64,000 nucleotides of DNA, taken from positions 1 to 64,000 of the forward strand of contig NZ_SJPT01000006.1 of assembly GCF_007860095.1 (NCBI RefSeq), given 5' to 3'. The first letter of the stretch is position 1. Each line of letters begins with the position of its first letter. Below the pieces are notes generated by a model. The model saw only the letters and a list, made by a program, of their open reading frames with translations. It was not told the DNA's origin and ran no database searches. This stretch comes from Novipirellula galeiformis. GTDB lineage: Bacteria; Planctomycetota; Planctomycetia; Pirellulales; Pirellulaceae. Shown here one piece after another: positions 1-64,000 of the stretch. The translations under genes were made by a program, and so were the position numbers.

Positions 1-119
1 GACTCTCTCCCTCTCTCCCTCTCTCCCTCTCTCCCTCTCTCCCTCTCTCCTTGTCTCCTTGTCTCCTTGTCTCCTTGTCTCCTTGTCTCCTTGCCTCCTT
101 GCCTCCTTGCCTCCCTCTC
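1..119. repeat. C/T-rich octanucleotide repeat tract
   Basis: The first 120 bases are built of 8-bp units: CTCTCCCT repeated to about position 50, then TCCTTGTC-type units, then TCCTTGCC-type units. No reading frame has a stop codon inside the tract, because it holds only C/T plus isolated G. The tract continues to the left edge, so its full size is unknown. It runs directly into the O-antigen-ligase-like gene, and because 8 is not a multiple of 3 a change in copy number would alter the frame of any translation entering from upstream. Confidence 0.9.
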
Positions 120-2537
120 TCCTCGCAAACCGCAAACCGCTATCCTTATCAGCACGTCCTGGCTCAGCACATCCTGGCATCCCCGCCCCCCATCACAGGA
201 ACCGTCCGCATCGACCCTTCGGCAATCTCCATCGCAAACGAGCACAACGAGGCAACGCGAGCGGCGCCTCGTCGCTGGCTCGACGCCGTCTGTGTGCTGA
301 TCGTGGTTGCGATCTCTGCATTGGCGATTTGGACGGCGTGGGACTTCGGTGGCGGTTACCGGCGCACCCAGGCGGCAGCGGCGATCGGGATGCTGGCGTT
401 AATGCCACTGGGGTGCCTGGCTTGGTGGGGACGACGTCAAGCACGAACGGGCGACCTTGTTTCGCTTCGGCCACCGTTGTTGACGGTGCTGGCTTGCCTG
501 GTGTGGATTATCGGCGTATGCCAATGCCTGCCGCTGGGGAGCGGATTGCGCGGGATGATTGCCCCGGGCAGCGTCGCTGCGTATGAGGACAGCTTGCCTG
601 CATCGTTGGTCGAAGAGGCACATCACGACCAGGCCGAGTGGTTGCGATCGATCGCGAGTCGGCCGGCCCCAATCACCGTCGCGGCGACCTTTACCCGGGC
701 CGCACTCTCGGGACCGGTGATGTTTGCGGCCGCATGCTGGTTAGCGGCATTATGCTTCGCTCGCCGCCGCTGCGGGATGCTGTTGTTACTCGCAACCGCG
801 GTGGCAGGTGGCGGGTTCGCGTTTTTTGGGCTAGCCGATGGGCTGCGTCTGAGTCGAGACTCGGAGGTCGAACTGCGACAGCGTTTGATCATTTCTCCGG
901 TCGGTGCCGACGATCCGTTTGGCCCGTTTGTGAACAACAACACGGGGGCGGGATATTTGAATCTCGCGATCGGTTGCGCTGTGGGGGTGCTTGTGTTTGC
1001 GGTGCGGCGGAACCAAGCCAAACGAAACCCAAACCGTGCGTGGCGGATCGAACGGCTACAAGATTGGCGCATCGTGGCGATCGTTCTTTTGATTGGCGTA
1101 ATGATTGCGGGCGTGATGGGCAGCCAATCGCGAGGCGGATTTCTGGGGATGGCGGTGGGCTTCACCGCGCTCGGATGTTTCCATTTACGCGGCCGCGCAA
1201 TGTTCGTGCCCCTGATGGCGGGAATGATCGTGCTGGGCGCTGCATGGACGTTCTTGGGCTCTTTGGGAATGCAAGAGCAAACCGGCCAGCGACTGAAGAC
1301 GTTGACTGATGGCGGAGCGCTGGAAGATCCCCGGCTTAGCCATTGGCAAGATGGATGGAATGCGGGGCAACACTACTTAGTGACCGGAGCGGGAATCGGC
1401 AGCTATCGCTTCGCCTACCTGCCCTATCAACGCCTCAGCGGTCCGGGATGGTTCGTGAACGCCGATGGGATGCACATCGAATGGTGGGTCGAGGGGGGCA
1501 TTTGGCTGCTACCTCTTGTGGTCATCGGGGTGCTCGGATTGATACGCCAGTTGCAACGGATTTCGCGTCATTCTCCAACGCGTTCCTGCGACGCGATACG
1601 CTCCAACGCCATTCTGGATAGCACCGCCCCGAACAGCACCACCCCAGATAGCACCGCCCCGGACAACTCCAGCCCAGATGATGCGTGCTACACCTCCGCG
1701 ATGCTGAGCGCGATGACGTTCGTGTTGCCGTCGTTGTTGGTGACCCAGAGTTTTGATTTTGGGATCCTACAACCGCCGCTGTTGCTGACGTTCGCCGTCC
1801 TGTGCGGCGCGATTAGCGAGCTGGCATCGCGCCAAGCGACGCTGCGGCCCGGCACGACGACACCACGTGTCTCCCCGACGCGTTGGCATTCATCTCGATC
1901 GCTGCAGACCATCTTGACGATCGCGGTAGTGGGGATATTGAGCGTGGGATTGATGGTTGCGGCAAGCGATCTTCGCGACGCGGCGGCGGTCGAGCGGGTT
2001 GGAATCCTGCACGACCGGCACACTCAACGGAACGCCAGCGATTTGCCTGATTTTGAGGACGCGATCCGAAGCATGCAGCAGGTCGTTGCGCGGTCCCCCC
2101 ACCACTCCGAAGCCCACTTGGTGCTGGCGCGAGTGATGATGGCCCAACAGCGTCGGTTGGGAGCGATGTACCTGGTCGACCAGCAGAACTTTGCCGCCAA
2201 AGAGGCCACGCGTTGGGTTTCGCCGCGCAATGTGCGCCGGGCCTATTACAGTGGCAACAATGCCGATCGCTTGGGCATCGCGCCCTTCATCCTGCCCCCT
2301 CAATCGCTGGGCACTTGGATCGAGGCGCGAAAGCACGCACTGGCGGCATTGCTTTTGTGCCCCCTGGATGATCGAGCAAGAATCATGTTGATTGAATTAG
2401 ACATGCTCGACAATCACGCAGGTGCCGCCAGCCCTGAGCTATTGTCCCAGGCGGCGACATTGCGTTGCCGCAACCCACGCACCCTCCGACAACTCGAACA
2501 ATTAGCCAAAGTACATCCTGGGGACACGCATAAGTAA
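51..2537 (+). CDS. O-antigen ligase/Wzy-like polytopic membrane protein
   Basis: Probable inner-membrane O-antigen ligase or polysaccharide polymerase-like protein of the WaaL/Wzy_C class. It has about a dozen hydrophobic segments, starting near base 290. A loop has SQSRGG followed by the GAGIGSYRFAY and HIEWWVEGG patterns typical of the family's large periplasmic loop and following helix. The C-terminal third, after the last membrane segment, looks like TPR-type helices (HHSEAHLVLARVMM). A low-complexity stretch of DSTAP/NSTTP repeats (about 1615-1680) sits in a loop. The start is unresolved: no in-frame ATG occurs before about residue 113, the given TTG lies inside the octamer repeat, and the frame stays open to the window edge. 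A GTG at 294 is another option. A Wzz-like gene follows, supporting an exopolysaccharide role. Confidence 0.7.
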   Translation: MSPCLLVSLSPCLLASLPPCLPLSSQTANRYPYQHVLAQHILASPPPITGTVRIDPSAISIANEHNEATRAAPRRWLDAVCVLIVVAISALAIWTAWDFGGGYRRTQAAAAIGMLALMPLGCLAWWGRRQARTGDLVSLRPPLLTVLACLVWIIGVCQCLPLGSGLRGMIAPGSVAAYEDSLPASLVEEAHHDQAEWLRSIASRPAPITVAATFTRAALSGPVMFAAACWLAALCFARRRCGMLLLLATAVAGGGFAFFGLADGLRLSRDSEVELRQRLIISPVGADDPFGPFVNNNTGAGYLNLAIGCAVGVLVFAVRRNQAKRNPNRAWRIERLQDWRIVAIVLLIGVMIAGVMGSQSRGGFLGMAVGFTALGCFHLRGRAMFVPLMAGMIVLGAAWTFLGSLGMQEQTGQRLKTLTDGGALEDPRLSHWQDGWNAGQHYLVTGAGIGSYRFAYLPYQRLSGPGWFVNADGMHIEWWVEGGIWLLPLVVIGVLGLIRQLQRISRHSPTRSCDAIRSNAILDSTAPNSTTPDSTAPDNSSPDDACYTSAMLSAMTFVLPSLLVTQSFDFGILQPPLLLTFAVLCGAISELASRQATLRPGTTTPRVSPTRWHSSRSLQTILTIAVVGILSVGLMVAASDLRDAAAVERVGILHDRHTQRNASDLPDFEDAIRSMQQVVARSPHHSEAHLVLARVMMAQQRRLGAMYLVDQQNFAAKEATRWVSPRNVRRAYYSGNNADRLGIAPFILPPQSLGTWIEARKHALAALLLCPLDDRARIMLIELDMLDNHAGAASPELLSQAATLRCRNPRTLRQLEQLAKVHPGDTHK

Positions 2538-3011
2538 CCCATCCGAACAAAACCCGAAAACTTAAACGCAGCGAGTGAATGAGTCGGCTTCGATTTTGCC
2601 ACGCAAAGTCACGTGCCGCGATGACGACCAATTACGATGGGACTAGCCTGCGGCTTTCCCCCCCAGGAAAACGAAGAAAAAAACGATACACAGAGCCCCA
2701 ACGGGGCGGTCCTAACCAACCAAGGTTTTAGGGCCGCCCCGTTGGGGCTCTCGGCCTCATTTCGGAAGAAACCCCAGGGCTGCACCCTGGGCTGACATAG
2801 AGCTGCCCCGTTGGGGGCGACGAAGCAAAACAACCATTCAATCTCGAAAGCCCCGTGACCAATCCGGATCTTTCACAACCCGACGCGTACGCGAGGGACC
2901 GCATCCACTGCGACGCCCCAGCCCCGACGGGGCGGCTATTTTGTCAGCCCGCAGCGCCGCCCTGGGTTAACTCACCTTTGAACGACGACGAAAACGAACT
3001 CGACATTGACC
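2538..3011. other. Intergenic spacer with palindromic repeats
   Basis: No convincing gene is visible. The spacer is occupied by GC-rich palindromes, including the long inverted repeat at 2692-2751, a CCCAGGG/CCCTGGG hairpin at 2773-2791, and a partial relative of the GCCCCGACGGGGC motif near 2922. None ends in a T-run, so they are not obvious intrinsic terminators. Confidence 0.7.
2692..2751. repeat. 24-bp inverted repeat, GCCCCAACGGGGC family
   Basis: The left arm 2692-2715 begins AGAGCCCCAACGGGGCGG. The right arm 2728-2751 is its reverse complement over 18 bp, and extends to 24 bp with one mismatch. The loop is 12 bases. A core of the same type recurs near 2805 and 2925, so this is one member of a small interspersed palindrome family rather than a single terminator. 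Confidence 0.85.
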
Positions 3012-4682
3012 ATGAAGCTCGATTTAAACCGCGGTGATGATGTGCCCGAGTCCCAATCAGATTCTCCTCGAGCCCAATCAAACGCTTCTCGGGCACTGAT
3101 CCTCCTGGGCTGGGCGATGCTCGGCACCGTGGTCGGCGTGGGTGGTGGCTATTTCGCTTACGTCAAAAAGCCGCCGGTGTTTGAATCCTCGGCGACGATC
3201 CAGGTTTCGCGCGCAAGCGGCCCCCAGAGCCAATCGCCGAATCCACTATCGCCAGAGATCGACGACCGCACCGTGATCCTGAGCGCACCGGTGATCTCGC
3301 GAGCGTTAGCTCTGGGGAAACAGGAGCCTGCGATCCAAGCGATCATTGCGGAGCGGGAGCTGAGAATCGACACGCCGATCGTCACGTCGACGGGCACCAC
3401 GTACGAGGTGCATGCACGCGGCAAAACACCTCGCTCGAGTCAACAAACGACCGAGGCGATTGTCACAGCTTACCGAGATTACGCGATGGGTGATGCGAGC
3501 GGCGAAACGAGCGAATCGCCGCTCGCGATCATGCAAGAATTGCAGAGGATTCAAACTGAGCGAGTGCCCCAACTCGAGCAACAATTAAAGGAATTGGATA
3601 TTCCCCGCGGGGCGTCCCTGCAAAACGACTCGGTTGTCTCGGCTGCGGCGGAGCGTTTGCAGCAACTGCGGCCGCGGATCAATGCACTCGAATCGCAACA
3701 GTTTGCCCTGCAGACTCAAATGCAGCGCGCGGAATCGCTGATTGCGGAATCCGCACCGGTGGGTGCCGTGCTGAGTGCCCTCGGGCATGCCGCCTCTTCC
3801 CTCGAACGCATTCCGCAACCGCGCCGGGAAGCCGTTGTTGCGAGGGAACCCAACTTGGGACAGGCAGAGACGGATGCAGCCCAGCGCGAAACGCAAGAGC
3901 AATTCCTAGCTCAAAAGCAAGAGCGCGAGCGAATGACCCGCGAAATCCAGCGGGAGCTCAAGCCGCTGCAATTCGAGCTGGATAACTTGCTGAAAAAATT
4001 CGGCAGCGCCCACCCGACGGTCCAAGGCGTGCAAGCCAAGATCGATCAAGTGCGACTAAAACTCGAGGCATTGCCACCACTGGGGGATATCCCCGGCGGT
4101 CCCGTGGCCCCCGGCGGGGATAACGAGAATCCTTTTGGAACGATGAAGCCGCCGACCGTGGATCTTGCCCCATACGCGGACCGAGACATTGTCGCAAGCG
4201 ATCAAGCTGCGGAGACGCCAGCTTCCCCCATAGCGAATGACGCGTCCGAAGTGAATGAAACATCCAAAGCGGCGCAAGTATCGGTGTTGTTGCGGTCGCT
4301 CCGCCTTCGGTTACGCCAAGTGCAGCAGCAGTCCGCGGAGATGAAGGCGGTGGCGGAGCAAACCGCCACCACGGTTGCCGAAGAACACCGCGCCCTCCAA
4401 GAAGAGCTTCGCTTGCGGCAGGAACTGGCTCAATCACTCCTCGTACGCGAACAACTCACCGCCGGAATCCAGCACGCCGCGACCGGCCCTACGGCGGACG
4501 TGGTCCAGGTGGATATCTTGTCGCCGGCGTCTCCTGGACAACAGGTGGAACCCCAAGCGTTGCTGCATGTGGGCGCTGGCGGAGTGCTCGGTTTGATCAC
4601 GGGGATCGTGCTGGCATGCCTACTGTTGGCAACATCGATCGGAGCGAATCCGCAGGACGAGATTCCAGTGACGGGACCGTGA
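3012..4682 (+). CDS. Wzz/GumC-like polysaccharide chain-length or transport protein
   Basis: Inner-membrane polysaccharide co-polymerase-like protein. An N-terminal hydrophobic helix (LLGWAMLGTVVGVGGGYFAYV, near residues 30-50) is followed by a periplasmic Wzz-type beta region (SSATIQVSR). Long coiled-coil stretches rich in Q, E, L and R come next, and the C-terminal membrane helix is at about residues 525-550. There is no Walker A motif, so the cytoplasmic BY-kinase part found in Wzc/EpsB fusions is missing. A TTG six bases upstream is in frame, but ATG at 3012 is the more likely start. Its position after a ligase-like gene suggests it controls polymer length or export. A second protein of this kind is at 60636-62105 on the other strand. 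Confidence 0.75.
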   Translation: MKLDLNRGDDVPESQSDSPRAQSNASRALILLGWAMLGTVVGVGGGYFAYVKKPPVFESSATIQVSRASGPQSQSPNPLSPEIDDRTVILSAPVISRALALGKQEPAIQAIIAERELRIDTPIVTSTGTTYEVHARGKTPRSSQQTTEAIVTAYRDYAMGDASGETSESPLAIMQELQRIQTERVPQLEQQLKELDIPRGASLQNDSVVSAAAERLQQLRPRINALESQQFALQTQMQRAESLIAESAPVGAVLSALGHAASSLERIPQPRREAVVAREPNLGQAETDAAQRETQEQFLAQKQERERMTREIQRELKPLQFELDNLLKKFGSAHPTVQGVQAKIDQVRLKLEALPPLGDIPGGPVAPGGDNENPFGTMKPPTVDLAPYADRDIVASDQAAETPASPIANDASEVNETSKAAQVSVLLRSLRLRLRQVQQQSAEMKAVAEQTATTVAEEHRALQEELRLRQELAQSLLVREQLTAGIQHAATGPTADVVQVDILSPASPGQQVEPQALLHVGAGGVLGLITGIVLACLLLATSIGANPQDEIPVTGP

Positions 4683-4837
4683 ACCGAGCAAAAAAACGAG
4701 CTGAATGCCATGCTGGATTACTCCCCCCTCGCTCAACGACCGCAGCACTGTTTTGCCGCGGGGATTGATTTGGGTGTGCAGCCTGGGTATTCTGGGCGGT
4801 TCTCCGCCAATCACCAAAGCGCTACTGCCAAAGAGAT

Positions 4838-6085
4838 ATGATGCATCGAAAAATCACGCTTGCGATTGTTCTGACGGGGCTCTTGGTCGCGATGGGTAAC
4901 CTTCGGATAACGGCTCAGGACGTCGCTACCGAACAAGGGCTCCCCACCCCAGCAGTAGCGACAGCAACGACGGTGGCGGCCGAGGCCAATGCGACGGCAG
5001 AGACCATCGCGGCTGAAAGAACAGTACCGGAAAGCTTTTTCGCGTTCAGCGAAAATGGCGTCTTCAAAATTAAATTGCTCCGATTACAAACGCCCCAACA
5101 GGCACTCCAGGGCGCGGTCCAGGTCCACTTGGTCTCGGCGAATGGAGCGGTCCGCGCCGCAGCGGTGAGCGACGACGACACCGCATCCTTTAACAACACG
5201 GCGCCAGGCGCCTACGGAATCGTGGTCGCGGGACCAGGCATCTATGCGACCGTCGCCGTATTCGTCACCGATAAAAAGCAAAAAGTGGGCAACGCTGAAT
5301 CGTTCCAAATGCCGGTGATCCAGGTTCGCGATGACATGCAGATCCGCAATCTAGCCAGTCATATCCCTTACCAACAACCGCATCACGCGTACGAAGATTA
5401 CGAAGGGTTTGAGTCATACCAAACGCATCCCGGGAATTTTCATCGCGCTCAATTGAGTGCGGACGGGGTGTTACAAGGGCGTGTTTATGCGTTCACGAAT
5501 CCTAATAGTGATCTGGATTATCAACGCACCGAAGTTGTGATCTTGAAAGACGGTCGCCAAGTCGCGCAAGTCACGCCAAGTAAATCCGGTGATTTCGAAG
5601 TGAACGGTCTGACACCAGGGAATTACGGCATCAGCGCCTCTAGCGCTCTGGGCTACGCCGCATTCGGCATCGAAGTCACCGCGTTCCCCACTCGCGGCAC
5701 CACGGCTTCCCAGTCGTCCGAAAACGCCTATTCGACGCGTTTAGTCAGCATGCAACAATCCCCCTCCAGACCTCTGGGCGCGTTGCTACTGCCACGCTCG
5801 GCGGTACCTGCGGTGGAGCAGACCATCCTGAACCGGCTAAATGGTGCTAACGGCCCCGGTGCCCCGGGTGCTGGCGGCACCGCTGGCACAGGAACCGGCG
5901 GCGGACCTGGTTCTGGCGGCGGATCTGGCAGCGGGGGAGGTGGAATCGGCGGGGCCGGATTGGCAGGCATTGCTGGGATGGCGGCGTTGGGCGCTGCGGC
6001 GGCCAGCGGCTCGGATTCGGGTAACGTGATCGTTGACACGGAAGAGGCTACCGAAGCAACCGTGACCCCCACCCAACTGCCTTAA
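4838..6085 (+). CDS. Secreted protein with Gly-rich C-terminus
   Basis: Two ATG codons stand in tandem at 4838 and 4841. AAAGAG just upstream is better spaced for the second. The N-terminus is a signal peptide (LAIVLTGLLVAMGNLRITAQ) giving an exported product. The middle (about residues 85-290) has two stretches resembling small beta-sandwich, carboxypeptidase-regulatory-like modules (GAVQVHLVSANGAVRAA; KDGRQVAQVTPSKSGDFEVN). The C-terminus carries a GGG/GSGGG tract followed by a short hydrophobic Ala/Gly helix (AGIAGMAALGAAAA), then an acidic Thr-rich tail. No enzyme motif is recognised. Its place after the Wzz-like gene suggests a surface or matrix protein, but that is inference. Confidence 0.65.
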   Translation: MMHRKITLAIVLTGLLVAMGNLRITAQDVATEQGLPTPAVATATTVAAEANATAETIAAERTVPESFFAFSENGVFKIKLLRLQTPQQALQGAVQVHLVSANGAVRAAAVSDDDTASFNNTAPGAYGIVVAGPGIYATVAVFVTDKKQKVGNAESFQMPVIQVRDDMQIRNLASHIPYQQPHHAYEDYEGFESYQTHPGNFHRAQLSADGVLQGRVYAFTNPNSDLDYQRTEVVILKDGRQVAQVTPSKSGDFEVNGLTPGNYGISASSALGYAAFGIEVTAFPTRGTTASQSSENAYSTRLVSMQQSPSRPLGALLLPRSAVPAVEQTILNRLNGANGPGAPGAGGTAGTGTGGGPGSGGGSGSGGGGIGGAGLAGIAGMAALGAAAASGSDSGNVIVDTEEATEATVTPTQLP

Positions 6086-7020
6086 TTTAGTTGCCATAAT
6101 ACGGGCACCTACTAACACGCTGGGTTTCCGGCGGGGGGGTGGCTTCGCTTCGGGCACCGGCCATCGGCCATCGCTGATGCGATTTACCGCTGCGAGCTTT
6201 TGCGCGGCAGGCACCTTGTGGAATCGTCTTAGATTTTCGCCCAAGCGTTTCGGTCCTGAATTAGACGTCCCATTCGCGGTGCGACAGTTCGTGGCAATCG
6301 ACCGAACCACCAAACGTCCCGCTGACATCTTGATTCCGTTTGACGAAAACGCCTCGGACTCACGTCCGCAGCGGTCTAAAATGGTCGCTCCGCAACAGTC
6401 AAACGCGGGATTTCGAAAGCGGAGCCCCGGGAACCGTGCTCAACGCCAAAATGCAGTTGCGCCGCTAAGCATGCCGCTTACCAATCGGCCCTTACCGATT
6501 GGAGGCGATACCACCTAAGCCTGGACCGTGGAAAAGCTGGGGTTGTGTTTTTTGGGGTTTGCGCAATTTTCATCCCGACGGGATGAAGACAAAGCCTTCA
6601 GGATAAAGATCGCGGAACAAAAATACCTTCGCGAAATGTCCTGTCCATACCAAAGCTTTAGCAGCCCAACCTAAGCCCCCCTCGATTGCTCGCCGGCTGC
6701 GTCATCGCCCCCTCCTCCCAGCAGCGGCTAAAGGACGCACTCGACCTATTCCCCCTAACACCGCCTCCTTGATGCCCCGGGAGCGGCCTGATTCGCGGAA
6801 TGACCTGACTCGCGGAATGAGCTGATGGAAAAGCAGCCCCCTAAAGCCAGATCAACGCTCCGCGTTCAGCACCCCAGCCGCGCCCCATTTCCCCCAAAGT
6901 GTCGCGCCGAACTGGCAGCGGGTCCGGAGATTCCATGCGGACGGCCGCCTGGATTTGGGAAGTTAGCACGCCATTCGTTGGCGTCTAAATGCACATTCCC
7001 CCCCTTTTTTATTTGATTTC

Positions 7021-7090
7021 GCCATTGAAAACTTGTTTTTGGCGACAAAAGTACTTGTGTTTGTCTCCAATGACAAGTATTTTTATTGTT
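7021..7090. promoter_or_regulatory. AT-rich patch with inverted ACTTGT motifs
   Basis: A short AT-rich patch in an otherwise GC-rich spacer. TACTTGT and its reverse complement ACAAGTA lie about 15 bases apart, with a further ACTTGT copy about 20 bases before. The arrangement resembles an operator or a curved-DNA region, but no promoter elements can be assigned with confidence and the nearest gene starts 520 bases away. Confidence 0.25.
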
Positions 7091-7367
7091 GCGATACTGG
7101 CGTGGACTCGATCAGAAACAACCTCGCCGGACGATGGCGATTTGGTTCAAATCGGTTCCCACCGCTAGCCTTGGACTCCTTTGATTGAGTTGCAACGCGT
7201 TAGCATTACCCCGCCTGAGCGATACCCCGCATGTGCCCCAAAAGGGATTTTCGATGACTTGGTGCTGCGATGCATGGAAGGCAACACGAATGTTTTGTCT
7301 GCACAAGCACTGGCACGACGTGATGAAGATCGCGAGCGAGCGGGGAACGTGTCGGTTTAGAGCCATT

Positions 7368-7470
7368 TGACAAATGACGTGTTGAGAAATGCCGTGGGCA
7401 TCAAGTTGTAGCGGCGTTCACCAGAACGTCGCCCACCGTTTTGGCGACGGTAGCGACAGCAAACTTAAAA
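7368..7470. repeat. Interspersed repeat, copy A
   Basis: The segment begins TTGACAAATGACGTG and ends GGCGACGGTAGCGACAGCAAA. It matches 14437-14545 (TCTGACAAATGACGTA ... TGACGGTAGCGACCGCAAAA) in order over about 100 bases with scattered differences. Both copies sit in spacers beside planctomycete secretome genes, which fits a small non-coding interspersed element. Confidence 0.6.
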
Positions 7471-7610
7471 ATGCGTTCGAAAAATGCGCTCGTGCCATGC
7501 ACGCAATTGCCTCGGTTTTGATGACAATCCCCCACGGTTGATGAGAAAACTTGGCGTCCAAACTTGGCGTCCGACAACGACCCGAGAAAAGACCTCCCTA
7601 AGGTACGATC

Positions 7611-10600
7611 ATGAAATTTGCTTGCCAGATCTGCGTTGCGATTGCCTGCATCGCGGTTGTTCTCAGCGGCGAGGCGTCAGCCGAAGCGGCGAAGGTGGAC
7701 TATCTGACCCAAGTCAAGCCGTTGCTGCGTGAACGATGTTACGCGTGTCACGGTGCATTGAAGCAGGAAGGCGGCCTACGTCTGGATACCGTTGCGTTGA
7801 TGCGCCAGGGTGGCGATTCAGGGGCAGCAGTTGATCCCGACGACACACCCGAGTTCAACTTGATTATCGAGCGCACCGCGGACACGGACCCCGGTTCTCG
7901 CATGCCACCGGAGCATGAGGGCGAGCCGTTGACGAGCGCCCATCTCGATTTGCTGAAACGATGGATTGCCCAAGGTGCATCCATTCCCGCCGACGAGACT
8001 CCCGAAGCCGATCCCGCACAACACTGGTCGTTTCAGCCCGTGGTCCGACCGGAGGTGCCTGAAGTTGAAAATTCGAAATGGGTTCGAAATCCGATCGATG
8101 CCTGGATCGCCCAGGGCCATCACACTCACGGGGTGGTGCCCCAAGACGAAGTCTCGCGAGTGTTGTTGTTACGGCGTCTGACGTTTGATTTGATTGGACT
8201 GCCGCCGACCGCCGCAGAGATTGCCGCTTGCGTCGATGATCCTTCGCCGGACTGGTATGAAAAGGCGGTGGACCGATTGTTGGATGACCCGCGTCATGGG
8301 CAACGGTGGGCGCGTCATTGGATGGACAATTGGCGGTACAGCGATTGGTGGGGATTGGGGACACAGCTACGCAATAGCCAACGGCACATGTGGCATTGGC
8401 GCGACTGGATCGTGGAATCGCTCAACAATGATCTTCCCTACGACGAGATGGTGCGGTTGATGTTGGCTGCGGACGAACTCGCGCCCACCGATCCTGACAA
8501 GTTGCGAGCCACCGGTTTTCTGGCACGAAACTACTTTATTTTCAACCGGAATACCTGGCTTGACCAAACGGTCGAGCATGTCGGCAAGGGGTTTCTAGGG
8601 CTGACAATGAACTGTGCCAAGTGCCATGATCACAAGTTCGATCCCATCGACCACGCCGACTACTACAAGATGCGCGCGTTCTTCGAGCCGTACTTGGTGC
8701 GATTGGACATGGTACCGGGCGAGTTGAACGTCGATAATAACGGGATTCCGCGGGTATTCGATGCGATGCTCGACAAACCGACCTATCGGTTCATTCGCGG
8801 CGATGATTCGCAACCGGACGAATCGACGGTGATCGCGCCTGGCGTTCCCGAGCTGCTCGAGTTTGAAAAGCTTAGGATTGAGGAAGTGGAGCTACCACCC
8901 GAAGCGTGGCAGCCGGCCCTCCGGCCATGGGTTCTCGATGAATACCTCGCAGCGGCTCGCAAGCGATTGCAAATCAGCGAAACGAATGAGCAGAAAGCGG
9001 CTGCCACATTGGAAGCCGCCCGTAGCGCCAACGACGAGGCCCTAGCCAACGCGGCCTCCGACCAAGCGTTTGTGCCAATCCACGAAGACTTCGCCACGTT
9101 CGATTCTTCTCGTTGGCGGTTCCTCCGCGGAAAATGGGCGCATCTTCCGGGACAAGTGGAACAAACAATGGCTGGGCCATCGCGTTCCGTCCTACAACTA
9201 ATCAAAAACGCTCCTCGAGACTTTGATGTGACGCTCCGCTATCGATTGCAGGGAGGCAACGTCCACCGCAGCGTCGGAATCGGTTTCGATGCCGAATGGA
9301 TCGAGGGCAGCACCGAGCACGATGCGGCGGATGCGCCCCAGTTCGTCTACGCCAGTGGCATTGATGGCGGATCAAAGTTGCAGGGCACTTACACCGACAA
9401 TGGCGACTCGTACTATCCCTCCAATGCGAAACAAAGCATCCCGGTGAAGCTCGGTGCGGAACACACCCTTCGCCTTCAAGTTCGCGGGGATCTGATCAAT
9501 GCTTCGTTCAATGACGAACCGGTGTTAGCGTGGCGAACGCCACTCATCCGTCGCGAAGGGACGATTCAATTGATCACGTTTGATGCGATCACTTCCTTCT
9601 CTGAATTCACGTTGTCGGCGTTAGCCGATGATGTCGAACTCGTTGAGCCTAAGGAGGGGGCGCCTCCGAGCCCCAATCCTGTCGTCCAGGCTGAAGGGGC
9701 GATGGCCGCCGCGGTGGCGCAAGTCGCAGTGGCCCGCGCCGATTTGGAAAGCGTGCAAGCGCGTGCCGATGCGATGCGAGCGACATGGAGCGAGTCCGAC
9801 GATGAAGCGGTTTCCGACGCCGCAGCGGTTCGCGCCCTCGCGGTCGCCGCCATCCGGGCGGAACGCAAACACGCGTTGGCCGTCGCAAAAGCCGACGTGA
9901 TCGCGAACGAAAACACGTTGCGGCGAGCAGCGGAGAACAAGAAAAAGGCGGCCCAAACGAAACTCAACAAAGCCAACGAAGCTCTGAAAAAGGCGGAGTC
10001 GCTGCTGCAAGCGGAGATCAAAGACACCGATCAATTCACGCCGATGGCGGGCGCGAAGTGGACGGCGACGCGTTTTCTGCACACCGGCCAAGACGACCCT
10101 GAGGTTACGTTTCCCCAACAAAGCAGCGGGCGACGAACGGCTTTGGCAAAATGGATTACGGATCGCCGCAATCCGTTGACCGCACGGGTGGCCGCCAACC
10201 AAATTTGGACTCGGCATCTGGGGCAACCGTTGGTCGCATCCACCTTTGATTTTGGACGCAACGGATCGCTGCCGACGCATCCCGAACTGCTCGATTGGTT
10301 GGCGTCTGAGCTGATGGACAACGACTGGGACATGAAACACTTGCACCGCTTGATTGTCCTCTCGAGCACCTACCGCATGGGGTCATCGACGATGGGCCGC
10401 GAGGACTCGCTATCGAAAGACCCTGACAATCACTATTGGTGGCGACGCGTTCCGATTCGTTTGGAATCCCAGGCGGTTCGCGACGCGGTTCTGGCCTGTG
10501 CCGGGACGCTGGATGAGTCGATGGGTGGCCCTTCGATTCTGCCTCGCGACCAGGAAAAATCGCGCCGTCGCAGCCTTTACTTCTTTCATTCGAACAACGA

Positions 10601-10949
10601 GCGAAACCTGTTGCTAACGACGTTCGATGAAGCATCGGTGACGGAGTGTTATCAGCGGGAACAGAGTATTGTCCCGCAACAGGCACTGGCACTGACCAAC
10701 AGCGCGTTGGTGCTTGAATCATCGCAGCAGATCGCCCAGGCGATCGCTGCAACACCGCTGGACGATGAGAGTTTCATCCGTCAAGCGTTTTTGGTGTTGC
10801 TGGGCATCGAGGTCAGCGACGGCGAACTGAGCGATTGCCAAGCGGCACTGACCGCTTGGCAGAAGTTACCCGAGGCGACGGCGGATTCGGCCCGCGGAAA
10901 CCTGGTCTGGTCTCTGATCAATCACAACGACTTTGTCACGCTGCGTTAG
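7611..10949 (+). CDS. PSCyt1-DUF1549-DUF1553 (PSD1) planctomycete cytochrome-like protein
   Basis: Secreted haem-binding protein of the planctomycete PSD1 type. A signal peptide (residues 1-24) is followed by a PSCyt1 domain with a CYACH haem motif at C43/C46/H47. The DUF1549 domain comes next (about 140-360), with the second conserved [12 protein letters not shown] motif. A concanavalin-like module (about 480-660, [22 protein letters not shown]) follows, then a long Ala/Glu/Lys coiled coil (about 690-800) and the DUF1553 domain to the C-terminus ([29 protein letters not shown]). ATG at 7611 has AAGG seven bases upstream. The DUF1501 gene begins 30 bases downstream, the usual pairing. Such pairs are linked to degradation of complex glycans in this phylum; the substrate cannot be read from sequence. 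Confidence 0.93.
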
Positions 10950-10979
10950 CGGCCACCTATCGAGAGAGGACAAGTAGCA

Positions 10980-12428
10980 ATGAGCAACTTCAACAACGAT
11001 CACTCCCCGCGACGAGCGTTTTTGGCGGACCTGGGCATGGGCTTCACCGGCTTGGCGATGGGCGCGATGATGCACGGTGAAACACGCGGCAACGAAATCG
11101 GCTGGGCACCGCCGACCGGACAGCCACACATGCCGCCCAAGGCGAAGAATGTGATTTGGTTGTTCATGAACGGGGGAGTCAGCCAGATGGAGAGCTTCGA
11201 CCCCAAACCGATGCTCACCAAATTCAGTGGCAAAACCATCTCGGAGACCCCGTTCGCCGAGACCCAGGATCCCAAGAAGTTGGCACTGGCGCGCGTCTCG
11301 GCGCCCGATGGCAATGGAAATCAGCGCAACGAACTGTATCCGCTGCAGATCGGATTTAAAAAGCATGGTGAAAGTGGGATCGAGGTCAGCGATTGGTTTC
11401 CGCATGTCGCCAAACAGGTGGACAAGTTGGCGATCGTCCGATCGATGTACACGACCGACAGCAACCACGGTGCCCAGGCCCAATTCCATTGCGGACGCCA
11501 CCTAAACGACGGCGCCTTCCCCAACCTTGGGGCATGGGTTCACTACGGTTTGGGTTCACTCAATGAGAACCTGCCGCAGTTCATCTCGCTCGGCAAGCGT
11601 GAGTATTGGAACAAACGAGACGGGCACTACCTGGGGCCTGCGCATGATGCGGTGCCGTTGCGTATCGACCCGAAAAATCCGCTCGACTTCAGCAGCCCGG
11701 AACGCCCCTTTGCGGAAACCTCTCAAGGCATCGGCCAGAATCTGATTCAACAACTCAACCAGCGTCGCGAGTTGGAATATCCCAACGACCCCGCGATGGC
11801 GGCCCGGATCGCCTCGTATGAGTTGGCGTTTCGCATGCAAACTTCGATTCCAAATATCGTTGACTTCTCTCAAGAGACCGAGGCGACCCAGTCGTTGTAT
11901 GGAATCGATCAACCACACTCGCGCGAGTTTGGCATGCAACTCCTTGCCGCTCGTCGAATGGTCGAACAAGGGGTTCGCTTCATCCAAATTCAACATGGCG
12001 GCGGTGGCGCCGGCGCCTGGGATGCCCATAGCGGATTGAAGGCCAACCACAGCAAACATGCGTTGTCGGTCGACCAACCGATCGGAGGTTTGCTGCAAGA
12101 CCTCGACCAACGAGGATTGCTCGACGAAACCCTCGTCGTTTTTGCTACGGAATTTGGGCGGACGCCCGGCTCGCAAAAAAGTGATGGACGCGACCACCAC
12201 ATCTACGGCTTTACCGTCTGGATGGCCGGTGGTGGACTCAAACGCGGCGTGGTTCATGGGGCGACCGATGACATCGGTTTTCATGCGGTCGAAAACCGTC
12301 ACTACGTAACCGACATCCACGCCACGATCCTGAAACAACTCGGGCTCGACTCACGCAAGTTAGAGATTCCCGGCCGTAAACGCCTCGAGATCGATCATGG
12401 CAAGGCCATCGATGACATTATCGCCTAA
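10980..12428 (+). CDS. DUF1501 protein, Tat-exported
   Basis: Sulfatase/alkaline-phosphatase-fold DUF1501 protein, exported through the Tat route: twin Arg in [18 protein letters not shown] near residue 10. Family landmarks are [19 protein letters not shown], the [15 protein letters not shown] histidines, [18 protein letters not shown], and [17 protein letters not shown] follows GAGAGGA (about 10964) with acceptable spacing. It forms a two-gene operon with the preceding PSD1 gene (30-base gap). Members are almost always encoded next to DUF1549/DUF1553 proteins in planctomycetes; the biochemical activity is not established. Confidence 0.92.
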
Positions 12429-12694
12429 GCCTCGATCACCATTACCGGCGATTTTCTCTACCGGCAGAGCAAAATCGATTTCTTCACCCCTAACGGACTT
12501 CCATCACCCCGCCTGCCGAACTAATATCGCCCCCTGGCATTGAGATATTCGGAGACAACGAGCAGGCGGCCCCCCCACACTTTATTTCCCTTCAGGAATC
12601 CAGGCGCTGCCAGAATTCCGTTCATCGTTTTTTGTGGTCTTACTTTCGTTTTCTTCTTCACCATTCCAACTAACTTCACTCAAGGATTATATCC

Positions 12695-13690
12695 ATGCGG
12701 CGCAGTACAAAACGTGGTTTTACGCTCGTTGAGCTACTCGTGGTCATCGCCATTATCGGAGTCCTCGTCGGACTCCTGTTACCCGCGGTTCAAGCGGCGC
12801 GCGAGGCAGCTCGTCGCATGCAGTGCTCGAACAACCTCAAGCAAATGGGGCTCGCACTACACAACTACCACGACACCTTCATCAAGTTGCCGATCGGCTC
12901 GCACGGCTTTCTAAGGAATTCGTGGCCCTTGGCCATCCTGCCTCAGATGGAGCAGCAATCGGTTTACGACAAATTGGTTCTGGGGATCGAAGGCAGCTCA
13001 AGTGTCACCGGTATCAATGCCGCCGTTCTCGACAATTGGGCACCTGAAGTGTATTGGTGCCCCTCGAGCGCAGCCGAGCGTATGCATCTCCGCACCACGT
13101 CTGGCAGCACGGTTAAATTCAGCACCATCTCTTACATCGGAATCGCGGGTGCTCCAACGAGCGCGACCAGCTCGACCGATCCCACCGGCGGAGGACGCTG
13201 CATCAGCGGAAGTCAAGGCTACGGATGTGCCAATGGGACCTTGCTTCCCAATCGCACCTCTCGCTTTCGCGATCTCACCGACGGGCTGAGCAATACGATG
13301 GTGATTGGCGAGTCGTCGTCATGGGGCGAAACCGCCGCCGGTGCCCGTACCGAAATTCGCAGCTCGGCGGAGTGGGGCGGATGGGCTGGTTCTGCGGCAA
13401 GCGAAACACCACCGAACAACGGGACCGGTTACACCTGGAGCGGGACTCCCTATTGCCGGAACATCACTTCGATTCGCTATCCGATTGGCTTGACTCGCGA
13501 GATCACGGGATCCGGCGGCAACCATCGCGACGGTGTTAATAACTCGCTGCACTCGATGCACCCCGGCGGAACGCAAGTTCTACGCGCCGATGGTGGCGTC
13601 GCGTTTATGACCGAAAGCATGGAATTTGTTATCCTGCGAAACCTTTGCATCCGAGACGACGGCAACGTCATCCCCGGTGACATTTTCTAA
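12695..13690 (+). CDS. DUF1559 pseudopilin-like protein
   Basis: Type II pseudopilin-like secreted protein. The prepilin-peptidase motif [19 protein letters not shown] starts at residue 8. The [15 protein letters not shown] stretch and the C-terminal [15 protein letters not shown] (H-X9-DG) motif define the planctomycete DUF1559 family. AAGGA stands eight bases before ATG at 12695. Members occur in many copies per planctomycete genome and are followed, as here, by a small lipoprotein; an extracellular or structural role is presumed but unproven. Confidence 0.93.
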
Positions 13691-13808
13691 TCATTTGCCG
13701 CTTGAGAGTCTGGGAGCAACCGCACGATGCTTGCTGTGGTTGCCCCAGACCGAGGCGGCGATCAGGTTCGCTTTCTCTTAGCCCAACTTTGACACAACGT
13801 AAATCACA

Positions 13809-14264
13809 ATGAATCTTCCTTCCATGAATTCTCCGCTTCGGATTGCCAACTTGATCAAGCGTGCCGGATGGATCGCACTGATCCCCTGCCTGATCGTGAC
13901 GCTGGGATGCGGCGCAGGCGAACCGCGTACGTCCACGGTGGTTGGACGCGTGACGCTCGACGACCAGCCACTCAATGCCGGCAGCATCCTGTTGCTTTCC
14001 GAAACAGGTGACAGCGGAGGAGGCGAATTGAACGCCGACGGAACGTATAGCCTGGTCTGCAAACCGGGCAGCTACTTGGCCGCAGTCATGCCCCTTGCCG
14101 TGGAAGTCGGCGAGGACGGGGCTCCTCTGAATCCGGCACAATCCGCCAATGCAATGAAGATCCCACCGCAATATCAAGACGTCGGCAGCAGCAAGCTCAC
14201 CGTCGACGTCAGCGCCGGCGACAACACGTTCGACGTGCAATTGGTTTCCAAACCCGCCCGCTAG
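13809..14264 (+). CDS. Small lipoprotein of DUF1559-associated type
   Basis: A 151-residue exported lipoprotein. After a basic N-terminus and hydrophobic stretch the lipobox is IVTLGCGAG, with lipidated Cys at residue 34. The rest is a single beta-sandwich-like, carboxypeptidase-regulatory-type module (GRVTLDDQPLNAGSILL; NADGTYSLVCKPGSYLAAV; DVSAGDNTFDVQLV). It begins 118 bases after the DUF1559 gene, the typical companion arrangement. A second ATG at 13824 is an equally possible start because neither has a strong ribosome site. Confidence 0.85.
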   Translation: MNLPSMNSPLRIANLIKRAGWIALIPCLIVTLGCGAGEPRTSTVVGRVTLDDQPLNAGSILLLSETGDSGGGELNADGTYSLVCKPGSYLAAVMPLAVEVGEDGAPLNPAQSANAMKIPPQYQDVGSSKLTVDVSAGDNTFDVQLVSKPAR

Positions 14265-14436
14265 TCCGGTCGCGACCTTGTCTGGCCGCAGTGCGATCTC
14301 AACGAATCTCGCCGCCCGCCCCGTTTCCCCACGCTCCCGAGGGCCTCAGTACCCTCGGGTCAATGGATTCGGTTCGTAACGCGGACGCCCAGCGAGCGTA
14401 GACCCTTCCTGCACTGGCCGGGTTTCCTAGCGTCGT

Positions 14437-14545
14437 CTGACAAATCGAGGTTCATCTGACAAATGACGTAGGATTCAAGCCATAGCTGCGCACCGCCAGC
14501 ACGGGGGCGACCGTCTAATGACGGTAGCGACCGCAAAATGAAGAA
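14437..14545. repeat. Interspersed repeat, copy B
   Basis: Partner of the element at 7368-7470. It shares TGACAAATGACGT at the left end and GACGGTAGCGAC.GCAAA at the right, with a less conserved centre (TCAAG..., TAGC.GCG). A short extra copy of CTGACAAAT lies at its left edge. Confidence 0.55.
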
Positions 14546-14667
14546 GGCTGCAGAGTGCAGCCCCTCACGCTAGATTCTCACGCGGGATTCTCACGATCCG
14601 TCGCCAAGCCGCGGAAAAACGAGTCAAAGGCGGAGAGCACCGCGCACTCTCCCTGGGGCTGGCGCAC

Positions 14668-14738
14668 GATGCCTAACGATGCCTAACGATGCCTAACGAT
14701 GCCTAACGATGCCTAACGATGCCTAACGATGCCTAACG
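14668..14738. repeat. 10-bp tandem repeat array
   Basis: Seven head-to-tail copies of GATGCCTAAC, all perfect, flanked on both sides by a CTTGGGGCTGGCG/CCTGGGGCTGGCG motif. The unit is close to one DNA helical turn. It lies in non-coding sequence between convergent gene blocks. Confidence 0.95.
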
Positions 14739-15021
14739 CTCGTTCTATCCTTGGGGCTGGCGTTCCCGGCTATCACACTTTCCCGGCTATCACGCGATGC
14801 GATTGGCAGCGCATGCAAAATTTGCCAAAAGCAATGCCGCAATTATAGATGGCACGTCCTTGGGCGCATCGAGGTGCAGCCACCGCCTGAGCACGATGAT
14901 CAAATCACCGTGATACGGCCCATGTTTTAGCAGTCCAGCACAACGTGATTGCAAACATGTTGGAATCGCTTCGCGTCAGACTGCGTTCATGGACAAAGAC
15001 GACACGGATGACGAGTTTTAT

Positions 15022-17076
15022 TCAAATAGTCTCATGGCAATCCTTCTTCAGAACGATAACCGCCCGCGATGGAACTTCATACATTGACTTATCGACGGGC
15101 TTTTGTGAAACAAGTTCGGGCTGGGAAGTGTCGACGGCTATTTCCCAGGTACCGGGGGCTCCTTCTTGGATTCCGAATTCGATGGGTTCGGCTGCGGCGT
15201 TGATCATGACGTAGAGGTCGCCGTCGTTTTGGGAGGATCCGTGAAGGCAGTAGGCGAGTTGCTGGGAGGGGGGCGACATGTCGACGAGGTGGCCGGTGCC
15301 GTACCACTTGATGTCATCTCGCCAGAATCTTGAGCGACTGATCGAAGGGTGTGCTTTGCGGAAGGCGATCATCTGTTTGACGAAGTGAAAGATTTCGCCG
15401 CATTCACTTCGGCGGTTCCAGTCGAGCCAGCTAGTTTCGTTGTCTTGGTTGTACGGGTTGGTGTTGCCGCCCTGGGTTTGCATGAATTCATCGCCCATGC
15501 GGAACATCGGCGTTCCGTTGGAAAGCATCAGCAGGCAGATGAGGTTCTTGATTTGCTGCTTGCGGAGTTGCTGGACTTCGGGTGGGACGCCCTCGTCGCC
15601 TTCCCAGCCACTGTTCCAACGGTATTCTTTGCTGCCATCGGTGTTGTTGTGACCGTTGGCCCAGTTACGTTTTTCGTTGTAGGAAACGAGGTCGTAAAGC
15701 GTCGATCCGTCGTGCGACGTGATGTAGTTGATGCTGAGCGGCGGTTGCAGGGCGTGAAAGCGATCGTCGGGGAATAGATCGGCGCTTCCGTAGAGTCGTG
15801 TCATCAGATCGGCAATCATGCCGGTGTCACCGCGAACGAAACGCTGCAACGTGTCGCGAAAATGTGCGTTCCATTGCATCCAACGTTGCCCGGGGAATTT
15901 TTGTCCGAGTTGGAATTCGCCTCCCGCGTCCCACGGTTCGGCGATGAGGCGATTGTTGGTTAGGTCGGCGTTGGTGCCGATCTCGCTGACGATTGGCGGG
16001 TCGTGGAGGTTGATCGAACCGTCGGAGTTACGGGTAAAGATGGACGCGAGATCGAAACGAAATCCGTCGACGTGCTGCTGTTGGTCCCAAAATCGCAGGC
16101 TGTCAACGATGTGTCGTCGCATCGCTCGATTGGCAGTGTGGAGCGTATTGCCCGTGCCGCTGTAGTTGGCGAATGGCGAGTTGGGATTACCAGTCATCAT
16201 GTAGGCCGAGCTACTGTCGATGCCTTTGAAACTGTAGGTCGGCCCGGTGTGGTCGCCTTCACACGTGTGGTTGTAAACGACGTCCAAGATGACTTCGATT
16301 CCAGCGGTGTGAAGGGCTTGGACCATGGTCCGGAATTCGAGTTGCTGGCTACAGACGTCAGGATTGGTTCCATACGCATGGTGCGGCGAATAGAAATTCA
16401 GCGGCATGTATCCCCAGTAGTTTCCGTCGTCGGGATCAAACTGAAAAATCGGCATCAATTCGACTGCCGTGATCCCAAGATCGACGAGGTACGGAATTTT
16501 GTCGACAACGCCAAGGAACGTGCCGCGATGGGATTCGGGTACTCCGGAGTTCGGGTTGCGTGTAAATCCACGGATATGCAATTCGTAGATAACGAGGTCG
16601 TTGCCGTGACGTGGCTGCCGATCGTCTTGCCAATCGAATCCACACAATTGATTCGGCAACACTCCCAGCGGTGCTTGACCCGCATTCGATCCTGGCCGGC
16701 ACGCTGCTTCGCGACAGAAGCCTTCAGGAAAGTAGACGCTTTGGGCACACGGATCGAGCAGGATTTTCTCGTGGTCGAAGCTGTGCCAATCGTAGCCCGC
16801 CTGCGGCGCTGGCCCGTCGACGCGGTAGGCATAGTAGGCGGCGCCTTTCGCGTTCAGATCACTGACGCGGCAATGCCAAACCGGCCCCGATTTGTTCTTC
16901 AAGTAGTCGAAGTCATACTCAAAAATCGGATGGACGATGTCCTGCTTGGTAAACAAGAGCAACCGGACCGCTTCGGCGTGTTTGGAATAGAGCGAGAAGT
17001 TGAACGCTTGCTCCTCCTCGACCCACGTCGCGCCGAGCGGGTAGGGCGTGCCCTCGATTTGTGACCAGGTTTTCAT
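15022..17076 (-). CDS. glgX: Glycogen debranching enzyme (isoamylase type)
   Basis: Cytoplasmic alpha-1,6-glucosidase removing branches from phosphorylase-trimmed glycogen. The N-terminal CBM48-like domain (residues 1-150) begins TPYPLGATWVEEEQAFNFS. The GH13 barrel shows VILDVVYNHT, GFRFDLAS (nucleophile Asp), LIAEPWDAGG (acid/base Glu) and INYITSHDG (third Asp). The QGGNTNPYNQDNETSWLDW motif is typical of GlgX. Its 684 residues are close to the E. coli enzyme. It is the last gene of a long minus-strand run; ATG follows a GAGAGAG stretch. With the glycogen phosphorylase upstream it forms a glycogen breakdown pair. Confidence 0.95.
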   Translation of the reverse strand: MKTWSQIEGTPYPLGATWVEEEQAFNFSLYSKHAEAVRLLLFTKQDIVHPIFEYDFDYLKNKSGPVWHCRVSDLNAKGAAYYAYRVDGPAPQAGYDWHSFDHEKILLDPCAQSVYFPEGFCREAACRPGSNAGQAPLGVLPNQLCGFDWQDDRQPRHGNDLVIYELHIRGFTRNPNSGVPESHRGTFLGVVDKIPYLVDLGITAVELMPIFQFDPDDGNYWGYMPLNFYSPHHAYGTNPDVCSQQLEFRTMVQALHTAGIEVILDVVYNHTCEGDHTGPTYSFKGIDSSSAYMMTGNPNSPFANYSGTGNTLHTANRAMRRHIVDSLRFWDQQQHVDGFRFDLASIFTRNSDGSINLHDPPIVSEIGTNADLTNNRLIAEPWDAGGEFQLGQKFPGQRWMQWNAHFRDTLQRFVRGDTGMIADLMTRLYGSADLFPDDRFHALQPPLSINYITSHDGSTLYDLVSYNEKRNWANGHNNTDGSKEYRWNSGWEGDEGVPPEVQQLRKQQIKNLICLLMLSNGTPMFRMGDEFMQTQGGNTNPYNQDNETSWLDWNRRSECGEIFHFVKQMIAFRKAHPSISRSRFWRDDIKWYGTGHLVDMSPPSQQLAYCLHGSSQNDGDLYVMINAAAEPIEFGIQEGAPGTWEIAVDTSQPELVSQKPVDKSMYEVPSRAVIVLKKDCHETI

Positions 17077-17089
17077 TTTTGTTCTCTCT

Positions 17090-17105
17090 CGTAGCCTAGG
17101 CTACG
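17090..17105. repeat. Perfect 16-bp palindrome overlapping a stop codon
   Basis: CGTAGCCTAGGCTACG is perfectly self-complementary. It includes the TAG stop codon of the P-type ATPase gene (17101-17103) and lies 14 bases before the glgX start. Its first 13 bases recur at 31584-31596 as the start of a longer hairpin, so it belongs to an interspersed palindrome family. Confidence 0.85.
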
Positions 17106-19536
17106 CGAGTTTGATGCCTTCAAAGACTCGATAGGCGAACAGCTTGATGCGATCGTTCAGCAGGAACCAAGCCAACGCGTACACCCACACCAATCCTGCC
17201 AATTCCCAGCCGATCGGAGCCATGAAGATGCCGTACACGGACAACAACGTCGCGATGACCTGCGTTCCCAGGACTGCGGCGAACAGAACTTTTGCAGGCC
17301 GAATCGACCAAAACGGACCACGCGTTCTCGTCACAAAAACGGTCAGATGACCGGCGACGGAAAGTTTCAAATAGATCAACGATTGAATCGTGTCCCGGTC
17401 GAACTTGTAGACTTGCTCGGCCAGATAGAACAGCAGGAACGAGGCAACGACTCCTGCGACTCCCAATGTGCAGGCGACACCCAACACCATTCGCATGTTC
17501 CATTGCTCGGGCATTTCGGCGTATCGAACACGGTCGTAAGCAATTGTCAAGATCGCACCATCGTTGAGCAACGCGAGCAACACAATCATGACCGCAGTGA
17601 CGGGATAGAAGTTGAACACCAATATCGACAGCGTCATGAAGAACAGCACACGGATCGTTTCGGCGATTCGATAGATGGCGTAGCTGTTCATCCGCTGGAA
17701 AATCTTGCGAGCTTCCTTGATTGCGTCGATCACGACCGAAAGGCCCGGCGAAAGCAGTACGATGTCGGCAGCCGCCCGTGCCGCGTCCGTTGCTCCCGAA
17801 ACTGCGATTCCGCAGTCCGCCTTTTTGAGGGCCGGAGCGTCGTTGACTCCGTCTCCCGTCATGCCGACGATGTGCCCGTGATTTTGCAAAACGCTGACAA
17901 TATGGAACTTGTGCTCGGGATAGACCTGGGCGAATCCATCGGCCGATTCGATCATGGCGTCGACTTGTGTTGATTCTTGATAGCTGGTGTCCTGAAACAC
18001 TTTGGCGTCAACAAATTCGCGTCCCATGTCCAGCTGAGCGGCGATCTCGCGACCGATTGCCAACTGATCGCCGGTCACCATCTTCACGGCACACCCCATC
18101 GCGCGTGCCGTGGCGATCGTCGACTTGGAGTCTTCTCGCGGTGGATCAAACAGCGGCAACACGCCCAGCAAGCGCCAACCGTTGTGTGCATCCCACTGGG
18201 CAACGCCTAACGATCGGAAACCACGGGCTGCGAACTGGTCGACGGCATCGTTGACCGAGCCACGAATCGCTTCGGCATCGGGCAGCAGATCGAGGATAAC
18301 CTGCGGAGCGCCCTTAGAAGTCTTGAATTCGCCACCGTCGCGGGCGTGGACTGTCGCCTCGGTACGCTTGTGCACCGGATCGAACGGTTGGAAGTGAACG
18401 ACTTGATAGGGTGCGGTTGTCGCCGAATCACATTCGGCCAAAATGGCTTGGTCAATCGCGTCTTGGTTCTCGGCACGCGAGGCCAACGCGGCGGCGCGTA
18501 GAATCTCTTCCTGTGTGATCGTTTCCATCAAGAACGGATCACCGAGCTTCAATTTGTTTTGCGTTAGCGTGCCGGTTTTGTCGCTACACAGCACATCCAT
18601 GCCCGCCAGTTCCTCGATCGACGCCAGCCGACTGACGATCGCTTGACCACGTGCCAGCACTCTCGCCCCGACGGCCATCGTCACGGACAACACGGTCGGC
18701 ATCGCAACAGGGATCGCGGCCACGGTCAACACTAATGCGAACTGCAACGTCTCGGCGATCGGATCGCCCCGAAACAGAGCAACCAACAAGATCAAGGCGA
18801 CCAAAACGACCGCGACAATGATGAGGAAGTCGCCGATTTTCAACACGGCCTTTTGAAAGTGGCTTGTCGTGTGAACCGTTTCGACCAAGTGGGCTGTTTG
18901 TCCAAAATAGGTATTGCCACCTGTGCCAAAGACCAACGCGTCGATTTCGCCTTGTTTGATAATCGAACCTGAATAGACGGTCTCGCCCGAGTTGCGAGTC
19001 ACCGGCAACGATTCACCCGTCAACGCCGACTGATCGACTTCGACCGAATCACCGTCGAGCAATTTGGCATCCGCGGGCACGATATCCCCTAAACGGACTC
19101 GGACGACATCGCCAGGCACAAGCTTACGAGCGGGCATCGAAGTCCATTTTCCGTCACGTTTGACACGTGCATTGAGTGCCAGTCGTGATTTGAGTGCCGC
19201 GATCGCGTTGCCCGCTTGAAACTCCTCCCAAAATCCGACAATGGCGTTTACGATCAACAACGTGAGAATGATTGCGAAGTCGGCCCAGTGTTGCACCAAG
19301 GCTGAGAGCACGGCAGCTACTTCGATCATCCAGGGAATCGGCCCCCAGAAATAGCTAAAAAGTTTCAACAGCGGATTAGCGGCCTCTTCTGCCAACTCGT
19401 TCGGCCCGTACTTTGCCAAGCGCGCGGCTGCTTCGACCTGAGTCAGTCCTGCTGGCGTGGTTGCAAGCTGAGTTTCCAGCTCCGCAGCGCTGAGCGTTTG
19501 CAACGGTTTGCTTTTGGATTCGAGCGTGGTGTTCAT
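17101..19536 (-). CDS. P-type cation ATPase, plasma-membrane H+-ATPase (P3A) type
   Basis: An 811-residue ion pump of the plant/fungal proton ATPase branch. Order: cytoplasmic N-terminal cation-ATPase domain with LSAAELETQLATTPAGLTQVEA; two membrane helices; the actuator loop with TGES (DQSALTGESLPVT); two helices; phosphorylation site DKTGTLT; nucleotide domain; hinge TGDGVNDAPALKKADCGIAV; then six C-terminal helices. It lacks N-terminal metal-binding Cys motifs, arguing against a heavy-metal pump. Proton export would fit acid production by the neighbouring fermentative enzymes, but the ion is inferred from family resemblance. It is transcribed with glgX (24-base gap) and follows xfp after a repeat-filled spacer. 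Confidence 0.88.
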   Translation of the reverse strand: MNTTLESKSKPLQTLSAAELETQLATTPAGLTQVEAAARLAKYGPNELAEEAANPLLKLFSYFWGPIPWMIEVAAVLSALVQHWADFAIILTLLIVNAIVGFWEEFQAGNAIAALKSRLALNARVKRDGKWTSMPARKLVPGDVVRVRLGDIVPADAKLLDGDSVEVDQSALTGESLPVTRNSGETVYSGSIIKQGEIDALVFGTGGNTYFGQTAHLVETVHTTSHFQKAVLKIGDFLIIVAVVLVALILLVALFRGDPIAETLQFALVLTVAAIPVAMPTVLSVTMAVGARVLARGQAIVSRLASIEELAGMDVLCSDKTGTLTQNKLKLGDPFLMETITQEEILRAAALASRAENQDAIDQAILAECDSATTAPYQVVHFQPFDPVHKRTEATVHARDGGEFKTSKGAPQVILDLLPDAEAIRGSVNDAVDQFAARGFRSLGVAQWDAHNGWRLLGVLPLFDPPREDSKSTIATARAMGCAVKMVTGDQLAIGREIAAQLDMGREFVDAKVFQDTSYQESTQVDAMIESADGFAQVYPEHKFHIVSVLQNHGHIVGMTGDGVNDAPALKKADCGIAVSGATDAARAAADIVLLSPGLSVVIDAIKEARKIFQRMNSYAIYRIAETIRVLFFMTLSILVFNFYPVTAVMIVLLALLNDGAILTIAYDRVRYAEMPEQWNMRMVLGVACTLGVAGVVASFLLFYLAEQVYKFDRDTIQSLIYLKLSVAGHLTVFVTRTRGPFWSIRPAKVLFAAVLGTQVIATLLSVYGIFMAPIGWELAGLVWVYALAWFLLNDRIKLFAYRVFEGIKLA

Positions 19537-19588
19537 GATTCAAGAACCGGTAAGGGACGCCGAAACAATAAAACACGTCATTGGATTC

Positions 19589-19639
19589 GTAGCTACGTTC
19601 GCCAGACGGCGGAATCCACGTTCTGGCGAACGTAGCTAC
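19589..19639. repeat. 18-bp perfect hairpin repeat
   Basis: Arms GTAGCTACGTTCGCCAGA (19589-19606) and its exact reverse complement (19622-19639) enclose a 15-base loop. It lies between the xfp stop and the ATPase start on the minus strand. There is no T-run after either arm, so it could stabilise or process mRNA rather than terminate it. Confidence 0.9.
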
Positions 19640-19673
19640 TCGGACGATTCATTTGTCGCCCCTGGGGGGCGAG

Positions 19674-19696
19674 GGACTCGTAGCCTCGTCCACTAC
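19674..19696. repeat. TAGTGGACGAGG-family repeat, intergenic copy
   Basis: GGACTCGTAGCCTCGTCCAC and the following three bases are the reverse complement, with few differences, of the element found inside glgP at 24453-24474. Relatives also flank the NtrC-type gene at 40952-41008. This copy abuts the xfp stop codon. Confidence 0.75.
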
Positions 19697-19715
19697 GTTT
19701 CGGACGAAGGTCGAC

Positions 19716-22091
19716 TCAATGACTCCATTTCCACTCGCGAATCTCGGGCATGTCGCGACCGTGCTTGCAGATGTACTGCCGGTGCACGATCAGTTTGTCG
19801 GCGAGCTGTCGTTTCAGCGTGGCTTCTGGTTCGCCGGTTTGCGGCAAGCGGTCGATCGTGTCCATGACCAAGTGGAATCGGTCGAGGTCGTTCAGCACGG
19901 TCATGTCGAATGGTGTGGTGATCGTTCCTTCTTCCTTGTAACCGCGAACGTGAAAGTTATCGTGGTTGGTGCGGCGATACGTCAGCCGATGGATCAACCA
20001 CGGATAAGCATGGAAGGCAAAGATGACTGGCTTGTCTTGTGTGAATAGTGCATCGAATGCGTCGTCGCTCAGGCCGTGTGGATGCTCGGTCTGAGGTTGC
20101 AATTTCATCAGGTCGACCACATTGACCACGCGAATCTTTAACTCCGGTAAGTGCTCTCGCATGATCGAAACCGCTGCCAGAGTTTCCAGCGTCGGAACAT
20201 CGCCGCAACAAGCCATCACCACGTCGGGCTCGCCGCCGTCATCGTTACTGGCCCAATCCCAGACTCCGATTCCCTCGGCACAATGTTTCTCCGCCGCTTC
20301 CATCGTCAACCACTGAGGTGCGGGGTGCTTGCCCGCGATCACGACGTTGACGTAGTGTCGACTGCGTAAACAATGGTCCGTGACCGACAGCAAGCAGTTT
20401 GCGTCCGGCGGCAAGTAGACACGCACGACGGACGCTTTCTTGTTGACGACATGGTCGATGAAGCCAGGGTCTTGGTGCGTGAACCCATTGTGGTCTTGTC
20501 GCCAAACGTGCGAGGCGAGCAGATAGTTCAGCGAAGCGATCTTGTGACGCCACGGCAAACCGCTGGTGACCTTGAGCCACTTGGCGTGCTGATTGAACAT
20601 CGAATCGACGATGTGGATGAACGCTTCGTAACAATTGAACAGGCCGTGCCTGCCCGTCAGCAGATAGCCTTCGAGCCATCCTTCGCATTGGTGTTCGCTG
20701 AGCATTTCCATCACGCGGCCTGCTGGCGCGAGCGACTCGTCGTTGGCGACCGTGCGAGCGTCCCATTGGCGGTCAGTGACGTTGAACACGGCTTCCAAAC
20801 CATTGGATGCCGTCTCATCCGGACCAAAAACGCGAAAGTTTTGCTCGTCGCTATTCATTTCAACCACGTCACGAATGAAGCGGCCGAGTTCGTGCGTGTC
20901 ACCGATTCCCTGAACTCCCGGCTGAGGAACATGCACGGCGTAGTCACGGAAGTCCGGTAGCTTCAAATCTTGTAGTAACTTGCCGCCGTTGGCGTGAGGG
21001 TTCGCGCCCATGCGTCGATCTCCCTGCGGGGCCAATTCAGCAAGTTCTGTTTTCAAACGCCCCGAATCATCAAACAATTCTTCCGGCCGATAACTTCGCA
21101 GCCAGTCTTCCAATTGCTGCAAATGCTCGGGGTGAGTCGCGGGATCGGAAAGGGGAACTTGATGTGCATGAAACGTGCCTTCGATCTGCACGCCATCGAC
21201 GACTTTCGGTCCCGTCCAACCTTTTGGCGATTTCAACACGATCATCGGCCAACGCGGACGTGTTAAGTCTCCGTTTTCTCGTGCGTTATGTTGGATACGC
21301 TTGATCTGCTCGATCACCGTGTCCAACGTCGTTGCCATTGCTTCGTGCATTAGCTCCGGATCGTCGCCTTCGACGAAATGCGGCGTCCATCCGTAGCCTC
21401 GAAGTAGTTGATCGAGTTCTTCGTGTTCGATACGGGCCAAAACGGTTGGGTTGGCGATCTTGTAGCCGTTGAGATGCAGGATCGGCAGCACCGCGCCGTC
21501 GCTGGCCGGGTTGAGGAATTTGTTGGAGTGCCATGCCGTCGCCAACGGTCCCGTTTCTGCTTCACCGTCGCCGACAACACAGGCGACAATCAGTTCCGGA
21601 TTGTCGAACACGGCACCGAACGAATGACTAAGCGAATAGCCAAGCTCCCCGCCTTCGTGAATCGAGCCGGGGCACTCGGGTGAAGCGTGGCTGGGGATGC
21701 CACCGGGGAACGAGAACTGGATGAACAGTTTGCGCAGCCCTGCTTCGTCCTGACTAATCTCGGGGTAGATTTCGCTGTACGTGCCTTCCAGGTACGTGTT
21801 GGCAACGACCGATGGCCCGCCGTGGCCTGGGCCGGAGACATAGATCATGTCGAGGTCGAACTTCTTGATGATCCGGTTGAGGTGGGCATAAACAAAATTC
21901 TGTCCCGGCGTGGTTCCCCAGTGGCCGAGCAACATGTGTTTGATGTCAGCGAGTTCAAGCGGTCGCTTCAGCAACGGGTTGTCGTAGAGATAGATCTGTC
22001 CGACCGACAAGTAGTTGGCTGCACGCCAGTAGGCGTCAATGTTGTGAAGCAGCTCAGGGGAAAGCGTGCGTTGATCCTGCATGGTGGTCAT
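19716..22091 (-). CDS. xfp: Xylulose-5-phosphate/fructose-6-phosphate phosphoketolase
   Basis: Thiamine-diphosphate enzyme splitting xylulose-5-P or fructose-6-P to acetyl-phosphate plus a shorter sugar phosphate. N-terminal half: [40 protein letters not shown], and the diphosphate/Mg site [20 protein letters not shown] with [11 protein letters not shown]. Later: [10 protein letters not shown] and [11 protein letters not shown]. Length about 791 residues matches the family. ATG at 22091 is chosen because AAGGAA stands seven bases before it; the longer frame from a TTG at 22148 has no support. No acetate kinase gene is in the window. It lies 106 bases after glgP in the same direction. Confidence 0.95.
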
Positions 22092-22197
22092 GGATAGGTT
22101 CCTTTTTCGGTATTGAACGTCGTCAAAACTTTCCGCGAGGGGGACCAAAATTCTTGACGCATTTTGTTATGGGTTGACCTTGGATCGCCGGAAACAC

Positions 22198-24840
22198 TCA
22201 TCGTTGCCACCGAATCAGGTCGAGTTCCAACGGCACATTGACGCTTTCGTGTTTTGGCACGATTCGCGGCGTGAAGTCTGTGGTTGGGCGCGTTGCCGAT
22301 ACTGCGGCGCGATAGGTCGCCCAGTTTGCATTTGCCCCCTCCGGCATGCTGGTTCGTGTCATTTCTTGTCGAATGGTTGATTCGTCATTGACTGCATCAG
22401 CGAATAGTTCGACTCGAACAAAGCTCGGATCAAGCCCATCCAGATACACGTCGACTTCAAAGTCATGCTCCTCGTCGTTGGATACGGTTCTAAGATCGCC
22501 AAACTTCAACGAAGCCCACTTTTCACGAAGTGAGCGTTCCCAATGGACAATGTTCGTCCCCACGGTGCCGCCGAGCGCCGAACGATTACGATAGGCAGTC
22601 GCCGCAGGCAAATAGTGTTGCTCGGTGTATTCGCGGACCGTGCGAACGGCCGAAAATTGCGGAGTCAGTTGCGACATGCTGGCCCGCATTCGAGACAACC
22701 ACTTAGCGGGAATGCCTTGCTCGTTGCGGTCGTAAAATTCCGGAATGACGTCGTTTTCAAGCACGTTGTAAAGTTGTTCGGCTTCGATGACGTCCCAAGC
22801 TGGGTCATCGCCGTGCTCCTGGCCGTCGCCGATCGCCCAGCCAACTTCCGGCGTATAAGCCTCGGCCCACCACCCGTCCCGTTCCGACAGATTGATCCCG
22901 CCGTTGACCAGCACCTTCATGCCGCTGGTTCCGCTCGCTTCCCAGGGACGGCGAGGTGTGTTAACCCAAACGTCCGAGCCTTGGACGAGATGCTCGGTGA
23001 GCGACATGTCGTAGTCGCTCAAGAAAATCACATGCTGTCGCGCGCCCGGATGTCGAATGAACTCAATCCATTGGCGAATCAGGTCTTGCCCGGCGTTGTC
23101 CGCTGGATGTGCCTTGCCAGCGATAATGAGTTGCACCGGACGCTCGGTGTTGGTCAACAAACGCAGCAACCGCTCCGGATCATGCAAAAGCAAATTCGGC
23201 CGTTTGTAAGTTGCGAATCGACGAGCAAAACCAAGCGTCAATGTGTTCGGATCAAACAGGTGCTTGGCCGCTTCGACTTCCTCCGGCGACGCCCCCGAAC
23301 CCGCCAACTGACGCGACAGACGGTGGCGGGCGTAGTCGACCAGCGCGTGAGTTGAATCCACTCGAAATTGCCACAGTTGCTCATCCGAAACCTGGCAAAT
23401 ATCACACTCCAACGTTTCGCTCGTTCCAAGCCAACGATCCTTGCCACAGGAATGCGTCCACACCTCGTCCGCTGCCGCCGAATCCCAACTCGGCATGTGA
23501 ACGCCGTTGGTCACGTGTCCCACCGGTACATCGTCCTCGGGCCAATTACGAAACAATGGCTCGAAGATTCGGCGGCTTACCTGGCCATGCAACCGACTCA
23601 CACCATTGACACTGCCGCTTCCACGGATCGCCAAGTACGCCATGTTAAACGTCTCCGATGCGTCACCGGGGTTTTGCCGACCGAGTGCTAGCAGGTCTTC
23701 GACTGAAATACCGAGACTCGTTTGCGCATATGGCCCTAGGTACTGCTCGATTAAGTTCGGTGCAAAGCGATCGAAGCCGGCTGCCACGGCGGTGTGCGTC
23801 GTGAACAGATTTCCCGCCCGCGTCACTGCTAATGCCACCTCGAAAGGCTGGCCCGATGTTTCCATAAAGCAGCGGGCGCGTTCCAAAACAGCAAACGCCG
23901 CGTGTCCTTCGTTCAAGTGACACACGTCCGGAGCAATCCCAAGCTCCGTCAGCAACCGCCAGCCACCGATCCCCAAGATCATCTCTTGCTTCAGCCGCAA
24001 CTCGGGTCCGCCACCATACAGCTCGCTCGTGATTCCTCGATGCTCTGGGAAGTTGGCGGCGTCGTTGCTATCGAGCAAGTACAACTTCACACGCCCCACC
24101 TGAACCTGCCAAGCACGCAACCAAACCGAGTAACCCGGCAGTTTGATTCTCAATCGCAACCACTCTCCATCCGCGTCGCGAAGGGGTCGGATCGGCAACT
24201 GACCAGGGTCGTTGTACGGATACAGCGCGTGTTGCTGTCCTTCGTTGTCGATCGCTTGCCGAAAGTAGCCTTGTTGATAGAGTAAGCCGAGTGCAACAAC
24301 CGGCACGCCCAGATCGCTGGCCGCTTTCAACTGATCGCCCGCGACGTTTCCCAGACCTCCGGAATAGATCGGCAATGCGTCACTGAGCATGAACTCCATG
24401 CTGAAGTACGCCACCATTGGTAGTGGATGAGGTATCGAGTCCGTTTTAATTTGTAGTGGACGAGGCAACGAGTCTCGCACCGCAGGACTCGTAGTCGCAT
24501 CCATGACGCCCGTTACGGACTTGTCACCATGGGTTTGCTGAAACCACGCTGGTTGTTCTGCCGCTTGCCGACGAGCCTTCACCAATTCAGCCACTTTGCT
24601 ACGAAACTCGGTATCGTCCAAAACGTGCTCGATGCGCTTCCGCGACACTGTTTGCAGCACCACCCACGGATTGTGAGTGATCTCCCAAAGCTCAGCATCC
24701 AGTCGACGCCAAACCTCGTCGGTCGCGTGATTCCACGACGACCGCAAGTCCAGCGCCAACTCGGCCAGCGAATCAAAGCCGTCGATTTCAACGGGCAGGA
24801 GATCGTAGATCGGGTGCACGTGTCGCGGGTTCGTGGACAT
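22198..24840 (-). CDS. glgP: Alpha-glucan (glycogen/maltodextrin) phosphorylase
   Basis: Pyridoxal-phosphate enzyme releasing glucose-1-phosphate from alpha-glucans. Features: N-terminal DUF3417-like helical segment (residues 10-100), VAYFSMEF, LPIYSGGLGNVAGDQLKAASDLG, CHLNEGHAAFAVLE, VTNGVHMPSW, FARRFATYKR, and the PLP-lysine region EASGTSGMKVLVNGGINLSERDGWW. Residues about 113-141 (MDATTSPAVRDSLPRPLQIK and on) have no family counterpart; they are encoded by a palindromic repeat lying in frame (24420-24502). ATG at 24840 begins two bases after the stop of the SpoIIAA-like gene, so translation is probably coupled. Confidence 0.94.
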   Translation of the reverse strand: MSTNPRHVHPIYDLLPVEIDGFDSLAELALDLRSSWNHATDEVWRRLDAELWEITHNPWVVLQTVSRKRIEHVLDDTEFRSKVAELVKARRQAAEQPAWFQQTHGDKSVTGVMDATTSPAVRDSLPRPLQIKTDSIPHPLPMVAYFSMEFMLSDALPIYSGGLGNVAGDQLKAASDLGVPVVALGLLYQQGYFRQAIDNEGQQHALYPYNDPGQLPIRPLRDADGEWLRLRIKLPGYSVWLRAWQVQVGRVKLYLLDSNDAANFPEHRGITSELYGGGPELRLKQEMILGIGGWRLLTELGIAPDVCHLNEGHAAFAVLERARCFMETSGQPFEVALAVTRAGNLFTTHTAVAAGFDRFAPNLIEQYLGPYAQTSLGISVEDLLALGRQNPGDASETFNMAYLAIRGSGSVNGVSRLHGQVSRRIFEPLFRNWPEDDVPVGHVTNGVHMPSWDSAAADEVWTHSCGKDRWLGTSETLECDICQVSDEQLWQFRVDSTHALVDYARHRLSRQLAGSGASPEEVEAAKHLFDPNTLTLGFARRFATYKRPNLLLHDPERLLRLLTNTERPVQLIIAGKAHPADNAGQDLIRQWIEFIRHPGARQHVIFLSDYDMSLTEHLVQGSDVWVNTPRRPWEASGTSGMKVLVNGGINLSERDGWWAEAYTPEVGWAIGDGQEHGDDPAWDVIEAEQLYNVLENDVIPEFYDRNEQGIPAKWLSRMRASMSQLTPQFSAVRTVREYTEQHYLPAATAYRNRSALGGTVGTNIVHWERSLREKWASLKFGDLRTVSNDEEHDFEVDVYLDGLDPSFVRVELFADAVNDESTIRQEMTRTSMPEGANANWATYRAAVSATRPTTDFTPRIVPKHESVNVPLELDLIRWQR
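24420..24502. repeat. Palindromic repeat carried in-frame inside glgP
   Basis: Two direct copies, GTAGTGGATGAGGTATCGAG at 24420 and GTAGTGGACGAGGCAACGAG at 24453 (each followed by TC), are followed by an inverted copy GGACTCGTAGTCGCATCC at 24485-24502. The second and third copies can pair as an imperfect hairpin. The same sequence occurs outside genes at 19674-19696 and 40952-41008, so it is a mobile-type repeat. It adds about 29 codons to glgP without breaking the frame, just before the conserved VAYFSMEF motif. Confidence 0.8.
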
Positions 24841-24842
24841 AG

Positions 24843-25202
24843 CTATTCTGCCAACCACTGGCGTGCTTGATCAATTTCGCTGACATCAAAATAACGAATC
24901 TTGGCTGTCGTGAACGGCTTGCAGAACACCGCCATGCCGCGTTCCCATTTCTTCTCCCCGACGATCGCTAGTCGTTCGATGTCATTAAAATGTTTAACGT
25001 CGAACTTGATGTCTTCCCACATCGCCCCGGCATCCCAGCCATGAAAATCGTGCATCGCAAACAAAATACGAATCTTGCCGCACTCTTCAATCTGACGTTC
25101 CACCGACGGCACGAACAATTCGTATGCTTCTTTGTCAAGCTTCCCAGAGATTTGAATCTCCAGATACTTTCCTAGCTGGACTTCACACAATTCGACCGAC
25201 AT
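24843..25202 (-). CDS. SpoIIAA-like (STAS-fold) protein
   Basis: A 119-residue cytosolic protein of the SpoIIAA-like family (Pfam PF11964 type). Recognisable stretches are YLEIQISGKLDKEAYELFVP, IRILFAMHDFHGWDAGAMW, and VKHFNDIERLAIVGEKKWER, ending in a FDVSEIDQARQWL helix. The family adopts a STAS-like fold and its role is unknown, though it is often encoded in stress or respiration-shift clusters. ATG at 25202 has GAGGTG six bases upstream, formed by the end of gpmA (stop at 25207). It is tightly packed between gpmA and glgP in one operon. Confidence 0.88.
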   Translation of the reverse strand: MSVELCEVQLGKYLEIQISGKLDKEAYELFVPSVERQIEECGKIRILFAMHDFHGWDAGAMWEDIKFDVKHFNDIERLAIVGEKKWERGMAVFCKPFTTAKIRYFDVSEIDQARQWLAE

Positions 25203-25206
25203 GGCT

Positions 25207-26040
25207 TCACCTCTTTTTGGTTAATCGTTGTTGAAAACTGATCGAGGAACAGTGGCTACGCAGATGCGATGCCAAACTGAAAAAATCGCGAAAACGGCTC
25301 CGGGGAGAACATCCATGTGCGCACCTAGACATCGAATGTGCGAATGTGGGCAACTGCTGCAATCGGAGTTCATGATCGAAGCGGTAGACGACTGGCTCGC
25401 CAGTGGGCACCTCCAGTCCGACAACCTTCTCATCCGTAAGACCCTTGAGGTACTTGATGAGTGCTCGCAACGTATTGCCGTGGGCGACGATCAAGATTGA
25501 GTCAGCAGATGCGAACGCAGGCACGATCGTTTCGTGCCAGTACGGCAACGCTCGCTCGATGGTGTCCTTGAGACTTTCACCACACGGCAACTGCGCCGGA
25601 TCGAGGCTAGCGTAGCGACGGTCGTTTCCCGGAAAACGTTTGTCGCCTTCAGACAAAGCGGGTGGACGAACATCGAAACTACGCCGCCACCGTTGCACCT
25701 GCTCTTCGCCGACCTTCTTTGCCACTTCGTGTTTGAATTGGCCTTGCAGTGATCCATAGTGCCGTTCGTTCAATCGCCAACTGCGATGAACGGGAATCCA
25801 CATTTGATCCATCTCTTCGAGGGCCAACCAAACCGTTTTGATCGCTCGTTTAAGCACGGATGTGAACGCGATGTCGAATTGCAATCCATCGTGGAGCAAT
25901 CTTCGCCCCGCTTCCACTGCTTCAACATGGCCGAGCTCAGACAATCCAACGTCGGTCCAGCCAGTGAAGCGGTTTTCCGCGTTCCAGGTGATCTGGCCAT
26001 GTCGGAGTAGCACCAGCGTTTTGTTGGGCGGCTCAGTCAT
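25207..26040 (-). CDS. gpmA: 2,3-bisphosphoglycerate-dependent phosphoglycerate mutase
   Basis: Glycolytic enzyme interconverting 3- and 2-phosphoglycerate. The catalytic His is in LVLLRHGQITWNAENRFTGW; other family motifs are FTSVLKRAIKT, LNERHYGSLQGQ, and ILIVAHGNTLRALIKYL with the second catalytic His. The core ends near residue 230 (EPVVYRFDHEL). After that come about 45 Ser/Arg/His-rich residues with no resemblance to the usual short YYL-type end, so the C-terminus has been replaced or altered by a late frame change. The start ATG overlaps the adh stop by eight bases (ATGACTGA), implying coupled translation. Confidence 0.9.
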   Translation of the reverse strand: MTEPPNKTLVLLRHGQITWNAENRFTGWTDVGLSELGHVEAVEAGRRLLHDGLQFDIAFTSVLKRAIKTVWLALEEMDQMWIPVHRSWRLNERHYGSLQGQFKHEVAKKVGEEQVQRWRRSFDVRPPALSEGDKRFPGNDRRYASLDPAQLPCGESLKDTIERALPYWHETIVPAFASADSILIVAHGNTLRALIKYLKGLTDEKVVGLEVPTGEPVVYRFDHELRLQQLPTFAHSMSRCAHGCSPRSRFRDFFSLASHLRSHCSSISFQQRLTKKR

Positions 26041-27100
26041 CGAACGTAATCAGTGGTTTGAGAACTCCGTCTTCTTTGGTTTCCATCATATGCAACGCTT
26101 TGTCGACTTCATCAAACGCGAATCGGTGTGTCGTCAACGGGGACGGATCGACTCGTCCACGTTCGATTAGCGCGAGCAAGCGTGACATGCGGACGTTTCC
26201 GCCTGGACAGAGTCCTGTGCGGATGACTTTGTCACTCATGCCGACTCCCCAATCAACGCGAGGAATCTCCACACTGTCGCCGTGTCCGAAGTAACCCGCG
26301 ACGGAAATCGTCCCGCCAGGTCGAGTCGCTTTCACACACGCCTCGAATGTTGTCTGTCCGCCCAGGCACTCGATGGTCGAATCGACGCCGACGCCGCCTG
26401 TCAGCTTGCGAATCTCTTCGACTGGATCGCCTTGCGTGTAGTTGATCGTTTCGTCTGCGCCGAAATGACGAGACATTTCCAAACGTTTCGCCACGCCGTC
26501 CACACCGATGACCAGTCCAGCACCGAGCAACCTCGTCCCAACGGTTGCCATCAGTCCCACAGGCCCTTGGGCGAAGATCGCCACCGTTCCTCCCAGCGGA
26601 ATATTCGCATGTTCGGCACCCATGAAGCCGGTCGACAACATGTCGCAAGCATAGACAGCGATGTCGTCAGAGACCGAGCGAGGGATCTGTGTCAAATTGG
26701 CGTTTGCATCGTTGACATGAAAGTACTCCGCAAAGTTGCCATCTTTTGTATTCGCATACTTCCATCCGCCGAGCATCGTTCCGCACTGCGACGTGTAGCC
26801 TCGCTGACAGTTCTCGCAATGGAAACATGGGGTGATCGCATTCACTGCGACGCGGTCACCTTCTTTAAAACCACGAACTTCCCTGCCAAGTTTCGCAACC
26901 ACACCAACGGCTTCGTGACCTAGTGTCAAACCGTGCCGGTCTCCGATGGCTCCTTTGAGCGTATGGACGTCCGAGGTGCACACGAGTGCTCGAGTCGTTT
27001 TCACGATCGCGTCATTCGGGCCGGGTTCGGGAACCGGCTTGTCAACGAATTCGACTTTGCCAAGTCCTTGCATCACAAACGCCTTCATTGTTCCCGTCAT
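26033..27100 (-). CDS. Zinc-dependent alcohol dehydrogenase, secondary-ADH type
   Basis: Medium-chain NAD(P)H-dependent alcohol dehydrogenase resembling the clostridial/Thermoanaerobacter isopropanol dehydrogenases. It has catalytic zinc residues in ALVCTSDVHT (Cys) and LTLGHEAVGVV (His-Glu), four structural-zinc cysteines in CFHCENCQRGYTSQC, and a Rossmann segment IFAQGPVGLMATVGTRLLGA. ATG at 27100 (MTGTMKAFVM) fits the family; an upstream in-frame start at 27229 would add a tail with no similarity. It heads the compact adh-gpmA-SpoIIAA-glgP set. Reduction of acetaldehyde or a ketone would reoxidise NAD(P)H during fermentation. Confidence 0.92.
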   Translation of the reverse strand: MTGTMKAFVMQGLGKVEFVDKPVPEPGPNDAIVKTTRALVCTSDVHTLKGAIGDRHGLTLGHEAVGVVAKLGREVRGFKEGDRVAVNAITPCFHCENCQRGYTSQCGTMLGGWKYANTKDGNFAEYFHVNDANANLTQIPRSVSDDIAVYACDMLSTGFMGAEHANIPLGGTVAIFAQGPVGLMATVGTRLLGAGLVIGVDGVAKRLEMSRHFGADETINYTQGDPVEEIRKLTGGVGVDSTIECLGGQTTFEACVKATRPGGTISVAGYFGHGDSVEIPRVDWGVGMSDKVIRTGLCPGGNVRMSRLLALIERGRVDPSPLTTHRFAFDEVDKALHMMETKEDGVLKPLITFDD

Positions 27101-27507
27101 CGTTCGTTTCCGTTGCGTTGGAGATTGTGCTAAACCCGTTGCTTGAACGTAAAAGGCAAACGTCGTACCGCACGCAACGACATCTTCAAAGCCGTATGTT
27201 TCAAACTCAAGACTTGTGCCCAGTCGCACAACTGCGCAGCGAGTTGCCCATCGGTGACCAATCGTTTCACGCTAGGCATCCTCACCGCAGCCCTCTTCGT
27301 GGGATCAGTTTCACTCTGCAGCACCCAATTCCCACCCACGACCTGCGGTTTTTCCATCCCCGGATTCCTCGGCTACAGAATCGCCATCGTGATGGGTGAT
27401 GGAATCACGCGAGCGATCAAACGCAAGTCAAGTTGGGATGTGGATGAGTAGCAGCGGTATGAAAACGCTTGCGTTCGCTCTCGAGTATTGTTTACATCGA
27501 TTGCGTC
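27101..27507. other. Spacer upstream of adh
   Basis: About 400 bases with only short, low-quality open frames on both strands and no family resemblance. It may contain the promoter of the adh operon, but no convincing -35/-10 pair or sigma-54 site can be pointed out. Confidence 0.5.
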
Positions 27508-27633
27508 TCAACCACGCAACGCTGCCATCGTTGCAAATACGGCGACTCCTGCACCAATCATCGCCAGCACGATGAGTGTGAGGACGGTTCGCCATCCGAT
27601 GGAAGTCGATACGTTACTCACAGTGCCCGTCAC
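27508..27633 (-). pseudogene. Detached C-terminal membrane segment (41 codons)
   Basis: The frame starts with GTG overlapping the TGA stop of the gene above (GTGA). It encodes 41 residues with one clear membrane helix (TVLTLIVLAMIGAGVAVFAT). It is not in the frame of the preceding gene. Removing one unit of the adjacent perfect 14-bp tandem duplication (27629-27656) joins the two frames into one 171-residue protein. It is therefore best read as the displaced C-terminus of that membrane protein, although coupled translation as a separate small protein remains possible. Confidence 0.6.
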
Positions 27634-27656
27634 CAACCTCGCGTCACCAACCTCGC
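27629..27656. repeat. Perfect 14-bp tandem duplication causing a frame change
   Basis: GTCACCAACCTCGC occurs twice head to tail (27629-27642 and 27643-27656). It sits at the C-terminal end of the small membrane-protein gene. Fourteen bases change the frame, creating the early TGA at 27630. Confidence 0.95.
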
Positions 27657-28037
27657 ATGGAGAACGGAGAGCCCCATAAGCGGAATCGAGAGGATCGTAC
27701 CGATTAACTCGATGACCAACAACAACGGCGGCATCGAATCGGGTGATTTAGGAAAGACGTTTGCCAAGTCCAGAACGTAGACAAGGAAATAGCAGAATCC
27801 AATCACCACGGATGCCCAGTAAACCGGCGTAGAACCGGGTCTGACCAAGAATGCCGCGACGATTCTGACGATGCCCAGTGTGGCCAGGAAGAGGTTGAAA
27901 GCCGCTAGAATTGCAGGGTTGATATGAGAGAAGTCTCGGGTTTCAATCGGTCCGCCGGGCACCAGACTCGCCAACAGTACAAACGACGCAAATAACAACA
28001 ACGACAATGAGATTCGGCTAAGAAGTGGCTTGTCCAT
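27630..28037 (-). CDS. Small polytopic membrane protein, truncated by duplication
   Basis: A 135-residue protein with four hydrophobic helices: SLSLLLFASFVLLASLV, AAFNLFLATLGIVRIVAAFL, WASVVIGFCYFLVYVL, and LLLVIELIGTILSIPLMGL. No family is recognised. The last residues RGW and the stop arise from the 14-bp tandem duplication. Without it the frame continues through 27508 and gains a fifth helix. It lies in the minus-strand run upstream of adh. The pattern suggests a recent mutation or a switchable gene; a population or database comparison would decide. Confidence 0.65.
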   Translation of the reverse strand: MDKPLLSRISLSLLLFASFVLLASLVPGGPIETRDFSHINPAILAAFNLFLATLGIVRIVAAFLVRPGSTPVYWASVVIGFCYFLVYVLDLANVFPKSPDSMPPLLLVIELIGTILSIPLMGLSVLHARLVTRGW

Positions 28038-28041
28038 CGCT

Positions 28042-28218
28042 CTATTTTGGCAGCATCAGCTCCGCTCCTTCGGCGAGACCGACCTTTTCGATGTGTCCGG
28101 TGAGAAGCTTCCCTGTTGTTTCGTCTTTAAACAAACGACGCACGCGTGTGGATGTGCAGAATGAGTCAGATTCCCAACGGCATCCTTTGCATAGCCCCAG
28201 ACGAGCGTGCCGGTGACC
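28042..28218 (-). other. Open frame in phase after the upstream stop; possible remnant
   Basis: After the TAA of the 28219-28632 gene, the same frame stays open for 58 codons to a TAG at 28042. It encodes a CKGC motif and a well-formed hydrophilic stretch (VRRLFKDETTGKLLTGHIEK, then VGLAEGAELMLPK). No ATG, GTG or TTG start with a ribosome site is visible. The plus-one frame over its first part (VTGTLVWGYAKDAVGNL) also looks protein-like. This fits a small zinc-ribbon-like gene that has lost its start or suffered a frameshift. Confidence 0.3.
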
Positions 28219-28632
28219 TTACATCGGTGCTGCCAATGCGGCCTTCAAGATCGCGACTTGCGCCATCGCCGTGTGATGATGCTTTTTGATACGCTCGTGG
28301 GCTTCTTGCTGACGTCGGTGAAGGTCCGATTGTTTGACGTGTTGATCGCATAGCGTCTGATCCAACTCGGTGTCGGAACCATTTTGAAGGCTGGTCGCCA
28401 AATTCTTTTCGTGATACTCGATGCTTCCTTCGAGCGACGCGACTGAATCCGCGTGCTGGTCCAGCGAGGCACCATGTTCATTGATTTGCCGGAGGGCTTC
28501 TTGAAGCTGCGCGACTGCGGTGGAGTGTTCTGCGCGCCAGTTTTCGATGTCGTCTTTCCAGCATTCCACGTCGCTGTGCCAATGTCGGTGGTCGGCGTGC
28601 GATTCGGCAGCCGTCTTCAAACTAATGGTCAT
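28219..28632 (-). CDS. Small coiled-coil protein of unknown function
   Basis: A 137-residue soluble protein, His/Gln/Glu-rich and predicted all-helical, with long coiled-coil character (AEHSTAVAQLQEALRQINEH; SVASLEGSIEYHEKNLATSL). It has no signal peptide or membrane segment. ATG at 28632 has AAGGAGC eight bases upstream; an in-frame extension to 28749 lacks support. It is divergent from the Cys-rich membrane protein at 28772, so the 140-base gap is probably a two-way control region. Proteins of this look are not assignable by motif. Confidence 0.7.
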   Translation of the reverse strand: MTISLKTAAESHADHRHWHSDVECWKDDIENWRAEHSTAVAQLQEALRQINEHGASLDQHADSVASLEGSIEYHEKNLATSLQNGSDTELDQTLCDQHVKQSDLHRRQQEAHERIKKHHHTAMAQVAILKAALAAPM

Positions 28633-28771
28633 TCTGTTAGCTCCTTGAGCGTGCATTAATCGGGTTTCTGATTTGTTTGATAACGCAAGGCGTGTACCAA
28701 ACGGAATCGAATTCGCATTGCCACCTCGCTGACTCACTCGTTCCCTCACTCCAACCGTTTTGGTTCACGCG

Positions 28772-29380
28772 ATGCCCATGCAACTCGACCACCTCCTCGA
28801 AGAGATTCATGCACTTGAACGATCCGTCGCGGACAAAGTTCAGCAAACGAAAAAGGAGCTGACTTATGAGATTGCCCACGGGCGGGCAGTTTTTGGCCAA
28901 GATGTGCGTCGGCGTCACAGGGCACTGGCCAAACGAGCTTGGCGGACCATTTGTGAGTCTTCGTTTTTGACGATCGCGACCGCGCCAGTCATCTATTCGC
29001 TACTGATCCCGATTTCGATACTGGACCTCTTTGTCAGCCTCTATCAATGGATTTGCTTTCCGGTTTACGAGGTCCCCCATGTTCCACGCAAAGAATACGT
29101 CGTCGTCGATAGGCAATCGTTGGCATATCTGAACGTGATCGAGAAGGTGAACTGTGTTTATTGCGGCTATTGCAATGGCGTATTGGCCTTTGCACGCGAG
29201 GTCGCTTCAAGGACCGAGCAGTACTGGTGCCCCATCAAGCACGCTCGACGAGCCAAAGGCTGCCACAGCCGCACGTGTTTGTTCTGCGAGTTTGGTGACG
29301 CAGAAGGCTACGCTGAAAACTTGCAGGAGCTGCGGAAACAGTTCCAGGACCTGGAGCCCCCCAGTAAGACTGCGACTTGA
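28772..29380 (+). CDS. Membrane-anchored Cys-rich conserved hypothetical protein
   Basis: About 200 residues. An amphipathic N-terminal helix (LDHLLEEIHALERSVADKVQ) is followed by one or two membrane helices (FLTIATAPVIYSLLIPISIL; LFVSLYQWICF). The C-terminal half is cysteine-rich with a patterned motif CVYCGYCNGV ... RTEQYWCPIKHARRAKGCHS ... CLFC, suggesting a metal or iron-sulfur site on the cytoplasmic side. The CxxCxxC plus YWCPIKH signature looks like a conserved family of unknown function. ATG at 28772 or 28778 are both possible; a TTG at 28760 is less likely. The stop codon is directly followed by the lactate dehydrogenase remnant. Confidence 0.75.
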   Translation: MPMQLDHLLEEIHALERSVADKVQQTKKELTYEIAHGRAVFGQDVRRRHRALAKRAWRTICESSFLTIATAPVIYSLLIPISILDLFVSLYQWICFPVYEVPHVPRKEYVVVDRQSLAYLNVIEKVNCVYCGYCNGVLAFAREVASRTEQYWCPIKHARRAKGCHSRTCLFCEFGDAEGYAENLQELRKQFQDLEPPSKTAT

Positions 29381-29381
29381 A

Positions 29382-29663
29382 ATCGAAGGCAAGGGAGCGA
29401 CGTATGATGGGATCGGAAGTGCATTGGCTCGAATCGTCGACGTGATTCTGCACGATCAAGGTTCGGTTTTGACGGTCTGTTCACGAATTCTGGGAATGGA
29501 AGGCTTGCCGGAAGTCACCATTTCCATCCCTCATCTACTCGGTGGCGACGGCGTGATTGCATCGGTGCCGCTTGATCTTGCGATTGATGAATCGGTGGCA
29601 CTGAAGCAAAGTGCTGGCATCATTTCCAATGCGATCGACTCGCTAGGTCGCATCACGATCTAG
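29382..29663 (+). pseudogene. ldh: L-lactate dehydrogenase, C-terminal remnant
   Basis: 93 codons matching the C-terminal end of NAD-dependent L-lactate dehydrogenases: IEGKGATYDGIGSALARIVD, VILHDQGSVLTVCSRI, PEVTISIPHLLGGDGVIASV, and a final helix ending SNAIDSLGRI. The Rossmann fold, the catalytic His and the substrate Arg all lie upstream in intact enzymes (about 310 residues) and are missing here. The fragment starts one base after the stop of the preceding gene and has no start codon or ribosome site of its own. It indicates deletion of an ldh gene from this cluster. Confidence 0.85.
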
Positions 29664-29882
29664 GTGAACCGGAAACGTCGACCTTGCAGGTTCTCCCAAA
29701 TATGACGGTTCGTGTCGTAGCGGTGATGCCGGTTGCTCCATGTTGCATCGACTGGCTGAAACCTTCCTAACGGGAGTGCCGATGAAAGTGATGATCGCGA
29801 ACTGTCGTCGAAATCCGGTCCTGCCGTTTGTGGGGTCGTGCGACTTTTAACCATCAAACCGGCGTCATCCGAGGGCTCAAGA

Positions 29883-31490
29883 ATGCATTCAAACTATCAA
29901 ATTGCCCTCGCACTACTACTCGTGAGTGTCATTGGGTGCGCAGGAACTGATGCGCAGCGTTTGGCGAAGACATCAACGGTTAGTAATCCAGTTAGCAATT
30001 CAGTCGTCGCGATACCGCAGCAACACGATGACGGTTACGACAAAGAGCTTCCTTCGCCAGTCAGTCTGGCGAGCTTCGCGGACGCGGATGGAAAGGGCCC
30101 TACGGACGAGAAGGAGAAAGGCACTGAATCGGACGGCAAAATGGAGTTGAATGACGCTGACTCAGATGATGAACAGGAGCCGATGACGATAGTGCTTGAC
30201 ACGATTGAACCACCTTCATCGGGCAGCGAGTCCCTTCAAGAAGCTTGGGCGATGGCGGTCACTGTCGATCAAAAATTGCAATCCAAAGCGAACGTGACCG
30301 GTGCGGCCGTCTACGCTCATGAAGCGGCGAAGTCGGCGAGAAACCCCTCGCTCCGGACATTCAACTCTTACACGGCACTTGATAGAACGCCTGGGATTGG
30401 TGTCAGCATTCCCGGACTCTCTTCACTCGGTTTTAGTTCGCTACCCATTGGCGAAAAAGATTTCTTCTCGTCCGCGACACTCGCGTCGATTCCCCTGTAC
30501 ACGAGTGGCCGCATCAGCAGCACGATCAACGCGACTTGTGCCAATGTGTATGCGTCGCGATACGACCAACGCTCGGAAATGCACGACCTGAAGATGGAAG
30601 TGGCTCAGGCATACGTGAATGTGTTGAAGGCGGAGAAGTTGGTCGAGGTTGCGCGGATTAGCGTCAGCACGCTTGAAAAGCATCTTGTCGACGTCCAGGA
30701 CTTGTTTGACGAGGGTGTGGTCGCCAACAGCGACGTGCTGGCCGTCAAGACAGTCCTTTCCGATGCTCGCGATAAATATCTGCAAGCGACCAACGGGCTA
30801 GACCTTGCGAGTGCGGCCTACAATCGGTTTGTCGGACGACCGCTGGATGCACCGTTAGCGCTTGCGGAACTGATGCATTCGCAACCGACGAGTTCGGAAC
30901 TCGCAAATTCTGGCGTTCCAATGGAGGCGGGCCCCGACGAATTGGTCGCACTCGCTTCCGCACAACGATCAGAACTAAAGGCCGTTGCGCACAAATCCAA
31001 CTCGCTCCGTCATCAAGCGAAACGGGAACTCGCAGTGCTCGGCCCTCAGGTTGGTGCTGCGGGCGGATTCAGTTTTCTGGAAAACGAAAACCTAACTCAT
31101 GAAGGCTTTTGGTCTGCGTCTCTGTTGGCCGAATGGACAATCTTCGACGGTGGCGTTGCTCATAATAAAGCAGCCTCGCTCAGACAGCAGGCGTCCGCGC
31201 TCGCTCTACTGAAACGCGACTTGGAAAGCCGGATTGCTCTACAGGTTCGTCAGGCTTGGCTCAATTTGCAGAACGCGACGGATCGGATCGCCGTCGCTCA
31301 GACGTCGGTCGAACAGGCGGAGGAAAACCTCAAGGTCGCTTTGGACCGGTATCGCAAAGAGGTGGGCACGAACACCGAAGTGCTTGACGCTCAGACGCTG
31401 CTGGCTCAAAGTCGAAACAACTATTTCGCGGCCAATTATGACGCCGCTCTGGCACGCGTGATGCTCGATCGAGCGACCGGGAGTCTTTGA
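29883..31490 (+). CDS. TolC-family outer-membrane efflux lipoprotein
   Basis: Outer-membrane channel component of a tripartite exporter. ATG at 29883 begins a lipoprotein signal (LALLLVSVIGCAGTDA, with lipidated Cys near residue 19); an in-frame start 45 bases upstream is less likely. After an acidic linker (about residues 60-110), two OEP repeats follow, each with long coiled-coil helices: LKMEVAQAYVNVLKAEKLVE, DVQDLFDEGVVANSDVLAVK; and IALQVRQAWLNLQNATDRIA, ALDRYRKEVGTNTEVLDAQT. The last is the classic end of TolC proteins. It is the first gene of an efflux set with the downstream HlyD-like, ABC ATPase and two permease genes. Confidence 0.9.
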   Translation: MHSNYQIALALLLVSVIGCAGTDAQRLAKTSTVSNPVSNSVVAIPQQHDDGYDKELPSPVSLASFADADGKGPTDEKEKGTESDGKMELNDADSDDEQEPMTIVLDTIEPPSSGSESLQEAWAMAVTVDQKLQSKANVTGAAVYAHEAAKSARNPSLRTFNSYTALDRTPGIGVSIPGLSSLGFSSLPIGEKDFFSSATLASIPLYTSGRISSTINATCANVYASRYDQRSEMHDLKMEVAQAYVNVLKAEKLVEVARISVSTLEKHLVDVQDLFDEGVVANSDVLAVKTVLSDARDKYLQATNGLDLASAAYNRFVGRPLDAPLALAELMHSQPTSSELANSGVPMEAGPDELVALASAQRSELKAVAHKSNSLRHQAKRELAVLGPQVGAAGGFSFLENENLTHEGFWSASLLAEWTIFDGGVAHNKAASLRQQASALALLKRDLESRIALQVRQAWLNLQNATDRIAVAQTSVEQAEENLKVALDRYRKEVGTNTEVLDAQTLLAQSRNNYFAANYDAALARVMLDRATGSL

Positions 31491-31588
31491 TCGTAGCGGG
31501 GGCATTGGAGCTTTCGGTTGAGGATAACTTGTTTCGGCGTGCGAATACGCGCAGTGCTCACATGTAGGCACTTATAGCGACAACGTAG

Positions 31589-31637
31589 CCTAGGCTTCCA
31601 GCCTGGGACTCTCTTTTCCCCAGGCTGGAAGCCTAGG
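31589..31637. repeat. 19-bp perfect hairpin between tolC-like and hlyD-like genes
   Basis: CCTAGGCTTCCAGCCTGGG (31589-31607) pairs perfectly with 31619-31637 around an 11-base loop. The preceding bases CGTAG make its left edge identical over 13 bases to the palindrome at 17090. There is no T-run. It may act as an mRNA processing or stability element between operon genes. Confidence 0.9.
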
Positions 31638-31764
31638 GAACGAACGGCACGCCTTGTGCATTGCGACGTACTGCGTTCGTCGTACCTCGAAAAGATCGCG
31701 GCAAGTCATGCGTGTGACTTCGTGAAGAGGCCGGCGACGGATTCCGAAATCAGGAAACGTCGAA

Positions 31765-32874
31765 ATGGCGAAGTTCTTCAAACGTGTTGTCATACTCCTG
31801 CTACTGGTGGGCTGCACGGCTGGCGGTTACTACGCTTGGGATCGTTGGGGGCGAGTCGAACCGCTGGCTGATGGGCTGGTACAAGCCAATGGGCGGATCG
31901 AAGGCGATCACGTCACGGTCGCCAGCAAGTTTGCCGGCAAGATCAACGAGATACTGGTTCGTGAAGGCGAGAGCGTCGAAGCGGGGCAAGTCCTGGCGAG
32001 ATTGAGCAGTGAGCAAGTCAAGGCGAAGCTGCGACAGGCTGAACAGGCAATCGAAGCGGCTCGCGCTCAGCACCGTGCTGCCCAATCAGGCCTTGAGTTG
32101 CTCAAGCAGGAAGTGCCTCTGATGATCGACACGGCTCAGGCGTCGTTGGAACACGCAAAAGCCGTGGTCGCGAAAGCGCAAGCGGCCGAGCAACAGTCGG
32201 CTCGCGACGCGTCGCGTTTTTCAGACCTTGCATCGCGTGGCACGATCGACAAGCGTAAGGGCGAAGAAGCTCAGCTCGCTTGGACGGTCGCAAAGAACGA
32301 TGTGCGCGTCGCCGAGACCGCTCTAACCCGAGCGGAGAAACAACTCGCCGAAGCCAATTTAGGTAGTCGCCGCGTTCACGCCAAAGCACAGGAATTGGAA
32401 GCGCTGGCCGCGCAAGTCGCAGGTGCCGAAGCGGTGCGTGACGAAGCCCAAAGTGTGCTCGACGACTTGACCATCACCGCACCAGCCGCGGGCGTGATTA
32501 CGACCCGAGTCGTTGACGCAGGAGAAATCGTTGCTGCGGGTTCGCCGCTGTTCGACCTGGTGAATCTCGATCGGTTGTACTTGAAGGTCTACGTGCCAGA
32601 AATCGAAATTGGCCACGTTCGGCTTGACCTGCCCGCTCGTATCCATACGGATGCGTTTCCCGACAATCCGTTTCCGGCAACCGTGCGCTACGTTTCCTCT
32701 CGCGCTGAGTTCACACCCAAGGAAGTGCAAACGACCGATGAGCGAGTGAAGCTCGTCTACGCCGTTAAATTGTACTTGGATGAGAATCCAGACCATCAAC
32801 TGACGCCTGGTTTACCGGCCGATGCTGTGATGCGTTGGAAGGAGGAAACACCGTGGATGAAACCGCAATGGTAG
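31765..32874 (+). CDS. HlyD/YbhG-type membrane fusion protein
   Basis: Periplasmic adaptor linking the inner-membrane ABC transporter to the outer-membrane channel. It has an N-terminal membrane anchor (VVILLLLVGCTAGGYYAW), a lipoyl-like half (GRIEGDHVTVASKFAGKINE), a long alpha-hairpin with heptads (about residues 95-220), the second lipoyl half (LTITAPAAGVITTRVVDAGE), and a beta-barrel (DRLYLKVYVPEIEIGHVRLD). At 369 residues it is of the usual size. ATG at 31765 has GGAAA ten bases upstream. Its end overlaps the ATPase start by 22 bases. Confidence 0.92.
   Translation: MAKFFKRVVILLLLVGCTAGGYYAWDRWGRVEPLADGLVQANGRIEGDHVTVASKFAGKINEILVREGESVEAGQVLARLSSEQVKAKLRQAEQAIEAARAQHRAAQSGLELLKQEVPLMIDTAQASLEHAKAVVAKAQAAEQQSARDASRFSDLASRGTIDKRKGEEAQLAWTVAKNDVRVAETALTRAEKQLAEANLGSRRVHAKAQELEALAAQVAGAEAVRDEAQSVLDDLTITAPAAGVITTRVVDAGEIVAAGSPLFDLVNLDRLYLKVYVPEIEIGHVRLDLPARIHTDAFPDNPFPATVRYVSSRAEFTPKEVQTTDERVKLVYAVKLYLDENPDHQLTPGLPADAVMRWKEETPWMKPQW
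32839..32845 (+). promoter_or_regulatory. Strong Shine-Dalgarno deciding a GTG start
   Basis: AAGGAGG, seven bases before GTG at 32853, lies inside the end of the membrane fusion gene. It selects this GTG over the in-frame TTG at 32835 and the ATG at 32868. Confidence 0.75.
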
Positions 32875-34892
32875 AAACCAGCCGTGCTGCGACGGCCACG
32901 TCGATTGACACTCCGCCGTCCGCCACCGGGACATCGGAATCCGCAGATTCAAAACCGGTCGTCCAACTATCAGAGTTGCGAAAGAATTACGGCAGCACGA
33001 TCGCCGTGGATGGCGTCGACCTGGAAATCCAGCGTGGCGAAATCTATGGGCTGATCGGTCCTGATGGAGCCGGCAAAAGCAGTCTGATGAAAGCGGTCGC
33101 GGGCGTGCTGACGTACGACAGTGGCACGCTCGATGTGTTTGGTGTCCGCGTCGATTCCGAGCGATCGGCCGAGACGATCAAGGATCGCATTGGATTGATG
33201 CCGCAGGGACTCGGTTTGAATCTTTACGCAGATTTGTCGATTGAAGAAAACGTTGACTTCTTCGGTCAAATACGACTGATCCCCAAGGATGTACTTCAGG
33301 AGCGAAAAAATCGCTTGCTGGGCATGACCCGATTGGACAAGTTTCGTGCCCGGCCGATGAAGAATCTGTCCGGCGGAATGAAGCAAAAACTGGGCTTGGT
33401 TTGCTGTCTGATCCACCATCCACAGCTCGTCATACTTGATGAGCCGACCACCGGTGTCGACCCCGTTTCTCGACGAGACTTTTGGAGCATTCTCGCTCAA
33501 CTCCTGCGTGAAGAACAAATCACGGCGTTGGTTTCAACCGCATACATGGACGAGGCGACGCGATTCCATCACGCGGCGTTACTGTTTGACGGTAAGGTGC
33601 TTGCCCGCGGTGAGCCCGACGAAATCGCGGCGCTCGTGCCGGGCCGAATCGTGCAAGCGAAGGCGGAACCACAGGCGGAAGCGTTCGCGTTGCTGAAGGA
33701 GACGTTTCCACAATCGGAAGCCGTTGGACCCTGGCTGCGGGTCTTCGTCGATGACGCTGACAATGAACAAGCAACAACCGCCGTCACAACACGCCTTGAG
33801 AATTTTCAACCGCAGGAAATTCATGTCGCAGAACCTGACCTCGAAGATGTCTTCATTGCGTTGCTGCGACGGCGTGGTCTGACCGACGACGATCATCCTG
33901 CCTCCTTAGGCCGCAATGCGGACTCCGTCAACGATGGCGACGGACTCGCTATCGAGGCTAACGACTTGGTGCGATCCTTTGGCAGCTTCAAAGCGGTCGA
34001 CGGAGTCAGTTTTCAGGTGAAGCCGGGCGAGATATTCGGACTTCTCGGTGCCAACGGAGCGGGCAAGACCACCGTCATCAAAATGCTGACAGGTCTGTTA
34101 CCCCCAACTGCTGGAACCGGCCGCGTCGCGGGTGCAGACATGCGTCGCGCCGGCCAGGCGATCAAAGAACGTATTGGTTACATGTCGCAAGCGTTTTCGT
34201 TGTACCAAGACCTTACGGTGGTCGAAAACATTCGTCTGTACGCAGGTATCTATGGGCTATCGCGGCGGATGACGCGTGAACGGACTGATTGGATCATTGA
34301 CATGGCAGGTCTGGCCGGCCGAGAAAATGAATTGTCAGGAAGTTTGCCGATGGGGTTACGGCAACGGTTGGCGATCGGATGTGCTCTCGTTCATCGTCCG
34401 CAGGTGTTATTTTTGGACGAACCAACGTCAGGGGTCGACCCGATCGGACGACGACGATTGTGGGACATCATTTTCGATCTATCTCGCAACGAAGGCGTGG
34501 CGGTTCTAGTTACCACGCATTACATGAGCGAATCCGAACACTGCGATCACATCGCGATGATGTACGCCGGGCGTGTTTTTGCCGACGCGTCACCAAGCGA
34601 GCTTAAAGCAAGCCTTCGTGAAGCATCGGGACAACTTCTAGAGGTTACGACCGACAACCCACTCACCGCATTGGATGTCTTGGAATCCGGTGGATTCGTC
34701 GGCGTATCCCTGTTCGGCAAACGCATTCACTTACTCGCTCCCGATCCGATCCAAGCGGAACAACAAGTCCGAGAGGCTCTCGGCAAGAAAGGCGTTGGAG
34801 TTCTTTCGGTAAGCGAACAGCCGTTGACGATGGAAGACGTGTTCGTGAACCGCGTATTGGCTCTCGAAAAAATAGATGAGGGCAAACAGTGA
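32853..34892 (+). CDS. Dual-domain ABC transporter ATPase, YbhF-like
   Basis: Cytosolic ATPase with two fused nucleotide-binding domains. The first has Walker A GPDGAGKSS, signature LSGGMKQKLGL and Walker B LVILDEPTTGVDP. The second has Walker A GANGAGKTT, an atypical signature LSGSLPMGLRQRLA and Walker B VLFLDEPTSGVDP. This arrangement and about 680 residues match YbhF of the YbhFSR exporters. An N-terminal 35-residue low-complexity segment precedes the first domain. The start overlaps the upstream gene and its TGA overlaps the next start as GTGA, so the set is translationally coupled. Substrate unknown. Confidence 0.93.
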   Translation: MDETAMVETSRAATATSIDTPPSATGTSESADSKPVVQLSELRKNYGSTIAVDGVDLEIQRGEIYGLIGPDGAGKSSLMKAVAGVLTYDSGTLDVFGVRVDSERSAETIKDRIGLMPQGLGLNLYADLSIEENVDFFGQIRLIPKDVLQERKNRLLGMTRLDKFRARPMKNLSGGMKQKLGLVCCLIHHPQLVILDEPTTGVDPVSRRDFWSILAQLLREEQITALVSTAYMDEATRFHHAALLFDGKVLARGEPDEIAALVPGRIVQAKAEPQAEAFALLKETFPQSEAVGPWLRVFVDDADNEQATTAVTTRLENFQPQEIHVAEPDLEDVFIALLRRRGLTDDDHPASLGRNADSVNDGDGLAIEANDLVRSFGSFKAVDGVSFQVKPGEIFGLLGANGAGKTTVIKMLTGLLPPTAGTGRVAGADMRRAGQAIKERIGYMSQAFSLYQDLTVVENIRLYAGIYGLSRRMTRERTDWIIDMAGLAGRENELSGSLPMGLRQRLAIGCALVHRPQVLFLDEPTSGVDPIGRRRLWDIIFDLSRNEGVAVLVTTHYMSESEHCDHIAMMYAGRVFADASPSELKASLREASGQLLEVTTDNPLTALDVLESGGFVGVSLFGKRIHLLAPDPIQAEQQVREALGKKGVGVLSVSEQPLTMEDVFVNRVLALEKIDEGKQ

Positions 34893-36043
34893 ATATTCGT
34901 CGTGTTGCGGCCACCGCATCGAAAGAATGGCGAGAAATCGTACGTGATCGCTTGTTCCTGGCGTTGACATTTCTGGTACCAACCTCGTTGATGCTGGTCG
35001 TTGGCTACGGGTTGTCACTAGACGTGGAAGACATCCCACTAGCGATTGTCGATCGCGACGGCACAAATCTCAGTCGCGAGTACGCTCACCGATTCATTGA
35101 TTCACGCTATTTCGATTTCAAAGGCTACGCACTGGATCGTCATTCATTGCCGCCGCTGCTGGAGGACAATAAAGTCCGTGCTGCGATCATCATTCCGGAG
35201 AATTTTCAAAAGGAACTTCTGGCCGGTCGTCCGGTCGTCGTGCAGACACTGATCGACGGTACGCTTCCGTTCCGTGCACAGACAACGAAGGGCTACGTCC
35301 TGGCAATGAACACCGCTTTTAGCAGCGAGATGCTGGCAATGTTTATTTCAAAAAAACGAGGCATCCCGCTTGGACAAGCTGCGAGATCACTCCGTCCGGT
35401 CAAGTTGGAGGCGAGGTACCTCTACAACCAAAGCATGAAAAGCGACTGGGCGCTCGCGCCGCGGTTAATCATGGTGATCCTGATGATGACTCCGCCGTTC
35501 TACACGGCACTTGGCATTGTTCGCGAGAAAGAGCGCGGCTCGATCTACAACATTTATTCGTCGACCGTCAGCCGGCTTGAGTTCCTGGTCGGGAAATTGA
35601 TCCCCTACGTTGGGATTTCGTCGGCGAACGCTGTGATTCTTTGGCTAATCGCGACACAATTGTTTGGGGCACCGTTCAAAGGCAGCCTGCTGTTTTTCAT
35701 CCCGGCGACACTGCTGTACATCATTTGCACGACTGGCCTGGGGCTGGTCGTCTCCGTCATGGTCCGAACTCAAGTGGCGGCGATGGTCGTGACGTTCATC
35801 GTCACCGTCATTCCTTCGATGCTGTACTCGGGTGTGATCGTGCCGATTTCGTCGCTGAGCGAAACGGCGCAGGTCACGGCCCACGCGTTGCCAGCGATGT
35901 ATTACACCAACATCATCGTTGGAACCTTCATGAAAGGTGTCGGGCTACGAGAACTGTGGACTGATGTGCTCGTGCTCGCGATCTACGCGACCGTTCTCTT
36001 AACGCTTGGGTACCGAATGTTTCACAAGAGGCCCAACACATGA
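34889..36043 (+). CDS. ABC-2 type permease, YbhS-like
   Basis: Inner-membrane half-permease of about 384 residues. An N-terminal helix (LFLALTFLVPTSLMLVVGYG) is followed by a large periplasmic domain (residues about 40-190, with LAIVDRDGTNLSREYAHRF and VRAAIIIPENFQKELLAGR) and five C-terminal helices. EKERGSIYNIYSSTVSRLEF matches the cytoplasmic loop typical of ABC-2 permeases. GTG at 34889 overlaps the ATPase stop. It works with the following paralogous permease. Confidence 0.92.
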   Translation: MNIRRVAATASKEWREIVRDRLFLALTFLVPTSLMLVVGYGLSLDVEDIPLAIVDRDGTNLSREYAHRFIDSRYFDFKGYALDRHSLPPLLEDNKVRAAIIIPENFQKELLAGRPVVVQTLIDGTLPFRAQTTKGYVLAMNTAFSSEMLAMFISKKRGIPLGQAARSLRPVKLEARYLYNQSMKSDWALAPRLIMVILMMTPPFYTALGIVREKERGSIYNIYSSTVSRLEFLVGKLIPYVGISSANAVILWLIATQLFGAPFKGSLLFFIPATLLYIICTTGLGLVVSVMVRTQVAAMVVTFIVTVIPSMLYSGVIVPISSLSETAQVTAHALPAMYYTNIIVGTFMKGVGLRELWTDVLVLAIYATVLLTLGYRMFHKRPNT

Positions 36044-36053
36044 GGACCCACAC

Positions 36054-37226
36054 ATGAGCGAGATGCCGTCCAACAACCGTATTCGCGCCATGATCGTTTG
36101 GTGGAACCGAATGCGAGTGATGACGATCAAGGAATACTTGCAACTCTATCGTGATCGCATTTTGATCGTGTTCATGGTTTATGCATTCACCTTGGAGGTG
36201 TTTCTGGCGGGTTCGGGCGTGAGCATGCAGTTGCACAACGCGGCAATGTGGGTCCATGATTCCGATCACAGTTTTGCATCGCGAGAACTGATTCACCGCT
36301 TTCGCCCTCCCCATTTCAGCATTGATGGTGAAGTCCTTAACCATCGAGAGAGCATTGAACTGCTGGATCGTGGCGAAGCGATGGTCGTGCTCGATATTCC
36401 GCCCCAGTTCCAGGAATCACTGCTCAACGGCGATACGACGAGTGTGCAGATGCAGATCGACACCTCCAACCCTGTCCTCGGCTTCTTAGCGACCAGTTAC
36501 GGCAGTCAGATTGTTGGCCAATATGGACTCGAAGCGGCGATGAAACGCGAAGGTATGAGTCTGAATGAACTCGCGATTCCTATCATCAATGAGGAACATC
36601 GGGTCTGGTACAACGCTAATCAGAACGACGCATGGTTCATGTCGGTCGTCGAAATGCTGAACGTCATTACGATGTTTGCCATCCTGCTGCCGGCATCGGC
36701 GATGGCGCGAGAAAAAGAGCGAGGCACGGTCGAGCAACTGATGGTTTCGCCACTAACGACGTTCCAGATGATGTTCCCAAAAGTGCTTGCGATGACAACC
36801 GTGATCTTGGTTGGAACGCTAATAACGATCCACTTGATTCTGCAGCCGTTCTTTGGTGTTCCATTTCGCGGCAGCTTGACATTGTTTATGGCGGTGACAG
36901 CGTTGTACGTGTTTACGACCGCTGGTATCGGAATGTTGCTGGCAACGATTGCCAAAAACCTGGCACAAGTCGGAATGTTGACCGCATTGATCTTTATTCC
37001 GATGGTTTTCCTGTCAGGAGTTTGGACGCCACCAGAGAACATGCCACCCGTGCTTCGATATTTCAGTTCGATCGCACCCTTACACCACTACATCGACGCC
37101 AGCCTTGGCATCATGCTGAAGGGTTCCGGGGTCGCCCTGCTATGGGATTCGATTCTAGCAATCGCATTGTTCGCGGTAGCAACCTACGGCCTCAGCATGA
37201 GCTATTTTCGCCGTCAACTTGGTTAG
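36054..37226 (+). CDS. ABC-2 type permease, YbhR-like
   Basis: The second permease of the pair, with the same plan: an N-terminal helix (ILIVFMVYAFTLEVFLAGSG), a periplasmic domain to about residue 190, then helices with the EKERGTVEQLMVSPLTTFQM loop and a final helix block ending AVATYGLSMSYFRRQLG. ATG at 36054 begins 10 bases after the first permease stop and is preceded by GAGG; an in-frame start at 36006 inside the previous gene is less likely. Together with the upstream four genes it gives a complete TolC-HlyD-ATPase-permease exporter. Confidence 0.92.
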   Translation: MSEMPSNNRIRAMIVWWNRMRVMTIKEYLQLYRDRILIVFMVYAFTLEVFLAGSGVSMQLHNAAMWVHDSDHSFASRELIHRFRPPHFSIDGEVLNHRESIELLDRGEAMVVLDIPPQFQESLLNGDTTSVQMQIDTSNPVLGFLATSYGSQIVGQYGLEAAMKREGMSLNELAIPIINEEHRVWYNANQNDAWFMSVVEMLNVITMFAILLPASAMAREKERGTVEQLMVSPLTTFQMMFPKVLAMTTVILVGTLITIHLILQPFFGVPFRGSLTLFMAVTALYVFTTAGIGMLLATIAKNLAQVGMLTALIFIPMVFLSGVWTPPENMPPVLRYFSSIAPLHHYIDASLGIMLKGSGVALLWDSILAIALFAVATYGLSMSYFRRQLG

Positions 37227-37280
37227 CGCCCCATTCCGAAGTAGAAGTACGCGAGACAGATAATCGAGAACTGCGAAAAT

Positions 37281-38042
37281 ATGGAAACCGATCTAATCAA
37301 ATTCGTCGCTGCGATCTTTGTGATTACCAACCCGCTGGGTGCGATCCCACTGTTTCTGTCTCTATCGAAAGAATATTCGACACGGGAGCGGCGACGAGCA
37401 GCACTACTTGCATCAATCACGGTTGCCATTGTCTTGTCCTCCAATATCGTTCTCGGCGAACTCATTCTGAAATTCTTCGGAATCAGCATTCCGGCATTTC
37501 AAGTAGGTGGAGGCATTCTCATCCTACTGCTTGCGATCTCGATGCTGCAGGCTCGCCAAAGTTCCATTAAACATACTCATGAAGAAGCGAAGGAAGCGGC
37601 TGACAAGGACTCCATCGGAGTCGTACCTTTGGGGATTCCTTTGCTTGCTGGTCCCGGTGCTATCAGCACGGCGATCATTTTCGCACATCGAAACGACGGC
37701 TGGCTCGACCATCTTTCAATGATCGGTGTCTGCGTGGTACTCGCATTTTGCATCTGGTCAGCACTTCGATTAGCCGAACGAATCGGACGACTTCTCGGTC
37801 GGACCGGAATTAACATTGGAACGAGGCTGATGGGGCTAATTCTGGCAGCAGTCGCAGTCCAATTCATCTTCGACGGAGCACAATCGCTATGGAACAATCC
37901 GGCGATGACTTCACCGGCCAGCGAACCTACTGGCCCGAGCTTAGCGGAAGTCGTCAACACCTTCGTCACAAATGATCCATTATCCGGAACTCACGAGAAC
38001 CTCCGCGCCCTCCCGCTGCAACTAGCACATAAAGGAATTTAG
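37281..38042 (+). CDS. MarC/UPF0056 family membrane protein
   Basis: Integral membrane protein with six hydrophobic helices. Family motifs: FVITNPLGAIPLFLSL, FFGISIPAFQVGGGILILLL, VPLGIPLLAGPGAISTAI, and TRLMGLILAAVAVQFIFDG. The C-terminus has about 45 additional polar residues not typical of MarC. The function of the family is unknown despite its historical name. It lies 54 bases after the permease and two bases before the RIC gene, in the same direction. Confidence 0.93.
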   Translation: METDLIKFVAAIFVITNPLGAIPLFLSLSKEYSTRERRRAALLASITVAIVLSSNIVLGELILKFFGISIPAFQVGGGILILLLAISMLQARQSSIKHTHEEAKEAADKDSIGVVPLGIPLLAGPGAISTAIIFAHRNDGWLDHLSMIGVCVVLAFCIWSALRLAERIGRLLGRTGINIGTRLMGLILAAVAVQFIFDGAQSLWNNPAMTSPASEPTGPSLAEVVNTFVTNDPLSGTHENLRALPLQLAHKGI

Positions 38043-38044
38043 AG

Positions 38045-38788
38045 ATGTCCGCGTTGCAAACACAAAGGTTGACCGAGGAATCATCCGTGGGACATTGGGT
38101 TGCCCAGCATCCGGTGACCGCAGACGTCTACGAGACACTGCGAATCGACTATAGCTGCAGCGGTGACAAGTCGCTGAAAACGGTCTGCCGGGAGAATGGG
38201 CTCGAAGTCATTCGCGTTCACTCCTTGCTGCAAAGCACAATCGCAGACGTTGACGATGCGACGAAAAACAAGTGGCTGCACGCACCGCTCGCCGATCTGT
38301 GCGACCATATCGAACAGTCGCATCATGCGTTCCTAAAGAACTCACTACCGACAGCGACATCTTTGCTTGCTCACGTCGTCGAGTTACATAGCGACGATCA
38401 TCCGGAATTGTTGGAAGTCCACCACCATTTCGTCGCTTGGCGGGACGAAACCTTGGAAGTGATGGCCGCCGAAGAACGCTCATTGTTCCCGGCGATACGT
38501 CAAATGGAAAGCGAAGGTGAGAGTCCAAGTCGAGACTGGCGTGGAATAGCCAAGCTGATTCGTCGTGTCGGTTTTGAGCACAACGACATCGGCGTTGCGT
38601 TAAGCGAAGCCCGTGATGCATCCGGGAATTATGTCGCACCGCCAGACGCAAGCCCAACCTATCGGCAAACCCTCGGACTGCTACGCCGCATCGAAATCGA
38701 CGTGCGGCATCACCTCCACAAAGAAGAACACATCCTCTTCCCACGAGTCGAGAAGAGGGCAAATAAGACGGGTGCCAATGAAGCCTGA
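38045..38788 (+). CDS. RIC-family di-iron iron-sulfur cluster repair protein
   Basis: Resembles YtfE/ScdA/DnrN proteins, which help restore iron-sulfur clusters after oxidative or nitric-oxide damage. An N-terminal ScdA_N-like domain has DYSCSGDKSLKTVCRENGL with the conserved Cys. The hemerythrin-like half carries spaced His and Glu ligands in DHIEQSHHAF, HSDDHPELLEVHHHF, EERSLFPAI, FEHNDIG and HHLHKEEHILFPRVE. At 247 residues it is full length. The start is two bases after MarC, implying coupling. Such genes are often NO- or low-oxygen-induced, matching the surrounding module. Confidence 0.93.
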   Translation: MSALQTQRLTEESSVGHWVAQHPVTADVYETLRIDYSCSGDKSLKTVCRENGLEVIRVHSLLQSTIADVDDATKNKWLHAPLADLCDHIEQSHHAFLKNSLPTATSLLAHVVELHSDDHPELLEVHHHFVAWRDETLEVMAAEERSLFPAIRQMESEGESPSRDWRGIAKLIRRVGFEHNDIGVALSEARDASGNYVAPPDASPTYRQTLGLLRRIEIDVRHHLHKEEHILFPRVEKRANKTGANEA

Positions 38789-39097
38789 TCTAGATTCAAC
38801 GAACACCACTCACCCGCGTACATCTCCAAGCACATTTTCGCTCCTGGCGAGGTCGGCCAAACTCAATAGCGAAGCGTGACGACTTCGATGCAATGCCATC
38901 ACGGAATCGATTCGCCTCAGACAATAAACGCGTCAAAAAAACAAGAACGAAGCACCTCAGCAGAAGTAAATTGGCATAATGACTTTCTGCTCCCCTTTCC
39001 CCAAAACGGGGCGAGAAGATCCATGCTAAACCAGAGATACCGAATGACTTGTCGTGAGGTACTTACCAGTAGACGACTTCGATCTTCTGGAAGCTTC
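38789..39097. other. Spacer; short 33-codon frame at its left edge
   Basis: An ATG at 38778 inside the end of the RIC gene opens a 33-codon frame to TGA at 38877 (MKPDLDSTNTTHPRTSPSTF and on) with no family resemblance. It could be a truncated gene start. The rest of the spacer shows nothing beyond GGAAGC, which precedes the ACT_3 gene. Confidence 0.35.
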
Positions 39098-39503
39098 ATG
39101 ACAGGCGAAACCAATCTCCCAATGTTGCTGCAAAACATTCAGCCCGTACTCCAGGACGGCGAGTTCGTTTTTTGCACGATGAAACCGGCGACTGCGTCTG
39201 ATCTTTACGTTTCTCCCATCGGTCCGTTTCTTGAAGTCGAAGGGGGTAACTCTGATACTTGCGAAGGCCCAAGCAGAGGCGAATGGTCTGGACTTCTCGT
39301 ACGTTTGCAGGATGATAACTCTCAAAGTTCACTCCAGTCTCGAAGTGGTTGGTTTTCTTTTTGCAGTGACGGCCAAACTGGCTCAAAGTGGAATCAGTGT
39401 GAACGTAGTCTCGGCCTATTTTCACGATCACCGTTTTGTGCCAACGGGCCGTGCCGATGAAGCGATGAAGGTGTTGAACGACGTCGCCCTACGGGCGACG
39501 TAA
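39098..39503 (+). pseudogene. ACT_3-domain protein, frameshifted at a G5 run
   Basis: Two overlapping frames together give one member of the small ACT_3/DUF2241 family (about 135 residues). Frame one from ATG 39098 encodes TGETNLPMLLQNIQPVLQDG, FVFCTMKPATASDLYVSPIG and PFLEVEG. The continuation, in the frame reached by dropping one base, encodes VTLILAKAQAEANGLDFSYV, RMITLKVHSSLEVVGF and SAYFHDHRFVPTGRADEAM. The switch is at GGGGG (39242-39246); four G would restore a single frame. It may be a real lesion, a slippage-controlled gene or a sequencing error. GGAAGC precedes the ATG. Confidence 0.85.
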
Positions 39504-39622
39504 CCGCATGCCATAGGCGCAATCATTGATCCGGTTGTTGGTCATCGCAATGATCTGCCGCTCAGCTTCGTCTTGCCAAAGACGTCGTTGATCGACTTGT
39601 ACTATTCAGCGTTTAACGTTTC

Positions 39623-40660
39623 TTAACGTTCTTCTCCAACACGAACCACAAGCTTGCCGAAGTTTTTGCCTTCGAGCAGGCCGATGAATGCGTTCGGTGC
39701 ATTGTCAAGGCCATCAACGACGTCTTCGATAAACTTGACTTTGCCTTCAGCGACCCATGGCGTCATTTCTGCGAGAAACTCTCCGTATCGAGAACCGTAG
39801 TCGTCGAAAATGATGAAGCCTTGAGCCTTGATGCGTCGCACCAAGAACGTTTGCATCAACAACGGCAACCGGTCTGGTCCTTCGGGTAATTTGGTGTCGT
39901 TGTAGTGCGCGATCAATCCGCAAACAGGAATCCGAGCCTTGACATTCAAGAGTGGAAGCACTGCGTCGAACACTTTCCCACCGACACTTTCAAAATACAC
40001 GTCGATTCCGTCCGGACACGCGTCTGCGAGTTGTTCGGCAAAATCGGGTGCGTAGTGATCGAGGCACTCGTCAAAGCCAAATGCTTCGATCCCCGCTTTG
40101 CACTTTTGGGGCCCGCCTGCGACTGCGACGACGCGACAGCCTTTGAGCTTGGCTATCTGTCCAACAACGGCGCCGACCGCGCCAGTTGCGGCGGCGACCA
40201 CAACGGTCTCACCGGGTTTGGGCTGACCAATATCAAGCAGCCCCATGTAGGCCGTGAAGCCTGGCATTCCAAGCACGCCGAGCGATCGGGATGGATGCTC
40301 TAGTTCCTGCCCCAGCGGTATCAGCCCTTTTCCATCGGATACTTCGTAATCCTGCCAACCGGTGTAGCCCAACACCCAGTCACCCTCAACAAAGTCGGGG
40401 TGCATTGACTGCTCAACTCGACAGACCGTACCACCAACCATCACCTCGCCAAGCTCAACCGGCGGCGCGTAAGAAGGCGCGTCACTCATACGGCCCCGCA
40501 TGTAGGGATCGAGTGACAGATAGACCGTTCGCAGTAAGACTTGACCTTCGCTCGGTTGCGGCAAATCCGTCGTTTCCAATCGAAAGTTGTCAGGCGTAGG
40601 TGCGCCTTGTGGTCGGGAGTTCAATAAGACACGGCGGTTTATTTCGCGGGATTGCGACAT
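39623..40660 (-). CDS. NADP-dependent MDR oxidoreductase (CurA/leukotriene-B4 reductase type)
   Basis: Zinc-independent medium-chain reductase that reduces activated C=C bonds. Family motifs are LSLDPYMRGRMSDAPSYAPP, GYTGWQDYEV, GMPGFTAYMGLLDIGQPKPG, the nucleotide motif AATGAVGAVVGQIAKLKGCR, YFESVGGKVFDAVLPLLN and the C-terminal GKNFGKLVVRVGEE. ATG at 40660 (MSQSREINRRVLLNSRPQG) fits the family length; the longer frame from 40735 overlaps a small upstream frame and is not favoured. It is the only enzyme gene on this strand between the plus-strand efflux run and the regulator, suggesting separate control. Confidence 0.93.
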   Translation of the reverse strand: MSQSREINRRVLLNSRPQGAPTPDNFRLETTDLPQPSEGQVLLRTVYLSLDPYMRGRMSDAPSYAPPVELGEVMVGGTVCRVEQSMHPDFVEGDWVLGYTGWQDYEVSDGKGLIPLGQELEHPSRSLGVLGMPGFTAYMGLLDIGQPKPGETVVVAAATGAVGAVVGQIAKLKGCRVVAVAGGPQKCKAGIEAFGFDECLDHYAPDFAEQLADACPDGIDVYFESVGGKVFDAVLPLLNVKARIPVCGLIAHYNDTKLPEGPDRLPLLMQTFLVRRIKAQGFIIFDDYGSRYGEFLAEMTPWVAEGKVKFIEDVVDGLDNAPNAFIGLLEGKNFGKLVVRVGEER

Positions 40661-40731
40661 CGTCAAATCTTTCAGTTGTGGTTGCGGTTGTTTAATCGTC
40701 AGCGTGAAAGCAAAGCTTGTGCCGATGGTCG

Positions 40732-40851
40732 TCACTCTGACTCATCAATGGGGTGGATACCGAAGGTCTCGCCGAGGCTCGCGTACAAGGCAGAGACGAC
40801 ATACAGCGTTAAGAATGTCGGGACGATCAAGCCGTAGATCATCAACCACAC
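40732..40851 (-). CDS. Possible small membrane protein (about 39 residues)
   Basis: A short frame with one strong membrane helix (MIYGLIVPTFLTLYVVSALY) followed by an acidic tail (GIHPIDESE). AAGGA stands just upstream, giving GTG (40851), TTG (40845) or ATG (40842) starts with different spacings. It ends 71 bases before the MDR reductase start in the same direction and may be its leader or partner. No family is recognised; the ordered helix-plus-tail composition and ribosome site are the only support. Confidence 0.45.
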   Translation of the reverse strand: MWLMIYGLIVPTFLTLYVVSALYASLGETFGIHPIDESE

Positions 40852-40951
40852 CGTTCCTTAACGGATGGTTCGTGCCAATCGAAAAACACGAAACGTCGAA
40901 CGAAGTGCGCAAAACAATCCGGGCAATTCGCGCTCATATGGGCAACGGAAC

Positions 40952-41008
40952 GTAGTAGACGAGGTTACGAATCCCTGGAGCGTGAGTAAGGGTGGCCTCG
41001 TCCACTCC
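40952..41008. repeat. TAGTGGACGAGG-family repeats near the NtrC-type gene end
   Basis: GTAGTAGACGAGGTTACGA (40952-40970) and the inverted GGTGGCCTCGTCCACTCC (40991-41008) are diverged arms of the same element found at 19674 and inside glgP. They lie just past the stop of the NtrC-type regulator gene. Confidence 0.6.
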
Positions 41009-41016
41009 ATTTGGGA

Positions 41017-42369
41017 TCACCCCTCGATGCCGTGCTTTTCCATCATGCGATAGAGCTTGCGGCGTTCGACGCCGAGCGCTCGTGCGGCTTTCGACTTGTT
41101 GCCGTTTTCTCGCTGTAGAACTTCAGCAATGTGCGCTCGCTCCAGGGCGATCAAGGAACCCACCTTCGGAAATTGCGTAGTAGAGGATTGGCTGACGTGA
41201 TCTTGCGTATTCTCGTGACGAAACTCTTCGGATAGGTCACTGATCGTGATGACTCCGTCGTCAGCAAGAATCTTGGCCCGTTCCAAGGTGTTGATAAGTT
41301 GGCGAATGTTGCCAGGCCATGAATAAGCGACCAATGCTTGCCGAGCATCTGCGTCCATCTCATGGTCGTTGCCCAAAAAGTGACTGACGAGTAGCTCGAT
41401 GTCGCCGTCACGCTCTCGTAGCGGTGGCAAGTCCAAGGCCATCACGTTGATGCGATAATACAAGTCTTCGCGGAAACGGCCTTCGTCGACTTCGATTTTC
41501 ATGTCACGGTTCGTTGCGGCGACGATGCGAACGTCGACCCGGCGTTCTTTATGCGATCCGATGCGCCGGAGTGATCCGTCTTCGAGGACGCGCAGCAACT
41601 TCGGTTGCAACGCGAGTGGCAGTTCACCGATTTCGTCGATGAACAACGTGCTGCCATCGGCGACTTCAAACAGCCCCGGTTTCATCGCCGTTGCGCCAGT
41701 GAACGATCCTTTTTCGTGACCGAATAGTTCACTCTCGACAAGATTCTCGGGCAGAGCGGCGCAGTTGATCGTGACCAGCGGTCGTTCACTGCGTGAGCTA
41801 CCGATGTGAATTGCTTGCGCAACCAGTTCTTTGCCGGTGCCGCTTTCGCCTTCGATCAGGACAGCCTTGTTGGTAGGGGCGACTCGGTCGATCAAACGAC
41901 CTAAGCGTTGCATTGGCTCCGACGTGCCGATGATGGCGGTCGCCGGCTTCTTGGTGCGTGTGATGACTTCGCGTAGTTGAGTGTTCTCCTTCTTCAGTCG
42001 ACGACGTTCAACCGCCGCGATGCAGCGGCGTTCCAAGTCACCCATCGGAAAGGGCTTGGTTTGAAAATCGAACACGCCCAAACGCATCGACTCGACCGCG
42101 TTATTGATCGTGCCTTCGCCGGTCAGCACGATCACTTCTGTGTCGGGATTGGATTCACGCATCCGCTGGACCAGCTCGATCCCGCATAGCCCCGGCATGT
42201 TCCAGTCGAGGATGACGACGTCGAAGTCATGCTTTAAACATTGCCCGATCCCCTCTTGGCCGCTGGTCGTTTGCGAAACCCGGTGCCCCTTCTTCTCAAA
42301 CCAGCGAACACAGCCTTCGCTGAAGTCGACGTCATCATCGACAAAAAGAATCTCGATTGATTCAGGCAT
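41017..42369 (-). CDS. NtrC-family sigma-54-dependent response regulator
   Basis: Transcription activator of 450 residues. Receiver domain (1-120) with acidic pocket DDD at 11-13 and phospho-acceptor Asp55 in [10 protein letters not shown]. The AAA+ domain has Walker A GESGTGKE, the sigma-54 loop in variant form GSFTGA, Walker [12 protein letters not shown] and the R-finger region. A Fis-type helix-turn-helix is at the C-terminus ([20 protein letters not shown]). ATG at 42369 has GGAG ten bases upstream; a longer frame to 42597 would run into the divergent kinase gene. It faces the PAS kinase across a 196-base control region and is the probable activator of the module. Confidence 0.95.
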
Positions 42370-42390
42370 GCTGTTTTGCTCCCCATGCTC

Positions 42391-42454
42391 CAAATTGCCA
42401 ATTGCCCGTATATGCACACACGATTGCGCATATTCGGGCAAATTGCGCCAATTG
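42391..42454. promoter_or_regulatory. Divergent control region with nested repeats
   Basis: Between the regulator and kinase genes, ATTGCCCGTATATGC (42401-42415) and GCATATTCGGGCAAAT (42428-42443) form a near-perfect inverted repeat with a 12-base spacer. Outside it, CAAATTGCCAATTG (42391) and CAAATTGCGCCAATTG (42439) are direct repeats. The arrangement suggests an operator for an activator dimer or hexamer, perhaps autoregulation by the adjacent NtrC-type protein. No GG-N10-GC sigma-54 promoter with a good -12 element was found here. Confidence 0.5.
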
Positions 42455-42565
42455 ACGCGATGGCACTGGATGATTCTGGTAGTTTTGGCGGCGAAAATCG
42501 CCGGGTACGCTGGTTGCTTGACTAGCGAACGCAAAGCGAATGCCACTTCATAAAACGCCAAGCAC

Positions 42566-45500
42566 ATGCCCGTTAAACTCTCTGATCCATCTTTCAACTC
42601 CAGCGACGATGCTGACGAAATGACTGCAAAAGCAAATGCCGACGAAGCGTTTCAACCGTTTGCGGATGCAATGCCGGCGATGATTTGGACCTGCGCGGCG
42701 GACGGGTCGGCAACCTTCTTCAACCAGAAGTGGTGTGAGCTGACAGGGATGTCAATGAAAGACTCGCTGGGCGACGGATGGGCGCAAGTCATCCATCCCG
42801 ACGATCGAGAGCGAGTTTTGGCGACTTGGCAGCACGCAACTCAAACCCCACTCAGCCACGACATCGAATTGCGGTATCGGATGGCGGACGGCTCGTACCG
42901 TTGGCACCTTGTCAGTGCCATTCCAATGCTTCACGCCGATGGAACGGTGAGCCATTGGCAACGCATTTGTACGGATATCGAAGCGCAACGGTCATCGCTG
43001 GAGTCGTCCGAGACATTGATGCAAGCCTTCGTGGATTCAGCAGTTGATGGAATCATCACGATTGACCACCAAGGTAGGATCGAGTCCTGCAACCCGTCAG
43101 GCTGCGTGATGTTCGGATACGATGAGTCCGAGATCATTGGCCAAAACGTCAGTCGTCTGATGCCACCATCGTTCGCGACACGGCATGATGACCACCTTGC
43201 GAGCTATTTGCAAACTGGTGAGAAAAAGATCATCGGGATAGGACGTGAACTGGTTGGCCAACGGAAAGATGGGACGGTTTTCCCCATGAAGATTGCCGTC
43301 AGTGAGGTTCATGTTGGTGGACGAAAACGGTTTGCAGGAATCGTGCATGACCTAACCGAACGAGATCGACTGCAGGATGAGTTGCGTGGTCGTCAACGCG
43401 TGCTAGAGCGTGTGGCGAAAGGTAGGCCGCTGAGCGAAGTGCTTGACACTTTAATCGCATTTGCCGAAGAGTCGCGGCCCGACATGATCGCCTCGACCCT
43501 TGTCTTAGATAAACAAGAGGGATGCTTACGGCATGGTGCGTCACGACAACTTCCTGATTTCTATCTGGAAGTGATTGACGGTGTGGTGCCTGGCCCCAAG
43601 GTCGGCTCATGCGGTACAGCAGCGTTTACCGGCGAACGCGTGGTGGTCGAAGATATCAAGACCGATCCGTTGTGGGAGGACTATCGCGACCTAGCGACCC
43701 GAGCGAATCTGCGGGCTTGTTGGTCGGAACCGATCATCGCTTCGTGCGGACGAGTTGTCGGTACGTTCGCGATGTACTACACCGAACCCCGTTCTCCGGA
43801 TGCCGAAGATTTGCAGTTTGTCGAGAGTTGCGCCAAGGTCGCGGCGATCGCGATCGAGCGAGAGAGAGTGGACAGCCAACTGCGTCAAATGGCGGCAATC
43901 GTCGATTCAACCGATGACGCAATCATCCTAAAAAATCTAAAAGGCGTGATCGAAAAGTGGAACCACGGTGCCGAGCGAGTGTATGGTTACTCGGCCGCCG
44001 AAGCAGTCGGCCAGCCAATCGCAATGCTAGTTCCCGACGATCGAGCCTACGAACTCAAAGCGAATACAGAGACGATTCGACAAGGAGGAAAGGTCGACCA
44101 TTACGAGACGGTGCGTGTCACTAAAGACGGCCGACGCATTCACATTTCCTCGACGCTTTCTCCCGTTCGCGATACGGAGGGACGGCTAACACACTTCGTC
44201 GATGTTCAAAACGACATCACGCAGCGCGTCCAGGTCCAAGACGAAATCGCTCGCGAACGTGCGGTCCTTGACACGATCGTCAGCGGTATTCCTGACGCGT
44301 TGCTGATGGCGGACCTTGATCGCAAACTCACGCACTGCAACCAAGGAGCGTACGAAATGTTTGGCTACGCGCCAACTGAGCTCATTGGCCAGCCAAAAGC
44401 AATCTTGTACGCGAACCCTGACCAACACTCCTTGCAAGGGATGCAACGATTTAATCCGGCTGCTCGTCAGCACACCGAGGTGGTTGAGATCGAATGGCGA
44501 CGAAAAAACGGCGATGTGTTCACGGGTGAAACGGTGGGAACGATCATTCGCGATCGTTCCGGAAAGCCGATCAGTTATCTTGCCCTGATTCGCGACATCA
44601 CAGACCGAAAGCACGCCGAAGCAACGATCCGTGAGAGCAACCGCAAGTTGTCGTTGTTACTGAGTAATCTTCCTGGTGCGGCGTTTCGCATCGCAGGCGA
44701 CGCCGACTTCACCGTTGAGTTCGTCAGCGACGGTTGCTTGGAATTAACGGGATACTCAGCCTCTGAACTCACCACCGGAAGGATGCTCTTATTTCCTGAA
44801 GACTTGGACGAAGTCAGGAAGAAGCTCAATCGCAGCGTTGCCGAACGAGAACCGTTTGATTTTGTGCATCGTGCCCGGCATCGAAATGGAGAAATACGGC
44901 GGATTTGGGCGCGGGGGCAGGGCGTTTTCTCCGACGAGGGAGAGTTGATTGCGATCGAAGCGTTCATCTCCGACTTTACCGAACTACACGATGCGCGTGA
45001 GCAACTCGTGCAATCCGAACGACTCGCGGCAGTAGGTCAAATGATTTCCGCAATCGCGCACGAAAGTCGCAACGCGCTCCAGCGAATCCAAGCCGGCACG
45101 GACATGCTCGGACTCGAGCTTGACGAACACTCCGACGCGCACAACGATCTCCAACGAATCAATCGCGCCAAAGAAGACCTGCTGCATCTGTTCGAAGACC
45201 TGCGAAGTTACGCGGCTCCCATTCAACTTGACGTACGCGCAAAGAACCTTGCCGAGGTCTGGCATCAAGCTTGGGCCAATTTGGAAGTTTCACGAACTGG
45301 CTGCGATGCAGAGCTGTTGGAGAACACCGGCGGTCTTGAGCTAACGTGTATCATCGACGCATTCCGAATCGAACAGGTGTTTCGCAATTTGATGGAGAAC
45401 GCTCTGGCGGCATGCAGTTCGCTGGTTCGGCTCACGGTGTCATGCACCGAATCCGAAATCAATGGTGCACCAGCGGTGTGCGTATCGATCTGCGACAACG

Positions 45501-45691
45501 GGCCAGGATTAACTGATGAACAGAGAGCACGAGTTTTCGAGGCATTCTTCACGACAAAGTCGAAAGGCACTGGCTTAGGCATGGCAATTGCTAAACGTAT
45601 CGTTGAAGCACACCAGGGAACCATCGCGGTCGGAGACGCCAGGGACGGCGGGGCCGAGTTCCTAATAACATTGCCACGGACACTTTCGTGA
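42566..45691 (+). CDS. Multi-PAS/GAF sensor histidine kinase
   Basis: A large 1041-residue cytoplasmic sensor without membrane segments. Domains in order: PAS (about 25-145, WHLVSAIPMLHADGTVSHWQ), PAS (150-275, DGIITIDHQGRIESCN), GAF (about 285-435, CGTAAFTGERVVVEDIKTDP), three more PAS modules (to about 815), then HisKA with phospho-acceptor His832 in AIAHESRNALQR, and HATPase with N, G1 and G2 boxes (NLMENAL, CDNGPGL, GTGLGMAIAKRIV). One PAS module resembles FixL-like sensors, but haem or flavin binding cannot be judged. Its stop overlaps the receiver gene start (GTGA). It likely phosphorylates that receiver and/or the divergent NtrC-type regulator. Confidence 0.94.
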   Translation: MPVKLSDPSFNSSDDADEMTAKANADEAFQPFADAMPAMIWTCAADGSATFFNQKWCELTGMSMKDSLGDGWAQVIHPDDRERVLATWQHATQTPLSHDIELRYRMADGSYRWHLVSAIPMLHADGTVSHWQRICTDIEAQRSSLESSETLMQAFVDSAVDGIITIDHQGRIESCNPSGCVMFGYDESEIIGQNVSRLMPPSFATRHDDHLASYLQTGEKKIIGIGRELVGQRKDGTVFPMKIAVSEVHVGGRKRFAGIVHDLTERDRLQDELRGRQRVLERVAKGRPLSEVLDTLIAFAEESRPDMIASTLVLDKQEGCLRHGASRQLPDFYLEVIDGVVPGPKVGSCGTAAFTGERVVVEDIKTDPLWEDYRDLATRANLRACWSEPIIASCGRVVGTFAMYYTEPRSPDAEDLQFVESCAKVAAIAIERERVDSQLRQMAAIVDSTDDAIILKNLKGVIEKWNHGAERVYGYSAAEAVGQPIAMLVPDDRAYELKANTETIRQGGKVDHYETVRVTKDGRRIHISSTLSPVRDTEGRLTHFVDVQNDITQRVQVQDEIARERAVLDTIVSGIPDALLMADLDRKLTHCNQGAYEMFGYAPTELIGQPKAILYANPDQHSLQGMQRFNPAARQHTEVVEIEWRRKNGDVFTGETVGTIIRDRSGKPISYLALIRDITDRKHAEATIRESNRKLSLLLSNLPGAAFRIAGDADFTVEFVSDGCLELTGYSASELTTGRMLLFPEDLDEVRKKLNRSVAEREPFDFVHRARHRNGEIRRIWARGQGVFSDEGELIAIEAFISDFTELHDAREQLVQSERLAAVGQMISAIAHESRNALQRIQAGTDMLGLELDEHSDAHNDLQRINRAKEDLLHLFEDLRSYAAPIQLDVRAKNLAEVWHQAWANLEVSRTGCDAELLENTGGLELTCIIDAFRIEQVFRNLMENALAACSSLVRLTVSCTESEINGAPAVCVSICDNGPGLTDEQRARVFEAFFTTKSKGTGLGMAIAKRIVEAHQGTIAVGDARDGGAEFLITLPRTLS

Positions 45692-46053
45692 TACGCTCGA
45701 TAAAAATTGCCATCGCCGACGACGAAGAAGACATCCGTCAGTATTTTCGACGACTCCTTCCAAAACTCGGCTACGAACTAGTCGGCGAAGCTGAGAACGG
45801 GCGCGAGCTGGTCGAACTTTGTCAAACGGTAAAACCGGACCTCGTCATTACCGACGTCATGATGCCGGAGATGTCTGGAATCGAAGCAGCTACCGAAATC
45901 AGCAAAACACAGTCGGTACCGATCATCATCCTCTCGTCGCACGAAAAGCCAAACCGTGACACGAACACCTCCATCGTCGACTACCTACAAAAGCCAGTAA
46001 GCATCCCCGACCTACAAGCCGCCATCAGCCGAGCTTGCCCCGCGGCATTATGA
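45688..46053 (+). CDS. Single-domain response regulator (receiver only)
   Basis: A 121-residue stand-alone receiver: acidic pocket DDEE from residue 11, phospho-acceptor Asp56 in DLVITDVMMPEMSG, Thr/Ser switch IILSS, and Lys in YLQKPVS. No output domain follows. It resembles the receivers found with DNA-binding-free phosphorelay or ANTAR-less proteins. GTG at 45688 overlaps the kinase stop, implying strict coupling. With an NtrC-type protein on the other side of the kinase, the kinase has two possible targets. Confidence 0.92.
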   Translation: MIRSIKIAIADDEEDIRQYFRRLLPKLGYELVGEAENGRELVELCQTVKPDLVITDVMMPEMSGIEAATEISKTQSVPIIILSSHEKPNRDTNTSIVDYLQKPVSIPDLQAAISRACPAAL

Positions 46054-46081
46054 ATGGATCGAAGAAAGACGCTTTCGACTC

Positions 46082-46117
46082 TTCCGTAGGACGTCCCATT
46101 TTCCGTAGGACGTCCCA
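46082..46117. repeat. Tandem TTCCGTAGGACGTCCCA repeat
   Basis: Two perfect 17-bp copies (46082-46098 and 46101-46117) are separated by two T. Each holds the self-complementary GGACGTCC core. They lie just past the receiver gene. Confidence 0.85.
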
Positions 46118-46529
46118 GCGTTGAGATCGAAGAATGACGTCGGCTATCAAGAACGCGGATGGCATCCGCTAACGGATCGACGTCTAAATTAGAAGCCGAA
46201 ATGCGGCATAGGAAAGGGTGGATTCACCCTGGGCGGCCACGATGTGGCCAAAACACATTTGTTTTTGCCACATCGGAGGCCAAGACGTGGCAATGTACAT
46301 GAGAACGCGTCTTAGCCTTTGATGTTCTAGCGAACGGTTTCACCGTGGGAAATCGTTGAGACTCGAAACAACATGAATGCAACGGAATCTCTGACACGAG
46401 ACACAAGGCTGATGCTGCTTCGGCCGGATCTGCACCTCGAACGTTTGACGTTGCCGTTTCGTTGGAAGGCTTACCATCGCGGCGGGACGAAAACGATTCG
46501 CCCCCCACAACGCTCGACTGATTCTCGTC

Positions 46530-47456
46530 GGCGGTGCGAAAGCCCGCACCCCAAAACGCTACCGCGCCATCTTGGATAAATTTGTCGCCTAGCGGGCGAG
46601 CATTCATCTCCGAAATTGGCATCGGGTGACCCGGGGGGAACCCTCGAAAACGTTGCCCCGCACCGGGAGGACAACGAAGATGCTCGCAGAACGATTTACG
46701 GCGAACTGAATCTCGTCAAAACGATGTTTCGTTGGCTTTGCTTCAACGGTCACATCGACCGAAAGACACCCAAGCTAAAGCTGGATTCCCGCGAGCCTAC
46801 TGCTACACGACCGAAGAAGTGAACGCGATGCTCATACCGTGCGCTAAATCGAAAGAGCTGACATGGCTTTGGTGCGCCACCATCGCACTGGCGTTCACGG
46901 GCTTGCGGATCAGTGAGTTTGCATCGCGCAATTGGTGAGACATTCGGTTCGACGTGAGGACGCTTACGCGTCGCTGATAAAAGTGGCTTCGTAGAATAAG
47001 GTTCTGATCGTCGTTCGACCAAGAACAGCCGCAGTCGGCACGTTCCGCTTCGGAGAGAACGCCTTGCGATGCTCCAATCCCTTTCAAAGGATCACCAGTA
47101 TGTATTTCTCTGTCCACGAGGTGGGCGTCTGAAACCAGACACGGTGCGGAACATTCTTGTCCGGGAAGTCATCGCGAAGGTTAAGGACAAGTTTCCGAAA
47201 ATGTATCCGGGCGAGCGATGCTTCAAGGATGGTCGACTCCACAATCTGCAACACTATTTTTGCAGCACGTGCGCGAACAACTGGGATTCCGGCGCGGATG
47301 GTCATGTCCTAGCTCGGACATGCCGACACCGAGATGGTCCGTCACTACTACCATCTGAACGACGGAAGGTCACAACAATCAATGGACCAACTCAAACCTC
47401 TCGGCGAAGAGGCCGTTACAAAGAACGACGAAGAGGACCTAGCCGCAACGGCTTAA
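46530..47456 (+). pseudogene. Tyrosine recombinase/phage-type integrase, heavily decayed
   Basis: Fragments in several frames give one integrase in order. These are an N-terminal core-binding part (TPKRYRAILDKFV, then ELNLVKTMFRWLCFNGHIDR), YTTEEVNAML and LAFTGLRISEFAS with Arg I kept, YVFLCPRGGRLKPDTVRNIL, and the box II region LHNLQHYFCSTCANN, where the usual HxxR Arg is Gln. The end, LGHADTEMVRHYYHLNDGRS, keeps the nucleophilic Tyr. Lesions include a TAG in place of the Trp codon before LGHAD (47310), a TGA after RNW (46936) and at least two frame changes. It lies 120 bases from a tRNA-Ser gene, a common integration target. Confidence 0.88.
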
Positions 47457-47523
47457 CCAACCTGCAAACCGTTGTCAGAACATTAGTTATGGCACACTCG
47501 TGGCACACAGCGGTGTACCAAAG

Positions 47524-47566
47524 AAAAAACACCCTCGAAAACACGTGGTTTTCGAGGGTGTTTTTA
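47524..47566 (-). terminator. Bidirectional intrinsic terminator after tRNA-Ser
   Basis: An 18-bp perfect stem (47525-47542 with 47548-47565) around ACGTG has A-runs on the left arm and T-runs on the right. Read on the minus strand it follows the tRNA 3' end by about eight bases and ends in six T. Read on the plus strand it ends in five T. Confidence 0.9.
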
Positions 47567-47572
47567 GCAAAG

Positions 47573-47654
47573 CGGAGGACACGGGACTCGAACCCGCAAT
47601 CCATTTCTGGACAACTGATTTCGAATCAGCCTGCTAGCCATTCGCTTATCCTCC
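47573..47654 (-). tRNA. tRNA-Ser(CGA)
   Basis: On the minus strand, acceptor GGAGGAT pairs with GTCCTCC. The anticodon stem GCTGA/TCAGT encloses loop TTCGAAA, giving anticodon CGA. A long class II variable arm (TGTCCAGAAATGGA) and T-arm GCGGGTTCGAGTCCCGT complete the cloverleaf. The CCA end is not encoded. The integrase remnant lies on its 3' side. Confidence 0.93.
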
Positions 47655-47760
47655 GGCTCGGTTAGCATGTTGCTACGCGGTATAATCGCCTGCCTTGCCG
47701 CTGGCGTCAAGTGTATCTGGCCCGCGTAGAAGCCAGTCGATCCAATTTTATCAAAACAGT

Positions 47761-48180
47761 CTAACTGTGGTGAGAAACGACGATCCGATCGAGCTTCGAT
47801 CCCACGCGAATTTGTTGTAATTGGTCGACGATCTCTGGCTCAAATGCCAAAATCGATTCGATCTCCGCCGCTCGCGGATGCGCTGCGGAAACGGATAATT
47901 TTGTATCCGACCCCGATTCACCTCGCTGGAATCCGACCTCCACCGGCGGCGTGACCCCGATACCTGCGGCCTCCAGCCGTGAACGAATCGCCCCAGCGAC
48001 TTTGTCGATCATGGTACGCAGCTTGGAATCGCTTAGCGGCTGGCTTTCTACGGAATCGCTCTGCAGCAGTTCGTCGAATCCAACGGCCTTCTGAACACCG
48101 CTGGCCAGCTCGCCGACAACTCGGCTCGCCAGACTGGCAGCTTCGAAGGCCATTCGCGCGGTCGTAATGGGGGAATTCAA
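47761..48180 (-). CDS. Hypothetical protein, flagellar-regulator-like size
   Basis: A 139-residue soluble protein, acidic to neutral, with helices (TARMAFEAASLASRVVGELA; KLRTMIDKVAGAIRSRLEAA) and a beta-like part carrying PVEVGFQRGESGSDTKLSV. No known family is recognised. The frame starts with TTG at 48180, ten bases after the stop of the preceding gene; ATG at 48153 is an alternative and neither has a clear ribosome site. It is in the same direction as the secreted protein upstream and may be co-transcribed. Confidence 0.6.
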   Translation of the reverse strand: MNSPITTARMAFEAASLASRVVGELASGVQKAVGFDELLQSDSVESQPLSDSKLRTMIDKVAGAIRSRLEAAGIGVTPPVEVGFQRGESGSDTKLSVSAAHPRAAEIESILAFEPEIVDQLQQIRVGSKLDRIVVSHHS

Positions 48181-48189
48181 GCGATCGAC

Positions 48190-48555
48190 TCAGTGTTTGT
48201 GTTCGGTGGTGAAGTGAAATTCCTTGAGCCATCGCTCCCACTTGTGGGCGTCGTCGTGACTGTTGAGCTTCAATTCATGCCACTCAGGACAACGATATTT
48301 AACGTCCATATGCCCGTTGTGCTCGCTGAGCGTCACTTCGCAGCCCAGTTTTTTCAACGTTTTGGCAATCGTGTCCGCCTTCTTCGCGTCATGGATGTGT
48401 TTTGCCTTCCAATCGGTCAATCTGTATCGCACGATTTCATCGGCCGGCGCGAGCTCATTCGCCGCAGCCAGGGTGGGCTCGTTGGCGATCGCATTGGGCG
48501 AAGCGAGTGCGGGCAACAACGTCAACGCTGCGGTGATCATTAACATTCGGTACAT
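48190..48555 (-). CDS. Small secreted hypothetical protein
   Basis: A 121-residue exported protein. ATG at 48555 has AGGA seven bases upstream and begins a signal peptide (MLMITAALTLLPALASPNAI). The mature part has a small alpha/beta pattern: EIVRYRLTDWKAKHIHDAKK, then TLKKLGCEVTLSEHNGHMDV, then YRCPEWHELKLNSHDDAHKW, with two Cys and several His. It looks like a periplasmic domain of unknown function. An in-frame extension to 48627 is unlikely. Confidence 0.7.
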   Translation of the reverse strand: MYRMLMITAALTLLPALASPNAIANEPTLAAANELAPADEIVRYRLTDWKAKHIHDAKKADTIAKTLKKLGCEVTLSEHNGHMDVKYRCPEWHELKLNSHDDAHKWERWLKEFHFTTEHKH

Positions 48556-49062
48556 GAACAATCCTAGGGAGATGGGGGGAGGCAATGGGTTGGCGGAGGC
48601 CATGGTTGGGGAATCCGAGCGTGCCACGATGGCAAACGGATCGAATCCGCTTCCGCCTCGGGGGGGACCGATTCGTATCGTCGGTCGACCGCGGGTGTAA
48701 GTACGAAATCGGAGCGGATCCCGTCAAGATGCTTCCGCAGCGGAGAGCTCCGATCCGCGAACTTCGGGGAGAAGTTCAGTGGGCTGCGGGGGGCAATCGG
48801 TGAGACGCCGGGCAATCGTGAAGCGAGGGGCAATCGTGAGCCGCGCCCCCATCAACCGAGCATCATGGCTTTAATATCGCTAACTTTGGACCGAGGGCCA
48901 TAAAACCCTCCCCGCTCGCTCATCGCGACCCTCCCAGCGGGAGGATGTTTCCCGCTTTGCCTTTCCTAAAGCCCGCTTTGCCTTTCCTTGAGGGCGTGCA
49001 ATGCGACTAAATCAGCATTCTGCAAACCTCGGTGGAGGGGTCGTACGCCAGGTGCCGTTGGC
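48556..49062. other. Intergenic region with short direct repeats
   Basis: There is no gene-like frame. It holds a CCTCCC/GGGAGG hairpin near 48930-48945 and two perfect copies of CCCGCTTTGCCTTTCCT (48951 and 48972). The spacer separates two minus-strand genes. Confidence 0.55.
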
Positions 49063-49365
49063 TTACAGGTACTCCGAAACGGGCAACACCAAGATTTTTC
49101 CATCGCCGATACGTCCCGTGCGAGTGACCGAGACAATTTTTTGCAAAATTTCTTCACAGCGTGAATCGTCGACCCACAGCGTGATTTCCACTTTGGGAAC
49201 AAAGGCGTGGGAGTACTCGGTCTCTTTGTACTCGTTGAGGTAGCTTTTTTGACGTCCGTAGCCCTTCACCTCCATCACGCTGAGCGCTTCCAACGGAGCG
49301 CGTCGCAGACTGGCGAGTACCTGTTCCGCCAAATGAGGGCGTACGGTGGTGATGATTTGTTTCAT
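49063..49365 (-). CDS. PII-type signal transduction protein
   Basis: A 100-residue PII-like trimeric sensor, slightly shorter than GlnB/GlnK (112). It begins MKQIITTVRPHLAEQVLASL; the T-loop region is GYGRQKSYLNEYKETEYSHA with Tyr in the EY position; then FVPKVEITLWVDD and VTRTGRIGDGKILVLPVSEY with the C-loop RTGRIGDGKI that binds ATP. The T-loop differs from the GlnB consensus. ATG at 49365 has AAGGGG ten bases upstream. No amt or glnA gene is adjacent, so its partner is not visible here. Confidence 0.88.
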   Translation of the reverse strand: MKQIITTVRPHLAEQVLASLRRAPLEALSVMEVKGYGRQKSYLNEYKETEYSHAFVPKVEITLWVDDSRCEEILQKIVSVTRTGRIGDGKILVLPVSEYL

Positions 49366-49830
49366 GCCTTGGGAACCCCTTAGATACGCCGTCTGCCCTC
49401 CGTTACCCAGCGAAAACCGCCTGCCCCCCGGCAGGGCATTGCGGCCCCCGACTGGGCATTGCGATCTATCACAGGGGGGAGAGTTAGCAGTGTCAAAAGC
49501 TGAGACCGATGCCGTCTTGAGCGTGGAAACATCCATGGTACGCCGGAAATTTCCTCAGGGGTAGCAGCAGCGGGCGGGGAAATCGAGCGAATGCGGCATT
49601 ATCCCAAGCCGTAATACGGTATCCAAAGGCGTAATACGGTAGGCTACAAAATCAGGGTAACGTCGCAAATTTGCCCGACGAGTGGTTCGTCTTTCGTTAC
49701 CCGCTCGATTGCTTTGGTTCTATAATTGGCATTGAACATTGAATAGAGAACAGAACAGTGAACCGAATGGCCTCGGGCTTGCGGACCGCCTCCCGCCCAG
49801 GGCCTTTCGTCCATTTACAGGGAAGAAGCA
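49366..49830. promoter_or_regulatory. Divergent promoter region with a TATAAT box
   Basis: The region lies between the minus-strand PII gene and the plus-strand NfeD operon. TATAAT at 49721-49726 is preceded 18 bases earlier by TTACCC (49697), a fair sigma-70-type pair about 100 bases before the NfeD start. Two copies of a CGTAATACGGTA motif, 20 bases apart, lie near 49610-49645. GGCATTGCG repeats occur near 49435-49465. Confidence 0.35.
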
Positions 49831-52113
49831 ATGAAAGCCGCGACTGCAGCATGCGGGCAGGCGACTTCAACGAACGCGATGGTTTGCCGTAGCGTGATGG
49901 CGTTTTTGTTCGCTTTGACCGTCGCGGTCGCGACCTCGCCCGAGACCTTTGCGGCGACGGCGTCCCCCGCCACTGCGGAACCCGCCGCCCAGGGCGGCGC
50001 CCCCCAAGACGGCGGCGATGGAGCCGATGCCGACCCCGGCAAGGTTGGCTACACGATCGAAATGCCCGAACCGTTGACGGCTGCGGATACCACCCGCATT
50101 CTGGCTCAACTCCAACGGCTGGCTGAATCGTCCACGGACGGTGCACGCGTCACCGTGGTGATGCGTTACGCGGCGTCCGAAGAGGGCGAGGATGTTGCCT
50201 CGCGTGGTAACACCTCGTTCGAAGACGCGTTGCGATTGGCGCGCGCGATGACGGGCCCCGAACTGCGTCGCGTCCGCGTCGTGGCTTGGGTACAAGGGAC
50301 GGTGCAAGGGCATTCGGTGTTGCCCATTTTGGCTTCGGATTTATTGCTTGTTTCCGCGGGCGGAGTGATCGCCGACGCCTCTCAGAACGAAACGAGTGCG
50401 GACGAAACGATCGAGGTCAGCTACCGATCGATTGCGGCCCGGCGAGGCGTGTTTCCAGCCGAGGTGGTTCAGGCGTTGGTCGATCCCGGCGCTGAATTAG
50501 CCCGAGTTTCGAAGGTCGATGGCAGCGAGGTGTTCGCGGTCGGTGAAACATTGGCAACGCTGCGTTCGAGCGGCCAAGTCACGAGCGAATCGATTTGGTC
50601 GACTTCGGAGAGTCCCCTGCGGATCGATGCCAAAGAGTTACGCGCCGCACGCATCGCGTCGGGAATCGTCAATAGCAACGACCAGGCCAGCGAGCTGCTT
50701 GATCTGGCCGCGCTCAATCCACTCGACGCCCAACTAACGCTAGGGGAACCGGTCGGTGTCTTGATGGAGTTGATCGGCTCGATCAACTCCGGCCGATCGC
50801 GTCGTTGGCAAAGCAATTTAACCGCGACGCTTGAGTCGGGCGAGATCAACACATGGGTGATCTCGATTGATTCCTCGGGGGGAAGTTTAAGCCAAAGTGC
50901 GACGTTAGCAGGTTGGTTCGCGCAACCCCAACCTCCGCTGCAGACCGTTGCGGGATATATCCAAGGCGAAGCCCGCGGTGACGCGGCGTTGATCGCGATC
51001 GCGTGTCGTCCGTTGTTGATGAATCCCAATGGAAAACTGGGCGGTCCGGGTGGCGAAGCGATCGATGCCTCGATGGTGATTCGCAACGACGAGTTGATTG
51101 AGCAAATTGCCCGGTCGACAAAACGGCCCGCCGCCTTGATCCGCGGCTTGTTGGACCCTGAGCTTGAAGTCTATCGCTACACCAACCGCAAAACGGGACG
51201 GATTCGCTATGCGACGGAGTCCGACTTATTGCGTGGGGCCGGCGACGTGGATTCCGAACGCGAGCGATGGCAGCGTGGGGAACGCATTGAATTGGCTGCG
51301 GGTTTGACCACGGCTCAAGCGATTGCGTTGGGGTTAGCCGATGGCGAGTCTCCTTCATTGACCGATGTTTCGCGTCGAGTCGGGCTGAGCGAAATCCCGC
51401 CGCCGTTGACGGACCGAAAAATGGTGCGATTTGTAGAGAAGCTCGGCCGCAGCCATGCGTTGGCGTTCTTGCTGTTGTTCATCGGATTTGCGGCGTTGTC
51501 GACCGAAGCCAATGCGCCCGGTTTAGGCATCCCCGGCTTCGTCGCGGTGATTTGTTTCGCGATGTATTTTTGGATTAAGTTTTTAGCGGGCACGGCGGAG
51601 TGGTTGGAATTATTAGCCTTTTCGTTGGGGTTGATCTGTATTGCCATCGAAGTCTTTGTGGTGCCCGGTTTTGGGGTGTTTGGCATTGGCGGTATCGGGC
51701 TCACCGTGCTCGGCATCGTGCTGATGAGCCAAACCTTCATCGTGCCTCGAAACGTCTATCAATTGGAGGTTTTGACGCAAAGTATTTGGACGGCATTGTT
51801 TGCGGGGTTCGGATTGATTGGAGGCTTCATTGCCTTTCGGATGTTGATGCCGCATGTTCCCTTGCTGGGTGGATTGACGATGGAACCGCCCGATTCGGCC
51901 GCCGTGAACGAAGCGGAAAAGCTCGCCGATTTCTCGCATTTGCAAGGCCAGACGGGCGTCGCGACCACGCCCCTACGACCGGCTGGGAAAGCGCGTTTTG
52001 GAGACCAAATCGTGCAAGTGGTCAGTGATGGGACGACGATTTCCAGCGGGGAACCGGTGCGCGTCTGCGAGGTCCGCGGGACACGGGTTGTGGTTGAGGC
52101 ATTTGAAAGTTGA
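49831..52113 (+). CDS. NfeD-type ClpP-class membrane serine protease
   Basis: A long NfeD (NfeD1b-like) protein of 760 residues. It has a signal peptide (about 1-42, VMAFLFALTVAVATSPETFA), two crotonase/ClpP-like segments (about 70-420, with VISIDSSGGSLSQSATLAGW and GEARGDAALIAIACRPLLMN), four or five membrane helices (about 530-660) and a C-terminal OB-fold NfeD domain (LQGQTGVATTPLRPAGKARF). Such proteins cleave stomatin/flotillin-type partners, and a floA-like gene is two genes downstream. ATG at 49831 follows GAAGAAG. Its TGA overlaps the next start (TGATG). Confidence 0.92.
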   Translation: MKAATAACGQATSTNAMVCRSVMAFLFALTVAVATSPETFAATASPATAEPAAQGGAPQDGGDGADADPGKVGYTIEMPEPLTAADTTRILAQLQRLAESSTDGARVTVVMRYAASEEGEDVASRGNTSFEDALRLARAMTGPELRRVRVVAWVQGTVQGHSVLPILASDLLLVSAGGVIADASQNETSADETIEVSYRSIAARRGVFPAEVVQALVDPGAELARVSKVDGSEVFAVGETLATLRSSGQVTSESIWSTSESPLRIDAKELRAARIASGIVNSNDQASELLDLAALNPLDAQLTLGEPVGVLMELIGSINSGRSRRWQSNLTATLESGEINTWVISIDSSGGSLSQSATLAGWFAQPQPPLQTVAGYIQGEARGDAALIAIACRPLLMNPNGKLGGPGGEAIDASMVIRNDELIEQIARSTKRPAALIRGLLDPELEVYRYTNRKTGRIRYATESDLLRGAGDVDSERERWQRGERIELAAGLTTAQAIALGLADGESPSLTDVSRRVGLSEIPPPLTDRKMVRFVEKLGRSHALAFLLLFIGFAALSTEANAPGLGIPGFVAVICFAMYFWIKFLAGTAEWLELLAFSLGLICIAIEVFVVPGFGVFGIGGIGLTVLGIVLMSQTFIVPRNVYQLEVLTQSIWTALFAGFGLIGGFIAFRMLMPHVPLLGGLTMEPPDSAAVNEAEKLADFSHLQGQTGVATTPLRPAGKARFGDQIVQVVSDGTTISSGEPVRVCEVRGTRVVVEAFES

Positions 52114-52742
52114 TGCCGCTTTATTACGCCTACGCCTTGCTGTTCGTGTTCTACGTCCTGCTAGTGCTGGAATTTTTGATTCCGAGCGGCGGGTTGGTTG
52201 GCATTGCTGCGGTGGTGACCGTCATCTCCGCGCTGGCGGTAGCGTTTGCGCATAGCACGACCGCCGGAATGACGTTGTTGATGATCGTCGCACTCTCCAC
52301 TCCCTTGATCTTTCTCGCCGTGATTCGCATTTGGCCTCACACTCCGATTGGACGACGCATTTTGAATCGGCGGCCGGGTCAATTGCACTCACCGGGGCCG
52401 CAGCGAACGCTGGCCAACGGCAAGCCGCTCGACGACATTGTCGGAGCGGTCGGCGTCGCCATGACCAATCTCTTGCCGAGCGGGATGGTGAAGATTGGCG
52501 GATTGCGGCTGGATGCGGTCAGTTTGGGGATGGCGATCGATGCGGGCGAATCGGTGATCGTGACGAAGGTGGAAGCGGGCAAGATCTATGTGCGTCCGAT
52601 CAGCGAAGCCGAGCGTTTGGCGACACTCGCCGCGGCCAGCGGAGCGAGCGGTCCGTCGCCGCCCCCCATCTCGCCACCCTCGCTGGAAAATTCGCCCGAT
52701 TCCTTCGATTTCGATACGCTCGATTTAGAAAACCCCAATTAG
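52113..52742 (+). CDS. NfeD-like short membrane protein
   Basis: About 209 residues with three or four hydrophobic helices (LLFVFYVLLVLEFLIPSGGL, VGIAAVVTVISALAVAFA, MTLLMIVALSTPLIFLAV), then a C-terminal NfeD OB-fold (DDIVGAVGVAMTNLLPSGMV; KIGGLRLDAVSLGMAIDAGE) and a Pro/Ser tail. ATG at 52113 shares bases with the upstream stop (TGATG). It is a second NfeD module between the large NfeD protease and floA, presumably part of the same membrane complex. Confidence 0.88.
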   Translation: MPLYYAYALLFVFYVLLVLEFLIPSGGLVGIAAVVTVISALAVAFAHSTTAGMTLLMIVALSTPLIFLAVIRIWPHTPIGRRILNRRPGQLHSPGPQRTLANGKPLDDIVGAVGVAMTNLLPSGMVKIGGLRLDAVSLGMAIDAGESVIVTKVEAGKIYVRPISEAERLATLAAASGASGPSPPPISPPSLENSPDSFDFDTLDLENPN

Positions 52743-53007
52743 CCATTGCACACCGTCGGGGCTGCGAACGGACCGCTTAATTTTGCAGTTGCCGCCAACA
52801 GGGTTGCTCGCCGCCGCAGCCTAAGGAAATGCCCTGGGAAGGCTTCTGGACGGCGGATCGCCGCATCAGCATAGTTGACATCGCCCTGGCGGAGCGGGAC
52901 ATTAGGGAGCTGCGACACACCCTTGATCGATTCGCTTTCACACCGCAAGTGTTTTAGCCAGAGCTTGCCTCCCCTTTGGACTTGCCTCCCCTTTGGAAAC
53001 GCACCCG

Positions 53008-54075
53008 ATGTTAGAACCTGCCCTTCTTGCTCAAGAGTTGCCCAACGCAACCGTGCCGATTTTGATCGGGGCCCTCGTCTTATTCGCTGGGATGATGGTG
53101 CTGTTGTTTGTGTTTGCCAGCTACTTTGGTTTGTGGATTCAATCGCAGTTGACCGGGGCGAACATCTCGATTTTCAACTTGCTGGGGATGACGTTCCGAA
53201 AAGTGAACGCGCGCAGCATCGTTCGCAGTAAAATCATGGCGACTCAGGCTGGACTAGAGGATCCTGAGATCACGGGCGAAGCACTCGAAGCCCATTACTT
53301 GGCGGGCGGAAATGTCCAACAAGTCATTCGCGCATTGATCGCGGCCAAAAAAGCCAAAACAATCTCGCTGACCTTCCGCGAAGCAACGGCGATCGATTTG
53401 GCAGGACGCGATGTGTTGGAATCGGTGCAAACGAGCGTCTACCCCAAGGTCATCGATTGCCCACCGCGTGGATCGGTCAAACCTTCGCTCGATGCGGTTG
53501 CCAAGGACGGCATCCAATTGAAGGTAAAGGCGCGCGTGACCGTGCGTGCCAACTTACAACAATTGATCGGTGGAGCGACCGAAGAAACGATTATCGCGCG
53601 TGTTGGTGAAGGGATCGTCAGTGCGATCGGTAGTGCCACGAACCACAAAGCGGTCCTCGAAAATCCCGATGTGATCAGCAAAGCGGTGCTCGCCAAACGA
53701 TTGGATTCCCAAACGGCATTTGAAATCGTTTCCATTGACATCGCCGACATTGATGTCGGAGCCAACATTGGTGCTCGACTGCAAGCCGATCAAGCCGAAG
53801 CGGACACTCAAGTCGCTCGCGCCCGTGCCGAAGGGAAACGGGCCGCGGCGGTCGCCGAAGAACAAGAGATGCAGGCTAAGATTGAAGAGAGCCGCGCGTC
53901 GTTGGTCTTGGCTCAAGCCTCGGTTCCCGAAGCGATGGCCGAAGCGTTTCGCAGTGGCAACTTGCACATTTTGGATTACTACAAACTGCAAAACGTCAGT
54001 GCGGACACTGAAATGCGAAAGACGATTGCGGGAACAGGACGTCACGTGGTCGAAACCAATTACGGTAAAGACTAA
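53008..54075 (+). CDS. floA: Flotillin-like protein FloA
   Basis: Scaffold protein of bacterial membrane microdomains (UPF0365/FloA family). It has an N-terminal membrane helix ([20 protein letters not shown]), then [80 protein letters not shown], the SPFH-like core [20 protein letters not shown], and a coiled-coil C-terminus rich in [21 protein letters not shown] at 53008 is favoured; a TTG at 52993 is also in frame. The nfeD-nfeD-floA order matches the known association of NfeD proteins with flotillins. Confidence 0.95.
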
Positions 54076-54174
54076 CGCGGCGAATCGCGAAACCGCGCAA
54101 GTTCCATTTAGGTCGGGCCGTCACGCAAGTAGTGGCGTCTCGATGCCCAAAAAATCAAAAACAAAGTAACGATC

Positions 54175-54621
54175 ATGGCGGGCGATCTCGAAGATTTCTT
54201 ACGTCGTGCAGCCCAGCGTCGGCAAGCGAACGCGGGAGGCCAACCGGCGGCACCACGACCGGCCGCCCCCCAGAAACCTCAGCGACCTCAATACAGCAAC
54301 AGCCGCACCGAGCGAATATCACGCGACGTCGAAGACGAGATCTACGTCGCCGAGGTCGTCGAGGAGAAGCCCAGCCCGTGGCAAGAGCGCCAACGCAAAA
54401 TCGAAGAGGCCAAACGGGCCGCCAAGGAAGCCGAATCGGTCGCCGCGTTAGCGTTGGCAAAAGTCAAAGCGTCAAATCGCTCGGCAGCACCGCCCGCTCC
54501 GGAAGTGAAAATGACCGGAGATGTGGCGGGCGATCTATTGCGTTTACTGCAATCGCCCGAAGGCATCCAACAAGCGGTCTTGCTGCGTGAAATTCTCGAA
54601 CGTCCGGTAGACCGCTGGTAG
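54175..54621 (+). CDS. Hypothetical protein linked to floA
   Basis: A 148-residue cytosolic protein. The N-terminus MAGDLEDFLRRAAQRRQ is followed by a Pro/Ala/Gln-rich linker (about 20-50), a coiled coil (QERQRKIEEAKRAAKEAESV), and a folded-looking end ending LLQSPEGIQQAVLLREILER. No family name is assigned. It follows floA in the same direction, so it may be part of the membrane-domain operon. Confidence 0.75.
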   Translation: MAGDLEDFLRRAAQRRQANAGGQPAAPRPAAPQKPQRPQYSNSRTERISRDVEDEIYVAEVVEEKPSPWQERQRKIEEAKRAAKEAESVAALALAKVKASNRSAAPPAPEVKMTGDVAGDLLRLLQSPEGIQQAVLLREILERPVDRW

Positions 54622-54673
54622 CGGTGAGCCAGCGGCGGGGCCCGATCATTATGCCAAAATCCGGACCGAGTCG

Positions 54674-55579
54674 ATGGGATATTTGAAACAGACGCTCTCG
54701 GAATTTTCGCGGAACCGCTGCAGTACGCTCGCCGCCGCCTTGGCCTACTACACCGCCTTTGCTCTGCCTCCGCTGATTTATCTACTGTTGGTCATCCTGA
54801 CCTTTGGATTGTCGTTGGCGTACGACAGTGAGCATGCCCAAGCGAAGGCCGAGAAGGTATTGACGAGCCAAGCCGCTGAGATGATTGGGAATCAATCGAT
54901 CAGCGACGAGATCGCGGCGATACTCGAAAACGACCGCGCTGCGACAGGCAAGTGGTGGAAGACGCTGCTCAGTTTTGGCGGCATCGTGCTGGGGGCGACC
55001 GGGGTCGTGGGTGCCCTGCAAGATGCGATGAACCAAGTTTGGGAGGTCAAACCCGATCCCGAAAAATCAGGGATGAAGGCGGTGCTAAGAAAGCGAATCT
55101 TGTCGTTTGCGATGATCTTGGGACTGGGCTTCTTGCTGATCGTTTCGCTATTGGTCTCCTCGATTTTGACCGCACTCGGCGAGCGATTGACCGAGATGAT
55201 CGGGGTAAACGTGGGTTTGGTCAGTGGAGTCAGCTATGTCGTCCAGGCGTTAATTGCGATGACCGTCTTTGCCTCGATTTTCAAGTTCATGCCGGACGCC
55301 AAAGTGCAGTGGCGTGACGTCTTCGTGGGCGCCTCGGTCACCACCGTGTTATTCCTGGTCGGACGATATGCGTTGCAGTGGTATTTTTCGTATGCGAGTC
55401 CCGGAGCACAATTGAGTGCGGCAACCGCTTCGATCGCGGTGTTGTTGGTGTGGGTTTACTACACGGCCATGATCGTGTTGCTTGGCGCCGAAGCGACTCA
55501 GGTTTACGCGGTTCGCTACGGCGCCGGGGTCCAGCCCGACTCTAACGCGGTTCGCGTCATCGAGACGATCCAGCGCTGA
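54674..55579 (+). CDS. YihY/BrkB family membrane protein
   Basis: A 301-residue inner-membrane protein with about six helices. Family marks: CSTLAAALAYYTAFALPPLI, GGIVLGATGVVGALQDAMNQ, FKFMPDAKVQWRDVFVGASV, and LLVWVYYTAMIVLLGAEATQ. The family was once annotated as ribonuclease BN; the true role is unknown. ATG at 54674 follows the previous gene by 52 bases. Confidence 0.92.
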   Translation: MGYLKQTLSEFSRNRCSTLAAALAYYTAFALPPLIYLLLVILTFGLSLAYDSEHAQAKAEKVLTSQAAEMIGNQSISDEIAAILENDRAATGKWWKTLLSFGGIVLGATGVVGALQDAMNQVWEVKPDPEKSGMKAVLRKRILSFAMILGLGFLLIVSLLVSSILTALGERLTEMIGVNVGLVSGVSYVVQALIAMTVFASIFKFMPDAKVQWRDVFVGASVTTVLFLVGRYALQWYFSYASPGAQLSAATASIAVLLVWVYYTAMIVLLGAEATQVYAVRYGAGVQPDSNAVRVIETIQR

Positions 55580-56040
55580 GAAGCAACGTCTCTCATGCTG
55601 CCATACTCAACGCCCGCTCATCCCTAAACGATCCCGCGGGCCTAAACGATCCCGCGGGGCCCCAAGGCGGTGACACCGCCGGTAGACGGCGTTCGATTTT
55701 CGGCCATGTTGCTTGGTGGCCGCACAAAGAGGGTGCAGCCGAACCAGGGTGCCTTTGGCGAGCAGAAGCGGCGGGGATGTGGCCCGCGGCCCGGCACGCA
55801 GGCGTGTGGAGTCGTGGCGCGTGGGGCAGGTGGCGAACGGGGATGGTAGCAACTAAAGCCGCTCAACCGGCGTGGAACCAGCGACGATGTCCGCAGGACC
55901 GCACTCGCAGGACCGCACTCACAGATCTCCGCAAACTTGCTCAGATGGCACATGATTCGCATCTCCGTTACCTGTGGGAACCCTCCACCTTTGCGGGAAC
56001 CCTCGTCGTTTGAGGACCATTCGTTTTAGGATCGGAAAAA
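55580..56040. other. Intergenic region with an 18-bp tandem duplication
   Basis: There is no gene-like frame. CCTAAACGATCCCGCGGG is present twice in tandem (55623-55640, 55641-55658). The remainder is GC-rich and featureless apart from short inverted motifs. Confidence 0.55.
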
Positions 56041-56298
56041 ATGCTAATCTCAATTCTCGGTTGGATGCTCGCTGGATTGGTGATCGGAGCGATCGCTCGC
56101 TTGCTCATCCCTGGACGCCAAGAGCTGGGCCTGTTTCGCACGATGGTGCTTGGGATCGTCGGTTCGTTTGTGGGCGGGTTTGTCGGTTACTTATTTTCCG
56201 GCGGATCTCCGCTGCAATCCGCCGGCTGGATCGGCTCCATTATCGGTGCCGTCGCCGTGCTGGCGTTCGCCCTGCGTCGGGATCGAATTTCGACTTAG
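56041..56298 (+). CDS. GlsB/YeaQ/YmgE-type small membrane protein
   Basis: An 85-residue transglycosylase-associated-type protein with three membrane helices: ILGWMLAGLVIGAIARLLIP with the G-R-x-L-x-P-G family motif, GLFRTMVLGIVGSFVGGFVG, and AGWIGSIIGAVAVLAFALRR. The family is stress-linked and of unknown mechanism. It stands alone between two repeat-containing spacers. Confidence 0.92.
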   Translation: MLISILGWMLAGLVIGAIARLLIPGRQELGLFRTMVLGIVGSFVGGFVGYLFSGGSPLQSAGWIGSIIGAVAVLAFALRRDRIST

Positions 56299-56330
56299 GC
56301 GAGCCTCGCATCCGAGCGTGGCGAAGGGGG

Positions 56331-56440
56331 CCGACCGCGCCGCAAGGGCCCGACCGCGCCGCAAGGGCCCGACCGCGTTACACGGGTTCACGCGTCATAC
56401 GGGTTCAACCGCGCCGCACGGGTTCAACCGCCCCGCAAGG
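56331..56440. repeat. 19-bp tandem and degenerate repeats
   Basis: CCGACCGCGCCGCAAGGGC occurs twice in tandem (56331-56349, 56350-56368) with a partial third copy. It is followed by a related pair of ACGGGTTCAACCGC.CCGC units. It lies between the YeaQ-like and cupin genes. Confidence 0.75.
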
Positions 56441-56545
56441 TGCGGGCGATCCCATAATCGCCACGGGCACGTCCTTTGCCTGAACTGAAACGGGGCAACG
56501 CGGCTTGCGTTTCCGTCTCCCCATTATTGAAACGAAACGACTGCG

Positions 56546-56878
56546 ATGGATATCCCCCAAATTCACTCCACTTCGGACGCCGACATCGGATCGATGGGGC
56601 AAACCTATTTGGTGACAGGGAAACAAGTCGCCTTGCGTCATTGGCGTGAAGCCCCTGGCGAGTTCTCCGAGTCGCATTGTCGCGATTATGAAACGGTGGG
56701 CTACTTGTTAAGCGGCGTGATCGAATTGGAGCTCGATGGAGGAAGGGCCACGCTTCACTCTGGCGATTCTTGGCTCGTTCCCTGTGGCGCGCCTCATCGC
56801 TATCGCGTCGTGGAATCGGTCGTTGCCATCGAAGCGACCAGCCCACCGGCACGATTCGGTGGACGTGACGCATGTTAA
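56546..56878 (+). CDS. Small cupin-domain protein
   Basis: A 110-residue single beta-barrel. It has the usual two cupin motifs in loose form: EAPGEFSESHCRDYETVGYL (His and Glu metal ligands) and DSWLVPCGAPHRYRVVE (second His). No signal peptide. Substrate cannot be told. ATG at 56546 is the first reasonable start. It stands alone. Confidence 0.85.
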   Translation: MDIPQIHSTSDADIGSMGQTYLVTGKQVALRHWREAPGEFSESHCRDYETVGYLLSGVIELELDGGRATLHSGDSWLVPCGAPHRYRVVESVVAIEATSPPARFGGRDAC

Positions 56879-57023
56879 AATGCGGGGTCGCCGGCCACGC
56901 CTAGCGCGTCCCTCTTGAAGCGACGCGATTGGTCGCAGGAGGCAATGCCTCGCAATTTCACCTAGCCCAGCCTGTTGAGGGGCCCCAGGCTAGGCGAATT
57001 GCAGAGGCTATGGCTCAGCACAC

Positions 57024-59150
57024 TTATTTCGCCGCGATCGGTTTCATCTCGTCGGCAGTAAGGGCTCGATCGAAAATCGCGATTTCATCGAGACGTCCTT
57101 CCCAATTCGAGTCGTTATCACTGCGTCCACCGAAGAAGATCGAGTCGACGCCGCCAGCGAGATTGGCGAGCGAATCGCTTTGCAATTCCGCTTCTTCGTT
57201 GCCATTCAAATAGACTCGCACTTTCGAACCTTCGCGAACGAGCACAAGGTGGTTCCAGGTCCAACGTTCGATCGGAGTCGTGCCGAAGACGGGCTCGTTG
57301 CCGGTTCCCTGTTGAAACATCAAACGTCCTTGATGGTCTCCCACGCCTGCGACGCCAAGATGCTCACCGGCCGAGGTGATGCTGTGGGCGTGGTCGCGTG
57401 AGAACAGCCAACCAGCGGTCTCACGCGCCTCGACGGGCATCCCGTTCCAGAACCACATCGAGACGCTGTAGCCATCCTTCAAGCCGCTGATTCGCGATCG
57501 CATCCGGCCGCCAGCGAAATGAGCGCTGCGATTGGGGTCCATGTCATTGGTAAACGCAGACGAGTGGGGTCCGGCCAAGAAAAAGACAACGCCGGGTTCG
57601 TAGATACCATCGCGTTGGTGTCCGCTGATGTCCCGCGCGACCGGGGCTTCCATTTCATCGAGGCGCCAATAGCCCAACGGCGCGGCTTCCAACATCGCGG
57701 TGCATGCCGGTCCTTGAGGTTGCATGTGAGGGCGTCGTGCTTTGCCGCTCACTTCTTCGAGCAATCGCATTCCGGCTGCGATAATCTTCGGCTCGGCTTG
57801 CGCTTCGAGACCCGCCGAACGAGCCGCAAAGGTGTTATAGCCACCCAACGGATGTTGTTCGGGCGGCGGGATATAGCCGTCCGCTCCATTGGCCAATTCG
57901 ATCACCATCGTTTTCTCGAGCGGACTTTGACGTTTCAGCTTCAATCCGGAGAGGGCATAGGTTTCATTCGGAGTCGTGGCGATTGCGATCTCACCAATCC
58001 GGATGGCTTGGACCACGACATCGGTGGATTGCAGTTCATGCAACAGCACCTGTTCACGTGCGTAGACCTCGGTGATTGTCTTGGGCATGCGTCCCTCCAT
58101 CGATTCGACGATCCGCTGGCCCCATTCGAGCCGTTGTTGATCGGGGACGCGGTAGGGCAAATGCAACCGAGACTCAGCCATGGCAATCGAATCGGCATTT
58201 TCGAATTCGATGGTGTCGAACGTCTCGGTCGCAATCTTCAACAAGCCCTCGGTGTACGACTCAATCGTCGAGTAGGCACTGTGATCGGTTTGCGTGTAAT
58301 CGCGTCGCCAGATATCACCGCTGCAACCATGTGACATCGCAGCGACGACGTTCTTTGCATCGGGATGTTTAGTTTTGATGTAGTCCTGCAAGCCGTTGGC
58401 AAACAAGCCAAAGTAATCCGCGCTGATCGGTGAATCGCCAAAGTAGTGCATCGAAAAATTCGACAACACGGCGATCGGCACGCCCGCGTGGGATTCGAAG
58501 GCAATCAGCGAGAGTTGAGGATCTTCGGGGCCCGATTCACCGGTGACATCGTCGGGGTTCCGTCCGGCGTGCATATTGGCACGGATGGTGGGATTACCAA
58601 ACGGGTCGGTATCCACGCGATCGGGGCGACGAATCCAACGTCGCAGCGCAGTGAACTCAGGCGCTTGGGCGGTCCCCCAGCCGACACGGGCGGGTTGTAG
58701 ATTGCTTTCCGCCGCGACGATCGCTTCGACAATCCCCTCGCGCAACAGCGGAACGTAGGCCAGATCGACATCGCTGCCGAGCAGCCCCATCGATGAAGGC
58801 GCGGTGTGCGTGTGCGTCGCCGAAATCATGATGTGATCTGGCTTGAGCTTGCTGCGTTTGGCGGCGCGATGTTTGGCGTCATCTAACAGCATCGTGGGGA
58901 TCATGCAACTATCGACGACGACCATCGCGATCGATTCGGTACCGTCGCTGATCACGATGGCACGAGCGTTGACGGGCGTTTTGATTTTCTGACCGGAACT
59001 AGCGGTCATGTTCCCGTTGACGATCACGGGGAACTCGTTCGGAGAAATATTCACAATCGCCGCTCCGACTTGCAGGTCGGCCAGTGCGGTTGAGTTCAAT
59101 AAAGGAATTGAGGAAAGCGTGACCATCGTCACGAGACAGAATCGAAACAT
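57024..59150 (-). CDS. Neutral ceramidase-like domain fused to a LamG-like domain, secreted
   Basis: An exported protein of 708 residues. Signal peptide about 1-24 (LVTMVTLSSIPLLNSTALA). The neutral/alkaline non-lysosomal ceramidase-type domain (25-450) has ARAIVISDGTESIAMVVVDS, ISATHTHTAPSSMG with zinc-type His, HYFGDSPISADYFG and MSHGCSGDIWRRDYT. The C-terminal part (about 480-708) is a LamG/concanavalin-type beta-sandwich (YSVSMWFWNGMPVEARETAG; WNHLVLVREGSKVRVYLNGN; WEGRLDEIAIFDRALT). Planctomycetes often add LamG modules to secreted hydrolases. Whether it acts on ceramide or another substrate is unknown. Confidence 0.88.
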   Translation of the reverse strand: MFRFCLVTMVTLSSIPLLNSTALADLQVGAAIVNISPNEFPVIVNGNMTASSGQKIKTPVNARAIVISDGTESIAMVVVDSCMIPTMLLDDAKHRAAKRSKLKPDHIMISATHTHTAPSSMGLLGSDVDLAYVPLLREGIVEAIVAAESNLQPARVGWGTAQAPEFTALRRWIRRPDRVDTDPFGNPTIRANMHAGRNPDDVTGESGPEDPQLSLIAFESHAGVPIAVLSNFSMHYFGDSPISADYFGLFANGLQDYIKTKHPDAKNVVAAMSHGCSGDIWRRDYTQTDHSAYSTIESYTEGLLKIATETFDTIEFENADSIAMAESRLHLPYRVPDQQRLEWGQRIVESMEGRMPKTITEVYAREQVLLHELQSTDVVVQAIRIGEIAIATTPNETYALSGLKLKRQSPLEKTMVIELANGADGYIPPPEQHPLGGYNTFAARSAGLEAQAEPKIIAAGMRLLEEVSGKARRPHMQPQGPACTAMLEAAPLGYWRLDEMEAPVARDISGHQRDGIYEPGVVFFLAGPHSSAFTNDMDPNRSAHFAGGRMRSRISGLKDGYSVSMWFWNGMPVEARETAGWLFSRDHAHSITSAGEHLGVAGVGDHQGRLMFQQGTGNEPVFGTTPIERWTWNHLVLVREGSKVRVYLNGNEEAELQSDSLANLAGGVDSIFFGGRSDNDSNWEGRLDEIAIFDRALTADEMKPIAAK

Positions 59151-59514
59151 GGAATCCCTATGGATTGGGGGAAGGTAATCAAGAGTGAGGAGTGGTTTGC
59201 GTTGCTCGTCGCAGCGACCTCAGGGGGGAGTGATCGACCATCATAATGGATTGCAAAACATAGTGGGGCCTTCGTAGTCCCACTCGCGACAAGATTCTCG
59301 GCTGGCTCACCTTTCCACATCCCCTTGGGTTTGTCAAAACAGGGGCTAAATGATCGCGTGATCGAGTGCGACATTACGGTCGATCACGGGCCCCGAACGG
59401 ATCACGGGTCCCCAACGGATCACGGGTCCCAAACGGGTCGAACCGTCGTCATCAGTCTGGCGCCCCCTCGGTCGTTCGCCATTCACGTCCGCCGCAGCCC
59501 ATCGAGCGTCCTTC
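59151..59514. other. Intergenic region upstream of tgt with an 18-bp triple repeat
   Basis: A divergent spacer between the ceramidase-like gene and tgt. Three tandem 18-bp units based on GATCACGGGTCCCCAACG (59382-59435) are the main feature. No clear promoter hexamers are visible. Confidence 0.6.
59382..59435. repeat. 18-bp tandem repeat, three units
   Basis: Units are GATCACGGGCCCCGAACG, GATCACGGGTCCCCAACG and GATCACGGGTCCCAAACG, one to three differences apart. The array lies about 80 bases before the tgt start. Confidence 0.9.
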
Positions 59515-60639
59515 ATGAGCCAATTTTCCTACCAACTGCTTTCTCAAGATCTCGAAACCGGGGCGCGGCGGGGCGTGTTTTCGACGCCGCACGGAACCGT
59601 CCAAACGCCCGCGTTCATGCCCGTGGGGACCCAAGGGACCGTCAAAGGGGTGACGATTGATCAAGTCGCCGCGACTGGGGCCGAAATGATCCTGGGGAAC
59701 ACCTATCACTTGGCCCTGCGGCCGGGCCACGAAACGGTGCGTCGGCTCGGCGGGCTGCATGGGATGACGTTGTGGGAAGGCCCCATTTTGACCGACAGCG
59801 GTGGGTTCCAAATTTTCAGTCTCGAGTCGATCCGCGAAATCACCGAACAACAGGCCACGTTTCGAAGCCACATCGATGGTTCGATCGTCCAGTTGACTCC
59901 CGAACACAGCATCGAGATCCAAGAGTCACTCGGTAGCGATGTTGCGATGGTGCTCGATCATGTGGTGGCGTTGCCCGCGCCGCGTTCGACCGTGGTCGAT
60001 GCGATGGAGCGTTCGATCCGTTGGGCCGGCCGCTGTTTGAACGCGGCGACGCGTGACGATCAAGCTCGCTTTGCGATCGTCCAGGGAGGCTTGGAGGCGG
60101 AACTACGCATCCAATGTGCGAAAGAGTTAGCGACGATGGATTTCGAAGGCTTCGCCGTGGGCGGCCTTAGTGTCGGCGAGGCGCCATCGGAAATGTACCG
60201 CATCACCGCAGCCACTTGCCCGCATCTGCCCGCCGACAAGCCCCGTTATTTGATGGGAGTCGGGCGGCCAATCGATTTGTTGGAGAGCATTGCTCGCGGG
60301 ATCGATCTTTTCGATTGTGTGATGCCGACCCGAAACGGTCGCAATGCGATGGCGTTCACCGACCGTGGGAACGTCAAAATTCGCAACGCGACCTACCGCG
60401 AAGACACCCGTCCCCTCGAAGAACATTGTCCCTGTTTGGCGTGTCGTCACAGCCTCGGCTACCTGCGGCACTTGTTCGTGGCCAAAGAGATGTTGGGACC
60501 GATTCTATTGACGATCCATAACTTGACGTATTACCAACGGGTGATGTCCGAGGCGCGAGCGGCGATCGAAAACAACACGTTTGCGCAATACGTCCGCGAA
60601 AAGAAAGCGGGCTGGGGCATGGTCGACGAGCTGCCTTAA
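59515..60639 (+). CDS. tgt: tRNA-guanine transglycosylase (queuine tRNA-ribosyltransferase)
   Basis: Exchanges the wobble guanine for preQ1 in tRNAs with GUN anticodons. Motifs: [46 protein letters not shown] with catalytic Asp, [44 protein letters not shown] with the nucleophile Asp region [12 protein letters not shown], and zinc ligands in CPCLACRHS followed by a distal His (LTIHNLTYY). At 374 residues it is full length. Its stop shares TTAA with the stop of the convergent Wzz-like gene. Confidence 0.97.
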
Positions 60640-62105
60640 CGCGGTGCCCGGCGATCAACGATCTGGGCACTGGGAGCAACCGAGGCGACATCGACCGATC
60701 CGCTTTGGTCGCTTTCGCGTCGTCCGCTACGTTGCAAATAATCGCTCCAGCGGCGTCCCTTTCGTGATTCCGTCGGTCCCGGTGCGATCAAGAACACCGC
60801 CCCGAGTCCAAACAACAATCCTGCGGACGCCGACCCCAATGTGACCAAGGTTCCACCGGGGCCGACCGGTTTATCGGAGACTTGGGGAGGGCCAAGCTCC
60901 GCAACCAAGTTGGTCGACAACGCCGCAGCGCGACTGGCTTGGGCATCCGCAAGCGCCCGCTCGGCTTCTTCTAACAGGGTCGTTCGATGGCGTACTTCGG
61001 CGTCGACGTTGGCATAGTCCGTTCGCGCCGCAGCGAGCGCGTCGAGGCGAACGGTTAGTTGTTCTTTGCGTTCTTCCAATCGTGCCACGCGTGCTTTTTC
61101 CAGCTTCAATGTCGGCTGCATGGCTTGCACTGCCCCCCGCGCCTCCTCTTGCATGCGGCTACGAATTTGAGCTTCGGTTGCTTTGGCATTCCGCAGTGCG
61201 GGATGTTCCGCGGTACGGTTCGCCGCAAGTTCGCTGCTTCGGATTTGTGCGTCCACCAAGCCATCCTTCAATCGCAACAGCGAAGGTTGAAGCGATAACA
61301 AATCGCTGCCACTGGCGAGCAGGTGATCGGGGTTCTCCGATCCCGCGACCAAAAGTGCCTCCAACGAATGCAGTTTTTGTAGGTCGAGTTCCGCGACTTG
61401 TAGCTCGCGGACGGTTTCCTCGAGCGTTCGCCGGTTGGTACCGTCCCCGGCAATCGCATCGTTGAGGTTTCGCAGTTCACCGAGATCGGCTGCAAATTTG
61501 ACTTCGTACACTCGCATTCGCGAGGCGGCCGCGTCCAAATTGTGCTGGGCCAAGTTTCGTGCGTGTGTCAATTCAGCAATCACGCTGTCGGCTCGCACTT
61601 GGCGAATGGTCCTCAAGTGCAACGTCAAGTTATCAAACAACGCTTTACAAAATTCGACGGCGCGTTGTTGGTCTTTTGCTTTGACTTGCAAATACACCAT
61701 TTCCGTGCTGCCAAACTCGGATCCCTGGGGAGCGAGCAAGTTGACGGCGTCCTTGGCAATCGCGTCGACCACTTTGGTCGTGGGCCAAGCGGTGTCGCTG
61801 GTTCCCGATGGAGGGCCGATTTGGCGCAACGCTCCGGCAACCACCTCGGGATTTTGAGTCATTTCAAGAATCGTTTCTTGTGCCGACTTCAACTCCGTTT
61901 GGCTGTTAAATCGTCCCGATCGATCGAGCGAAGTGGAAGCTTCGTTTCGCACGACCAAAGGTTGTCGTGCCGAATAGACGTCGCTACTAAACAAGGCGAC
62001 ACAGACGCCAAAAAAGGCGAATAAAACGGTAGCCCCCATCCACAAGGGAGCGAACACGACCAGAACGTTGCGAACGTGTTTCCACGGAATCGGAGCAGCT
62101 GACAT
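60636..62105 (-). CDS. Second Wzz/GumC-like chain-length protein
   Basis: A 489-residue inner-membrane protein. It has an N-terminal helix ([20 protein letters not shown]), a Wzz-type segment ([32 protein letters not shown]), then a long coiled coil (about 180-400, with LHSLEALL and [20 protein letters not shown]), and a C-terminal helix ([20 protein letters not shown]), followed by a basic tail. No kinase motif. ATG at 62105 is preferred over the upstream in-frame start at 62117. It faces tgt convergently with the two stop codons overlapping in TTAA. A related gene is at 3012-4682. Confidence 0.8.
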
Positions 62106-62251
62106 AACGAGTCTCAACGTGAAAGTTTTTAAACACTACTTAAAAACTTAGGTCTCAATTAATGCCACGATGAAAAAACGAGTGCAAAAAGAGCAAACAT
62201 CCAGCAGAGATTCGCGACCGCATGACCGCGTGAGGGACGATTCCCACGCGA

Positions 62252-62584
62252 CTAGGCCAACGCCGGTTGGTCCGTGTAGAGATCGAGCAATTGGCTTTGC
62301 ACCTTCACCGCGCGAAGCAAGATCCACAATTGATCGGGGGTAAAGGAAATCGGCCCGCTGTTACACAATTGTTCCAATTCATCGGCGACCGCGGCATGTT
62401 GATCCGCCGCGGCTTCGAGACGAAAACTTGCATTCTTCCAAGCTCGCATCAACGATGCTTCTTCGGCCAACTCTCGAGTATCCGTGGTTTGGGTCAAGAT
62501 CAACAGACTCAACCGCGCCACCTCCGCAGGAGGCAATTCGGGGTGAATGGCATTAATTCGCTGGGCGAGTTCGTGACAAGTCAT
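62252..62584 (-). CDS. Small hypothetical helical protein
   Basis: A 110-residue soluble protein, mostly helical (CHELAQRINAIHPELPPAEV; ELAEEASLMRAWKNASFRLE; DELEQLCNSGPISFTPDQLW). No family recognised and no signal peptide. It is upstream of and in the same direction as the Wzz-like gene, with a 146-base gap. Confidence 0.6.
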   Translation of the reverse strand: MTCHELAQRINAIHPELPPAEVARLSLLILTQTTDTRELAEEASLMRAWKNASFRLEAAADQHAAVADELEQLCNSGPISFTPDQLWILLRAVKVQSQLLDLYTDQPALA

Positions 62585-63142
62585 GAGAGATTAATTTCTG
62601 TCCAAACGGCTTGAAGTTGAACGCACGGTCCACCTCAACGTTTGGTCAAGGAATGGGCTTGACGATGATTACACGGCAATTCGATCGCTCCTTGCACCCT
62701 CGAACACCACGGCCCCCCGACGTGCTCGTTACAACAGAACGAATTACAAAACCCTAGGTCACGTTCGTACACGAAGCAAGAAATTTTCAAAAACGGGTCT
62801 TCGATCCTATCCCAATAGGGATTGAGGAGATTAGCCGTAGGTTAGCGAAGCGCCCGCTGCGCAATGCGAGAGTGCAAAATCGCTTTCGCCCCTGACGGGG
62901 GCGTCGCCCGGTTGTCTGCGACCCTTTCTGGGGCAATCCAGAGGTTGGCTTAGGTTTTCCGGTCGAGTTCGCTACCCTCAAACCACCCGCTAATTGCTGA
63001 AATCCCGCTCGGCATTGGGCTCAAAAAAGAAGTGGTGGATAAAGCACGGCCAAGGGCTCGGCCCCTTTGTTAGGCGCACGCGCTGGATGCGAACAATCGG
63101 TCGGGCCGTGTGCTCTACTCAATCTCTAATGACTCGTGGTCT
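62585..63142. other. Intergenic region without a recognised gene
   Basis: About 560 bases lie between two minus-strand genes. Short open frames on either strand have no family resemblance. A CCTATCCCAATAGGG inverted motif occurs near 62808. Nothing else stands out. Confidence 0.5.
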
Positions 63143-64000
63143 CTAATGCCCCGCCGCGGCCGGAGACTTATCTTTCAGGCTCGCTAGATAGGCGACCAGA
63201 TCACGTAGCTCGCGTGCGGAGAGCTGTTTAATCAAGTCGGCGGGCATCGCAGATTTCCCTGAACGACGGGCGACGATTTGCGTTTGATCGATTCGTTTCA
63301 AGACGCCATCGCTTTGGATGACTTCGATCACCTCATCGCTTTCCGATTTCACGATGCCCGTGACCACTTGCCCGTCTTCGTCCGCAATCACTGCGGTTTC
63401 AAAGCCTTTGGCAATCGCGGCATTAGGTAAACAAATCGACTCAAGCAAATAGCGTGCATCTTTGTCGCTACCAATCGTCGTCAGATTGGGGCCGACCTCG
63501 CCTCCGGTGCGATCGACTTTGTGGCATCGCACACACGACAACTCGGTCTTGGCAAAGAGTCGTTTTCCCTTGGCGACGTTGCCACCGTGGAGCGACAACA
63601 ACCATTTGCCAAGCGGATCGTTTTCCGCAAGCGACGTTTGAAACTGCTTTAAATTCGCTGCCACCGTATCGGGCAACTTGCCCTGGGCGAGCAACGACTC
63701 GGCAGCCTCGACCACATTCAATTGCACTTCGGGCTGGAGCGTCCCCGCTAAATAGCTCTGGAGCGCAGCTTGAATCGCTTCGCTGGCACGCGGATCGGTC
63801 GATTGTGCCAACGTGTCCCAGGCAATGCGTTGGAGCGACGCGTTGCGGCTTTGCGTGGCGGCAATCATCACTTCGATCGAAGCGGCAAGGTCATGCTCGG
63901 CGAGCACTCGCAGCGCTGCTTCGGCGAGCGCGTCGGCGGGCACTAAACGGGTCTCTTTGGCCAGTTTGACCGCATTGGCAGGATCGAGTTTGGCTAAACC
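63143..64000 (-). CDS. HEAT-repeat/cytochrome c-type planctomycete protein, C-terminal part
   Basis: The frame stays open to the right edge of the window, so only the last 286 residues or so are seen. The first part looks like HEAT-type helical repeats (ALAEAALRVLAEHDLAASIE; RNASLQRIAWDTLAQSTDPR). The end is a PVC-type haem-binding domain: GKRLFAKTELSCVRCHKVDR with the CVRCH haem motif, GGEVGPNLTTIGSDKDARYL, and SARELRDLVAYLASL with the MPADL sixth-ligand Met. Such domains end large membrane-bound dehydrogenase-like proteins of planctomycetes. The GTG at 63943 is internal to the open frame and not a credible start. Confidence 0.9.
   Translation of the reverse strand, partial: GLAKLDPANAVKLAKETRLVPADALAEAALRVLAEHDLAASIEVMIAATQSRNASLQRIAWDTLAQSTDPRASEAIQAALQSYLAGTLQPEVQLNVVEAAESLLAQGKLPDTVAANLKQFQTSLAENDPLGKWLLSLHGGNVAKGKRLFAKTELSCVRCHKVDRTGGEVGPNLTTIGSDKDARYLLESICLPNAAIAKGFETAVIADEDGQVVTGIVKSESDEVIEVIQSDGVLKRIDQTQIVARRSGKSAMPADLIKQLSARELRDLVAYLASLKDKSPAAAGH

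Follow-up and report, generated by a model that had tools for sequence, protein, structure and literature searches.

A probably traded glycogen–phosphoketolase island with a predicted sigma-54 switch of its own in the family of Novipirellula galeiformis

Introduction

In the FixL/FixJ system of rhizobia, the output is of the FixJ type, which differs from the NtrC type. The closest working analogue of the locus described here is NmpRSTU of Myxococcus xanthus, which the available part of its report presents as an autoregulated system with an NtrC-like sigma-54 activator, a heme-dependent kinase and paired sites (PMC11841059). The targets named there are hypoxia-linked and comprise a stress protein, a hemerythrin and a P-type ATPase, along with a cbb3 oxidase and HemN (PMC11841059).

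Planctomycetes are mostly regarded as aerobes, and their survival at low oxygen is poorly known. Searching the literature on planctomycete and Rhodopirellula phosphoketolase, sigma-54, FixL/NtrC and low-oxygen loci yielded no description of the island among the matches listed. One paper discusses sigma-54 targets of Planctomycetia; phosphoketolase and FixL are absent from the available part of its text (PMC12316311). We analysed a 64,000-nucleotide stretch of the N. galeiformis genome (contig NZ_SJPT01000006.1, positions 1 to 64,000; hereafter the window), which contains a block that a first-pass annotation had read as a probable tRNA-Ser-associated island with a low-oxygen fermentation module. 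Our analysis indicates that the block is probably a horizontally traded island with its own switch, found so far in the family of the window, whose fermentation set would be induced at low oxygen. Such an island makes a sensor, a defined promoter set and a binding motif available for testing.

Results

Pfam and NCBIfam models confirm the single minus-strand run that had been proposed. Its glycogen, phosphoketolase and pump genes are headed by a SpoIIAA-like protein (24843–25202; PF11964), followed by an alpha-glucan phosphorylase, GlgP, with DUF3417 (22198–24858, start probably 24840; TIGR02094, 796 bits), the phosphoketolase Xfp (19716–22148, start probably 22091; XFP_N/XFP/XFP_C), whose gene is intact, and a P3A-type H+-ATPase, PMA1 (17101–19536; TIGR01647, 1058 bits). 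The last gene encodes a GlgX-type glycogen debranching enzyme (15022–17076; Alpha-amylase and CBM_48), which scores 564 bits against TIGR02100, under the model cut-off of 640.9. The SpoIIAA-like gene had gone unnamed in the first-pass annotation. Also in the minus-strand run are phosphoglycerate mutase GpmA (25207–26040; NF010713, 342 bits) and a zinc alcohol dehydrogenase, ADH (26033–27229, start probably 27100; ADH_N/ADH_zinc_N). The family of the latter is certain; its earlier label of 'secondary-type' is not certain, as none of the 21 listed NCBIfam models scores above cut-off. Beyond these genes we found a decayed acetolactate decarboxylase remnant (28033–28241, minus strand; two frames, by tblastn of the G055 gene, PF03306), a protein of no assigned function with its own sigma-54 site (hyp28219; 28219–28749, minus strand, start probably 28632) and, on the plus strand, a conserved protein that is 91% identical in G055 and has no Pfam match (hyp28760; 28760–29380). 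The suspected ldh remnant is real (29376–29660, plus strand; C-terminal domain Ldh_1_C, E=3.2e-6). Acetate kinase (AckA) and phosphotransacetylase (Pta) are encoded outside the block, elsewhere in the genome.

The exporter and repair genes were likewise recognized correctly. They lie on the plus strand and comprise a TolC-type outer-membrane protein (29838–31490; PF02321), HlyD with a double ABC ATPase and two ABC-2 permeases (31765–37226), which we take to resemble YbhGFSR, a MarC-family membrane protein (37281–38042; PF01914) and a RIC-type di-iron protein (38045–38788) that is identified by its ScdA_N and Hemerythrin domains and scores 152 bits against TIGR03652, under the cut-off of 204.7. 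A frameshifted ACT-domain protein (38876–39503, plus strand; ACT_3 and ACT_7 in two frames) and a CurA-type NADPH reductase (39623–40735, minus strand, start probably 40660; NF058644, 592 bits) follow.

Next to these genes, at 41.0–46.05 kb, is the kinase/NtrC/receiver set that the annotation had named. The activator (41017–42597, minus strand, start probably 42369) is of the NtrC type, with a receiver, an AAA+ domain carrying GxFTGA (GSFTGA here) and a Fis-type HTH. The plus strand encodes a multi-PAS/GAF histidine kinase (HK; 42566–45691) and a single-domain receiver (REC; 45688–46053; PF00072), and RpoN is encoded in all 11 genomes searched. At residues ~139–273 the kinase has a FixL-type PAS, which matches FixL 1d06 at E=3.3e-28 and has its His at residue 207. 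The aligned His and Arg are retained in the kinases of the window, G186 and G198; we take them to be the proximal heme His and the pocket Arg, with roles as in FixL. On the strength of this predicted heme PAS, low oxygen is the likely signal.

Across 199 genomes of the family, the NtrC subfamily was found at 23 loci, two of them in the window's own genome; 22 share at least 69% identity and one is a partial match at 80%, and other matches among those listed do not exceed 60%. At eight loci, in five genera including that of the window, Xfp, GlgP, GlgX, PMA1, SpoIIAA, ADH or the exporter is nearby at 60% identity or more. Beyond the window, the NtrC/HK/REC set thus adjoins the same metabolic or exporter genes at seven loci in four other genera. 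In G198, 16 window proteins recur at 60% identity or more within 60 kb, plus HK at 58% and REC at 57%; in G037, HK-REC also adjoins GlgX-PMA1-SpoIIAA. No such linkage appeared in 12 control stretches (246,670 bases), and the eight linked NtrC loci cluster together on the tree (90/88). Another 14 of the 23 loci have no module gene nearby, a count in which four stretches spanned 12–30 kb and not 40, linked loci having later been extended to 60–80 kb; one more locus has only LDH and CurA.

Five window promoters combine a sigma-54 site with an upstream 16-bp palindrome, TGCSCAnATnTGSGCA: those of SpoIIAA-GlgP-Xfp-PMA1-GlgX, ADH-GpmA, the HlyD exporter, CurA and HK-REC. The first has the site TGGCATCGCATCTGCG (25259–25274, minus strand; 9.6 bits) 56 bp before SpoIIAA and a palindrome of 18.0 bits under the out-of-genome model (25337–25352) at a gap of 62. 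For ADH-GpmA, the site (27155–27170, minus strand; 10.3 bits) and palindrome (27215–27230; 10.0 bits) are separated by 44. Both sites score below nearly all of their orthologues; at SpoIIAA, five of six other loci reach 12.6–16.0 bits and the sixth 6.3. Two neighbouring palindromes precede HlyD (31538–31570; 17 bp start to start; 15.5 and 12.1 bits), at gaps of 91 and 74 from a site of 12.8 bits (31645–31660, plus strand). The CurA site (40709–40724, minus strand) scores 15.0 bits, with a palindrome of 13.9 bits (40929–40944) at a gap of 204. Between NtrC and HK are two palindromes of 18.5 bits each (42403–42440; 22 bp start to start) and divergent sigma-54-like sites, one towards HK (42503–42518, plus strand; 12.2 bits) and one on the NtrC side (42530–42545, minus strand; 11.2 bits). 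The hyp28219 site (28684–28699, minus strand) scores 12.5 bits and, in the window, forms no palindrome pair under the out-of-genome model.

We then asked where such sites fall across loci, taking the best sigma-54 site of at least 9.5 bits within 250 bp of each gene. Leading genes usually have one (SpoIIAA 6/7, ADH 5/5, hyp28219 4/4, HK 4/4, HlyD 3/4, CurA 1/1), and genes inside runs do not (AckA 0/4, GpmA 0/4, HisPhos 0/7, ABC 0/3, each of the two permeases 0/4, PMA1 0/2). The window GlgX is a counter-example, having a site although it is inside its run (GlgX 1/5 overall), and three potential unit-leading genes mostly go without (TolC 1/4, hyp28760 2/5, NtrC 3/9). Sigma-54-like matches before REC (at least 9.5 bits at 7/9 loci) were rejected because they fall inside the GMAIA-coding stretch of the kinase. 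Among random stretches, 4.7% reach 10 bits for the sigma-54 model; a plain consensus search gave 6 matches against 2.2 expected, too weak to count by itself. When whole regions were counted at a threshold of 9.5 bits, most differed little from their reversed control (28 versus 31 in the window), so the case rests on site position and on pairing with palindromes.

The palindrome model was trained on 16 promoters taken from seven genomes other than that of the window; this set includes orthologues of window promoters but neither the CurA promoter nor those of the genome's own second NtrC set (C4). Its log-likelihood was 64, against 22–30 in 10 shuffles. At thresholds set, for promoters and palindromes alike, after inspecting the data, the 31-kb block holds six palindromes of 12 bits and seven sigma-54/palindrome pairs; 400 kb of the same genome hold 8 such palindromes and a single weak pair, and the remainder of the window holds no pair. 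Counting exact dyads gave nothing clear. G185 and G173 have no 15-bit palindrome, sites persist in G055 and G036 although both lack this NtrC subfamily, and two control paralogue loci also show a 15-bit palindrome directly before NtrC. Helical phasing between sites and palindromes was dropped as evidence: p<0.001 for all pairs became p=0.04–0.15 once relatives were collapsed to one value per genus and spacing. Taken together, NtrC/HK/REC linkage in five genera, five shared sigma-54/palindrome promoters and the FixL-type heme PAS make the annotation's grouping of the block genes as one regulated system well supported, all regulation here being a prediction from sequence.

Which signal this system would read is less settled. 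The FixL-type PAS is absent from four of the seven comparable island kinases examined (G087, G037, G185 and G173), a search of the G162 island kinase gave no match, and the domain is not exclusive to the island, being present as well in a kinase that adjoins a control NtrC of the same genome. The strong sites of the C4 set precede two genes for reductases (SDR and zinc-type), not fermentation genes, and within the window CurA is a predicted reductase target. These observations would suit a stress regulon with the same switch and targets that answers redox or energy stress or electrophiles, the heme PAS being an add-on in some kinases. We consider this unlikely, though it is the strongest of the alternatives: the retained His and Arg in three kinases stand against it, and the block's targets would fit hypoxia.

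As to origin, the foreignness proposed in the annotation is supported in part and the route is not supported. A search of two congeners did not find the block, and Xfp is patchy, being present in 11 of 80 family genomes, the window's own included. Congener G013 has no Xfp, the copies in G077 are only 69 and 53% identical, and the NtrC subfamily occurs in neither. This distribution makes horizontal gain likely, by a route other than tRNA-Ser. Identities of NfeD versus Xfp (49/90% in G036, 62/87% in G055, 35/85% in G019) also point to transfer, a contrast that is only supportive because Xfp evolves slowly (up to 84% identity across phyla) and a LolC-like permease marker is higher than NfeD (70, 78 and 55% in G036, G055 and G019).

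The annotation suggested that the block may have arrived by site-specific integration at tRNA-Ser(cga) (47572–47654, minus strand; ARAGORN); in that case the adjoining integrase would have inserted it whole and then decayed. A decayed tyrosine recombinase does adjoin the tRNA 3' end, where pieces of 46467–47453 align with its intact G077 homologue, and neither G013 nor G037 shows the block at this tRNA, nor does the visible part of G077. Yet the recombinase is the remnant of a separate small element (46403–47453, plus strand; by tblastn of intact G077 genes, a piece of a 391-aa gene, itself a weak match of 26 residues at E=5e-4, then integrase pieces). Comparing gene order, we found that G077 and G037 both carry an intact integrase element of the same type at this tRNA-Ser, with no block beside it. 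In G037 the modules are on other contigs than this element; the G077 contig stops ~1.5 kb past it, and both the NtrC subfamily and this Xfp are missing from the G077 genome. At that tRNA, G013 carries neither integrase nor block, and the genes left of its tRNA sit ~230 kb away in the window genome, a rearranged left flank. No second copy of the tRNA end was found in the window, whose contig has 15 kb of sequence to the left of the block, and the sole other match in the genome is another tRNA-Ser-like place. No tRNA was present in the stretches analysed on either side of the modules in G055 and G037. Composition was rejected as island evidence, as GC dips only slightly (block 0.549, left 0.584, right 0.576; six other genome stretches 0.555–0.574). 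A left-flank gene (7611–10949) was discarded as an anchor, being one of a large family of paralogues, and an Rfam search gave no match. Insertion of the block by this integrase is improbable; homologous exchange or an unknown element is the most likely route of gain.

Of 80 Xfp loci surveyed in named genomes, 41 have AckA; P-type ATPases occur at 20, many of them distant, GlgP at 12 and the histidine phosphatase at 10. Although Xfp across phyla is mostly beside AckA and not this gene set, and the modules stand apart in G055, G036 and G019, chance neighbourhood of unrelated, separately regulated modules is very improbable against a linkage that recurs in five genera and a promoter code common to the units.

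Discussion

In the traded island that we favour, falling oxygen (or a falling redox state) would alter the state of the kinase, and the NtrC-type activator would be phosphorylated directly or through the receiver. Assembled on the palindromes, the activator would open the sigma-54 promoters. GlgX and GlgP would then degrade glycogen, Xfp would split sugar phosphates to give acetyl phosphate, alcohol dehydrogenase would re-oxidise NAD(P)H and the P-type pump would maintain the proton gradient, with RIC, the HlyD exporter and CurA repairing or exporting damage products.

Regulator, binding sites and metabolic cargo look to move together. A bolder form of the idea, to which we give somewhat less than even chances, is that of a portable hypoxia-survival island that switches itself, in which a heme-PAS kinase acts on the sigma-54 activator and the binding sites travel with the cargo. 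If so, fermentation, proton pump, exporter and repair genes would reach a new host pre-wired to low oxygen. Where activators share a DNA-binding helix they mostly share the palindrome too, including those that stand next to other reductases. With the palindrome motif, these genomes can be scanned for further candidate targets.

With YbhGFSR-type ABC exporters the block shares HlyD, a fused double ATPase and two ABC-2 permeases, but the exporter here has its own predicted sigma-54 promoter, plus TolC and MarC. In contrast to Xfp-AckA clusters, the block is without AckA and linked to a sigma-54 set. The kinase has a heme PAS in common with FixL/FixJ, whereas its neighbour on the output side is a sigma-54 activator of the NtrC type and not of the FixJ type. 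Set against the described part of NmpRSTU, the likeness extends to the NtrC-like sigma-54 activator, the predicted heme-dependent kinase, predicted autoregulation, paired sites and hypoxia-linked types of target. The half-sites are alike, with a spacer of 5 in NmpRSTU (GCGCA-N5-TGCGC) and of 4 here (GCGCA-N4-TGCGC-like; PMC11841059). Where that system, as described, has a protoglobin kinase, NmpU, and a receiver-first hybrid kinase, NmpS, the block has one multi-PAS/GAF kinase with a FixL-type PAS and a single receiver. Its predicted targets serve glycogen–phosphoketolase fermentation in place of the cbb3 oxidase and HemN reported for NmpRSTU and, unlike in the available account of that system, the regulator here adjoins its cargo in several genera.

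Block architecture

The block extends from the end of GlgX to the end of the receiver gene (15022-46053). Gene and domain annotation recovered the minus-strand metabolic run that the first-pass annotation had described, plus a SpoIIAA-like gene; the transcription order is ADH, GpmA, SpoIIAA-like, GlgP, Xfp, P3A H+-ATPase and GlgX. Domain annotation placed TolC, HlyD, a double ABC ATPase, two permeases, MarC and RIC on the plus strand. At the regulator end, CurA and an NtrC-type sigma-54 activator occupy the minus strand, and a histidine kinase (HK) and receiver (REC) the plus strand. Decay is evident in a residual LDH end (29376-29660), already flagged as an ldh remnant, in the end of an acetolactate decarboxylase (ALDC; 28033-28241) and in a frameshifted ACT protein. 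The absence of acetate kinase (AckA) from the block, in contrast to the G055 cluster, is a further sign; elsewhere in the genome AckA occurs at two places and phosphotransacetylase at one. The genome also holds a second copy of GlgX/GlgP/Xfp, interrupted by stop codons and frameshifts, on contig C3 (700-707 kb; L058:9951-16778), and a second NtrC/HK/REC set on contig C4 (699-703 kb; L063).

Spread of the metabolic core

Xfp was present in 11 of 80 family genomes, including this one, and the right-flank NfeD in 78. In that search the congener G013 had no Xfp; the copies in the other congener, G077, share only 69 and 53% identity and lie on contigs other than that of its tRNA-Ser element. Identity reaches 85-90% in three genomes of other genera (G036, G055 and G019). 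G055 retains the order from PMA1 to hyp28760 at 77-93% identity, with an extra phosphatase, AckA (between Xfp and GlgP) and ALDC interposed. At least 590 Xfp relatives were confirmed in named genomes; the best 80 of these, at 68-84% identity, come from Gammaproteobacteria, Acidobacteria, Cyanobacteria, Verrucomicrobia and others. Close to Xfp, AckA was seen in 41 of these 80 loci, some of which lie on short contigs. Together, these comparisons indicate that the metabolic core is widely transferred. The G036 Xfp cluster directly adjoins genes for a serine recombinase and a transposase of the rve type (L045:988-4398). In a betaproteobacterial MAG (L145), Xfp sits beside a HlyD-ABC-permease exporter and kinase and NtrC homologues, a similar combination that may have come together independently.

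How often switch and cargo are linked

Searching 199 family genomes for the NtrC yielded 22 loci that share 69-100% identity with it, plus a partial one at 80%; the other matches listed were at 60% or less. Most surrounding stretches spanned ~40 kb (12-30 kb for G114, G075, G011 and C4), and linked loci were called as such at 40 kb and extended only afterwards. At ≥60% identity, 8 of the 23 loci, from five genera (the window, G037, G087, G186, G198, G162, G185 and G173), have metabolic or exporter members of the block nearby, with GlgP the sole block gene at G162. G150 has LDH and CurA only, and no block genes lay near the remaining 14 at this identity. The G037 set is split, with NtrC and exporter on C9 and HK-REC, GlgX, PMA1 and SpoIIAA on C2. 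The longest NtrC reading frame identified at G173 (L207/L208) does not include the DNA-binding end. Twelve control stretches contained zero module genes at ≥60% identity. On the NtrC tree, linkage (nine rows, counting G150) requires 2 changes versus a shuffled mean of 7.7, and 0 of 500 shuffles reach as few. Without G150, the eight linked NtrCs form one group (support 90/88, slightly below the tool's mark).

A shared promoter code

We scored sigma-54 sites at a 9.5-bit matrix cut-off, excluding from counts loci with an unaligned gene start. Sites lie 38-113 bp before SpoIIAA (6/7), ADH (5/5), hyp28219 (4/4), HK (4/4) and CurA (1/1), and 103-227 bp upstream of HlyD in three of four loci. Where no such leading gene stands in front, Xfp (G185 and G173; 2/8 overall) and GlgP (G162; 1/6) have their own. 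Sites were missing before the run-internal AckA, GpmA, HisPhos, ABC, perm1, perm2, PMA1, MarC and RIC, the window's GlgX being the exception (1/5); they were scarcer before TolC (1/4), hyp28760 (2/5) and NtrC (3/9), and zero before MgtC, FtsH, PhoU, CorA, FBA, ALDC and hyp27630. The product of 28219-28749, of unknown function, has sites of up to 18.6 bits across its four orthologues.

A search upstream of 27 chosen sigma-54 sites returned a 16-bp palindrome, TGCGCacATgtGCGCA, with a log-likelihood of 109 versus 24-30 in five shuffles. Retrained on 16 promoters of seven other genomes, our own excluded, the model placed palindromes of ≥12 bits in the block at 25337, 31538, 31555, 40929, 42403 and 42425, each preceding a sigma-54 site, and one outside it in the window, at 58568. 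In 400 kb of the same genome it found eight of ≥12 bits and none of 15. Counting a pair wherever a palindrome of 10 bits and a sigma-54 site of 9.5 bits lie 20-230 bp from each other gave seven in the window, all within the block at five promoters, and one, weak, in the 400 kb. The C4 set has three, at two promoters with strong sites before a neighbouring SDR gene and a zinc-type reductase gene, both unrepresented in training. The most frequent spacings are 84-88 bp; phasing with the helix is not firmly established (p=0.04-0.15 once relatives are collapsed). The thioredoxin gene ahead of the broken C3 copy carries a strong 15.7-bit sigma-54 site together with a palindrome of 11.4 bits. Switch-cargo linkage and this common code support the earlier grouping of the genes as one system.

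Palindromes of 15 bits also occur near G150 and near 9 of the 14 NtrC-subfamily sets that have no module genes beside them. They are missing at G140 and G149 (helix normal), at G006b, G072b and G103b (helix deviates) and at the linked loci G185 and G173. Across 246,670 distinct control bases there were two, both directly before paralogous NtrC genes. Given its presence near unlinked sets and these control matches, the motif appears tied to this kind of activator. The control palindromes (L224:18967 and L226:1313) score 15.5 and 16.1 bits, and the adjoining NtrCs are at 56-58% identity.

The tRNA-Ser integrase

The tRNA-Ser keeps its right-hand neighbours in G013 and G077; in G037 this holds for two genes. 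The window has integrase remnants and a weak trace of a 391-aa gene there; in G077 and G037, an intact integrase and 391-aa gene adjoin this tRNA. The proposed arrival of the block by site-specific integration was not supported: the intact element stands at the same tRNA with no modules beside it in G037, where these are on C2 and C9 and the tRNA-Ser on C5, or in the visible part of G077. The G077 contig stops ~1.5 kb past the element, and that genome has no NtrC of this subfamily. The tRNA-Ser end had a single other match in the N. galeiformis genome, at another tRNA-Ser-like place; no second attachment site was found. The integrase therefore most likely marks an element separate from the block. 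The 391-aa proteins of the two genera (L062:8989-10164 and L184:5657-6832) are alike, and that of L062 has no Pfam match.

Likely oxygen sensing and proposed mechanism

Kinase residues 139-273 match FixL (1d06, E=3.3e-28), followed by other FixL and DosP chains, and G186, G198 and three unlinked sets also keep the His (residue 207) and Arg of this alignment. The G087, G037, G185 and G173 kinases lack a FixL-type PAS, and G162 gave no match. With this domain in the window kinase and missing from several linked ones, oxygen sensing is likely here and, judged by domain content, not universal among island kinases. Kinases at another point of the G198 stretch and next to a control NtrC have such a domain as well.

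The sequence shows the parts, their linkage and the promoter code. We infer that low oxygen would alter the kinase state, and that NtrC-phosphate would assemble on the palindromes and drive sigma-54 transcription, including that of the regulator set's own genes. The receiver may relay phosphate or act as a sink for it. The set of products is consistent with respiration-independent ATP production from glycogen.

Comparison with known systems

In the portion available of a sigma-54 survey (PMC12316311), targets are given for Planctomycetia, this block's genes not among them. The nearest working analogue found for this island, itself predicted from sequence, is NmpRSTU of Myxococcus xanthus. There, according to PMC11841059, the heme-dependent kinase NmpU, sigma-54 and the site GCGCA-N5-TGCGC govern a hypoxia-linked regulon. 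The half-sites are alike, but the spacer is one base different and the kinases differ. By analogy, the block would thus work like Nmp, yet is not classed as an Nmp system.
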